Part shown: one piece after another, positions 1-64,000 of the stretch
Position numbering within the stretch: the stretch's first letter is position 1
Layout: each line of letters begins with the position of its first letter
Assembly: GCA_030141605.1 (NCBI GenBank)
Contig: JAQGDQ010000066.1
Coordinates: forward strand, 62,001 to 126,000
Direction: 5' to 3'
Origin: Tubiluchus corallicola
Lineage: Eukaryota; Priapulida; Priapulimorpha; Priapulimorphida; Tubiluchidae
DNA length: 64,000 nucleotides
Notes under the pieces: generated by a model
What the model was told of the DNA's origin: nothing
Database searches by the model: none
Seen by the model: the letters and a program-made list of their open reading frames with translations, nothing else
Made by a program: the position numbers and the translations under genes

Positions 1-59
1 ACAGCCCTCTTAGAAACAAACAATTGGTTGAATTTTGATAGCAAACTCGACAGACAGAA

Positions 60-215
60 AATGCGAAAGAGGTGAACACAGCCTGGCTTTGTATAAGGAA
101 CTTTTTGCTTGCAGTTGCCTTAGACCACTAAGCCATCGTATTCCCCGGTGATCTAGGCAGCCAGAAATTGCTCCCAACTTTAATGACAAGAAATGTGAAA
201 AAGTTGGAATACACT
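60..215 (-). mobile_element. tRNA-like SINE fragment, minus orientation
   Basis: Read on the minus strand, this stretch has a pol III A-box-like motif at 117-134 (GGCTTAGTGGTCTAAGGC) and a weaker B-box-like segment near 75-95. It aligns with the plus-strand element at 3190-3290: both have GGAATACG before the A box and a shared tail, TGTATTCCAACTTTTT, seen here at about 195-215. I infer an old tRNA-derived SINE, possibly two copies back to back. No functional tRNA fold can be drawn. Confidence 0.4.
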
Positions 216-264
216 TTGCATTTGAATCAGCAACTTTCAGTTTATAAATATTAGACCACTAGAC

Positions 265-3120
265 ACCTTAAAAAAGCCACATTTAATTGTAAAGGTTTGA
301 AATCTGACATAAAGCAGACACACATTGCAAATGACACAGTCTCATACAAAATTGATGTTATTGCTGTACAGGAAATGCACTTAATTGGATCTGCAGTTAT
401 AAATCTTATTTCTTCAAATGGTACCAAATTTTATTTTCACTATGGTGGAGCAAAAACTTGTAAAGATGGCGGCGTAGGAATAATAATTAAGCAAGGACTT
501 AAAACCACTTTTTTGGAAATGACGGAAAGGATATGTATGATACAAGTAGATATTAATAACGACAAACATGCAATAGTGTGTGCTTATGCACCTACATTAC
601 CAGCCAGTGAAAAACATCCTGAGTTGCAAGAGAATTTTTAAAGTGATTTAGATGCAGTCATACAATCAATAAGTAAAAAATATATCCTAAGTTGAGCTGG
701 AAATTTTAACGCTAAAACAGGTTCAGGATGTTCGCCCTATCCAGACAACATTGGCAAATTCGGTAAAGGACTCATGAATAGGAAAACTTGTTAAATTTTG
801 TTCAAGGAAATAATTTGATACTAACCAATACAACTTTTCGACACAAAATGGCTCACAAAACAACATAGGAAGCACCTGATAGACAGAATCTAAACAAACC
901 AATAAGAAACCAGATAGACTACATAATAGTAAGAAGAGAGCACAAAATTTTTTTTACTCATTCTCGTTCATATTCTGGAATACAGACCTTCTCAGATCAT
1001 TGATTAGTTATGGCTAAATACTGGTTTTTAATACTAAATACTAAATATTGGCTAAATAATGGCTAAATACTAAATATATACTGGTTTTTGAAGACTTCTA
1101 AGAAACCCACTGTGCAGAAATTTCAGTTCAGTAAGCTAGAAGGTGAAGAAGTTAAATTAAAATATCAACAAACAGTTGAACATCAACTGATGCAAAAGTG
1201 TGACAATGTCCAACAGCAATGGAATAACATAGTCAATTCATGTATGGAAGCTTTGGAAAACATTCTGGGATATGATAAGACCCACAAATCAAAGAAAGTT
1301 ATCAATGATCCAAGAGGTGAACAGTTCTCCTCTGAGCAAACAAAATCAAATTAAATATTAACATGATGTCAGTATTAAATAAAAAGGAATAAAAAGATGC
1401 AAGAACTAAAAAAACTATTAAACAAATTGAAGAAGACTGCTAAAAAGTATTGAGGAAATAGAGAAAAGTAAAGAAGACTCCACTCGGATGCTTAAAGCTG
1501 TTAGAAACATTAAAAGAAATAAACCGAAAGAAAAAATAATAGTTGAAACTACAAATGGACTTACAACTGATGAAACAGAAGAAATATATTGTGCAATAAA
1601 ATTTTTAAAGATTGGCAAAAGTCCTAGTATTGATAACTTGGTAGTTGAACAACTAAAATATGGACCTAGGTTAGTAAGCACAGGAATTGCTAATTTGTTA
1701 AATGATGTTGCAGAAACGGGAAATTACCCAAAAGAAGTTAAGGAAGGAGTTCTAGTACCATTACCAAAACCAAAGAAGAAAAAAGGACTAGTAGAGAACT
1801 TAAGGCCAATAATTCTGCTAAGTCTGTTGAGGAAAATTTTGGCAATTTCTATTATCAGACACATATACGAGAGACTGAACAACACTATACCAATTATCCA
1901 AACTGCATATAGAGAAGGAAGGAACACTGCAGAATTTATCACGTCTGCAAAAATCTTAGCTGAAAAAGCTATAACGTCAAGTTCTTACTTAAATACTCTG
2001 TTACTGCTAGATATGAGCAAGGCTTTTGATACTGTTGATAGAGGAATATGATTTGATGATATAAAATAATCAGTTTTAGAACCAGATGAATTACACATGA
2101 TAACAATCCTACTTAAAGATGTCAGGCTTCACGTAAAACTAGGCAATACTATAGGAAGTATTCAAAACTAACGTTGGTATTCCTCAAGGTGAATGCCTCA
2201 GCCCATGCATGCTTTTTATGTGGTACCTAGCCAATGCACACCAAAACAAAGATGTTTTACCTACAGATCATGATTATGATGTCACCTCCATAGAAAATCT
2301 GCCTTTCCATATGATTGATCACACTTACCCTGCACCAGATTCCTACAAACCATTCCTAACAGACCAACTGTATGCTAACGATATTGGATGAATTAGCATT
2401 TCAAAATTCTGCACAGATACTGTTAAGAAAGAATTCCAAAATTACTAGAAAAAAAATCTCAAATTAACAACACGAAAGCTGAAGAATATAACATATCGCG
2501 AGATGGAGATCAATCTTGCAAATACATGGGGATCACTACTTAACACAGAAGATGATATAAAAAGTAGTAACGGATAATGTATGGTTTTATCCAACATAAA
2601 TCAATTCTAACCAGCAAGAAACTATCCCACAAAACAAGGCTGCGACTTTTTAATGCATATGTAACTAGTATTTTCACGTACAACAGTGAAATGCGGGGCT
2701 TAACTGCAACTCGGAAAACAGAAACAAATGTATTTCACAGATGCCTACTCAAAAAAATCTTAAAAATAAAATGGTCATATATCATTTCCAATGAGCAGCT
2801 GTATAACAGAACCAAAGACGAACATTGGAGCACAAAAATCAGAATCACAAGGCTAAGATGGGTAGGATATTTAATGAGATTGTCAGAAACAACACCAGTA
2901 AGATTAGCACTAACTAGGCACTAAAACCTACTAAACGACCTCCACGCAAACCAAAAACAACTTGGATATCAAGAATTAATAAAGATTTACAACAGATGGA
3001 ACCAACCTAACAGTAGCATCACAGGAATTGCAATTTTTAGCTGCAGACAGGAAACAGTGGAGTGCTCTAATAAAGGATAGAAGCTCTATGTCTTCAGTAG
3101 ATGTTTAGAACAACAAAAGA
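265..3120 (+). mobile_element. degenerate non-LTR retrotransposon (LINE) with 12-bp target-site duplication
   Basis: The order is endonuclease then reverse transcriptase, as in RTE/CR1/Jockey-type LINEs. About 297-1010 encodes an AP-like endonuclease: IDVIAVQEMH, GGVGIIIK, and a broken end with RNQIDYIIV and SDH. About 1488-2390 is reverse transcriptase: a LRPI segment, LLLDMSKAFDTVD (motif A), GIPQGECLSP, and a motif C reading YANDI in place of YADDI, so a catalytic aspartate is lost. About 2577-3060 is the usual C-terminal tail (RCLLKKILKIKW, RLRWVGYLMRL, RKPKTTW). Stops and frameshifts break it into at least six pieces. AGACCACTAGAC stands at 253-264 and again at 3121-3132, giving exact ends and a length of 2,856 bp. 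The clade is not certain; the short length suits an RTE-like element. It probably lies in an intron of contactin copy B, opposite to the gene. Confidence 0.85.
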
Positions 3121-3290
3121 AGACCACTAGACCTCCGTAATTCAAGTGATCAGGGCAGCCCAAAGCTAATCCTGGACAGCCTTGGTCCTAGAGGAATACG
3201 TTAGCCTAGTGATCCAGGGTGTCAGCCTTGTAACCAGGAAGTCCTTCCTTCAAATCCAGGTTGTATTCCAACTTTTTTCATTTCCAGTAT
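3121..3290 (+). mobile_element. inverted pair of tRNA-like SINE fragments
   Basis: Positions 3121-3160 carry, in reverse orientation, the same head as the left element (minus strand GGCTGCCCTGATCAC, then GGTCTAGTGGTCT). From about 3190 a plus-oriented copy follows: an A-box-like TAGCCTAGTGATCCAGGGT at 3203-3221, a B-box-like CCTTCAAATCC near 3251, and the tail TGTATTCCAACTTTTTTCA. The LINE next to it appears to have jumped into the A box of the reversed copy. This is a repeat, not a tRNA gene: the arms do not fold into a complete cloverleaf. Confidence 0.4.
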
Positions 3291-3553
3291 TTCAAGCTTG
3301 CTTTGATATCATAGTTAAAGTAAATGTATGTTTGTACATTCACTAATAATGATTTCAACATTGAGATTACAATAAAATTAAGTAACAAATTATACTAACC
3401 TATTTTTGTCGTACACACAATTATCGTTGACTATATAATGTAATTTACAACGTAAAACAAAATGGATAAATGCATAACTGCATAGTGCACACAATATCTC
3501 AGTAGCAAACATAGAAATAACCATTAGCAATTTTATTGAGGTTAAAAGCTTAC

Positions 3554-6500
3554 CCACAGAAAGCACACGCAGCTGAGCTGTTGAATACATATTCCCATAC
3601 TGATTAGATGCCTCACACTGATACATTCCGCCATCCTTCTCTCTCACTTGATAGATGGTTAAAGTCTCTAATGACTGTGTGACTTGCTCCAACACAATTC
3701 GAGCCGAATCCTCACTCGGTATGGAAGCAGAAGTGAGTAAACTGCCATCATAAAACCATTTGAGCTCAGCCTTAGGCAAACCGTAAGCTTCGCAAGCAAA
3801 CACAGCCTTAACACCAATGTCAACATGCTGATCTTGGAGTTCTATAGTGAATACTGGAGCACCTATGACCATGAAAAGAAATAAAAATGCAAGAACAGCC
3901 ATACATAATTTTCAAAAAAACTTTCCAATGAACCCTGCTTTGTCAGCCAGAAAATTACGGACAAATCGGGATTTACATTTTCCGATTTTTTTTTATTCGT
4001 AATTGTTCCCAAGAATTTGCTAGTCTTTACCTGTACAACAAAAAATGTAGTAAAAAGTAAGGGATTTAAAACAAACAACATCACTTTTTACAGAGTTTGA
4101 GTTCAAATTTATGTATTGCACAATTGACAAAACTACAAATTTTAATTCATGCATTTGCAGCCTGCATGATTAAATAATTGCTGAATCCAAGTAAAAAGTG
4201 TTTGTGATGAGTTCTAGACATCAGCCTCAGTTAGAATGCATCACTGTCGTAGTGGACACAGTCAAAGTTCAACTAATTTCGATGTCGCATTGCCCGATTA
4301 ATTACGTTAATACACCTAAATTTAGTTGCTTATATTTCAAAACTTTAAGCCTATGGATTGCTTTAATCAGCATTATCAGGCTCATTCAAATAACGAGTCA
4401 CAAAAGTCTTGTCACGAATAGTAATCAGAGCTGTTATGGACACAAAAGAAAAACGATCACAGCTGATGCAGCTACATGCTACAAGAAGGGGTGCAAGCTG
4501 TCCATTCAGAGATTCCTGTTATTGTTTATAGTAATTATATAATATTAATACATGTTATTAAATTATTAATAATAATGACTATTATAGCTTATATAAGATT
4601 TAAGTCCCAAAAATCGACTTAAAAGCTTTTTTAACAAATTAAATACAAATGTAAATTATTTTTCATATAAAAAATTAACAAGACATACGCAATGCAGTAA
4701 AGACTTATCAGACAGTCTTCTTCTAAGCTTAGAGATAAAGCATCTAATACAAAGAAGCAATTCTGGAATCACTTTCGCAAAGCTATCACTAAGTTAACTA
4801 CATTATTTTTACGATCACTAAACTGATAATACCGAAATCGCTAGCTTAGTGATTGCTACGTAAAACCTTTGTTTTAAGGACCTGAAATTTGAAAGACTTA
4901 CATTTTTATTTTCAAGTTCCTTTGATAAAAGCTACTGATACTGATTAGGGCAACTTGTATAGCATTATCTAATATAAACTGAATGGCTCATCTCAGAAAA
5001 AAATTTAAATCAAACAGTAAATACCTAATTGCACTGAACATAACTATGAATAAGTTGGCAAAGAAGATCATGTAAAAATTGACTCACACGCCACGGCTAA
5101 ATTTACATTCTTGGTTGTTGCTCCCAAAGAATTTGAGGCTTCACAGGAATATTCGCCCATATCGTGAAGTTTCACATTTGGAATAATCAGCACGCGGTTG
5201 AAATCAGCTCTGTAGGCTTTCATTGGAACTGTCGCCCCACTACGTTCTATTTTGTAAGTAGGGTAAGGACTAAAATAATACAAAGTAAAGTTTTAGGAGG
5301 ATGTACTGTGGATTTACGTAGCCTTAGGTCTTGTTCGAAAAAGATGTTATATCTGTAAGCTTGAATTCAATGAGAAAAAATTAAAAATCAGGCTCTGTAG
5401 ATTGACATAAAATTCATTCTAGCGTTCCATTGCAAATTGGCAGAGCTTTTCGAAAATAATCGCTGCCATCTTAAATTCAAAATGGCAGATCAAGTCTGAC
5501 TAGAAATTATTCTAATATATTCCACTAAAGCTTCTTGATCATTCATCACAACTTAGCACAACCTTAGGTTTTTTTTTCAAAACTAATGAGATCATCGTCG
5601 CCTTGAATTTAAAAAGGCAAAAAGAAAATGTGATTCATCATCGACGCAGAATTCGTGCTAGTATGTTCCTGTAAAGTTTCATAATGACCCACTGCAGAAG
5701 AATCAGGCTTTTTTCAAAAACGATGCTATCGCCACAATCTTGAACTCAAAATGGCTGATCAAAAATCTGGCTTGTCAATTTATGCAGAATTCATTCTAGT
5801 ATCCCAAAGGGTTTCCATAACGATCCTCTGCAAAAAGGCATAGTCGTAGGCCTTTTTTTTAAATGATGCTATCGCGGCCATCTTCAGTTCAAAATAGTAC
5901 ATCGAAAAGCCGACTATGTCAGTCGATGCAAATATCACTCTAGTATAATTTTGCGAGGTTTCATGGCGATCCATTGCAAATTCAATGAGCCTTCTGAAAA
6001 GTTTTTTCAAAAAATCATCCCCCAACAACAGCAACAATAACAACATCCAGATAAGTAGAAAGTCTGTCTACCAAAAATCGTTGCAGAATTGACAAAATCT
6101 GCTGGTTAGTGGAAGATTTAACATCACTTCAAGAAATTATTTTGCACCTAATAAAAGGTTCATGTATAAACCTTCCCATTAACAGATTTGCATATTAAAA
6201 ATGTAGGGGCCTACTTTTGACCTTTGTATTCAGTGTGGCTGTTTTCAGCACGTTCAGCATGATTTTTGCTGGAAAAAAGAATGCATGTTACATGGCAAAA
6301 AGTACGGTAGTAATAATCACTGTTTATGATAAGTCACGAGACACACAGAAACACAAAGATTGGCAAAAAGCATAAAATTACATAAAAGCATAAAGCAACA
6401 CTCACTGAGCTTGTGCTACACATTCTATCGCTACATCATCGCCTACCACGGGACTGACAGGAAAGATCTTAGGGAAACCATGTACAATTTCGGGTGCTCT

Positions 6501-9500
6501 ATTCCCTACACCTAATCAAAAGCAAAAAATAAAAATTAGGTAATTTTAATTTTCGAAACAATTAAATAAACTAAAATACATAAATAACTCACTCAAACAT
6601 AATGCAAAATCAATCATGTGTTAAAGCCGCCAATAAATAATTGCACATTTAGTGTGATAAATCCGTTAATCAAAGCTACAACAAATCAAACAAGCATATG
6701 AATGACTGGTCTCCAAATGAAAGGCAACCAAATGTATCACGAAACAATCCACCTGTCAATAAGGGTATGAAGTGAACACCAACCGAGCCAATAGCAGACA
6801 CCAATTAAATGAAAAAGCTTTTTGATTAACCACGAACCGTGATGGAGCGTTCATAATTGAATGGAGACAAAAGCATGCTTCATGTGAATGGACCGTGACC
6901 CCTTCGGTTCGATACTCGCTCTGGGATGTTTCATCAGCCCTGGTTACTTCGTAGAGGGAGAATGTATACAATAAACACATCCAAATGTATGGTTGATTCA
7001 TAGTACACTATACACATCCAAATCCAAGAAGACAATTCACCTCAAACGTACCTGAGATCTGCAACATTTTTTCGGGATCAAATCAGAATGCGGGACAGAT
7101 TCACTATTGAAAATAAAGAAAATTCCGGACCAGATGAGAATAAAAAATAAGCGCGGATCGGATCTTTGCAGATTACAATTTTCATCAATGTTAATCTGCA
7201 ACTTTGATGAACAACGTGCGCATTAAAGTGTGGTCTGCATTTATTTTGTCATGCTGATTTACCCGACATTCAGAATTATTTTGTTTGTACTCATCTTCCT
7301 GTTCGAGTACACACTTCAAAGAGCCAAACATTTTTCTTTTATCACACAGAGCTGTGCATTTTTCAAAATGAAAGTTATCGGTGCACAAGACTTGGTGAAA
7401 GATAATTTATTTCCATTGTTCTGACTGGATTTTGAATTAAAGTTAACCGTTAAAGAAATTTTGCAGATCGGGACGGATCGCAGACTTGAAATAGTTCAGT
7501 TGCGCGAGTTGTGCATAGCTTTTAATAGTAAAATACGGATTCAAGTGGACTGTGGAATTGCAAATTTGCAGATCAAATTTATTATGGATTGAGAAATTAT
7601 CTGATCCGTTCATCCCTGGAAGGAAATAATTGATAATGAGCTAGGTCTAGTCCTACCAAAAGCACCTGTACCCCTTCACACACCTAGACCTACATTCTGG
7701 CTTACGAACCGTTTCTTCAGTCAAAAAATCACAAACAGACAAAAAACTCTTAAAAAATGATAAGAAACAAAAGCCCACACAGAAAAGGCAAATTTTGACT
7801 ATGTAAAGAGCATGTCAACTTTATGAGACAGTCATTGTAATTCAGAAGTTATTGCTTTTCAACTTTTTACCATTCTAACCTCTGAATCATTTTAATGTTG
7901 GTACTATTAAGAAATTAAAAGTGGCCTACTATCTTGCATTGACAAAGCTTTTGCTTACTGTAGGGGTACCATAGCATAGAGAATATGTGCCTCGTCAGCG
8001 AGTTTAAATTCAAGCAATGAAATCATGCGCAGTTTTACTCATAATACTGACATCATTTTAACTTTGAATGTATTTGGCCGTTGGAAATATACACTTGCTA
8101 ACCCTTTTTTTACATATTTAGCTTATTAATTCTTTGTTCTTTGCATAAATATTTATTTTATTTGTCTTGTAGAAACATTTTTACTTGTGGTTTTTAACTA
8201 TGCTTTGTTTATTATTCTATGGTACTTTTTATGTACTGAAATAAACGTAAAATAAATAATAAAAATTGATGTGGAGAACAGAATAACATATTAAAAGCAA
8301 TATGACATTATGTGATGAAGGGAGGTTATTTCTCATATAACTACTGACAACAAAAACCGTTTATGCTTGTCTAGCATGCAGTGTCTCATCATCAAGCAAA
8401 CGAAGCTCAAAAAACTTTTAAGAGTGAATTTAAATCACTTCATTTTACGTAAGTACGTTTAAACTTACATCAAGTGTAGAATTAATACTAAAGTCACTGC
8501 ACAACATACTTGCACTCAAATAAGTAATAAATGTACCAATGCAAGCTTTTAAAAGTTATTAGAGACCATCCACGATATCAAGTTTTCGGCCGATTTCGAG
8601 GACCTACCACCTCGCATTGGCGTTATCACATGCCCCACTACCTACGTACCCCTTACATTATTATTGACATCGCACCAATGTAGCGTTTTGTTCATTTTAT
8701 TCTTCCTACCCCCAAGAACAGGCAACAACGTCACTTCTGTTAATTAATGCGAAACCATCAGTGAATTCATGGAACTCACTCTTACGGCCGGTTACAACCA
8801 GCCACTTCTTGTTCTGAATCGCTGCCAGACATGCTGGATGAGTTGGTCATTCATTCAAAAATGCACGTGTGAGAAAAGCGTGAAGTCAGATAATGATATC
8901 ATGACTAAATAAATCATCTACCTACTTCGCGTTATAATGGTGTTATCATGTCTCCTGCCACCTACCTACAATAAACTTTATATCGTTATATGTGGATGGC
9001 ATCCAAGCTAAAAAAATGCAATTTGTTAGATGCCCAGCTAAAAAATTCAACATGTTGGGTGTATATCTAAAATCTCAGGAAGTCTGCTTTTACAAGTTCA
9101 ACCTAGTTTATATAAATTGAGAGAAAGCCAGCTAGAAGCCCAAAATTAATGTAAGCTGGCTTATGCATATAAACAATTCAAGCTTGTAAAATGCGATATA
9201 TATTAATAGAAGACAGTAGTATAACCTGAGAACACAGAATATAAGTAAAATTAGAATCTCTAAATGCCTGGAAAATCTGCCCAAAATTCCAAAGTCTGAA
9301 AAAGAACCAAACAGGTAGAAATTCAAATAAGAATTAGACGAAAAAATCAAACCTACTTCAAAAAACAAAAACATTAAAAAGAAATCTAGATTCAATTTAA
9401 GGCAGACAATACAAGTTTGAATCAAAAATTTATAATTCAGCCTGCTAAACTCACCGACATTGTTGACCACAAGTTTAATGGTCCTGCTTATCCTGAAACT

Positions 9501-12500
9501 TTCAGTAACATCAAGACCTAGAGCAGGTACAGTACTATTAACATGACAGGTATAGTCTCCACTGTGGTAACTCCGAACATCGCTAATGTAAAGATTCCCG
9601 TCACGTGAACCAAATAGCTTTGTTGCCGATGTCTGGCCAGCAAATGGAAATAAGTTCTTGCCATTTTTGAACCAAAAATAGTTTACAGCTGCCAATACAA
9701 ACAGATTTCTAAATAACAATCAGAAGTAATGCAAACCAAGGAACATTGTAATCTCAAAACCAAATTTTCTGAGATATAAATGCATCGAGATGTTATTCAT
9801 ATGAAACTAAAAATATTCACTGATGCATACACTAAAGTGGTATTTGAACATGTTTAGTAAGCATGTCGCACCACGTTAAGACGAAAACTTTTTACAGTCG
9901 AAAAACAGTGTTTAGAGTGTAATAAAGCGTAATAAAGTGTAGCTTCTGAAAAAAAAACTTGTCGTATTTTCTACAACTAGAGTTCATGTTATGATTCTTG
10001 ATGTGCAAATTTTACATGCAACAATTTTTACTGTTTAAGTTATGTAACCAAATGCTGCAGCCAAGTGAAATGAATTAATTCTATAAATAATACTCAAACA
10101 TGATTTTTTTCTAACTTCCAGTGAAAAATTGTACCATCTGTGCCGTACTACTAAAGTGCTTTACGTAAAATTATTCAATAAACTTTAGCTAGCGACGATT
10201 CAAACCATACATGCAAAGAACTGTTAAAGAATGAGTTTTCACATATAATTCGTTGTAAAATACACTGTAAATAATGATGTGAATTAAAAATAATACCTGG
10301 AAAGTGGTTTGGAGCACGACATTCAATGATAACACCTTCATAAAGGTTTGCTGTAACTGGATTTCTGTTTGAGCTAAATGTACCGAGAACTGAAAATGCA
10401 AACCGATCACAAAATTAATTCAGGCAGAATCATTCAAATGAGCCATGCTCTGTTGGCAAAAATTGCTTAAACTCTAAAACAAAGCTACATCACAAGTAAT
10501 ACGTAACACCTATGCAAAATGCAACACAAATGGTAATTATATTTAACGAGCTGATTAGTGAAACTGAATAATATAAGAAATTGCTGGACAGAAATGCTGG
10601 ACAGAAACTTACCACCTAACTGTAATGCAGCTTTTGAGCTCATGACAGTACCGAACTGATTAAATGCTATGCAGTGATAACTCCCCTCGTCTGGCTCATG
10701 GATGGTTAGTTTACCTAAGTGAGAATTTCCAACATCAATTAATTTGTATCTATTTCAAGTGATCTAAAAGAGAAAGGTTCACGATGTGGTATAGAATAAT
10801 TTCATCTATCAAGTGCACGTGGTTTTTTTATATCTCCTATTGTTGTTAACAATCGACAACAGAAAATAATCTACAGGATGGCTTAGATCACCAATATCAT
10901 GTCTGCCCATAGTAAGGATTTTAAAAACTAGCACACACTCCTGCAAACCGGAGCTGTTTCTGTGAATTTTAAGCATAGCTAAGAATTGATTGTTTAGCAT
11001 AACATTCAATAAGTATCTTATTTAACTGCCGATTAATTAAATTAGTTGTCTAACTGATACAGAAACACAAGTTAACAGCTGTTCTTATATAAATATATAA
11101 AAATGCCCCTAATTTGGCTCAAACTGTTTGCGAAACAGACACAAGCTTCATGTACTCTAAGTGAAGTGCCTATCTGTAACGAATTTTTTTGGCAATTCTA
11201 GCTCGGTTATCACTTTAATATCAACCTGTCCATTTTCAAATAGGATACATTTATTGTCAAAAAATCTACAACCAAAAAATACACCAAATGTCAAGTGTAA
11301 GTGCGAAAAAATTTAACATAAATCTGCCAAAAACAAAAAAAATTATCTGCCATTAAATACAAATGAAATTATTTTTCTAACACCATTCTGATAAGACAAC
11401 TTTCAAATTTGATTAACATAGTGCTCACAAAATTTTACATACCATCAGTCAAAACTAGTCGACGATCCTGTAGTATCTGAAGTTCTCTATCGTCTCTGAA
11501 CCAGGTATAGTTAATGTATGGATAACCATCCGCTTTGCATTGTATACTAGTGTACTTTACTACTGAATCTGTATTAAATATGGTATATTTTGGCTGTTCT
11601 AAAAAGTGCGGACCTCTCGGGATTCTTTCAACATCACTTTTCATCACACCATAGTCTGAAAAATGCAAAACGAAGAACACCAAAATGCAATACAGCTTGA
11701 AAATGTTTTACATTCAGTTGTTCAGGAAGCACACCTGCCTGGAAAAATGAAAGTCTTGGGTTCACATCCCATTGTTGGTACAATTTTTTTCAGAAGTTCT
11801 AATAATGCCTTTGCTTAATTTAGCATTAATTTGTTAATCCTGGGTATACTAGGAAGTTATGAGAGACACTCATGAAGTAGTGTTGGTGCTATTATCACAG
11901 CACTATATTACTATAGAAACTAGTGGTAGCCTATAATGTCTTTGCATAAAAAATAAACTAGAAACACCTTTGCACACACATGACCTAAGGTCACTCAACT
12001 TTAACAATGCAAAAGGCATGTAAAACAGCAATTACCCAACAACACTCCATCAGGTTCTATATATATATATATAGAAAAATTCTTTCACTACTTTACATTT
12101 GTTAAGGTGGACTATGTAACAAAAAGCTCGTTATGTAACAGTTACAATGCAGCATTACACTAACAAAAAATGCTGCAATATGTAACAAATCAAAAATTCA
12201 TCATTATGTAACAATTTTTGAATAGTTACATAACAATCGTTATGTAACAAAAATGAGACATTACATAACAAGCTAATGTGCTATTTGTCATGGTATGTTT
12301 TTGCCCCAATTGACTGGACTGGGTCAGTTTCTTTTTGTTCTAGATGTGGGTCAATTTAATCTATTTTAGGCTGGTCTGTTTGGAGTCTGATCTGCGGTCT
12401 AGTCTGTGGCTGGTTTATCGGGCTTTGTCTGTGGGCTGATCTCCAGCGGTGTGATCTATAAGAAATCTGGAAAGCGGCTGGTCCATCTGAGCGTCCTCAG

Positions 12501-15500
12501 TCAACCTGTGTTGGATGGCTGAGTAACCTAGATATACGACTCCGACCACGTAGTCTCGAGTTCGAGACTAGCAGCTGCCATCGTCATTTGTTATTTGTCA
12601 TTTGTGTGTTGCGTCCACCTGTGCAGGCCTAGTCTGGACAGTGTAGCCTATAAGCTGAAACTGAACAACTCGCCAGGCTACATAAAAATAATATATATGT
12701 TGGAAATATCATTAGCCTCATACTTGCAAGGTTAGCCAACAATTTTCTACAATAAGGGACAACAGAACTGCAAAGAAGTGTGAATTATTATAACTCATCA
12801 CCTTTACACTTAGCTAGATCTGCTGCTTCCTTGAGATGAAGACAGAGTCTAATCATTAATACAAAAGTGTAATCACTTCCACTTATCTACATTTAACTAA
12901 CTCTAATAGCATTCCAAGCGAACTTCTTACCAAAGCTTCGATAAAGTATATCAATAATATCATATTTATTAGCTTCACAAATGTATGGTCGCATCTGAGT
13001 GTCTTCAATGGAATGCCAACCCCATTTGCCATCAAGGAATTTATAGATGACTATATCACCATCATTCCTAAAAAAGTCAATAAAAGGAAGCAGTATGATA
13101 AGTAATAAGAGCTTATATATTAAAATTATAAAAGCAAATATGAACAAACTTCATCAAAGTAGCTAATATATCCAGGTTAGGCTTTTATACATTACAGCAA
13201 ATATATCACTTTGTACCTTCATATAATTTTTTTGAAAATATCAGCAGAGGGTAGACATCCAAACTGGTATGTGGAGGTAAGAAGCTACATCAACATAATC
13301 TGTGTCGCCTCTCCTCAGCAATTCTCATGTTAATAGCTACTTTAGCTTAAAATGTTCTAAGTTTAAAATATTTTTGTATAAAAAACATGCACATAAACTG
13401 TAAAGAACACAATTTCTCAAAACACATCTTTTTCGTTGCAGGACAAGTGTCAGCAATTTGGACAAAATTAAGAAATAGTATGGAAGAAATCTACTTTATT
13501 TAATACCACTCATAAAAATGATGTGAAAAAATTGACAGTACCATCATGCAGAGTTATATAGCCTGCATCCAATAATAATGGAGCAAAAGGTTTGTGCATA
13601 TTCATGCTACGTCATGAGATCCATGTCACCCCAGCTAAGATGGTTATAGTTTTGATCTGGAGGGTGGCCACTTGACCAACATTAAAAGGCCATATGACAA
13701 CATTGACATTCACTTTTTGAAGAATATACTTTTGTTCGAGTATATCAATTTTTGTTCCCAAGCACTGTTTCAATGAGAAAGTTCTTTGAGGTACTGATAT
13801 CAACAATCATGGACAATGATAATAATACTGCATTTCAAATAACAAAAAATGTCACCAAGCACAGCAAAATGACGAGTCTGAGAAAGTGAGTGTGAGAGGG
13901 TATGTGTGTGCGAGATGGAGAAGGGAGAGCCAGATTGACTGAATTAGTGAGTGAGTGAGCAAGTAAGAGGAGATAAACATACAAGCAAAGTGAGCAATGA
14001 TACCAGAATCACAATTTTGCTAGTTTATATATTGGAATTAATATATATATATATGTTGTAATTAACATTAGTTCAGTTCAAGACTTGCATTATTACAATC
14101 ATGATCAGCATAAAGAGAAGTCATGCGAATTGCAATCTACATAATTTACCTATCTATACCTACCGATTTTCTTGCAGCCAACCATTTTGAAAAGAAAATG
14201 GAATCTTCTGAAATCCATGCTCTTTTCCCCAAAGAAATGTTTTCCAAAGCCAAGCATCTCCATGAGGATACCGTAGTAACTCTCCTCCAGTATACCTATA
14301 GGAAAGGGAGCAAAGGAAACTTCATTATGAGCTTGTGTGCATGATTTAATGGTAGCAAAAGCTTGTCATAATATCAAAAGTGTTATAAATCGTCATTTTT
14401 TGTTTGTCATATACATGCAATATATTTAAATTCTAATACCTGGCTAGGCACCTGCCCTTCTTGTGTGCTAAGGCTTTGAAAATAAATGCCATAATCACTA
14501 TTACAAAGTGTCACTAAAACTAATGGACCATTTTTCTGATAAAACTTGTCAAAACCAGAATTAATCAGAAATATCACGTTTTAATGTGGGAAAGTTTTCA
14601 AAATTTACCGTTTTAAATCTTTTTTCCTTTTAATACAATTACATACATTTTTATACAATCACAATGAAAATATGATTTATGCAGTCTGCTTAAACTTTAT
14701 TTAAACCTCCACAAAAAAGACTGTCAAGCAAATTACAAAGGCACTAACATAAACCACAGAATAATTTTTACAAGTAAATATTAGAGGTGTGCATAACTAA
14801 TTGAGTATTCAAAGTTGCGAGTTTGAATAATAAAATACTATTCTGACCATAAAATTTACGGGGTAGACTCGTTTCATACCAAAGATTTTTCCCAGAACAG
14901 CTACTAAACACACTGGCAACTAAAAATGCAACCACAATTTTTCTGTTAAAAAATATTTCTGGGAAATACTTTTTCTGGGAAACAAGTTTTCTAGGAAAAA
15001 TATTTTCTGGCAAATTTCTTCCTGGAAAGTTGTTTTTTCTGGGAAATGTTTTTTCTGTGAAAAAAATTTTCTGAGAAACACTTTTTCTGGGAAACATACC
15101 TAAACCAAAATTGACATTGTATAAACCACAGCTCATTCCTAAATGCCAACAGCTCATTCATGAAAACAAAAATCTTAGGCATTGTTGAGCCCAGTCTGGG
15201 ACGATATACACGGTACATACTTAATCATTGTAATGACACTTAAAAAAATGTGTAGCTCGGCAATGGAATGTGGCTCAGCATACTATATACACATATGGAA
15301 AAATTAAACAATACAGTTGAATTTTTATCATCTTCCATGTGTGAACTACCAAGAGGAGCAAGAAAGAAAACACATTCACGATTAATTGAATATTTTTCTA
15401 TTCACGTTTGAATAAATAATAAATTATTCAAAATTAACCCACAACAAGTGGACATGTGAATTTCTACTTAGGTTGAGTGAGAATCGCAAACACAGTAATA

Positions 15501-16046
15501 AATTACGAAATACCATTCGCCATTCCACGGATCGTGATCATATAACCAGTTTACCACAAAATTGTGCTTCAATTTCGTTTGGACAGCCAACAAGTGTCCT
15601 CCACACCTCTCGCACTCCCATTGAGCTCTTTCAAATTCAAGTGGAAACCGTGAAAAGAGAAAGCAAGTGTGATCTTGAATGAATCCTACCCATCCCACTG
15701 GGCAATCTAGAATTTACACACATCAGTAATAAATGTTATAGTATAAGTTCTTATGCAAAAGCTTCATTTATTTTATTATCTAAAAAACTTAGAAAACTTC
15801 AAAGTTAATTATAATGTCTCATGTTCATAGACTTGCAATTCAAAAATCAATGGGCTATTGTGAACCCATCAGCTGATAGGTATTATGCAGCTTTTGACAT
15901 ATTCTCAAGAAGTACAAATGTCAATTAAATGCAAAACCGGAGATATTACCTCTCTCTTTGAAAAATTGGTCAAAATAGGTAATTGCCACCAATAGCTCGA
16001 AGAATCCCAAAAGAAAAGTAAGAAGAAAGCAAAGGTAGTGCATCAT
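3554..16046 (-). CDS. contactin-like cell adhesion protein, copy B (5' part; continues past left edge)
   Basis: Eleven coding exons, in transcript order: 16046-15950, 15706-15514, 14295-14164, 13067-12931, 11655-11443, 10714-10613, 10389-10297, 9688-9455, 6511-6406, 5269-5088, 3862-3554. All have AG/GT borders and phases that join without a break, giving 599 residues. Order: signal peptide (1-32), C-type lectin domain (33-186), Ig1 (187-291), Ig2 (292-400), Ig3 (401-496), Ig4 (497-599). The last exon has a good donor, so Ig5, Ig6 and the fibronectin repeats should lie left of the window. An acceptor two bases before the ATG implies an upstream non-coding exon. It is a diverged paralogue of the complete gene at 21997-41929, with the same intron plan. 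Contactins are GPI-anchored surface proteins; fly Contactin works in septate junctions with Neurexin IV and Neuroglian. Ig3 lacks its core tryptophan. I name the family from domain order; the role of this copy is unknown. Confidence 0.88.
5300..6020. repeat. diverged tandem repeat, unit about 140 bp, about five copies
   Basis: In the intron between the two Ig3 exons of copy B, a block recurs with the landmarks ATTCATTCTAGTAT, then GTTTC-AT-ACGATCC, then GGCTTTTTTCAAAAACGATG, then GCCATCTT-A-TTCAAAATGG. The CTAGTAT landmark or its variants sits near 5411, 5507, 5651, 5788 and 5929, so the period is about 140 bp, with one shorter unit. Copies differ by perhaps 20-30 percent, by eye. There is no coding potential. 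Confidence 0.65.
8564..9000. mobile_element. MITE-like element with imperfect inverted ends
   Basis: It begins GACCATCCACGATATC and ends GTTATATGTGGATGGC, so about 9 bases pair at the tips (with one mismatch) and pairing runs on loosely inside (CTACCACCTCGC/GGTGTTATCA against AACACCATTATAACGCG). The GACCATCCA start followed by a C-rich stretch is like a DNA-transposon derivative I know from many invertebrate genomes; the superfamily is not certain. No coding region and no clear target duplication. It lies in an intron of contactin copy B. Confidence 0.45.
11715..11793 (+). mobile_element. short tRNA-like SINE fragment
   Basis: It has a B-box-like GGTTCACATCC at 11759-11769, a weak A-box-like GTTGTTCAGGAAGC about 35 bases before it, and a T-rich tail ending TTTTTTTCAGAAG. 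Its order and tail resemble the element at 3190-3290, so it may be the same family. Only about 80 bases can be recognised. Confidence 0.3.
12111..12270. repeat. cluster of TTATGTAACA motifs on both strands (imperfect palindrome)
   Basis: TATGTAAC occurs five times on the plus strand (near 12113, 12132, 12179, 12206, 12241) and its reverse complement GTTACATA twice (near 12225 and 12260). A separate hairpin, TGCAGCATT/AATGCTGCA, lies at about 12148-12177. The block can fold on itself over most of its length, as a foldback MITE would. It lies in the intron between the lectin domain and Ig1 of contactin copy B. Confidence 0.5.
12512..12582 (+). mobile_element. tRNA-like sequence (SINE head or tRNA pseudogene)
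   Basis: The ends pair as GGATGGC with GCCATC, like an acceptor stem. An A-box-like TGGCTGAGTAACC follows the 5' end, and near the 3' end TAGTCTCGA-GT-TCGAGACTA makes a perfect 9-bp hairpin holding the B-box TTCGA. The anticodon arm is not convincing. The flanking 12290-12500 is rich in short GTCTG/GGTCTG repeats, which suggests a longer composite repeat. Confidence 0.4.
12931..15706 (-). other. contactin copy B: C-type lectin domain (three exons)
   Basis: Exons 15706-15514, 14295-14164 and 13067-12931. Visible marks of the fold are DCPVGWV, HTCFLF, a GGHLLAVQ segment (like the usual 'GA.L..I'), FVVNWLYDHDP, GKWGW and the closing RPYICEA. The cysteines fit the long form (DCP with TCF, and the ECERC pair with YIC). 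The extra cysteine in ECERC is not in copy A. No EPN/QPD plus WND calcium-sugar motif is seen, so sugar binding of the classical kind is unlikely. The middle exon is 30 bases shorter than in copy A, an in-frame loss of 10 residues. Confidence 0.8.
14935..15097. repeat. minisatellite, TTTTCTGGGAAA units
   Basis: About nine imperfect units of 16-20 bases, each with a core TTTTCTGGGAAA (variants TTTTCTAGGAAA, TTTTCTGTGAAA, TTTTCTGAGAAA). TTTTC and GGAAA are partly self-complementary, so each unit can form a small hairpin. It lies in the lectin-domain intron of contactin copy B. Confidence 0.7.
15950..16046 (-). other. contactin copy B: signal-peptide exon
   Basis: The exon starts with two methionines, MMHYLCFLLTFLLGFF, then ELLVAITYFDQFF. 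It is a typical cleavable signal with a hydrophobic core of about 14 residues. It ends in phase 1 at a GTAATA donor, the same phase as the matching exon of copy A. The acceptor TTTTTACAG lies just before CA-ATG-ATG, so the first ATG of the exon is the natural start. The exon is too short to be found as a long reading frame; I identified it from its position and phase. Confidence 0.8.
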
Positions 16047-17574
16047 TGCTGTAAAAATGCAAAAAATGTAAAACTTCGTCATAATGAAATTAAATGGCTA
16101 TTTCAACACTGCTAATCATTAACTCCATACAGATGTATACCAGAATAGGCAATACCAGCACTATCTTCTACTCACACCAAAATTTCTGACTCTATCGATT
16201 TATAAAATGCATCCATACATTAGAATGGATTACTTGCTACAATATACTGGATGAAATAGCAGGATTTCATTGTTTGTCAACATGTAGTAGTTTTTATAAA
16301 TTAGAAAGCAAAATTTTGTGCCTTGACGGTAGCAGGTTTCATAAAAAGAAATTTAGTCTACAAGCATAGACCCTAATTCAATAAAATGTGTATGACACAT
16401 AACAGTAACACAATAGTTATGGTAATAGATTTTACACAGTACAGACTAGTCAAAAATAATTCAACATCAATATATTAAAATACAGGCATGCACCTACATT
16501 GTGGTAGGAGCTGCATCGGAGCTGTGAAATGATTATTTATCTCATACTTTTGAAGGCTAGACTACTGAGATATAAAATCACCATGCTGAGTACCCGATAT
16601 AGGCAGCAATAGTGATGTGGGAGATCTTCACATTTGCTGGAAAAAGTCACGAACCGTTTAACGTGCATTGCCAGCGCGACAGTCAACTCGAAGAATGTTT
16701 ACAGCTTCTGTTTACTAATCTCAACGTCTAAAAAATTTTTCAGAAATTAATGGTTCACTGTTACGCAATACGCAATATAAGCCACTGCAGAAAAACCAAT
16801 TATATTATTATTTGAAGTGTCACAGTGAGTCACATACAAAGACTTATTAAATACTCCACTTGATTTAGAATTAGATGATGTGAATACTTGGTAGCAGATC
16901 GGGGAACATGGCATCAAATTATGATTGGTGCTATGTTGCATAACGGAAGCACCTAAGCCCTAAGGTGATGATGACCGACGAGTGGAAGTTCTTGTCCAAT
17001 AAAGGTTGCTACCTTTCTGAAATAACTGTATGTGTATCTCGAATCATTCTCACTTAGCAATTTTCCAATTACACTAGCCTCACTTGTCAATCCCATTACC
17101 CTAAAAAAAGGAAAATACACAAATGTCCATGTAGTTTCCTCAAAAGGGCTAACAAACACGCCAAATAGACTTTCAAAAGATAGTTCGACAAGAAGGTTTG
17201 CACTTTGTCACAGAACTGTGTCAAGAAACTAGTAACATATGATCCAGCCCTACTTGAATAGACGAAAAAGATGGCTAAAAATTTAACTTTGCTAAATTAA
17301 AATGAGTCATAAACATATCCATTCCAGCTTTATCCTATACTGCAAGTCATACAAGAACCTACGGCGGAACTTTGTTATAAAATGAATTGACTTCGCATAA
17401 ATACTGGCTCAAATATACAACGAAATTAATTAACTCGTTGCTCATTCTGCAAGCGAGGCTTCGTCATGTGCTTGGGCCTGCCTGCAAATAAGCAATAACC
17501 GAAATCAGTAAAATTGTCTTAAACTGATGACAACCGTCTGAAGAAATTTCTAGCACCTGGCGACCCAGTTATAC

Positions 17575-18330
17575 GAGTCTTTGATTCCGGATCCGAACCG
17601 AGGTCCGATACTAGGACTGAGCATCAAACTTTCGAACCTAAAATTATAGATTCGAATAATTCAGTGCTTAAACCACATACATTGTTTTTCATTAAAACAT
17701 TTTAACGTTTACAATTAGCACGTTTTGGCTGCGATATCTGTGCATAATTTTTAACCATAGTAGTAGGGCAGAGCATCTGTACCAGCAAGCGAATTGGAAT
17801 CGAATTTGTGACTTTCGAATTCGAATGGAACCAAATTTCAGTATTTTGGATTCGAATCGAATTCAAACTCTGTCTGAAGGATTTTCGAACCACCAGTAAG
17901 CACTGGTCTTATTGTAACGCGGCTAGGGGTTCACGTACCAGAAAGATGTGCAGATGATGGTATTTTGCACCAATGGCTTGGGTTCATCTGACTGTTAAGC
18001 CTAAGGCACACTTCGGCACAAATTAGTTCTTGAAGTTAATAGCAGAAAAATTGACATTGGAGAAATGTTGACTTTGATAGACAATTTTGCAACATTGAAT
18101 TATTTATTTAATTGCTTTATCTCTTCCTGGGATAACAGAGCTTCTTAGCAACTCTTCTGTTAATTTGAATTCAAAATACTGAAATTCACTTCGATTCGAA
18201 TTCGAAAACCACAAATTCGGTTCAATGATGATTATTGATTTTTTTTGAAAACTGATACCGATTTCCTCAAAACTGATACCAATTAATCAATCATTGATTA
18301 TTGTTTAGATCAGCTATCAATGCAAATTAT
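17575..18330. repeat. TTCGAATTCGAA-rich region, possible decayed hAT element
   Basis: TTCGAA or GATTCGAAT words cluster at 17585-17660, 17760-17890 and 18170-18225. Non-autonomous hAT elements often carry long runs of TTCGGTTTCGAA-like words inside their ends. The putative ends (near 17610 and 18225) match only loosely and I found no 8-bp target duplication. Confidence 0.3.
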
Positions 18331-21300
18331 TAACACTTGTGTTCACAATTGGAAAATTGGACATCTTTAAAAACTGGAGATGTTTATCTGTCTTTATGTC
18401 TAAACGTTCTTGCTACTGAAGCTGGAACTCGAATTGCTTCTTATAATTATTACTACATTATCAAGTAATTACGTAACAAGAAACCTTCGTAGTTTGTGCT
18501 GAAATGTATACACATATCGGTGTTGTTCCGAACCCGAAAAATCTCATCCGAACAGACTTTTTTATTTTACTCGAAATTTATACCGAACCGATTCTGATTT
18601 TTTTATTTTCCTCGAACGGTTACTGGGCCGAGGCCGATCCCACATTTTTTTATGAATATCGGCAACCGGTCAATCCGAGCAACGCTGGTTTTTCCTGTAA
18701 TCTTTCCTCACACTACATTCTGTCAACAACAATGTGAACAATCGAAGTTTACGAGCTGTGTATTTTGAATGTAGAACACTTATCCTTATATCCCATTCTG
18801 CCATTCTTCGCAGTCCTCAAAACGAGAAATGAACAGGAGTACTTGAATGCATCATTACTCAATTCCTTTTTTCCCTTCGTTATTTTTTTGATTTCCAATG
18901 AAGAGTGAAAGGAACTCTAAAAAATACATTAAAAAGAAATACTATGATTAAAATATTTAAAAAATACACTTAGAAGTACTTGTGATTACTTTTATGTATG
19001 ACAGGCTTGCACTGTGTATAAAATGAGTGCAACTGCGTATAAATATAAATAGACATAACCATATAGTCCAGTAACAGTAAGTATAAATATCTTGTTTTTT
19101 AGTCCTATAAGTATAAACACTTTTTTTACTTTGGTTGGATTATATCCTATATAATTATGTAGCTCATTATTTGCACCTATTTGGATATCATTCATATCAG
19201 GGACTACGGCAACGAAAATTTTCAGAGCAAATTTCTTCTGTTCCCCCTGTGAAATGTCCCCCATACACTCGTGGTTGGCAATAAGTATAAACTAATGATG
19301 AAGCAAAAATAACAGTTATGTTTTCTTCTATAAAATCATTCTTGTAAAAAGTCAATCAATGTCGCTCTTCTAAATTAATAAAAAGGTATTTTTGTTTGTT
19401 CTTCACTGTTCATGATGTCATGGAAACAGCCACAGGTAACAATAGTTAATTCTTAGGCCAAGAAATATTGTAGCGGTCCCCCTGCACAAAAACTACAGAG
19501 TTGTAACTGCGAAAGTATAATCTAATCGTGTTTGTGAATCCATTCATGTGTGAGGTGTGTGTATGAGGGTGCATGTACACGTGTATGATTTATTATGATA
19601 AAGCTACTAACAAACACATGCTCAGTAGTCTAATCCCAAAAACTATGTACTTTGAGAACAAAAATACTGTTAAGCAGCATCTTCACAAAAAAACTAAGAT
19701 ATTGTTTATTCAGATTTTAATAGCTAAAAAACTATGTACACAATCGACACACAGTGTGTGTTTAACAAAAGCTAGAAATATGAGACTTTTAGGAATGAGA
19801 TTCTGCAAAAAGTAATATAACATTACTCTAAAGCACAGACAACATAATATCAAAATGTGAATGAGATTCCACCGTGAGTAAAGAGTAGCATAAATGTAAC
19901 CCATGTAATAAATTGGTCACACAATGAAAATGAAATTATTAGAAACCATACTTTTTTTCATAAAACATTTTTAACAAAAGGCAGAGTTAAACTGGTCATG
20001 TAAAAATGCAAACCAAATTCCTTCATGTTTGTGAAATACACGAAACTGCTAATCTGCTAATTATGCTAGAAATATCAATTTGTAGAAAAGCCATACAATG
20101 TAGGAGCATCCGTTATTTTATTACCTGTGACAATTTTACTGACTATTAAAAGTAGTCGGGCACTATTGACTGTACAGAACTATACAGAGAATCACTTCGC
20201 TATTTGGAAGTATGTAAGTAAAACTTACATTCGCAAATAAAAACTGTGTAACATGATATTCTCCACAATGACACACAGCCATGGATTCTATGTAACAACT
20301 TTATACGTAAATAAATGTAGGCCTAACACACAACAAATGTTAACACAACACAGGCCATAAAGAGTATAGTGTAACTAGCTGCCATGGAGGAATGTAAAAT
20401 GACTACAGTATGCAACTGGAATGATCAATTTTAGTATCATATTCAACATTATTGTAAAAAGTAAAAGCACAGCAATACAGTTAATGGCTAAACAAGCCTT
20501 TCAAATTCATTTTGTGGATAAATCATAAATCAACTCTGACATCCTCTTGATATAAAGCACTCATCTGACTAAATCTCATCTCAACTACCTTCATAAGAAA
20601 TAGTAATAAATAAAATCAAGTAGAGATTAAATAAAAGCTCGAGAGACATTTTTTGTGAATTTACAGCCATCCTGTCCATAAAGAAGCATCTAGTTTAGAC
20701 CAAAGCTACAATAATAGTAATGTAGGTCAATGATATAGCTGAAAATTAAAATTAACAATTTAAATAAAACCCATAAAAATCTGTTAGCACGTGGCATTGT
20801 TGAAATATCTTCGTAATATGCATAATTATGTGCTGGATGGTGATAAAAAATCAATAATTATGCTCATTTAAATGCACTCATAACTTGGAACAGTTTTGAG
20901 GGAAACACCAAAGAGCCAAATTAGGTTTACTAGAAAGTAATGCCAAAAAACTACTTATAGTAGTTAAATGCCTAATGTTTACCTATTAACTCTGTGTAGA
21001 CATACTTTCCTAGACAATAAAACGGCATATTTCAAATTAACTTACAATGTTAAATATTATACTTAGGTTTAGTTAGAAAAAATGAAAACAATTTGATCCT
21101 AACACTGCGTCAAACGGTACTAGCATTAGCCAATATTTGATTTACCACTTTGTTATTTACATAACTTTATTTCATGCTGTCAATACTATATATTTGTTAT
21201 AGATATAAATTTGTAAATAAGACTTGCATACATAATTAAACCAAGGTAGAGACTCTTTTAACTAAAAATAAACCTTTATCCCAACCATAATAATTTGAAA

Positions 21301-21945
21301 AATATCTAGCCTAAGAAATGTGCTTAGTATGAGAAAGCACCCTTAAGAACATATATTATTAATGTAGCATGATTAAAAGCTAAAATTTCAAAAGTGTAAA
21401 GATGTTAAAACAAAATATAGAAAATAAAACGACATGTAAGTGTGCACAATGTATAGCAATTTAACTTTTTTCCTGATTGCTAGCCAGTATTTCTCTTAGC
21501 TAAAACATTAATTAGCTGCAAAACACAAAATTGACAGAATGAAGTCATGATTTTAAAAGTGCAGCGTGATACATACATATTACAACAAAGTGTAAAAATA
21601 TAAAAAATCTGAATCACCTCGTATACGGAATGTTGTATAAAATAAAAATCATAAGACAACCTTGCAAGAAATTGAATAAATTGCACATATTATGCTTTCG
21701 AAATTTCTTTACACTATGGCATACACCAGATACATGATTTCCAAGAACCACATTCAATGGTATACAAATTAAACACACTATGATAGAAAATACTACTTGC
21801 CACACTTAGTACACTATATACAAAACACTTATGTACTCCAGAACATATGACAATCATTAAAGAATGTACTTTATCTGGAAACTGTATAAGATTATTGCTA
21901 AATTGGACTGTTGAGATTCAGAACCACAATTTTTAAACTAATCTA

Positions 21946-21951
21946 TTTATT
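21946..21951 (-). terminator. candidate polyadenylation signal of contactin copy A
   Basis: AATAAA on the minus strand, 46 bases past the stop codon at 21997-21999. It would give a very short 3' UTR. Other AATAAA words occur further on in this AT-rich DNA, so this is only the first candidate. Confidence 0.35.
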
Positions 21952-21996
21952 CCACTTAGAATAGCAGAGCTGGCCACATTTTAAGGAGTGATTATA

Positions 21997-22100
21997 TTAC
22001 AGTTGGTTCCACCGAAGAAATGCAAAAAGTATGGCTATTACGATGAGTGAGATTGAACAAGTACAGTGATTTCCTGCTGCTAAATAGTAATTGAGATTGC
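21997..22100 (-). other. contactin copy A: last exon with GPI-anchor signal
   Basis: After the last fibronectin domain come GNLNYYLAAGNHCTCS, then a hydrophobic run ISLIVIAILFAFL, then RWNQL and stop. Small residues (AAGN) are a likely cleavage site. The hydrophobic stretch of 13-14 residues is too short for a normal membrane span and there is almost no cytosolic tail, so lipid anchoring is favoured. The short exon was placed by acceptor and phase (G + GC making glycine). Confidence 0.8.
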
Positions 22101-25100
22101 CTAAAAATAAAAAAAAAGAATGCTAACACAGTTTAAACATACAAGAGAAGGATAAGCAGGAATTAAACAATTTTTATTGCATTTCACAAAAACATCAAAT
22201 TTGTCAAGTATTTAATAAAATTATACATGAGAGTATATATTTTCCAACTATATACAGCTAAACCTAACTTAATATCAAAAGTATAGCAAACAATTATAGA
22301 AAACAAAGTACATCTCAGGCAAAGAAAATAATTATAATGAAAGAGAGGTGTGGATCTCAGCAGCAAAGAGATGTAGCCACTCGCATAAATTATTATTATT
22401 AATTACAAACTGGTGGCTAATGGTAGTATGTCGAACCGAAAACATCAGACAAAATACTCACCCAGTTGGAAAAGTTCTGCAGCACTCTGCCGACCGTCTC
22501 CTCCGTTACTAAATCCAAGCACTCGCAGTCTATAGCCCACTCCACCTTCTAAGTCATGTATGATGTAACTGTTCGCTGGTCCAACAAAATAATCCAGGTA
22601 TTTTGTTGGATCAACTTCATGAGCTTTCAGTATACGGATCTAGGAGAAGTCAAGGATAAGTTTCTACGCCAATTTGATAACATTATACAGTAACTCCAAA
22701 AGTTTATTTGATTTAATTTTTTACTGAGTGGCTTTTGTAGGTTAGCAGAATGCATAACTATTTAAACCTATTGCTACACAATGCAGCCTTAAGGCCAACG
22801 TATTTGATTTCTAAATGTAAAAAGACAGACGATTGCTCTGCATAGAAACAATTTTTTGCATTATGCACTCCAATCTTTATATTTTACTAGATACGGTTAC
22901 AAATAGTGTTACAAATATAAGCGGCTGTATGCTAGGAGTGCTAATCATAATACTACTGTGACTGAACTTACCTTATAACCAATGAGTGCTTCCTCATCTG
23001 ATGCAGTAGTGATGCCATTCCATGTTATCCTTATGCTCCTTCCGTATTTCAGTGGTGCCACATGGACGTCGGTTGGAGCTTGTTGTGGAGCTGTGAAAGT
23101 AAGCAACCTTATAAAAACAATGCTCTTTACATGATTAAGAAACGACAAAAAAGAAAGAAAGCTATAACAACGTGTTATTTTCTGCATTACGTTTATTATT
23201 AACAGTTTACTCAGTAATGAAAAACTGTTACCAAAAATTAAATGGATACCTTTTTTGAAAGTGTAGGTCTCAACTGCTCGACTTTTTTCACCATTGCCAG
23301 CTGAATTGTATGCCATTACGCGAACATTATACCAAGTGTCTGGCTCAAGACCTATTACTATGGCTTCGCTATTTGCACCTGGACGAATAGCAATTATAGC
23401 GTCTCTTTCATCGACGCCCTTCTTCCAATATTCCACCTAAAACGTGTTCATGATGGGTAAAATAGGCGCAGCATGGATTAATCCACAGACGTAGAAGAAA
23501 TAACTAGTGTATTTGTTTTGCCATGTATTTATGTGGAAGTTTGCTGGAGCTAAGAGGAAGTCTAACCTAAGTCTGAGAGGGACATGATGGAGTTGTGCAA
23601 TTCAAAATATGTGTGCGCTTGTCTACACAGATGTGCAGCTTAGCCATTTGTCAAAAAATTAACTACAGATGTGCAGCTTAGCCATATGTCAAAAAATTAA
23701 CTATGTAAATTTTGTGTTTTTAACTTTATGAAGTAAGAGCTTTCGCCTTGTTCTTTTTTTCTGCTATGAAAACTAATTGTGTAAAACGGCAAACAAAGAT
23801 GCTTACTCTGACTCCATGTAAACGACCCCTCATCGTTTCTCTGGTATCAGAAAGAGGTGTCCAGTATACTTGGACGGCTGTGGAGTTGTAAGGTATACCC
23901 TGAACATCTATAGGTGTCACTACTGGTGCTATAGAATTAAGTACAAAACAGCATGATATTCACGTAACAAGAAATTAGCTTTAAGTTATATAACACTCAT
24001 TTGTCAATTAGCTGACTTGATATGTAGACGATAAAATGGGTGTTAATTGCTTAATAAATAAGATGAATGATTCATGAAGAGCGCATAACAGGCAAGTTTC
24101 ACATACGAACACGATTATTTCTGAATTTTTCTCCAGCAACATACACTTGCAAGCAATTCACACTTACTATTTTCTGCTGATAGTATAACAGACACATTAC
24201 TCTCTGGTCCATCGCCTTCGTCATTGAAAGCTTGAACTTTTACTTCATAAGGTAGATAGAAATTTTCTTCTCCAACTCTGAAAATTTAAAAAGAATTAAC
24301 AAAAATTTCATATTTTTTAGAGATTATTTTCTAGATCATAGCCTACAATTAAACTGTGTTTTTATTACTTTGAACACCTAATTTAAAACTATATTTAACA
24401 TAAACACAGTAACTCACATAAGACATCAGAAAACTAAAACTACAAACTAGAATAAAAATGACACAAGGTGAAAACTCTTAACCAAAAAGTAACAAGAGAA
24501 TGTAGTAAAATTGCAACAAACACCTGAACAGTTTAAGGATGCTTAATTATAAAGACTTCTTAGAAATAAAGATTACATATGTGATGCAATTATAATATAA
24601 TGCACAGAAAAGGAAAGAAGAGCGAAAAACTGATACTATTACAAACCTATGTGTATACTGGCCTCTCTGTTCCTTAAACTCTCGTTTTTCAAAGTCAGAC
24701 TGAGAGCCCAACTTGCGCCAAAATATCCGATAGCCGACACCCGGCGCATTCCATAAATCCTTTGTCAAAGGCTACAAAATGTAAATGTATGCAATTAGTG
24801 CTAAATTAGTGCTGGATAGAGAATATGACAGGGCACAAATGATTACAAGAATATCTCAGTTAAGGTTATTTCACCTCAATCTTCCCTTGTACAGCAAGTT
24901 TCCTTGAAGAGATAATTCTCAACGTGGTAGAATGGAAAAACACCAACAAGAGGGTATACCTGCCACGTTATATGAAGATCGCCAATTTTTCCACCTCCAC
25001 CACTGACATTGAAAGGAGCCACATCAGGCTTTGCTTTCTTCGTAAAGAAAGATGCTGACGGTACAGAAGGAGGACTTTCCCCTAGGAGATTTGTTGCTTT

Positions 25101-28100
25101 TACACGCACTTGGTATGTGTTCCATGGTGAGAGATTTTCAATGGTGGTTGTTACAATATCAGTGTCAGTTCGCCGTGCTGAAAAAACATAGAAAATTAAA
25201 AAATAAAAAAGATCTTGATATGGATCATGTGGTAAATGTTGCTTGTAATGAAGCCGACCAACTTATCTTGAACTTTTCTTTATTCAATCCAAGGTACGTC
25301 AGAACCTGTCTACCATTATTATTGTCAGAGAATATAATAACAAAGTGCAGATACAGAAATCAATATAATTGTTCATCGCATCTATTACAGTGATGCAGTC
25401 CTGTTACCGGAAATCAAAGCACCTTGATACGTGTGATGAAACCATTAAATAAAAATGTAAATTCCAGTCTACAGGTTGTTTAAGGCCTAACCTGTTTATC
25501 TGTTTAGATATTCTCCACGCTAGCAGTTAGCGCAAAAAATCTACATGAACTAAAATGAATGCATTCTAATGTGTCTGTGCTTCAGTAGACAAAATTTCAA
25601 AGGCACACAACTAAACGTTCTGCTGTTTACTTTTGTTTGAGCTACTTGCCTTAGCTATCTAGAAATAAACTGCCAACAAGCATATGAATTTATTTACATG
25701 TAAGAGTCATGGGACATAAATGCATTTTAAATTAAGGGAAAAACCAAATAACACAAATTCTGCCAATGGCCTCAAAAATCCAGACAGATTTATTTGCATA
25801 AGGATCGCAAAACACTAAAACAGGTACGGTTTTACATAAATCAAAATTCTACAAAGCAGTCTGCAAAAACACAGCAAGAATTAGAAAAAAACATATTTGA
25901 CAAAATCATATACATATTGGCAGGAGTCGTGTACAACTTGCAAGTACATAATAAAAACGCACCATATTCACATATGCATATAGAGAACATCTAACAAAGC
26001 ATACCCACCACTAATTGCACAGCTAGTATATTACTAACAACACAAAAGAATGACACTAACCTTCATCACGTACAGACATGATTTTGACCGGGTACCAATC
26101 TCTGGTGTAATTATCATGTGCCTCTATGATATATGAAAGAATCTTGTGACCATGGTTGCCACCAATGCTCCACTGTATAGTGCAAGTTCGCTGTTCCACT
26201 GACCTTGCTATGACTCCACTAGGGGCAGCGGGAGGACCTGCAATAAACCAGCCATTGTTTCACATTAAAAACACAAATGCAAGATCCAAAAAACTGGATA
26301 TCAACCACCATGTATGCATAGTAATTCAATATAACAAAATACTCGACTTGATTAAGTTAACTACCGTTTTCTGATGCAGTTTTAAAATGGCAAAAGTAGT
26401 TGAGAGCGCTTGTTTACGTAGACACCTTCTGCGACCTTTAAACTTTTTATACAGATTTAAATGATGGCTTCATAAAAACAACAGTAAACAGTCCCTTTTT
26501 ATGAAAATATTGGAAAATATTACTTAGATCCAAACATATCATGCATGTAATTACCTTGTCACAAAATCTATGCTAAATTGTGCAGTCAAGTTCTTTTTTC
26601 TATTTATGTAAGTGCATCAATGGGACTATACTACCAAATAACCAAAAATGATCAAAATGCCAGTAAGTAAAACACAATGAAATGTGACTGAACAATGAAC
26701 ACTTACTGGATTTATAAAGCTCCGTGCATATAATTTGTTTTTTTGTACACTTTAGTGCACTCCAAGCCAAAATACCACATTAAATGGCAGGGCGACTTTT
26801 ATAGCATGACTGAAGCCTGGCTCATTATGAAGGATAACTCTCTACATTGAGCCACTGAACTGACAGGGGTATACATGTATATATATGAAGTAAACACTCA
26901 GAATCTGTATTGGGAGTAAAACTACCCTAAGCAAGTATACCTCGCAGTCAGGCAGTCATAAGCCATTCGAGGTAACCAATAGCCATATACTATTTAAAAA
27001 AATAGTATATAAGGTAAGAAGGTGCTTAATTTGTTTAAGTAGTTAACTGTGGATGGTTATGCAACTTACCCTCAACAACTAATCTGGCACTTTCAGAAAT
27101 TTCATCTACAGTAGTTTTCACGAGACAAGTGTATTCTCCAGCTTGACTAAATGTGGTATTTCTAATTAGTAGGTAACCCGGGCGATTATAGATTCTCTGC
27201 AAATAAGACAATTATGAATTAACAGACCTGTAGAGAAGGAAGCATGCAGTAAAAGCACAACTAGATATTTGTACACAAGGTTAAGGGAATTGAACTACTT
27301 GCACATTAAAAGAAGGCCAGTTAGGGTACAGAGATAAACTTCCTTTTACTAATAAGTCCCAGTTATTTGCAGCTTTGGTCACAATACTGAAATTATTAAA
27401 ATCAGCTTTGTGGCAGGGGTACATATGGTCATGAATGCTAGATTAAGGAGGACTTTTCAATTTCCTGCCAGTTCTAGACGAAACGTGCAAAGTAGTTCAA
27501 TTCCCTAACTTTCTTTACAAACACCTAACTATACTTTTAACAATGAATTACTGTTTGTAAAAAAAAGGATTGCAGTCACCTAAAATACTTTTCACAAAAA
27601 CTGTGTGTACAACCTCAAGAATTGTTTCTCCTCTTATGTTTGTTAACTTTATTACAAAAGTGACAGTAGAAAAATAGTTTGAATCACTTCAAAATTCCAA
27701 GTTTGAATTACTTCAAAATTTGACAAACATACTATTCGAGAATGCCATTTCAAAATTTATAGCACTAACAAAAAAGTGTAATAAATGTCCAGAAATTTAG
27801 AAATTAACAGATGCCACAAATAAACTAAAATTTTACAATTCTGATTTAACATAAATGTAAATATAAATGTCACATGAAGCCTGATGATAAAGATGGCTAA
27901 TAACTTACAATATGATGTACACAGAAGCAGCAGTAACATACAGTGCCTTACAATGTAAATATTTGCATGAAGCTTGCCTGCAGCTATAGCAAAGGCAGCA
28001 ATCTTCAAGTAAAAATTATGTAGAGAAATTACAAAGTAATGCAAAATACATGAAAACGATTTTAATGAAAACGTTCTAAATTTTGTTCTTATGTAGTTAT

Positions 28101-31100
28101 TTTTTAGCATTGATTTGCTGTTTTTTTATAATAAAAACTACTAATTTTTAATTGTAAATACTTTTTCTGAAATTTAAATCAAACCCCAAGATAACACAAA
28201 ACTCTAGCAAAATTTCCTAGATCTTCCAGCAATGAGAAAGTAGTGAAAAATAAGGGCAACTAAAGAAAATCACACGTACACTAACTTTAAACAAGTAAAA
28301 ACTGCACACTGAACAAAGCTCAGTACTATAAAAGTATGCGATACTTTCAAAAGTGAGACTGGTAAAAGTTAGCCATGATATTAAAAAAGTCAATGGTTGA
28401 ATTCTACCGTAAAATAACAGTAGAGCAGTAATCGCAATGATTTGAAGCGGCTGTTGACTCACGATAGCTAACAGTACGAAACTTACTCAAAACATTGAAA
28501 AATGGGACTGTATCCAATAAAACACCTTCTTTATGTTACATTACATGCTAATATGACAATGCATGTCTGAAACAGCATTGTGAGCAATATGGCAGGAGCA
28601 CAGAACTCAAGAAAAAATACACCGGCAACAACATATCATTTGCCACTTTCACAAGAGATAAGTATCTAAAAGGAAAGAAATCTTCCACAATTCTTTACAA
28701 GAAAAAGGATTTATATTTAAGCAGGAGAAAATAATCGAGTGTTGCAGTACACAGATGCAAGATGTGACAGATTCCGCAAAGAAAATTTGTAGTAGCATGA
28801 ATTTCAAAGATGCTTAGGCACACGTAGCTGCTCCACAGTTAAGTCTTGCTCTGAAAACTTGGCAGGTAAGCTATTAACAAAAATTTATACCCAACCAACA
28901 CCATCGGGGTTGAACTTATGTTTCTTAAACGGCATACTGATTTCCTGTTCAAAAAAGAACACACCTGCTGAAGTCTACAGGCAGCTAAACCTTACAAATA
29001 CAAAAATTTCATCTTGTTGTTTGCAATCTGCATTACAAGCTATTAAAAAATAATTACTTCTTAAATCTGAAAATATAACAAAAAATAAAGAACGAAAATG
29101 GAAAGTCTACATCAAATTTCACAAACTAACCTTTTATAGTAAGTTTTTCCATCAAACTAATGAACCTTTACTACTCAGACTGATACAATATTCTAACAAA
29201 CAGGCACAAAATGAAAAATACCGTTTCATAATGAAGGCTGTGTTCTAGGTCAAGATTAGCGCCATTATGTAGCCAAACATAAGCAAGATCGAGCAATCTG
29301 TCTACAGATGCTTCACACTCAAAGACGTGATTTGTTCCCACTCTCACCCTAGCATGATCAGGAGCCCGGCTAATGGTTGCACTAGCTATAATGTAAATAA
29401 TACAATAAATACATTAATTAATATAATAAGTAAGAATGATTATAAATGACAGCTAAAACAATTTATAATCATATTACCAGCCCTGAAAACATTCAAAGGA
29501 CAGTAACAGCTGGATATGAGCTTTAAGGTCTATCATATTACAGAAATTTACTGAATGAGAAATACATTTTGCTTACACAGATTTAGTTTCTTTACAAGTT
29601 TAAGTTCAATGCTCCTAAAGTTACTAGCAACACAAATAAATGGCATCAGGGAGAGTCTTAAAAATCTGGAAAGGTGTTGGTGATCCCTTATAAGCGAGTA
29701 CCTTATACCCAAGGTTGACTGTATAATACAAAAAATTAAGCTAAAAATTTGTTAATAAATGTCAAGAGCAAATGAATTAAACATGATATCTAAAAAAATC
29801 ATTAAACTGTTATACTTACGTAATACATTGACATTGGTCATGCTGCTTGCACTTCCTAATGAGTTAGTTGCAATGCATTCGTATGTCCCTGCGTCTCCCA
29901 AACGAACATCATTCGTAATCATGGTACCATCGGCAAGTATTCGCCGACGACCATCCGTGCCGATGTTACGACCATTCAGTTTCCACTGATACTCCGGATT
30001 CGGTGCAGCTTCAGGGTTGCATTTTATCGTGAAGTTCCCTTTCACAGCAGCAAACATACTTTCTGGCAAAGGCTTTTTATCAAAGGTTGGCGGAAAGGCT
30101 AAATAAATGTAATTAAAGAAAATTTAATGTAGTAAATGAATGCAAAATGCAAAGTTTCTTATAATCAACGTACTAGACAAAGTACTGCTGAAGTATGTAG
30201 ACTGCACAATAATTGTGATCTTTCTAATTGTGAAACATGAATGCACAAGCGACAACTGGAGCTGAATGTGCCATATTAACAAACGCAATATCTATAACTA
30301 CAAAATAACAATAAAAACTTTCAGTTTTATTTCTTTAAACTGCGAAGATAAGTTTAGAGAAAGAAAATCAGCAATTTATCAATAAGGAAAGTTGAGTAAA
30401 AATTGGGAAAGTTGAGTGAAAATTGACGTATGTGTTAAATTAAAATAATATGACTAAGCAATGACTCTAATCTTTAAAGCTAGTTGTCAACTTACCCAGA
30501 ACACGTAATTGTGCAGTTGAATACACAGTATGATGAATGTTTGTCGCCTGACATTGATACATTCCGCTATCACCAGGTTGGGCTTGATTTATAGTAAGTG
30601 TTCGCAACGACTGTGTGGGCTGCTCAAAAATAAACCTGGCAACATCTTCCGCTGGTAGTGATGTAGGACTGAGCAGAACACCATCCCGAAACCAATTATA
30701 AAGAACATCAGGCTTGCCATATGCTTCGCAAGTAAGCACAACAGTCTCGCCTACGTCTACGTGTAGGTCCTCTAGAGGGGCAGTGAAAACAGGAGCAGCT
30801 ATAAAAGAACAAATATTAAGTTTGCATGATTCCAAAATATATAAAAATATCTAATATGAATAAATTTTTTGTACACCTGCGACTTTTCGAATCACTATAA
30901 GCTCCTTTCCTTCCCTTCTGATAAAAATATCATACGAGAGGGGACCTTAATTCATTATCATCAAACATTTCAATAATGTTTTGAAAACATGGAAAAACAT
31001 GATTATTTAAGCTTGTGCCAATTCTTATTTCAAAGTGCCTAAGCATTACATAGGGGTAATGTTTCAGCTGCATTTACTATTAATCAAGTACGTATGGTAA

Positions 31101-34100
31101 TTGTTATGGTTAATAAACTAAAAAAATAATTAATTTTGTAGTTGCAAAGAAAATAACCAAAGAGTAGTCACTAAAAATCAATTACTGTTAATTAACCAAT
31201 ATTATTGCATTTAACAATTTAACAGTATATTTTATTTTATATGTTTATGAAAAACATATAATAACAAAAAAACATTGTAATATTTTAGTATATAGTAAAT
31301 ACATATTTCAGTGTTTCAGCATATAATACCTACATGAGATAGCGAGGTAGACACGCTCTTCCTTTTTGCCAATAGAATTAGCAGCCTCACAAATGTACAC
31401 GCCTTCATCATTGGGTTGAACATTAGGAATAACCAGCACGCGCTCGTAGTTTTCTTTGAAATGCTTTTTTGGCAAGGGCCCGCCAAGTCGGGTCCAATTG
31501 TAACGAGGATAGGGGCTGGAAAAACAAATCATGATCACGTAAAGTAATTTATTGGCCTTATAGGAGCCATATTACACAAAATTTCAACTTTTAAGGTTTA
31601 TCAGTAACTGGTACTTTGACAGACAGAAACACACCTAAGCAAATTGGCAAAATGCAGATCTTTTAGATATTTGTTAGGCAAACAGCCAACAAAATACCAT
31701 AAACTTTTAAAAAACTCTTTTGTTTAATGTGAATTTTGTCGGTATATTCATATCTTGCAACTTCTGTAGAAAAAATGAAAATAATTTTGTTGTACATTCT
31801 CAATTTACACATTATAAAAAAATGGCTGTTAAAATTTGACAGGCCACAATGCTGTAACAATAAGAGTTTATAAGAAGAGCTTTAATATCTTTTATCATTA
31901 TCCATACATAATAGATTTTTACTACACACAGCTAAATATAAATACAATATACAAGATCCTATATCAAAAAGCTTCATTAAATACATAAATAAAGATAAAT
32001 CTAACTGACATATACATGGGTAAGGATTTACGAATGCCAAATCTATTAATTAATGTTTTGTGATACGAAATCCGAAAGTAAGACAGTTGTGATTTTTAAT
32101 GGATCACAAAATTGATAAATAATAAAAATGACAAAGTGTTCCCACGTGTTAATCTACAGAGATGCCCTGAAAACATGAAACAAAATACTCACTCTGCTTG
32201 AGCTACACATTCTATATAGACGTCTTCACCAGCTAAAGGAGCAGCAGGAAATATTGTTGGAAAACCAACCTCTATTTGTGGAACTCTTTCAGTTGCAGCA
32301 TCTGTTATTCAAAAGAAGAAACGTTATATTGCTGTAAGATATTGAAGTCAGTTATTTTTGCTTTGCGATTTGTTTATGCAAAAACTGATGAAATAACATC
32401 ATCAATGTTAGATAATGCTAAGAATAGATGCAATAGAATCATGTAAAGTGCATTTTTATTAGGTCTCTAATGATACATCCATGCATTGATGCATTGTGAT
32501 ACCTTTTGTAACGATATGGGAATGGTTAAGATGCACATGGTTGATATTTTAAATCAAAAAGTATTGAAATGTTTGCATTTCCGGAGACTTACAATGCAAA
32601 TAATACAAGAGTATAAACAGAAGTCAAACAGTTTGCTGAATTATTTTTTCACTTTACAATTTTAAAATTGTTTGATAAATTTAATATATATATATATATA
32701 TCTCAACAGTTTAATCTAGTTATTTTTATTAAAGCCTGCATATGTTACATATCACATACATGTCTGCTACCTGCCAAACACAGCTAATGGGGACAATATT
32801 AGCTTCTAAACTTTGCATTTAAAATGAAGTTTGCCCTTTATATTAACTTAACTAAATAACAATTTTACATTGTCCAGAAAACTCACAGAGCTGAATGTGA
32901 AGAACCAGCACAGTTTGATAATTACATTTAAGTAACTGTTCATAAAAGAATCAAATGCCAATGATTTTATAAGTGCTTTAGCCATTTTTTTTAAAATTTA
33001 TTATCGAATGTGCCTTTGCAAAAACAAATGAAAGTAACTTTGCTAAAGAAGTAAACTATAGGCAAATGTTAAAATTCAAATGCAAATACTTTATCATTTA
33101 CTAATTAACAATGTAAAGATTTTTGACCTAATATAACTCAGTCATTATTTGACCACATTATTGTCAAGATACAGCAGCACACTTTCACAAAATCTGATGT
33201 AAAATATCATTTAATAAATTTATAATCTTAAAGTACTCACTGTTAGTCCTGACTTCCAGTTTGATTTCACGACTCGTCTTTCCTACACTATTAACACCAC
33301 TTGCAGCCACAGTGCTCTGAACCAAGCATATGTAGTTAGCTTCATCTGCCTCAACGACCTTGCTGAAGTACAGGTTGCCCTTTCGCGATGCAAAAATGCG
33401 AGGTGTTGGTGGTACATACTCGGGCAGCGCATTCTTAAACCAGTAGTAATTAACAGCTAAAAAACATTCGGGTACTCAGATATATTATACCACACAGAAT
33501 GACACATATTTTTTCTTTCAGTCACTTTTGAGGTGGTGTAAGTATTTAAAAGTACTAAAAGAATATGAAAGCAGAAAAGCACAAAGGAAAAACAGAAAAG
33601 ACAAGTGTCAGTGAACCAGTTAAACAGAGGTTTTGGAATAGAATAGATGAAAAATAATCAATTGATATACAAATACAAAGCTCACCCACAGATGGTTCAC
33701 GAAAAGTAGTTTTATCAGTAATAATTATAGCAGTTTTATTACAATGAAATCCCGTTCCTACAAAGTTAAACAAATATTATGACCTGTGATCCTAACCTTT
33801 AATCTTATAAGATTGAGAAGGCTCTTCCTCTACTGATGGATGACATACATGTGAAAGATGAAAGCTCTGAGTCAATTATCTGAGATTAAACTGCGCTGAC
33901 AAGCTTTTCTCAAGTATTGGATCACGTGACACTGACCATTGACCTTGGGACCCCAAAATCAACAAGAGGTTCTTCCTCTATTGAAGGAAGACATATATGT
34001 GAAAGGTATAAGCTTTCGGTCAAATTTGTTCACAAGGCCAATAATACAATTACAGACAGACGGGTGGACAGATGCACGAACGCACGCTTTACTTACAGCC

Positions 34101-37100
34101 TCTTCACTTTACTTACAGAGAGGGGATAATAACTACAATACCTGGAAAATAATCTGGAGCTCGGCACTCGATGACGGCTCCCATGTGCAGGTAACCCAAA
34201 ACTGGCTGCCTCTCATCTGCCGTGAAGTCATTCAAAACTAAAAAACAAGAACATTCATCAAAAATGAAAATAAATCTTTAAACAGGTGAAGAGTATGATA
34301 TGTCTAGATCTTCTAATTTCTCAAAATTTAAAGATCACTTCACATGTAATATCAAAAAAGGAGCAAAACTTTGCTTTGAAACTTTTATGAGGTAAATGAA
34401 AGCAGCAGGATCAGAAAATAATTTTCGTGATATTCTTCATTAAGACAGCAAAACAGCAATTTTGAAAACATTCACTGAAAGTTCTTTCAGTTCATTTCTG
34501 TATAGATCATTAAGAAAGCAAAAAGTTTGCTATAAAGATGAAATTTTGAAGTACATGCGTCTGTACATGCACAGCAAAGGAAAATTGCATAAGATACAGG
34601 ACCTGCTACAGAATTACAAAATATCTTACATCCAAAATTCAGTTCAACAGTTGCACTAATGATGGAACCGTAGAGATTGGTTGCTATGCAATAGTAACGC
34701 CCACGATCAGTATCCCGGTCGGGATGGTGAATAGTCAGTTTACCTGCACAAAAAATTAAATTGTAATTAAAAGAGACAAGATTATTTTACAAATTTGTTA
34801 TAAAAATTGATTTAGCTAGTCTGCTTGCCACGACAGCAACATGTCTGTCCTTGTCTAAATTTTAACAACAGAGTGAGCTTTAAAAAGCTTAAAAACAGCA
34901 ATAACCGAGCACAGACATTTATAAAGCCAATGCATAGGCCTAGTAAAAGTCAACTTCATTGATTTCAAATGGCAACACAATTACTATGTCTTTGTCACTT
35001 GACTTTCTATTTCGAAAAAGGATGAAAATTAACTTTCTATCTACAAGTTTGAGTTTTTCAAATTAAAGCTAACTTTAAATCATCATCATTATAATCATCA
35101 TCATCATCATCATTGACACTGTTGTCTTGAATCATCATCATCAATCATCATTATCATCATCATCATCATTGTCATCACATTCATCAACATCAACATCACT
35201 ACAACAAAAAGCTGGCATACCATTAGTTAATGTAAAACGAGTGTCTTGCAATATTTTAATTTCAATGTTGTCCTTGAACCACCGATACTCGGGATACGGA
35301 AAACCACCGGCAATGCAAGTTAAAGTGACAAACTTCTCAACTGACTCCAAATCATACGTTGTTTCTTTTGGCTGTTCTATAAAGTATGGCCCTCGAGGAA
35401 TTTTTTCAGGATCCTTCTCTGGCGATCCGTAATCTAGAAAATGGTGTGAGTACTATATAATTTATGTTTCGACTAAAACTTGTGCAGCTAAAACAAAAAT
35501 ATTCTCTGTGAAATTCGTATGCAAACCTGCAAACCAGCAGGTACGAGAACTAAATAGTACTGACAATAATTAACAAATTGCACCAAAGTCATTAAACAAA
35601 AGGTTTTCAATTCTAAGTGACTTTCTTACCCCAGCTTCTAATGATGAAATCAGCCTCGTCTAAGTCATTCTTGCTAATTTCGCAAATGTAAGGTCTGACA
35701 TATGCACCATCACTTGGATCCCAGCCCCATTCACCATTACGTAACTTGTAAATCAAATTTTCGCCAATAGGTCTACAAAAACATAAACATGAAATTCAAG
35801 CTTTCATGCAGTCTCAAAATACATAAAAAAACAGAGAGTAGTTAAACAAACAGTCCAAGTAATCAGGTGCACATACATAGGCTCATAAACTAGTCAAAAG
35901 AATTATTAGAATAAACTATTAGAAAAATAGTGGTTTACAAATGAGATCAAATACAGAATTAATTAAATACAGTTTAAATAATACAGAAAATTGTTAGCAT
36001 TTATTGTTTAGACATTTGAACAAAAAACCTTATTTGAAAAACGTAAAACATATAAAAGATTCGAAAGCTTTAGTAGTCTAACACATTATGTGTAAACATA
36101 CCAATCAGCTTGTACATGAAATTAATATCAAAATTTCAGATTTGACTGCTAATAATGTATTGCTCGAGTAACAAATTATAGGTTGTTTTATCAGTCCCCG
36201 ACTAATTTTTTTTGCACCTAACTCTTACTTAGTAAATAAGTATTTTTCGAGTCTACAATTTAAAATTCGCAACATTTTCTTCTGCTAATATCCTGGCGAC
36301 AGAGCAGCGGTGTAAAATTGTTGCATGGAATTGTAATTTCCATTTTAACTTTTAAAACTTGTAATAACTTTTGAAACGTCCAACGTAATAAAGATTACAA
36401 GTAGTTAAATCAATAAAAAAGATAATTTCACCAGTTGCCCAATTCAATAAAAAACTTATACTACACTATACTACACTTATACTTCAATACATAATATATT
36501 ACTCTCTTATACCAACATACCTGTACTGTATTTCATGTTCCTCATAACGAAGCCAACCATCTTTGAAAGAAAATGGCACTTGTTGGAGACCAACTTGTTC
36601 TCCTGTTCCAAGACCTTTTCCTATGATATTTACGCCCCATCGCCATTCCAAATCAAGACCCAAAGATTTTCCTCCTGTATACCTAGCATAATGGAAAACT
36701 AATAGTAAGTCTCCCATATTTTAGAACACACTTCTAAAATTAGTTAGCTACTTAATTTATCAATACACCCAAATGTACTAAAGAAATTTACAAACATCTG
36801 TTTATAAAGCATAAAATTAATTTATACTGCCGCTGTACGGAAATTTTCAGGAGTTGTGGTAGCTATTTATTCAATTGAAAATTATGACTTAACTGGTGGA
36901 CTTCATGACCTTTTAAAACGCAGCACCGCTAAAACTAATTCAAACTTCTTCAGCTTACCTAATATTCACTTGACATTTTTTTGTTCACATTTATTTTATT
37001 GTAAAAATTTATTATACTTTAGACAGAATTTGACAATGCCATATTTTTCTTCAGTCAATGAATGGCATCATTGATGGAAGAATTGGTGTTCAAAATGGAA

Positions 37101-40100
37101 GCGTCCAAATGTAAAACGATCGTGACTTTAAAATGATTTTACGAATATCGCATTTTTACCTCCTAAAATTTTTCGCAAACACTAAAATAAGCTTAACTTC
37201 TCAGAAGGCTTGCCATTCTTTTAAAGAAAAACATGATGAGCAGTATTTTCAGGCATTAGGTGTCACAAAATCAGGCATTAGGTATCAGTTAGTCTAAATT
37301 AGAGCCTTTTTTATTGAAAAAGGGAAGTGAGTTTGAACACAAAGTAATTCGACATTTAAACTTTAGTTATACACAACTGTGATTATGTAGTTGTACATGC
37401 ACTGTTCTCCACAAGACTGGCAATGACAAAAACCTTCGTGACATGCATCTAATAATTCAATGTTATACGCTTACCGCATATCACATAAAAACTGTATAAT
37501 TTTACTTGCAAATACAGCATACATTTAAAAAAATCTATTTAACAAGCTTGACAAGTATTCAAATAATGCCAGTCCTAATTATGCCATTTCACGAAATTAA
37601 ATATATTAATTATGCTAGTTTTATAAGCATTGTGACTATTTATGATGCCAGAGGGCTATAAATGAAAGACCGAGCGACACAAATGCTCTTGATGCTTAAA
37701 AACCCAGGAATGTTAACATTATTATTATTGTTATTATTACCATTTAATTTAAAATGGATAAATTTATTTATGACACATTCTTTGTTTGTAATAAGTAGTG
37801 GTTTTAGAATGCCTAATTTTTCTTTGCAACTTTCTTTTCAGTAAAGTTCTTCTGTTGATAATGACGATAGGTCATTTGTAAGTAAGTATCTTTGCAAAAA
37901 ACAATATGACACAATGTAACAAAATTATTATTATTATTATTAGTACATTCGAGATATGGTGTGAAATTGATTAGCGAAATACTGGCAAAGAACTAAAAGT
38001 TATCAAGGTCAAAACCACCCTGACCTATTGTTAACAATGACCGGTCGTTAATGGCTTTAGCACCAACTCATTAATGGCTGACAACAGGTGGTTAATAGTC
38101 AATAAAATTTTGTCATTCTCATTTATGATTTCCACTGTTTAAATAAGGTCTGCATTCTGACAGTTACTGTGCAGAAAATGCTCTTTTTATCAGTTAAAAT
38201 TACGATTAACACAGTAATTATGTAATACCATTGTTTATTTTGGGGATCGTGATTAAGTAACCAGTTAACGATAAACTCGTGTTCCAACTTGGTCTCTACA
38301 GCCAATAAGTAGCCTCCATAGCTTATACATGTGTCCTGTGCCTGTGTAAAATCCAGTGGCGGAGCCTGTGAGAAGCGATAGCAGGTGAAACCTTGTTTCC
38401 ATTCTACCCATCCTGGTGGACAATCTGCAAGAACAAAACACATGCATGTGAGAAAGAGTCAAATTACAAAATACTATAGAATTTGACTTCCGAATAGACA
38501 AAATGCATGTGTGGCACTACTGTTATATGGTGAAATATATTGCTCTAAACTTAATTGTTTAGACCCATTATATTGCATTAGAGGCTGATCTATAGTTGGC
38601 AGCATTACACACCACATTGTTTGTCAAAATACAAGAAAGATAGGGATAATTCATACTTATAAGTGGGGCAGCACTAACCAAGTGTTTGTGAAAACACAAG
38701 AAAGATAGGGATAATTCAAGTGGGGCAGCACTAACCAAGCTTTGGTGCAGCTTTTAAGCTATGTTTTGCATAGTAAATTGATTATTTGAGGTATACCTTA
38801 ATAAGTTACTTCACTAAGTGCACTCCAGCAAATGAAAATGTTAACAAGGTTGAATGGCTGATATATAATTTGTGTAAATTACCTGTATGAAACCAGTCAT
38901 TATGACGTGTAAATTTGTGATGCCAGATAATGACAGTTGAGGGATATTGCAATAAGAAACCTACCTATAGTCTAAGCAGAAACCCATGAGTACTGGGAGT
39001 TCCTATTTCTGCGTAAAATTCTTATTTATGCTGATTTGAAATTTCAAAAGCATTTTTACAACTAATTAGTCAAATGTTGGGTTTCTCACTTGCGATGTAA
39101 CACTTACAAACAGATCTTTTTCAGCATGAAACTGTTTCGTTTTTGTTCTTATTCTCTCTGTTCATGTAAATTAATACAAAACTCTGCCATTTATTGAATA
39201 TGCAGAGACAAAAAATGCATATTCTAAATTTTCATGACAGTTTGGATTCATGACAACTGTAAACACGTATCAGTTAACAGTTAGCTTATTAGCATCATTT
39301 TGTAAGAAGTAAGCAAAAAGTATGTAGAATGCTGGAGCATTATTATCATCATTTCAGAAGCAGAAAGCTAAGATTATGTACAATGTTAATGCATTATTGA
39401 CCATCAGTGACAGTGTTTGTCATTTCACGCAGTCTTAACATTGTGCAAAATGTTTTTGCTGTTGTTGTTGTTTATGATGTGGTTGGAGTTGTGCTGTGTT
39501 GGTGATTTGGTGTCTTTTGTTTAATACTGAGAGTCACATCACAAATAGAGCAGTATTGCAAATAAATTGTTAAATGACTTAAAGAAAATAGTAGAAAGCA
39601 TCATAAAAAACATAGAATGTTGCCCTCGTATTCCGAATAACCATACATATATGGTAATTTTCAAAGGAAAAAGGAGTGCAGGCCTACATGGCCTTAATTT
39701 GGCCACTACCCTTATTTTTCATGTTGATTTAATGCATACCCATATGTTTAATTGAACTCTACACGTTTTGCAGTTTAGCACATATGCTTTTCATCTATTG
39801 AAAAATCACATTTTTAGGTTGGATTCAATAATGAATCCAACCTACTTTTAATAAATAACGATCACATGTATATCGAATATTATTCTATTTAAAAATTTGC
39901 TCATTGACTAAATCTGTGTGATTGATAATGTGTAATGTACAATTCAATTTAATTCAATTCAATCGTTTCTTTTACACGAGGTAACAACATACAATATTTA
40001 TATGAGAATAATACTGCTATGATAGTTGAGACAGGGTGGCGAAAGACCAAGAGGTCACCTAGCAGCCACCCCTACTTATGCAACATTAATTAGTATGGCT

Positions 40101-41929
40101 AATTATCTGACACTAGTTGCAACTTTGTGCGAAACTTATTTAATTTGAGGAAAATAGTGCATCGAAATCACAAAATAAAAATAATAGTAATAATAACCAT
40201 GCGTCAAAATAGCAAAAACATATTGTGTCAATAATCAATAAAGGTTGCAGTAACATATGTGATACACTGGAAAAAAATTAATTACTTACGTTATAAAATC
40301 ACATGCAGATTATAATCAAACAAAGTATTTGGTTGTATTATTTTGAACACTGTTGAAAAAAAATACTCATGGAAATAGCCAAATATAAAGTAATAATAAT
40401 ATTAATAATAACCATGCATCAAAATGCATATTGTGTCAAAAACTGATAGCAGTGAAATACATTAGGAAAAAATTAATCACATGTAAATACAGTGGACTCT
40501 CGTTATAAGAATCACCTCGGGAGAAGGCAAAGTGATTCTTATAACAAGCGATTCTTATAACGAGCATGACACAGAATTGCTTTAAAAAAATTTTATGCAC
40601 ATAAAAATTATTTATTTCCCGAAATTACGCTAGAAATGACATGAAACAGCATAATGTTTTTCTGGCCTAAAAAGGACCTAAAAATTACTAGACTAATATT
40701 TTCATTTCATGGTTGGGTAAATATTTCATGATGACAGAATTGCCTTAAAATTTTTTTAATGCACATAATTTTTTTCTCCACGCCCACTGCGCAGAACCAT
40801 GTGAGAGACAATGGAGTTGGCGCCAAAATTGATTCTACTATCGAAAGAAGGGTGATTCTTATACGAGCGGATTTTCACTAGGAAAATGCCGATTCAATTC
40901 GGGAAACGCGATTTTGATTCTTATATCGAGCTGATTCTTATACGTGTGATTCTTGTAACGAGAGTCCACTGTAAAATCACATGCAAAAATTAATGAAAAT
41001 TTGTACAGACTTAATTTGATACTTAGTAGCGTCTAATATTAATTGCAACTCCATAATATTATTCCAAACAATACATTTGTTAATGAAACTCAAAACTGGC
41101 AGCCTATGCTTTCTTCTGCCCTATACCATTATTTTTTGGCTTACATTTCTACCCTATATTACTATTCCGCCTATAGTGTTTTGTTTGGAATGCGAAAGTG
41201 CTAAAGTGTGTACAGCCGAGAAAGTCAAGCAACACATACAGTCAAGAGCATGAGTGCATAGCTTGGGAGTTAGAGCAGTTAGTTTTGAAAAAGGACGGTC
41301 TGGTAACTCTGTTTATAGAGCAGCTAGCAAGCTGAAATATGGAACAAGAATGCTGTTTCATGGTAGTACTTTATATCTCAAAAACGATGCAAATTCGAAC
41401 TGAAAAAACCAAGTAAGCGAGTAACCTAATACTTTGCACTCTGGACTAATTTTGATGGACGTGACGTTTCATCTAAAAGTAACTTTAAAACAGCAGTGCT
41501 CTACAATTCAATTAAGGAATTTGTTTTCGCACTATTTCACGCTAAGAATAAATGTACAAGTTGCATTAGAAATTTGGTTAGACGATGTATATGCATTTTC
41601 AATGAAGAAAAGCTAAGCAAGCTTGTTCTGCACTTGCAAGCAGAGCAATTATAAATCCACAGGGTTTGTAATGTTGCTGCATGTACTTCATCTAGTTCGT
41701 TTAGTACGAATTGAGTTGTAGGTGTCATATTTTTAACAAAATTCTGGCAACAAATTAAAACTGCGTCATGTGTATCTTGCCTGACTGGAAGATGTGTGAA
41801 AATGTTTAGCAATTCTTAGTTAGTCAGTTACTTACCTTTTTCATTTACAAATTTATCAACTTCATTTCGATAAACAGACAGCACACAAAATGGCAAAACA
41901 AAAAATATAGACAGTCCAAAAAGCAGCAT
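21997..41929 (-). CDS. Cont: contactin, copy A: complete lectin-Ig-FNIII GPI-anchored adhesion protein
   Basis: Twenty-three coding exons in transcript order: 41929-41836, 38424-38229, 36682-36521, 35772-35630, 35433-35221, 34743-34630, 34237-34142, 33456-33241, 32301-32193, 31515-31334, 30798-30496, 30098-29820, 29385-29222, 27196-27070, 26237-26061, 25177-24960, 24771-24647, 24277-24168, 23928-23807, 23436-23250, 23090-22972, 22639-22462, 22100-21997. All joins keep phase; total 3,738 nt, 1,245 residues. Order: signal peptide, C-type lectin domain (32-198), Ig1-Ig6 (199-799), four fibronectin III domains (800-1211), GPI signal. This is the plan of fly Contactin, which has a similar length and acts outside the cell in septate junctions with Neurexin IV and Neuroglian. 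An acceptor ten bases before the ATG shows a further 5' non-coding exon. The largest coding intron (38425-41835) holds a Tigger-like element. The family is certain from domain order; strict orthology to Cont is inferred. Confidence 0.93.
22462..26237 (-). other. contactin copy A: four fibronectin type III domains
   Basis: Each domain is built from two exons or parts of exons. FN1 from 26237 (PPAAPSGVIARS, TIQWSIGG, YQVRVKATN LLGES); FN2 from inside exon 25177-24960 (FNVSGGGG, YRIFWRKLG, YEVKVQAFND EGDGP); FN3 from 23928 (VQVYWTPL, VEYWKKG, YNVRVMAYN SAGNG); FN4 from 23090 (IRITWNGI, YRLRVLGFSN GGDG). The W of strand B and the Y.VRV.A.N of strand F are present in order in all four. Residues about 800-1211. 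Confidence 0.88.
23627..23702. repeat. direct tandem duplication, 38-bp unit x 2
   Basis: ACAGATGTGCAGCTTAGCC with the following TTTGTCAAAAAATTAACT stands at 23627-23664 and again, with one changed base, at 23665-23702. The near identity points to a recent slip or repair event. It lies in the FN3 intron of contactin copy A. Confidence 0.9.
26765..26880 (-). mobile_element. possible tRNA-like SINE fragment
   Basis: On the minus strand, CAGTGGCTCAATGTAGAGAG is a fair A box and AGGCTTCAGTC, about 30 bases on, a weak B box. It lies in the intron between Ig6 and FN1 of contactin copy A. The match is degenerate and chance is possible. Confidence 0.25.
29687..29723. mobile_element. solo terminus of a pogo/Tigger-like DNA transposon
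   Basis: The minus strand reads TACAGTCAACCTTGGGTATA then AGGTACTCGCTTATAAG, the style of pogo/Tigger ends (CAGT...ACTC.CTTATAA). A similar minus-strand start, TACAGTCAGTCCTCACTTAG, lies at about 43010-43030. No partner end was found for either. Confidence 0.35.
33800..34075. repeat. two-unit tandem dispersed repeat with GACAGACGG end
   Basis: CTCTTCCTCTACTGATGG with GACATACATGTGAAAG (from 33821) recurs as GTTCTTCCTCTATTGAAGG with GACATATATGTGAAAG (from 33969), a period of about 147 bp. Between them is GACCTTGGGACCCCAAAATC, and the block ends AATTACAGACAGACGGG. I know this wording from repeats scattered through many marine invertebrate genomes, but the class is not settled. It is in an intron of contactin copy A. 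Confidence 0.5.
35080..35200. repeat. imperfect (ATC)n microsatellite beside an exon
   Basis: Runs of ATC/CAT with breaks over about 120 bases. It begins only about 20 bases past the donor of the first Ig1 exon of contactin copy A (exon end 35221), so on the transcript a (GAT)n tract follows the splice site closely. Confidence 0.9.
35630..38424 (-). other. contactin copy A: C-type lectin domain (three exons)
   Basis: Exons 38424-38229, 36682-36521 and 35772-35630, residues 32-198. Fold marks: DCPPGWVEW, FTCYRFS, DTCISYGGYLLAVETK, FIVNWLLNHDP, FKDGWLRYEEH, GEWGWDP and RPYICEIS. Cysteines fit two bridges (DCP-TCY and DTC-YIC); the usual inner pair is missing. The classical EPN/WND calcium-binding triplets are absent. 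A lectin-like domain at the N-terminus is known from fly Contactin and absent from vertebrate contactins. Confidence 0.88.
38619..38740. repeat. direct tandem duplication, 57-65-bp unit x 2
   Basis: ACAAGAAAGATAGGGATAAT and GTGGGGCAGCACTAACCAAG occur in both 38619-38683 and 38684-38740. The first copy has 8 extra bases (ACTTATAA) inside. It lies in the first coding intron of contactin copy A. Confidence 0.85.
40140..41020. repeat. tandem duplication split by a DNA transposon
   Basis: A unit with AATAATAACCATGCGTCAAAA, CATATTGTGTCAA, GGAAAAAAATTAAT and AAATCACATGC at about 40150-40310 recurs from about 40374. In the second copy the part after ATCACATGTAAATA continues only at 40972 (TAAAATCACATGC), past a 482-bp insert. 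Removing the insert and one TA restores the order of the first copy. Confidence 0.75.
40490..40971. mobile_element. non-autonomous pogo/Tigger-like (Tc1/mariner) element
   Basis: The ends are inverted repeats: CAGTGGACTCTCGTTATAAG on the left and, read inward from the right, CAGTGGACTCTCGTTACAAG. They continue as AATCAC, so 25 of 26 bases match. TA flanks both sides (40488-40489 and 40972-40973), the target duplication of this superfamily. TGATTCTTATA words repeat inside near both ends. At 482 bp and without a transposase frame, it is a MITE. It lies in the first coding intron of contactin copy A. Confidence 0.88.
41836..41929 (-). other. contactin copy A: signal-peptide exon
   Basis: MLLFGLSIFFVLPFCVLSVY makes a strong hydrophobic signal, followed by RNEVDKFVNEK and a GTAAG donor in phase 1. 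The exon has a polypyrimidine tract and CAG acceptor ending at 41940, ten bases before the ATG, so the start lies in the second or a later transcribed exon. Joined to the next exon it reads EKD-CPPGWV, which matches the phase used in copy B. Confidence 0.85.
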
Positions 41930-43394
41930 GTTTAACAGCCTGCAACAGAAAAAGATAAACATTTACTACTAGAATTGGCTTCGAAGTCATCATGTACATG
42001 CTACAGTTTCTCAAGTAAAAGAGACAATCAGTGTGTATTCAAATGAAACACTGCAATGAAATAAAAATTATAGCAAAAACCAAATTTGTTGAGCTTTCTT
42101 ATTAATGATCCTTATAAGAGAAAATTATGCAGTTCTACTAGCAGATTTGTACTTTATGAAGTACCTATATAAGTAAATTTTCATGTCGCCTTTTGTACTT
42201 TAACAGTGATCTACTGAACTGCTACAATATAATTGTAGTAACGTCTCATTCAACAACCAATGTGCTAAATAAGCTGTCACAAATTGAAACTAAACCTTCC
42301 ATAAGAAATAATGGAAATGTGTGCCAGGGGCAAAAATCAATATTTAAATCAACTATTTTACGAGGTTCATTGTTTCTATTCATATATTATTCATTTATTA
42401 GTGGTAATAAGTAACAATTTACAATAATGTTATTGCATATAAGGTTACAGGCACAGCAATTCTATGTCTTAATTTTAACAAAACAATAATGGTTTTTGCG
42501 ATACTTTCTTGTGAAATTAATGAGTCTTCTTTGGTGCACCACTTGTTGAACATAATGCATGTCCTTCATTTATCAAAACCCTTTTTCCTCTTTCTTTCCC
42601 CTGTTTATGTACACATTTTGTATTTTCTATAATTTTTTTTAACTTTCTTGACTGATGACTGAGACAAGAACATTGTTACTGCCTTGTGTCTTTACATCCT
42701 AGAAAGTTCAACTACATATATAATATTATGCCATCTCTCTTCTTCGGTTTTATGCTAGTTATGGATTTTTACAGAGAAATGTTTAAATGTACAGTGTTAT
42801 TCTTTCATTAGCATACATGAAAACGAAGTAGCTAGTGAATGAAGCTTTTAATTCCATATTAAAAATAAGAATTGGTGGCTATGTATATACATATAGAAGG
42901 TAGGCAGAATGCTTAAAAAAATCTGATATTTATTATTACTTACATTGTTAAGTGAGAAAAACATCTGCAGTTTAGTATCATTAAAACAATTTATTGCTAA
43001 ACAGCGCGTCACTAAGTGAGGACTGACTGTATAAACACTATGCTCTAACAGTTTTTTAGTTAATGCTCACATTATCCATTTTCTGTTATGTTAAGAATCT
43101 TAAGTTGCTTTTATTTTGTTTGCATCACATATTCACAGTATTTTAGAATTGTAAATTTTTGGTTATTTAAATTATAATGTTCTACAATATTGCATTTTCC
43201 ATCAGTTAATTGCCAATTACACACGTCAACAGAATTCAAATTTAAATTGAAAACGGTGCCAAAATTAATTTTACTTAATCGTTGCTATTTAAGGGTGGCT
43301 AACTAGATAACCTACGTGTTCTTCGCTGCCCTTCCCCTTTGTTACGTAATATTGCATGTATTCCTAATACTGTATTTTGTTAATTCTAGAGGAG

Positions 43395-43565
43395 TTAATA
43401 AATGAATTGAATTGCAGTGATGTTACAAATGTAACTAGTTAAAAAAAGAATTCCAAAATTACAGAAAAATATAACTCTAACAAGTTAAAATATTTAGAAG
43501 TTAGCTTGTAACTGTAACTAGTTCCTTTTTTGTTGTAAATTGTAACGGAAATAATAGTTACTTAT
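43395..43565. repeat. decayed element rich in AACTAGTTA/GTAAC words
   Basis: GTAACTAGTT appears near 43431 and again near 43516, with GTTACA/TGTAAC words between and around them. Such self-complementary words are common at the tips of hAT-like MITEs. A like cluster (AACTAGTTACTTTTG) stands at about 63130-63225. No exact ends were found. Confidence 0.35.
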
Positions 43566-44164
43566 ACCTTTACAGGTGCCTAGAATCTTTTATTAACGGC
43601 GAGCCATGGATAAATATTGTACTTTGCTAGATTAAACTCTTCTTACGGTTTTGCACCATACAGTTGTTTGTTGTTAAACAGAAATTTCTATGGTACAAGT
43701 TGGCAGTCCAACTCCCCCTTCTGGTATGAATTTTTATATAGATATCAGGCGTGACAACTTCATATAACAGTTACTTACACTTTTAAATATAAACTTAATT
43801 ATTGTTCGTCTTGTAATTCCATTGATATGATATATCGTCATAAAATCTTACATATCTTGCTACTTTAATTACCAAGAACCATTATATTACATATTATTAG
43901 GCACTAAAGACTTAATTACATTAGTCATTAGGCTTACAAATACATAAAACCAGTAAATAATACAAGTACTGCTAATAAAACGTTATTTTCAGTTGAATTA
44001 GTAACACAATAACAACACTAGTTGAAATTACAACGTATAAACAATACTTACATACTAAACCAAAATACACATAATTTAAAATTGCAGTTATAACAAACAG
44101 TCACACGCCTTACACAATGAATACACGGCTGATGAGTGACTGTAGTGCTTTGAATGCACGCTGA

Positions 44165-44205
44165 TGACGTCAAACAGGTGTGACAATTTGAAGCGCCATC
44201 TAGAC
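44165..44205. promoter_or_regulatory. candidate CRE, E-box and CTCF-like core
   Basis: TGACGTCA (full CRE palindrome) is at 44165-44172, CAGGTG (E-box) at 44176-44181, and on the minus strand TCTAGATGGCGCT (44193-44205) fits the CTCF core TAGRKGGCGC. The cluster sits between two divergent genes, 2.2 kb before the contactin A start. All are short matches; function is inferred only. Confidence 0.35.
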
Positions 44206-44748
44206 TTTCATCTAAAAAATAAATGACCAGGTGTGAATATTTTTAAGAAGCGGTTATGAAATTGAAATACTTACGATGCATATACCAACTTGCAATCTAA
44301 TAAAAAAGTAAAAATAACTGACAATGGTTAATGATACGTTGCTAAAATAATTGGTTTTCTCACGAGTTATCAAAAACTGCAGTATCCTTGTCACATGTAA
44401 CATTACATTACCTGTACGTCCTAACCTTTCAAGACATAATTGGTCATGCTAAACGAAAAATTCGGTTCACGCGATAACTTTTGGTTGTATGTGATGGTAA
44501 CTTATTGTCAAAATATTAATAACAATATACCGTTTAAAAATTTAGCCGAGCTTCAACAATGTTCATACCAATTAAACAAAGAAGAAAACATGCAAAACAA
44601 ATTCACGTAACTACATCTTTCATTCACACGAGAATATAGCTAAAAGTCTAAAGAAAGGTCTTTTAAATGTATAAATAAAAAATAATGCTCCAAATTGACC
44701 ATGTATATATACGTATGTCTAGATATGACACATCCATCATTCATACAA

Positions 44749-45275
44749 CGGCTAAATCACGTTGAAAACACCGGTTCTCGTCTGATCACCGAAGTTAAGC
44801 AACGTAGAGGCTGGTTGTACTTGGATGGGTGACCGCCTAGGAATACCAGGTGCTGTAGGCTTGCGGGATGTCCACACTGTATCTCGACACTAGGCGGAGG
44901 AGCTGCACAAGCTGCCAACGGCTAGAGGGCGGAGGAGGTCAAGTGACCCAATGGCCATGTGTAGAGGAGTAAACCTTCCAAATCAGGAGTGGAGCCCCGA
45001 AGGCAGACCAGTGCAGCATGCTCACTGACTCCGGCAGCTCCTGCTGCCAAACGTATTGCTCTGCTTTCCTTTGGACTACACCAGCGAAGAAGAGAGGGGT
45101 TGCTGCTGTCTGGACAACTCAGGATCTCCATACACCTTGCCAAGGCGTGCGCCCTGGAGATGTTCAAAGATAGCACAGCTCAGCCACAGTCGATGCTGCA
45201 GCTCCATCAATGTGATCAATAACTGACTCTCTTGGTGAACACACTCCATTGTCTTACGAGACAGAAGGATGCCAA
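44749..45275 (+). mobile_element. 5S-rRNA-derived SINE with perfect 15-bp target duplication
   Basis: The first 114 bases (44749-44862) are a nearly full 5S rRNA. Landmarks are CGGTTCTCGTCTGATCACCG, the A-box AAGTTAAGCAACGT, and the C-box GGATGGGTGACCGCC followed by GGAATACC and GTGCTGTAGGCTT. A GC-rich body of about 410 bases of unknown origin follows and ends GTCTTACGAGAC with GGATGCCAA. CCATCATTCATACAA stands just before (44734-44748) and just after (45276-45290), so the ends are exact: 527 bp. The internal 5S pol III promoter looks intact. 5S-headed SINEs (the SINE3 class) are known from fish and some other animals; the body here is not one I recognise. High GC compared with its surroundings and the perfect duplication suggest a young insertion. 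Confidence 0.88.
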
Positions 45276-45544
45276 CCATCATTCATACAAGAGTGTATAA
45301 ATGAACAGAGCCAACTACTGCAGGGATTGCGCTGAGCTAGGATATGGGTTGCAGTTTGTCAATAGTTAATTTGTAAACTTTTACTTCTTACTATTATGTT
45401 TGATCATCATTCACCTATCGTCATACTGGTGATAATACTCTAAGTATCAGCTGCAAAAAACGTATTGATGGTCTTGTAAAGTCCTTAGAATCTAATGCAA
45501 ATATTTCTGTAAAATGTTATAACGAAAAATCATATTTGTGTCAA

Positions 45545-45775
45545 TATTGAAAAATTTTTCCAGTTTTACCAGTTTTTCCTACTTTTTCCGCACTATTTTT
45601 TCTTGTGTCATTTTTACCGTGTAATTTTTAACCGTACCATTTTTTCCTGTGCCATTTTCACTTACTTTTCCATTTGTGCCATTTCCTTCTCTGCCATTTC
45701 ACCCGTGCCATTTTTAACTGCTTTTCCATTTGTTCCATTTTTCCTGTGCCATTTTTATTCGTGCCATTTTACCTA
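45545..45775. repeat. degenerate minisatellite, TGCCATTTTTnnC-type units
   Basis: About fifteen units of 13-19 bases with the core GTGCCATTTTT or TTTTCCATTTGT, pyrimidine-rich on the plus strand. The long open frame across it simply reflects the lack of stops in this repeat and is not a gene. Confidence 0.7.
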
Positions 45776-46522
45776 CATTTGTATACACAGCCTCAGCCAG
45801 TTCTGTACAGCCTATGATGTCTGGCTGCAAAAATTCTGTTTGATCGTCATTCTGCTAATCTATATCCACGAACTGTGATTGTTAATCTATCCAGTTAGTG
45901 TGTTCTAGATGTACCTGCCTTAGAAATTATTGTTGCTTTGTGAGTACTACAGAATTACTTACAGTTACTCAAGTGTTTGCTGTTCATCTTTAACCCACAG
46001 TGATACAGTAGTTGTACCCTACATTTTCAGAGGTTTCGAAATTTACAATATTTTGTTTTCCATTTGAATTTATAATGATATTGTCAGTTATGTTAGGCAA
46101 GTGTATGAGGAAAACTAGAAAACATTTATTAACAACACAACTTTTATTAAAAAGAAACTTCAATTACAATTCTTTAAAAAACATGTAGAGACTCTTAAAC
46201 AGCAGTCAGCTGTCATCTTTAGTGATATAATATACAATATAGAAAGCACTTGCTCGTTTTTCCTCCTTACAATAGCCTTATTAATTATGATTGCGCTGTT
46301 GCATCCGCTGTATTGGTTGTCGTAAGATAAAGTAATTTTAATGATTCCATTCTACTTTGCCAGTGTCAGGGTCGTTGCGAATGCTTTAATCGCAAATCAT
46401 GGACTACTGCCGCGCTGAGTTACTCGAGTGTCAACATTGGAAACTAGGAACTGGTTGTTAGACATTTTAGGAAAGCGGTCACGACAAAGAAAGTTTTCTT
46501 AGTACCGAAAATCCTTGTAAAG

Positions 46523-49500
46523 ATGGCAAATCATTACGACAACCAACCAAGTAAACGAATCAAGACAGAGAATTTTGGTGGGGGACGAGGACCTGGTGGG
46601 ACATATGATGATCAGCACAAGGTTTCTCCGTCTCCTGTCGTTCACGTGCGTGGTTTGTCCGACTGCGCTATGGAACGAGATATTGTAGATGCCGTACAGC
46701 ATTTTGGAAGTGTTGATCATGTGGTAGTGATGCCAAGGAAAAGACAAGCTTTGGTACAGTTTCAGGTATGCAAATTCTACTTTTTGTTTCTAATCTAGGT
46801 ACTTTTGTTGGTCATATGATGTTTGAAGTTGAAGTTGGTCATTTTTTGCGGCAAACCAACGTCGGGAGGTAAGCTGTCAATACTGCTCTGACAGCAATAC
46901 CACGTGAACTTAAGATCCTGCTATTTTTGAATATTGATATAATAATAAATAGCGCCAACAAAGCATAATAATGGACAATGCAATTTTTTAAATGATCGCT
47001 TTCATGGCAATCAGTATCACTATCAATATTACAGTGATTACTTCAAATTTCAATAGGTGGTTTGGACACCATAGCGTAGGAGTTCCCACAGATTAACTAA
47101 TACGTGAATAGCCTTATTACTGTTTTTAATATAACATTTTTTGTGTATGAGTCATTGGGAGTATACAGCCAATTAACTGTAAGTGTGCCATTATTTTTGC
47201 ATTGTCATCAGTTATTTATCTGTTCATTTCATCTCTGCTGCGTATGTCAGACAAATCATAGATCCCAAAAGGAAACAACACGCTTAGAGTTATAATATCA
47301 TGCTTTGAGACTTCACAATCTTGGACTAGGAATGACCAATTAATTAAATTAACTAGGCAGAGTGATCAGAATTTAACGTTTGTGGGTTATGAGTAGGGAT
47401 GCATCGAAATTCGGAAACATTCGTATTTCGGTTACCAAACCAAAACAAATTTTTGGTTCATTTCGTTTCTTTGGTAAGAAAAAATTCAGTAAAGTTTTGT
47501 TTTGGTAATTTTTTTCTAAGAAATTTGGCTGACATTTTGCAAAATTCGATTCAGTTAGTTTAAATAAATTCGGTCGTGACCAGTAGAAATTCGTTTTTAT
47601 AATTTGCCATTTTTGTCCGACGAATGCCTTCATTAAGCAATACAACTAAGCCTGGCAAAACCAACCAACAATTTTTCAACAAAACTGTTTGCGCATATTA
47701 GGCTGGCAGCTTAAACTAGCTTCGTAAAGTTTTACCATTTGGGGTGATGCACCTGGATGCAGTGGAAGTTGTTCACTAGACGAGGTTTTCATTTCTACGA
47801 TGTACGTACACATGATTTTCTTGTTAATTTAGCAGAAATCTGGGAACAGGATATTAAGAAACTGGTGGGAAGTTTAGGGTTCCGTCATTTTTTTGTAAGC
47901 TTGTGTACATTTTAGAAAATATAACTGGATGAGATAATGATAACATAGTGATAACCACAACGGATATATGTAGTGCAATTAAAAGGCGTAAAAATGTAAT
48001 TTTAGTTAAAGGGCGTTTAGTTAGTTTCTTATTAAATTTTTGCACTATGCATGGATAGAGACAATATTAAGGTATTTATTATACTGTTATCTGTTAATGA
48101 AAACTGATTTAAGTACTGGTTAATTACTGTTTGGGTTGTCAAAATGTAATTTGTAAGCATAGGAAGGGGGTTTTGAAATTTATCGCTATAAGTTTATAAT
48201 TTGGTTCTGCTGAATTCGGTTTTGGTAAAAAAATTTAAATTCGGTTCGGTCAAAAAATTCAGTACTGGTTCGATAAAATCTGGTTTCGGTGCATTCCTAG
48301 CTATGAGTCAAATAATAAAATTTCTTTTATGTCGAATTAAATACAAAATGTCAGTAATGTAACTTTTGTGATTCCTTTTCTGTCCAAGTTATATCCCAAC
48401 ACTTGTGTGCTGTTGGTGTTGCCAAAAAAGGTAACTTGACAATCCAAACAAAAGAGGCCTACTTGCAGCGTTTTAGAATTACGGGCATTTCCCGCCATGT
48501 AACTATATATATATGACTGATTTCCATAATCTAGAAAATTTAATTTTTGGTAGGCATTGCAGAGTTTATGAAGACACTCAGATTAACTGTTTTGTGATTC
48601 TTTGCCCTGGCAGCCACCTTTAATTCATTTTATTATTCTCATTCACTCTTACATATATGTGGTGTACAGTTATTTGCATTAGGATATGCAAGATATCCCA
48701 TTTTCTTATTTTTTCTATAACACTTGTTCTGTCTTTAACACTGCCTTTTTGTGTGATTCGTTTATTATTGATTAGTATTAATATCTGGGATAGAAGAAGC
48801 TGACAGCAGACACTCTGCATTAATTCCATCATTCCATCTTTTCCCAGTTTACATTTATCAATTAAGTGTATACATGAAAAAAACAAATTAAGGCCTGCTT
48901 ATCACTTAGTCCTTTATTTTCACAGCATAGTACTTTGCTTATTGCACTTAATGAAGAATACTATCTTTTCTCTAGAATTTTTATATTATTACAGACAGAT
49001 GTGTCTCCTGCTAAAACCTAAATCATTGTGGAACACCACTAATATTTTGATGTGTCCACTTGAATATAACAATACACTTAATTATAAAAAATCAGTATTT
49101 TCAATGAATTAAATTGCATTTATTCCAGAACTATATAGCTTTGCAGTACCATTGCTTTATTAGGCAAACTTAGATAAAGGGCCAACCAAAAGTATCATAT
49201 ATTCTTAAAAGTAATTGATCACAATTTCAGTATAAAGAAAACCAAGAATGGTGTTACAAATTTTAATTAAAAGAAATTTCATGTCAATTAACTAGTGATA
49301 AAGTAGTGATGCAGTCATAGCCTATATTCATTATGTAACCAATGCAATGATGAAATGTGTAGCATAAATTTACTCCTTTCTGGCAAGTTATTAAAGGGTA
49401 TATAACCTTGTTAATCATCTAAAGATCATGCTTGCTCAGGGTAATATCGACAGTTGCCTTTGATAATAACTGGTGGCTACCTTCCAATCTTTCATGAGTA

Positions 49501-51340
49501 TCATGACTAGTTTAGCTAAAGCTATAACATTTGCCTATAATACCGATACTTATACAAACTTTACACACTAAGCTTTGACATACTACTACCAAATGAACTA
49601 ATCACTTTTAGTTGCTACAGAAGGACAAAAATGTTACTGTTATGTAAATGTTGCCTTACATATTCATAATGATATTGAAATTTCATTTTATGAGTTACAT
49701 ACTTTATTAACTTGGCATAACAGGTTAAGGTATTTAATCACTTCAAGATATGGTATGTTTAGGATTTCACGAAAAATGTTTTTCATTTCAAAAATTTATC
49801 AAACAGACCAAATCAGGTTTACTTTGCAACACTGATTACCATTTATAAACTATTATACCATTATCAGTGTACTATACAAATAATAATCTTGCACATTGTC
49901 TTTGTTGTTGTCCATCAGGATATCACAGGAGCACATAACTGCGTAAGCTATGCAGAAAATGGCCAGATCTTTATTGCCGGACAGCCAGCATTCTTCAATT
50001 TTTCGACAAGCCAGCATCTTGAAAGGTCTCATCCGTCATCAGAGATGGAAAAGAAACAGCCAAATTGTGTCCTCCTCTTTACAATTGCTAATCCAGCATA
50101 TCCTATAACTACCGATGTCCTGCACAAGATATGTAGCCCCATTGGAGAAGTTTTGAGAATTGTAGTTTTTAAGAAGAATGGTGTGCATGCCATGGTTGAG
50201 TTTGACAGTGCAGACACGGCAACAAGGGCCATGGAACAACTGAATGGGGCTGACATATACTCTGGTTGCTGCACTCTTAAGATTGAATATGCCAAGCCGC
50301 CTCGTCTGAATGTCTTTAAGAATGACAACGACAGTTGGGATTACACACAGCCAAACTTGGGAAAATTTGGTGGACAAGAACCTACACAGAGACGGGCTCC
50401 ACTTCTCCAAGAACCTCCTGGTGGTGGATATCCTGGAGGAAATGATCAGATGTCTCGTCGCGGACCTGGTGGTTTTGATGATGGCTATGGTGGTGGTTAT
50501 GGACAACAGGGTGGCAGAGGCCACAATATGCAATATGGAGGACCACCAGGCCCTGATCACTATAGGGGCCCACCTGGTGGTGATAGGTTTGGTGGCCAAG
50601 GGCCTGGCATGGATAACTATGGACCAGGTCCACAAGGACCTGGAGACAGATATGGTATGGGCGGTGGACAAGGTGGCCCACCTGGACAACAGGGTTCTGT
50701 TATGATGGTCTATGGATTAAATCCTGATAAAGTTAATTGCGATTCACTTTTTAATGTCTGTTGCTTATATGGAAATGTCTCTAAAATCAAGTTCTTGAAG
50801 TCAAAGGCCGGTGTGGCCATGATTCAGATGTCTGATGCTGCTGCGGCCGAAAGAGTCATACATCATTTAAATAACACCTACTTTTTTGATAGCAAGATGC
50901 AGATGGGGCCATCTAAGCAAGCATTCCTTAATGAAGTCATAAATCCATACACGTTACCTGACGGGGAACCTTCATACAAAGATTACACTGGCAGTAGAAA
51001 TAACCGTTTTTCAACTCCAGAACAAGCAAACAAAAATCGAATTCAGTCACCTTCAAAAGTTGTCCACTTTTACAATGTCCCTTATGGTATTAAGAAGGAA
51101 GAGGTAAGAGAAATGTTTGAAGGTTTTGGTGCCCCACCACCAATGAAAGTTTTAGTGTTTCCAGCAAAGTCAGAGAAAAGTGCTTCTGGTTTGGCAGAAT
51201 GGGATCGGCCAGAAGGTGCCTTTGAGGCTGTTTGCATCTGCAATCACAAGCAAATTCCTAATCCTACTGGAAAGTTTCCTTACACACTGAAGCTGTGCTT
51301 TTCCATAGTTCCTCGAGGGCAAATTTTAGAAGATGTTTAA
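46523..51340 (+). CDS. HNRNPL: hnRNP L homologue (heterogeneous nuclear ribonucleoprotein L), two coding exons
   Basis: Exon 1 is 46523-46765 (81 codons, donor GTATGC). Exon 2 is 49919-51340 (acceptor CCATCAG, phase 0, 473 codons and stop). The protein has 554 residues. RRM1 (about 38-115) is split by the intron after RQALVQFQ and resumes as DITGAHNCVSYA. RRM2 (130-205) has VLLFTIANPAYPITTDVL and GADIYSGCCTLKIEYAKP. A Gly/Pro-rich linker follows (about 231-341), then RRM3 (342-417) and RRM4 (461-545). Between RRM3 and RRM4 stands SRNNRFSTPEQANKNRIQ, a hallmark of the hnRNP L/LL family. The start ATG has AAGATGG context. The family binds CA-rich RNA in the nucleus and controls splicing and mRNA stability. 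Exon 2 has no intron over 1.42 kb. The single 3.15-kb intron holds a hAT element. The fly member is smooth; the symbol is by homology. Confidence 0.95.
47394..48299. mobile_element. non-autonomous hAT element with 8-bp target duplication
   Basis: It starts TAGGGATGCATCGAAATTCGG and, read inward from the right end, TAGGAATGCACCGAAACC. These are hAT-type ends. GTTATGAG before it (47386-47393) and GCTATGAG after it (48300-48307) form an 8-bp target duplication with one change. TTCGGTT/AATTCGG words fill both ends. At 906 bp and without a transposase frame it is a deletion derivative or MITE, within the hnRNP L intron. Confidence 0.85.
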
Positions 51341-54300
51341 ACTGTGAAAATTAGATCTGCTGAATAATATTTCAAGCTCCCACGAACACTGTCGTTTATA
51401 GAACACATTTATTATAATGGAAATTGCCGCATTACTTTTCAATTTTGTTTTAGAATTATACCTGATTGCAATTAAAAACAAAATTTACATTTTTCATATT
51501 TATGAGAAAACAGAAAAACACAAAAAAGTTAAATTTTGAAGTTAGGAGTCTGGTCAGTCTCGTATCTCAGATTTTCATTTTCAAGTTGGCTATTATGTAT
51601 TAGCCTTCAATTTTTCATTTTTCATTAGAAAAATTAATCTTGTTTACTTAGATGTTTAGATAATTAATTGCCTAAAAGTAGTTCCTGCTTGTGAATGACC
51701 AATGATGTTTAGATTGGTGTATAATTGTGTATTTGCATTTTAATATACTGTTAGGATTACTTGGCACATTTAGTCAAGAGAGAATTGCGTAAAAGCATTC
51801 ACTCATTCATATTCCGCAGCCTCTCCTTCAATATTTTGCATTTAGAACAACGATGGCTTTTTTCAAATAAAACAAGGAATTTTGTACAGGTCTACCTTCT
51901 AAACCTTATAAAACAAACAGCAAAATATTTCATGCCTACATTTCACAAATATAATAGACTCAGATTGTCATATGCTACAGAACCTTAACTGTTGTCGTTA
52001 TTTCAATAAATTAAACAATCTAATTTGAAAATTTCATTGTATTACATACTAAATGGTAATAATATTAAAAACCAGATCAGTTTCCAAATCAATTTATATC
52101 AAAAATGAAGAACATCAGTTTGAATTAGTCTCATTTCTGCAACCACATGCATTTATTTATTACATAATTAAACACTTTCTGATGTGGTACCAACTGTTAT
52201 GTTAAATAAGTTTCTTTCCTTTCTGGAACAACCAGTTACTCATACATGTGAGAAGTAAAATATAACAGTAATAACATAGAATTGTAAGCTACTTTGTAAG
52301 TCTACTACACAGCTTCATTCACAAATAGATCTTTGGAAAAATGTTTAACGTAAAGTATGTAAAAACTGGTTGTGCATGTGAACAGTATTTTAGTTTTCTG
52401 TACTAGGATTTTATCTGTATCAGAAATTTGTCTTTAGCAGCTTATTTCAAAAATGAAAATTATAAATTTTAGTCAAATTATGGAGTTTTTTCGTCTGCTT
52501 TTCTTTAACTATAAGCTAGTGAAAATATTTACTCATTTAAGAAAACTGATTATTAGCTGAATATAGTTTGTCACAAACATATAATCAGTCCTTAGAAACA
52601 ATAAGTAAGTAACAGTTATAGATGTATATTAACATACGTTTAAAATTGTAATTACAGATAAACTTATTTCAGAAACATTAGAATGTCTGCAAAACCAGTG
52701 TTAAAACCATTACACCTATAAACACAAAGTACGTTGGCAAGTCTCTTGTTGCCCCGTATGTGCAGAAGCAAACACCTTGGTTCAAATTTCACAAAAATGT
52801 TAAAATGTTGTCCTCGAATAACATATATTTTTGTGACACTCAGAGTCTTGCAGATTATCTGTGTCTCTGTCATCAGTAATAGCACACACATTGTGAAGTT
52901 TCTTTGAATTTCATTAGTATCAGAAGGACAACCACAAAAATTAATTGACAATGTAAATTAATAAAATTGTTGCAGTGGCAACTCTGATTACTTCCATTTA
53001 CTGCAGTGGCAGCCGTTCCTATGGTAGATGATGCTTTTGCTCTGTTACTTTGACAAAAAAGACACTGAATGTTCTGTGAACTTGTTCTGTTGAAATTGAA
53101 AATTAAATTAATGCATTTATTAGAACACAATAAGTTTTTATAAGCTTGCATACACATGATAATGCATCTTCACTTGCCAACACATTGTGCAGCAAGTAAC
53201 TAGTAAAGACGTTTAGATGTGAGATTGTAGATTAAAAGGTTGTTCACATTTTAAATAACAAATATGTGCTTCTGATGTGCAATTTTTTTTTACAAAGTTA
53301 GTACAAGTTTCACATCTGCTCCCGATATATAACGTACAGTACACGTTAGAGTGACATTAATTCTTGATTTTTGGGAAAATACGGTCAGTTTTGTTGTCAT
53401 CTTCCCAGATTTGTAAGAAAAGATTTTTTACTGTAACAGTAATACTTTGCAGTCAACCAGGAATCTGAGAACAAGAAGAATGTTGCTGTGGACAAAACAT
53501 GTTGAAAAGATAGCCACCTTGTTAGTTCAGTAAATTCTCCTAGGGCCATGTAAACCACATTTCAGTTCAGTTACCGAGTTTTAGCAGCAGAACTAATTGT
53601 TTCATTAAATTAAACTAATAATTTTATACTTCACGCATATGTCACGTGGCTCATGTTAATGGCTAACAATGAAAAAATAAAACTCATCCGTTGTTGATAG
53701 CCAACTGGGCATTTAAAAAGTGATAAGATAAAAAACATCAATTTGCATTTCACAAAATGGTAAAAGCAATTAACAATTTTATTATTTTCAAATAAGGTTA
53801 ATACTCAAGTTGTTGAATAACTTACAGACACCAAATTCTGTTACTATTATAATTTTTACTTGAGCATTATTCCTAACGTTGACACATGTTACATGTGATA
53901 GATATGCATTATATGAAAAAGTGTAAATATACGTACCCATATTATGTGACAGTTAGGTACATTGTGCATTATTGAGACATGGGAAAAAATGCAAAAGATC
54001 AGTCACTTGTGTTAAAAAATTAGTAAAAAGTAACCAGCAAGAATGTGAAAGTTTGTAAAGACATTGTAGAGACTTATCTATGAACTGTTGTTACCAGTTG
54101 GATTTTTGTGATTTAACAAAGAAAAAGAAATTCAATTCAGATGAGTTTGTAGACAAAACAGTTTGCAGATGAACAGTTTTATCAGATGTCAAACACAGAT
54201 GATAACCAAGTTCGTGAACAAAATACAGAGTCACAGACATTGGATGCAGCATTGATTATAGTTCCACCTACACGAACACAGTTCATGCAGATTTGATACA

Positions 54301-55557
54301 AAGTTTATGTTACAAGCTACAAAGTGTAAGTATTATAATCATACCGTACATTATTTTACTGACGATAATATATACGTTCACATGTAATATTATGCATTTG
54401 TATACCCATCCATTTACAATGTGCATACACTTTTGTAGGAAGTTTGATAGCTCTTTAATCATTTCCACCAAATTATATTTCTAAATCCTGTGCAGAACTG
54501 ATGGCATCCATGAATTTCAGCTAAACATTACAAAGTTTAATAGCAAATTAAGAAAAATGCAAAAATGTATGTACAGTACATGTAAGCTAGTAAAAGAGAT
54601 AGTGCATAATATTGCAGTTTACATTTGCATGTTTCTAGAAGTAATTACGTCCACTGATTTTGCACTAAATTAAACAACAATTATCAATCTACAGTATTAT
54701 CAATCCAAAAGTTTATGATATAACACTGACATATAACTTGAACACGTCTCCATTATGATTTATTATGGTTAATTTACCAATCATCATTATTTATTCCACA
54801 ATTTATTTCGCTTATAAATTATTTCGCAATTGCAAAAGCCTCCGACTGTATTGAATGCTGGTGCATTCATTAGCATAACTTAACAACAATATTAGCTATA
54901 CTTTCAAACAAGTAAAAGAATTTGTTTCCATCATCTTCTTAACTACAAAATATTCTACAATAAATGACTTTATTAGTCTGGACGTAATTACTTTACTCTT
55001 GCTGAATGTATAACATTATTATGATATAAAATTTGAAACCGCAACTTATTTGTCACCTAGAAACACAGATCTACAATTTTTCACATGTATCAGAACATGG
55101 TTTTGTTATCAAGATACTGTGCACATTGTAACTAACACTGAATCTATGTTTGCTCAGTCTTTTCAATTTTTATTTGACACATAATGCAATTTGTGAATAT
55201 CTAGTTACACAGTTGATTAATACATCAAGAAAATTAATGGTTGTGCCATTCGTTAGTTTTGAAGCAGCCCATTTTAACGTGTCAATGAACAAAGACAATG
55301 AATGATTAAAATTACTTGTGTGTTTCATCTAATACTTATTATAAAGTTGCTCACATGGCTACAAAATGACCAGATAGTACAAGCAACACTCTGTATGTAA
55401 ACATATATGAATCCACTTAGTCCTGTTTAATGGGTATGTAATCGCTTTTGCGAATACTCGAAACTTGTCTGCTAGTAAAATCATGGCATGACATTATATA
55501 TGGCAGCCTTAGGCAAAAACTAAGCAACATTCTAGAAAGTTTTGTGACAGTTGTGCA
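51341..55557. other. 3' UTR of hnRNP L and intergenic region before urocanase
   Basis: The first AATAAA words after the hnRNP L stop are at 51866-51871 and 52005-52010, either of which could set the transcript end. Beyond that the DNA is AT-rich, with no conserved reading frame, RNA gene or clear transposon that I can see. The promoter of urocanase should lie near the right end. Confidence 0.45.
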
Positions 55558-55558
55558 G

Positions 55559-55673
55559 GTAAGACTTGAGCGAGGAACTGAATTTCCTGTGCTGCTGTGA
55601 GTTGAGTTTACATTATATTAGGATCTGCGTTTGCTTATTGGTTAGTTTTTCTCAAGTTATTATGTTTTTTTAG
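55559..55673 (+). other. candidate 115-base 5' UTR intron of urocanase
   Basis: GTGCAG|GTAAGAC at 55558/55559 is a strong donor, and TTATGTTTTTTTAG|GAC ending at 55673 is a strong acceptor. No ATG-led conserved sequence lies before it. An ATTGG word (inverted CCAAT) stands within it, so a promoter here is the competing reading. Confidence 0.4.
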
Positions 55674-55753
55674 GACGAAGTACCTTTTGTGTGGCGGTAC
55701 ATAAACTGCACTTCCACACTAAGCTTAACCACATGTAAAGTGGCACGGCAACT

Positions 55754-58700
55754 ATGGCTACACTCATCGAACTTTGCTCTGGTCTACCGATAGATCCTCT
55801 TCCACTTGCAAAAGCTCGGAATTATACCATTCCTCATGCGCCAGTTCGGATTTCTCGCCTTTCCTTTGATGAAGAAAAGGTAAGAATGTAATTTTCGCCT
55901 GTTAATGATTCACGATATTGCAGAAAATAATGTTGATGTAAGCCTGTTCTCTGCAGGTATTTTTATAGCACTATACTCTGCAAAGAATAAACGGGTTATA
56001 TTGAATAGATTTCATTTTATTTTACCAGACTACTGCTCTAGAATCAAAGTTCTAAGGTGTCGATACATCAACAATGAGAATCGATGTCTTTGCTTTTATA
56101 TTATTGTAATTTTGCAATAACTTGATTACTGATATGTTTGGCATTTTCAGCAAGCACTGGGGAATGCATTGAGATATTTTCCAGCAGAGAAACACAGTGT
56201 ATTAGCTGCAGAATTTGCGTTGGAGTTGAGACAGTATGGCCATATCTACATGTATCGATTCATACCTGATATAGAGATGAAGTATGCTTTTGCTAAAGAT
56301 TCTTATAGCTGTAGTATGAACAGTTATGATGATGGTGGTGGTGCTGGTGCTGGTGGTGGTGATGATTAGTATTATTGTTCTTGTCTAATTACATAAAATA
56401 TACATTATTCTTCTTAAACTTGGCTTTGTTAATCTTTTTGTATTGTTTAAAGAGCCTATCCTTTGGATTGCTACCCGGCCAAAACAGTAGAGGGAGCTGC
56501 CATCATGCACATGATTATGAATAACCTGGATCACCGTGTTGCTCAGTTTCCTCATGAGTTAGTAACTTATGGTGGAAATGGTCAAGTGTTTTCAAACTGG
56601 GCTCAGGTATAAACATTTTCATAATATTTTTTGCTGCTTTTGCTAGTATAGAACAGTAGGGTATCTGACATAGTTGCTTCTAATAGAGCTATGTAAATGT
56701 GGTTATAAATAGTATTTTTTACCAGTTATTACAGTTGTTTGCACATGTTTTTTTCCAGTTTTGGACTGTAATGCACTATTTATCACTGATGACTTCAGAG
56801 CAGACTCTCTCACTTTATTCAGGCCATCCACTTGGCTTATTTCCTGCTAAGCCTTCAGCACCAAGGCTTGTCATAACAAATGGAATGGTAATTTTGAGAA
56901 CTTATGTTCCTGTTTAGAAAAATGTGCAGACGGGTTGTATATTATGCACATAATAAATTGTGCATTTGTGATAACAGTCAGCAATGGTTTATTATAACTG
57001 GTCGAACATTTGTCTAGGTTTGAATTTGGCAGTGATTCATTTTAAAAAAAAGTTATAACCTGTACACTAAGGACTAGGCTAGTGCTGTTTGTGTTTGATA
57101 AGTGAAGATTGGTTCTTGAGAAAATTCTAAAAATATGATTTGAAGAATTAGTACACATGTTGATGATTCACATTTTTGTTTTAAGGTTGTTCCAAATTAT
57201 TCCTCACGGGAGAAATACGACCAAATGTTTGCTCTTGGAGTTACTATGTAAGTTACTTATGTTTGCTATGAATTGCAGAATCGAAATGTAAAACCTTGCC
57301 GAATTTTCTGGGGGCCTATAGCCTATAAATGCATATTAGCCCCCGCCATAGTTTTAAGTCCAGTATGTTTACTATATTAACCTATCACAATTTTTTTGCT
57401 GTAGGAGTTAGTTCTAAATTTTGCTCGATTATAATTAATGTGCGTTTCATGGCTAAGTTAGACTATAAGATTCCATATAGTGCACGTACATATTGGAATA
57501 TAAAGACATTAATTGTGCCTTTTTTGTTGAGGTATGGACAAATGACGGCTGGCAGCTACTGTTATATAGGGCCCCAAGGGATTGTGCATGGAACAACGGT
57601 AATTATGTTTTTGTTGTTTTGCTAATGCTGCTTTTTGCCGTGCTAATATATTAGATACATTGTCAGAGTTTATTGATTTGGACGAAGATATTTTTGGTTC
57701 TATAGTGGAACTGTTTCTTAGTGACACAGTTTGAATGTTTATTGGATGTTACATATCAAAGAATTCTTGAGTGAAATATCAAGTATGTTAATGCATAAAT
57801 AATAGGATACTTTATTATTACTTTCAGATAACGCTGAAGAATGCTGGCAGAAAATATTTAGATTTGAATAGCCTTGCTGGAAAGGTAGTTATAATTGGAA
57901 AGTTTTGTATTTCTATTTAGTGATAGAATAAGTTCATCCTTTGCATCTGTCGTAGGGTGGTTTCTCGGCAATATACATGTTTTACTCTAAAATATTTGCT
58001 GCACTTGTTGATTAGCCATTTTAGACTAAACAGATGTAAAATAAGTGCAAAAGAAGTGTTGTAAAACAAGCATTTTCAAGACTGTTACGTATTAAAATAA
58101 TTATCAATAATGCAGCTGTAGGCCAATATTCCAGTTCTTTCCCAGTTTTTATGAGATAACAAGACGCCTACCTAAGTTACAACTTTCTTATGTAGTGAAA
58201 GTAGAAAGGCGAGTTTTGACAGTTGTCAGCACAGTGGTGCTTATCTCTTTGAAGGCATCTTTTTGAACATTTAACTAAAAAAACCTTGTCAGTTGGATGT
58301 AGAAAAAGTTTAGAACAATTTCATTGTCAATCAAGCATAGCAGTAAGAAAAACTAAAAACAAAGTTCATATGACATTATCTGTGTCTCTAGGTTTTTATT
58401 ACATCAGGCCTTGGCGGTATGAGTGGTGCACAAGCAAAAGCTGCTGTGATTTGTGGTTGTATTGGAGTTATAGCAGAGGTTTGTAAAATGTTAATATTGT
58501 GTATAAATGTAAATATAATATGTAAGATTGTAAGCAAAGCACAAGTCTTTGGTAGTCTTTACTGCAACATTTGACACAATTTTAGCCATTGCCGGAATTC
58601 GTCATACGAATATACATCTCTTTTTTTGAAAATCTTTCAGGGCAACTATAGTATTTAATGACTTCATAGCTGCCTCTAAGGACTGTTTATAACTATATAC

Positions 58701-61700
58701 TTGCACAGTATTGAGAATTGTTCACAAAGCAACATCGTTTTATTTTTATTTGACAAAGGTCTAGCATTATATCTGTTGAACTATTTCTTAGGTATGCCAA
58801 GAGGCAATTGTGAAGCGACATCGTCAGGGTTGGCTGAGTGAGATTACTAGTGACCTAGATTTCTGCGTTACCCGAATTCGCAGTGCACGCTCTGAGGGCA
58901 GGGGAATTAGCATTGGATACCATGGCAATGTGGTGGATTTATGGTAATAAAGTTCAAAATTTTGTATTGCTTAACGATAAAAGCAAACATGGAATTCTTT
59001 GCATGCAAATTTGCTGAAGTTAGAAGCTACATTTGCATTATGCTGTTACAGAAATTGCTAAGAAAATATCAAAACATTTCAAAATGAAAACCTGTACTCG
59101 CAGTTATCTAACTTCTTGAGCTTTTTCTGTCTTCGACCATTCAACCTTGCATGGAGTATTGCAGTCACATCTTGTTATCTTAACACACTTGACATTGCAG
59201 AATGATATTGTCAATCTGATTGGGCCAGGTATGGATTTTTGTTCATCGAAGATCAGACATTGTTGCATTAAACCATTTTTATAACTGCTTCTATGGAAGA
59301 TGTAACGGGATTCTATAAAAACCTCTCCTCACTCAGTCCTTAAATGCAGACAGTTAGTTCATAGTGTTTACTTTCCTGCTGCTTCTCGTAGGCCTTACCT
59401 TGGACATTTCTAGAATAATTGTACATTTCTAAAACACCTACAATGGTAATCCTAGAATATAGTAGACATTTGTAGTTTAAATGCTTCAGCTTTTCTCTGC
59501 TCTTATCTCAGGAATTCTTTACCAGAAAATTGAATTTTTGTTTCCCTATAAATGACAACCTGTGTCACTCAGTCCAAGAAGAACATCAACAAGTGGGCTC
59601 ACCTATCATGTTAGTTTGATAAACTTTATTTCTCTTGTTACATATTCAGATCTGCACTTTCTTATTGCAGCCCCTTATCCAGAGTGACATTTGGCCTTCT
59701 TTGGAGTGACTTGTTTAAAAAATGCAGACAAAATTATTAAGAATAGCTGCATAATGTGTATGAAGAAGCAGCACTGCAATTTGTGAAAAGGTTAAATATA
59801 TGTCAACTCACGTTAGAATCGTTTTGATTATTTCATCTTCCTTTGTTAAAAAGCTGTGGATTTGACATACATCTGTAAAATCTAAGAGATCTGTGAAATT
59901 TACTCAATGGTTCTTATGTTACTTTTAACTGCAGACACTGTAGTATTGGTATATGATATTTACTGCATTGTAAGGACGAATGAATTTTTAACTTTCAGGG
60001 AAAGGCTAGTATTAGAATATAAAAACACTGGTGAAGTGTTAGCCGACCTTGGTTCAGACCAGACGTCATTGCACAATCCTTTCAATGGGGGTTACTATCC
60101 CGTTCAACTAAGTTTTGATGAAGCTCAAATGTTGATGAAGGATAACCCAACAGAATTCAAACGCCTTGTGCAGCAAAGGTGCGTGTTTTGTTTTCAATTA
60201 AATTTGAAGATGCCTATAATAAAGCACGTTTATGTAATATAGTAGTTGAAATATGAAGTTTTTTCTTATTTCTTCTCCTGGAACTTTCGTATATTTCTGT
60301 TAGCTACATACAATTGTAAACTCTGGGTGCTGTGAATTGCATGAACCAAAGAGCAATCGGTAGAGCAATCTTAATTCAATTAAGTTATTTTAGTCCTTAT
60401 ATTAGGAACCCTTGTCTAAAACCAAAGTACAGTGGTTTATTTTTTTACTGTTTGCTCGTAAAGGTGGGAGAGCTGGATTGGCACTTAAATTTTGCCCCAA
60501 ATTCGGAAACCTACTTAAACTTCGTTCTCAAACCCAAAAATTACTGCTGCTTTCTATCTTGTTATAATGTGTACCTGAACAGAAACCAAGAAGAGGTCTT
60601 AAAATATGCTCATAAGAGATAATTTTTATCAGCAAGTTGCTTTAGTAAAGTATAGATATGTAGGCCTTTTGCATTAAGTGCAGCTTGACTAGCTACATTT
60701 AGTAATATAAATTAGTTCATTATACAAGGATAGAAATGTACAGACTAGATTTTACATTGTAATTAAATGCTTATGGCGTCACATGATACAAAAGGGAAGC
60801 ACACCTTTATAATGAGACTGTAGGATATCCATGATAAGGAGCCTCTGGGAGATAACCTAGAATTGGGTAAGCCGCCATGTTTACTCAACTCAATACCGAT
60901 TGTCCAAAAAATATAAAGACATGGTAAGAAACCTATGTGGAATGAATAGTTAGATGGTGTATTGAGATGTAATTACGCAGCATGCCAAATAATGCAGCTT
61001 AAACGACTATGCATTCATAAGAACGGTTGTATGTTCATTCACCAACGTGTTTGCTAGGGCAGATCCAAGCTACAGGATTATCATACAAATAGACACCACG
61101 CCTCAAGGCACACAATACTGATACATTTCTGGGCAGTCCGAGCACCCTACGTAACACTGCCAGGATCCATGTTTAGTGTTTGTAACTCTTGAAATTAGAA
61201 TAGTTATGGTTTTGTTGCATAAAGTGAAGAAACTATCTTTATCGTGTATTTACAACATTATCGTGTATCATGCAAATATGACCGGCATAAAATCAAGTTT
61301 ACAATAAATTTTACATTTTTGTGCTGTACACAGCTGCATAAAAATTTTATTGTTTTTGTAAAAACAGTTTTTGTTACTGTTCCCACATGCAACATATGTT
61401 ATTAAAGAATACAGCAGAATAGTGTTGACTTACCGTAATTCTGTGATTCTTACATTGCTGGAAAGTTTAACTATTTGGCTGACAGTTCGTGTTTTAGTGA
61501 AAACCACAAATTTTTAGATTTAATTCATGCATGTGCAAGAGAGAGATTGCATACCTTGTGCAAATTATGTTGCAGACAGTGTGATTCTGTGTTCAGCTAT
61601 TAGGCAAAAGAAGCCCTTGAGCGACACACTTGAAGTACTGATCGTTGTGCAGATTCTCTCTCTCTTGTACTCATGCAATATGTAAATCTGTGATGAAAAT

Positions 61701-63347
61701 TAGCTTAACTAATAATAATTGTGTTTTACTTTTAGTCTTATTCGCCAGGTGGCAGCAGTAAATCAGTTGGCTGATGCTGGCATGCATTTCTGGGACTATG
61801 GCAATGCTTTTTTGCTGGAGGCAAGCAGAGCAGGTTTGTCAACTTATACTTTGGAAAACCAGTCACCTGTTATCCTCCAGGGCTGAAGAGCAGTAAATGA
61901 TGGGGATTTTTAAGGGAAATTTTGGGGGGCAACAAAATTCTACTTGCCTTGGAGCATATAAACAGCTTGTTGAAAAGCAAAAAATAATGATGAGAAATTG
62001 GGCATATCATGCTGTTGAGCTTGTTGTATTGCAATACGTGTGGCTTGCAAACCAAAGCCGTCCATACTAACGTAGTTTTAACTATGCCGACTTATGAATG
62101 CTTATGGACTACTTCAAAGTAGAATGCATCAACATTTGGTCTAATGTTAATTTTTTTTGTTCTTTATAAAACCAAATGCTAAATATATTGGACTTTTATA
62201 TTCTAGCATCAAATAATCAAGAAAATGTCCAAAAATATTAAAAATTTTATTTTTTAACCGCGTGCCAATTTCTCTGCCTAGAAACTAGTACTGCAATTGC
62301 AAAAAACTTGTATTTTCAATCTCTGATAGTAGCTCGTGGAAGCAGTCATATTGTTTTGGGTTTTTTTGTTGACAAGTGCAAATCTTCATCAGGAAAAGCC
62401 ATCTACTGGATTTCAGCATAACTTCATTGTGTTCTTGCAAAGTCCATAACAACCGCACTTTTGTACGGTTGCTAAGTGTTTTGTAAAGACGTGACAAATA
62501 AACAATGACCGACTTTTACAGCAATTTTCTCAAGATTATGTTTTTCACTGCATAGCCTGCATGTCAACTTTAACGTGGATTATCTCAGCTTAGAAATAAC
62601 ATACGGCGATGAACTTGGTATCAAAATGATCCTCATGAAATAGAGATTCAGGGTATTTGAATAACTAGAAAACTAAATTGCTGACTTGTGGACGATTTTG
62701 TCATGCAAGCCACACATGTACTGCAAAATGACTTTCAGTTATTGATCATTTTTTTGTTTTTATTGTGCTGTTGTGCGAACTTATAAATATTCCCATTAAG
62801 TGCAAAACTTGATGACCCAGAACAAAATCAACTGAAGTTAATCTTCTATTGCCTATAACTGTTGCAATATAAGCAAGTATGGGCAATAATAGTACTCTAC
62901 TCATTGTTGAACTTCGATGGATATACTTTATTGCTCGTGCGACCTAATATACATTATTTGATCTGGTACTGCACAAGTATAAGTTTCAGTTAGGCAAAAC
63001 AGTGCTTTATACTGGTACCTATAAATTGCATGTTATGTCAGGCAGACTTTATGACCTGAAACAAAGCATGAAGATTGGGTGCAACATTGTAACCAAATTT
63101 CCAGTCAATAAGATAGTATTAATTTCTAGAGTCTTTGTGAAAAGTAGCTTGTAAAAGTAATGAGTTACTTTTTTCAGAAGACTACTAATTTTAACTAGTT
63201 ACTTTTGAAAAGTAACTTACGACACCAAACAGACACATTCTGTTAACGTATTTTCATTGAAGTTTAGACTGCAACACCTTTCATTAAAAAAAATAATGTT
63301 GTGTTTTACTTTCAAACCGTCTGCATCTACTTGTTATTTCATTCTAG

Positions 63348-63439
<92 letters not shown>

Positions 63440-63866
63440 CATTATTATTATTATTATTATTATTATAGCGCATTGTCTATAATTTGCTTGAGATGTTCCG
63501 AAGTTTCATGAGAAAAACCGAACAAAGTGTTCTGGACGGGAAATGCAACTTTGAGGCTCGATTTCATTAGGAAGGAAGCGATGAAATTTAATAAAATTAA
63601 TGTCAAATTTTAAGTTACAGTTAACTCTTTTAATTAAAGAAGATTTGTTTTTATTTTAAATTTATCTTTAATGAATGATGAGTTGGTATATTGGCAAAAG
63701 CAATTTCGTAAATATTAAGAAAAAGTGTCTAGTGATCGTTGTTGTTGTGTGTGACAGGTGCAGACGTAATGAGAAGGAATGGCTCGTCTGATTCGAAGTT
63801 TCGCTATCCTTCATATGTGCAGGATATCATGGGAGACGTGTTTTCACTTGGTTTTGGTCCATTTCG
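55754..63866 (+). CDS. UROC1: urocanate hydratase (urocanase), first 12 coding exons; continues past right edge
   Basis: Exons 55754-55879, 56151-56281, 56453-56606, 56759-56887, 57186-57247, 57532-57598, 57828-57884, 58392-58478, 58792-58943, 59999-60178, 61736-61833, 63758-63866. All have AG/GT borders and joining phases: 1,352 nt, 450 residues, about two thirds of the usual length of near 680. The enzyme turns urocanate into imidazolone propionate, step two of histidine breakdown in the cytosol, with tightly bound NAD+. Visible motifs: ALRYFP, YGHIYMYRF, YGGNGQVFSNWAQFW, YSGHPLGLFP, YCYIGPQGIVHGT, the NAD-binding TSGLGGMSGAQAKAA, GYHGNVVDLW, DLGSDQTSLHNPFNGGYYP, FWDYGNAFLLEA and YVQDIMGDVFSLGFGPFR. 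The catalytic C-terminal part lies outside the window. The start MATLIELCSGLP agrees with animal urocanases and has A at -3. Nothing in the exons suggests decay. Confidence 0.96.
63130..63225. repeat. AGTAACTTTT palindrome cluster
   Basis: AAAAGTAGCTTGTAAAAGTAA, GAGTTACTTTTTTC, AACTAGTTACTTTTGAAAAG and TAACTTAC follow each other within 90 bases and are self-complementary. It resembles worn tips of a hAT-type or similar MITE in the last urocanase intron of the window. Confidence 0.4.
63348..63466. repeat. (ATT)n microsatellite, about 39 units
   Basis: A nearly pure run of TTA/ATT of about 119 bases with a single ATC break at 63440. It lies in the intron before exon 12 of urocanase, about 290 bases from the acceptor. 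A long near-pure tract suggests high length variation. The open frame it makes (poly-tyrosine) is an artefact. Confidence 0.98.
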
Positions 63867-64000
63867 GTAAGTTTATTTTCTGCATAACACTTGTTTTGTT
63901 CTTTTGTAAAGCTTAACATAGTCTTTTGAGAGTGAAAATAAATGCACATGAAAAACTATTTTAAAATACTTTCTCGAAGGGATGCATAACCCCTTTACTT

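Follow-up and report, generated by a model that had tools for sequence, protein, structure and literature searches.

The window, a 64,000-nt stretch of the Tubiluchus corallicola genome, was examined together with its surroundings from the first base of the contig (C1707; contig position = window position + 62000) to 40 kb beyond the window, giving a 166-kb region whose open frames were compared among themselves; negative coordinates denote bases left of the window. This self-comparison and splice-aware gene models (53 introns in total, the shortest of 159 nt) revealed three contactin copies, all on the minus strand and ordered A-B-C in the direction of transcription. Copy C was detected left of the window through a further set of matching frames, in addition to the exon pairs of A and B; the head-to-tail arrangement of the original prediction is borne out, but its pair of genes is a trio. 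Signal exons were sought by a scan for a start codon, a hydrophobic stretch and a donor, which predicted one for each copy. The features of the cluster are as follows.

21997..41929, minus strand: copy A, a complete contactin of 23 coding exons and 1,245 aa; its gene model has a signal peptide, a C-type-lectin-like domain, Ig1-6, FNIII1-4 and a GPI-type tail
41836..41929, minus strand: A exon 1 (94 nt), signal peptide
35630..38424, minus strand: A exons 2-4 (196, 162 and 143 nt), lectin domain, from the gene model and PDB C-type-lectin matches
30496..35433, minus strand: A exons 5-11, Ig1-Ig4
22462..30098, minus strand: A exons 12-22, Ig5-Ig6 and FNIII1-4
21997..22100, minus strand: A exon 23, hydrophobic GPI-type C-terminal tail and stop
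16046 to -17341, minus strand: copy B as a whole, a gene model of 22 exons and 1,200 aa
3554..16046, minus strand: B exons 1-11 (signal peptide, lectin, Ig1-Ig4), exon 1 being a scan prediction
1..3553, minus strand: in-window part of B intron 11 (4.4 kb, between exons 11 and 12)
-882 to -17341, minus strand: B exons 12-22, left of the window
-22710 to -31989, minus strand: copy C, wholly left of the window, 11 exons with a predicted signal exon, lectin and Ig1-4

Copy A aligns with Contactin-2 at 534.5 bits over query residues 181-1136, from Ig1 to FN4, in a co-linear series of six Ig and four FNIII domains. In the Pfam scan, four fn3 and five Ig_3 stretches pass on their own, and the sixth Ig domain is recognised by the co-linear alignment only. 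The N-terminal C-type-lectin-like domain, the invertebrate form, is indicated by PDB matches to C-type lectins, the best with an E of 2.5e-6 over 55 residues; A exon 2 alone scores 18.3 bits against Pfam Lectin_C, below the cut-off of 22.6, and Lectin_C is absent from the Pfam hits of spliced A at E 0.001. At the other end, the hydrophobic terminal exon 23 lies 361 nt downstream of exon 22 and is followed by an AATAAA at 21951, 46 nt beyond the stop. It is one of two candidates on the minus strand of the 166 kb that satisfy thresholds for acceptor, phase and hydrophobicity set near the values of A's own exon.

Copy B matches Contactin-2 at 430.5 bits over query residues 168-1112, which identifies its six Ig and four FNIII domains, and its lectin domain was recognised by alignment with A. 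Over the lectin exons E2-E4 the two copies share 76 of 152 residues (50%), in agreement with the earlier estimate by eye of about half. The frame of B stays open for 1,200 codons until a TAA in frame closes it at the 3' end of exon 22. FNIII-4 ends there, at the point from which A splices on to its putative anchor exon. Neither gene model is interrupted by an internal stop, as had been claimed, and this extends to B exons 12-22, the missing 3' part that the original prediction had set as a test. The leftward extension proposed at the same time, expected to yield Ig5 to the GPI tail, recovered Ig5 to FNIII-4 but reached the TAA instead of an anchor exon.

A scan from -17300 to -22700 (for phases 0 and 2, only to -18600) found no A-like terminal exon after B, whereas A's own exon stands out in such a scan. 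It listed four phase-1 candidates (-19429 to -20952) and one of phase 2 (-17808), with hydrophobicities of 2.0-2.3 compared to 3.2 for A's exon. A further phase-1 candidate directly after exon 22 (-17342) was rejected, as it needs a 38-nt intron, against a minimum of 159 nt among the 53 introns modelled. B exon 22 itself contains a strong phase-1 donor (GTG/GTAAGC, -17303, score 5.0), the phase being that of A. The exon 15/16 junction of B is weak, its in-frame donors scoring -1.2 to -3.1 with a shifted phase (-9017 was used), and the mean donor score of B, 1.66, is somewhat lower than those of A (2.91) and C (2.68). B thus seems not to be a plain second anchored contactin, as it ends after FNIII-4 without a recognisable anchor exon, and its anatomy suggests a secreted protein; it could, however, reach an undetected anchor exon through the donor at -17303, which counts against the secreted reading. 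Intron 11 of B (4.4 kb) holds a reverse-transcriptase-like fragment at 1431-2048 (plus strand), with 28.3 bits against a Pfam cut-off of 29.6.

Copy C has its best match in Contactin-1 (213.1 bits), and its Pfam scan gives Lectin_C at 23.4 bits (cut-off 22.6) and four Ig_3 stretches. Its exon 11 has two possible donors six bases apart: that at -31983 was used for codon and cysteine counts and the codon models, and the stronger one at -31989, which with a score of 7.2 is the best of the donors of C, for the intron comparison and donor scores. A donor of this strength is easier to reconcile with a tail lost recently, or with a 3' exon that escaped detection, than with a truncation of long standing. 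When A exons 2-21 and 10 of the 11 B tail exons were searched against the 30 kb between C and the contig start, no match to an Ig5-FNIII tail appeared. Moreover, a search of the 343.5-Mb genome with the tail of B revealed no third tail set among the best 73 of 159 candidates; it recovered all 11 tail exons of B and 6 of 11 of A (39-53% identity), and a tail of C should be easier to find than that of A, given the closer relationship of C to B. The domain content of C suggests a head-only protein, which may be either a secreted head or the product of a recently truncated gene.

Besides a LINE-like fragment, the 30 kb beyond C contain two LTR retroelements as well as a C-type lectin gene. The two retroelements occupy about -56.6k to -34.2k, with LTR pairs that are 98.8% and 95.3% identical, and the element with the 98.8% pair has frames that appear env-like by eye. 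The lectin gene lies 25 kb past C on the same strand; its C-type-lectin-like exons, one of them partly duplicated (78.8% identity), were located at about -58.0k to -56.7k on the minus strand. A lectin fragment (-56710 to -56865) with 34.5% identity to A exon 2 was considered as a fourth copy and rejected: no Ig exon was seen after it, and the neighbouring exons resemble an ordinary C-type lectin gene, with EPN and WND, which we take to be C-type lectin motifs.

The three copies share one intron plan. All eleven exon lengths first quoted for A (94, 196, 162, 143, 213, 114, 96, 216, 109, 182 and 303 nt) and B (97, 193, 132, 137, 213, 102, 93, 234, 106, 182 and 309 nt) proved exact in the splice-aware models; every difference between them is a multiple of three, and the phases of these exons agree, again as predicted. 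Over all exons, 19 of 22 length differences between A and B are divisible by three; of the 21 introns, 20 agree in phase and 19 of these also in alignment column; the misses are intron 11, which is off by two columns, and intron 15 at the weak exon 15/16 junction. Between A and C, phase and column coincide in all ten introns. The ambiguous splice sites of B and C were picked with the phases of A in view, which builds in part of the phase match; the agreement at 19/21 and 10/10 introns is beyond what this guided choice alone explains. In addition, B keeps 17 of the 18 aligned cysteines of A, and C keeps 12 of 13; the single miss in each lies in the signal peptide, so that all those of the mature protein are kept. 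Amino-acid identity among the copies is 46-57%.

Pairwise codon models (own script, GY94-type, F3x4) gave omega values of 0.113 for A/B (1,181 codons), 0.193 for A/C (596 codons; dS 2.3) and 0.323 for B/C (589 codons; dS 1.0), the dS of 4.2 for A/B being saturated. On a three-branch tree of 586 shared codons, also fitted with our own script, the branch omegas are 0.14 for A, 0.29 for B and 0.39 for C. With uncorrected per-test p values, a fit with omega fixed at 1 is rejected on branch B (p = 0.0018) and on branch C (p = 0.014), equality of B and C is not rejected (p = 0.54), and a single omega for all branches is rejected (p = 0.0004). B and C are under purifying selection that is weaker than that on A. 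The dN/dS near 1 that would have spoken against the original prediction is far from what the A/B comparison and the B branch give, and its old duplication with both copies held by selection is supported by the same values. Neutral simulations from the coding sequences of B and C (300 runs per point) left at most about 5% of runs stop-free once divergence reached ~0.02 substitutions per site for B or ~0.05 for C, far below the branch dS of ~0.54 and ~0.44, respectively. The constraint on C could nevertheless predate its truncation, and its tail may have been lost within the last small interval that the simulation permits.

A tree of Ig1-4 (LG+G4, ultrafast bootstrap), rooted on three solved vertebrate contactins, places B and C as sisters with a support of 100, and the two join A, also with 100, indicating that the line of A split first and B separated from C later. 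The A-B distance in Ig1-4 is 1.08 substitutions per site, compared to 1.27 for CNTN1-CNTN5, a comparison that involves the vertebrate outgroup alone and is not a date. The cluster is an old tandem expansion.

Taken together, these data probably reflect three tandem contactins with a full, anchored A, whose derived copy, after the first duplication, would have duplicated again into B, a secreted ectodomain, and C, a head. The stop at the end of FNIII-4 would release B as a secreted full-length ectodomain, and C, with the lectin domain and the Ig1-Ig4 horseshoe only, would be, or would recently have become, a secreted binding head. In vertebrate relatives Ig1-Ig4 often suffice for trans binding, so that both B and C would be expected to bind partners of contactin; doing so without holding the cell surface, they might tune A or compete with it, although competition is put forward purely as a hypothesis. 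That the cluster forms an adhesion receptor (A) together with its own diffusible regulators, in which secreted B and C compete for contactin partners or carry them, is a doubtful extension of this scheme.

A rather unlikely alternative is that B and C are dying copies, once functional and now losing constraint, which lost anchor and tail by a retroelement-linked rearrangement and make no useful protein today. Their omegas, higher than that of A, would agree with this, as would the single weak junction in B, the intact donor after C exon 11, expected after a recent loss of the tail, and the two neighbours of C, LTR retroelements with 98.8% and 95.3% LTR identity, along with the LINE-like fragment; yet the modelled codons, 1,200 in B and about 600 in C, contain no stop or frameshift, the aligned mature-protein cysteines are kept, and the branch dS values exceed the neutral stop-free limits at the 5% level many times over. 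It is also unlikely that all three proteins are GPI-anchored and have neofunctionalised in specificity, with the anchor exon of B missed and the tail of C in unassembled sequence. The strong phase-1 donor at -17303 and that at C exon 11, together with a contig start 30 kb beyond C, leave room for such exons, but use of the former would remove the last FNIII strand, the scan after B, from -17300 to -22700, revealed no A-like exon, the genome search with the B tail revealed no third tail set among its best candidates, and a C-type lectin gene is located on the same strand 25 kb past C.

Matching phases would also permit exons to be swapped between copies, so that the cluster might be a single compound, Dscam-like locus that generates diversity by joining alternative heads to one common tail. 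We rejected such shared-tail splicing as highly improbable, since each copy has its own predicted start exon, A and B have their own tails, and C is last in transcription order with no tail found in the 30 kb downstream to splice to. An assembly artefact or haplotype duplication is conceivable in an assembly of 2,344 contigs, which may contain uncollapsed alleles; it is refuted almost beyond doubt by the divergence between the copies, since alleles are never as divergent as 46-57% amino-acid identity and a B/C dS of ~1.0.

Septate junctions and neural contacts have contactin as a core component, and protostomes are usually regarded as having one gene for it; the fly protein has a lectin-Ig-FNIII plan. 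Passages of PMC3195077 describe contactin as a septate-junction protein that acts together with Neurexin IV and Neuroglian, and Drosophila Contactin as GPI-linked, and part of PMC10341621 classes the latter as a CTL-X lectin in insects. Copy A has the lectin-Ig-FNIII plan, with a putative GPI signal, in common with Drosophila Contactin; it would keep the full lectin-Ig6-FNIII4-GPI architecture and is most likely the working, putatively anchored contactin of the Neurexin IV/Neuroglian adhesion complex. Whereas the fly has a single contactin gene, three lie in tandem here, and in two of these no anchor could be recognised. Vertebrate CNTN1-6 share the Ig6-FNIII4 plan, and A, B and C all match solved contactins best; however, the GPI-anchored vertebrate proteins lack a lectin domain and are dispersed paralogues, in contrast to the lectin-bearing tandem genes described here. 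Known soluble contactins derive from the anchored gene, whereas here a separate gene copy apparently ends before any anchor. They arise by cleavage or secretion according to PMC3899608 and PMC6851800, as for CNTN2 and oligodendrocyte contactin complexes, and their ectodomain is free of the membrane, as that of B would be.

Literature searches of open-licence papers found neither tandem contactin genes reported for an invertebrate nor a description of an anchorless or head-only layout; by these searches, the family is already known and the anchorless and head-only layout is a newly described variant. The trio clearly illustrates how tandem duplications can follow one another in steps while the intron plan is conserved. 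If the derived copies lose the anchor, or all below the head, under constraint, they would offer a natural test of which contactin domains function off the membrane, and of whether genetically encoded soluble contactins evolved in invertebrates.

No further contactin was found by self-comparison on the 62 kb upstream of A, which harbour other genes. One complete 5S rRNA gene (92.1 bits) lies at 44744-44861 (plus strand), between copy A and a single open frame of 525 aa at 49763-51340 (plus strand) with the RRM set RRM_5, RRM_8 and RRM_10, presumably a polypyrimidine-tract-binding protein. The gene for this protein is normally intron-rich, and the frame is perhaps an intact retrocopy. An exon matching urocanase lies at 59886-60242 (plus strand).

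Outside C1707, the genome search with A as query gave matches of at most 31% identity among the best 38 of 244 candidates, with no third tail set and no further contactin copy; the search with C as query recovered all 10 C exons in the query and likewise no further copy among the best candidates. Two kinds of match outside C1707 came from the searches with the B tail and with C: hits of low identity in long Ig genes that consist of a single exon, and short stretches of Ig similarity, at most 45% identical, of which those at 40% or more had an E of 8e-6 or weaker. Elsewhere in the genome lies a very long single-exon, sidekick-like Ig/FNIII gene with a frame of 2,131 aa (L020:294-6686, minus strand), whose best PDB match is sidekick-1. 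Two others, at L021:1728-7493 (plus strand) and L022:2-5716 (minus strand, cut by the fetched stretch), are very long single-exon Ig/FNIII genes, which from their sequence look like LAR-type receptor tyrosine phosphatases; this genome may contain many giant genes as intronless copies. At G000:C1924:131877-292084 (plus strand), several dozen separate FNIII exons lie on one strand over 160 kb, representing either one giant gene or a tandem array.
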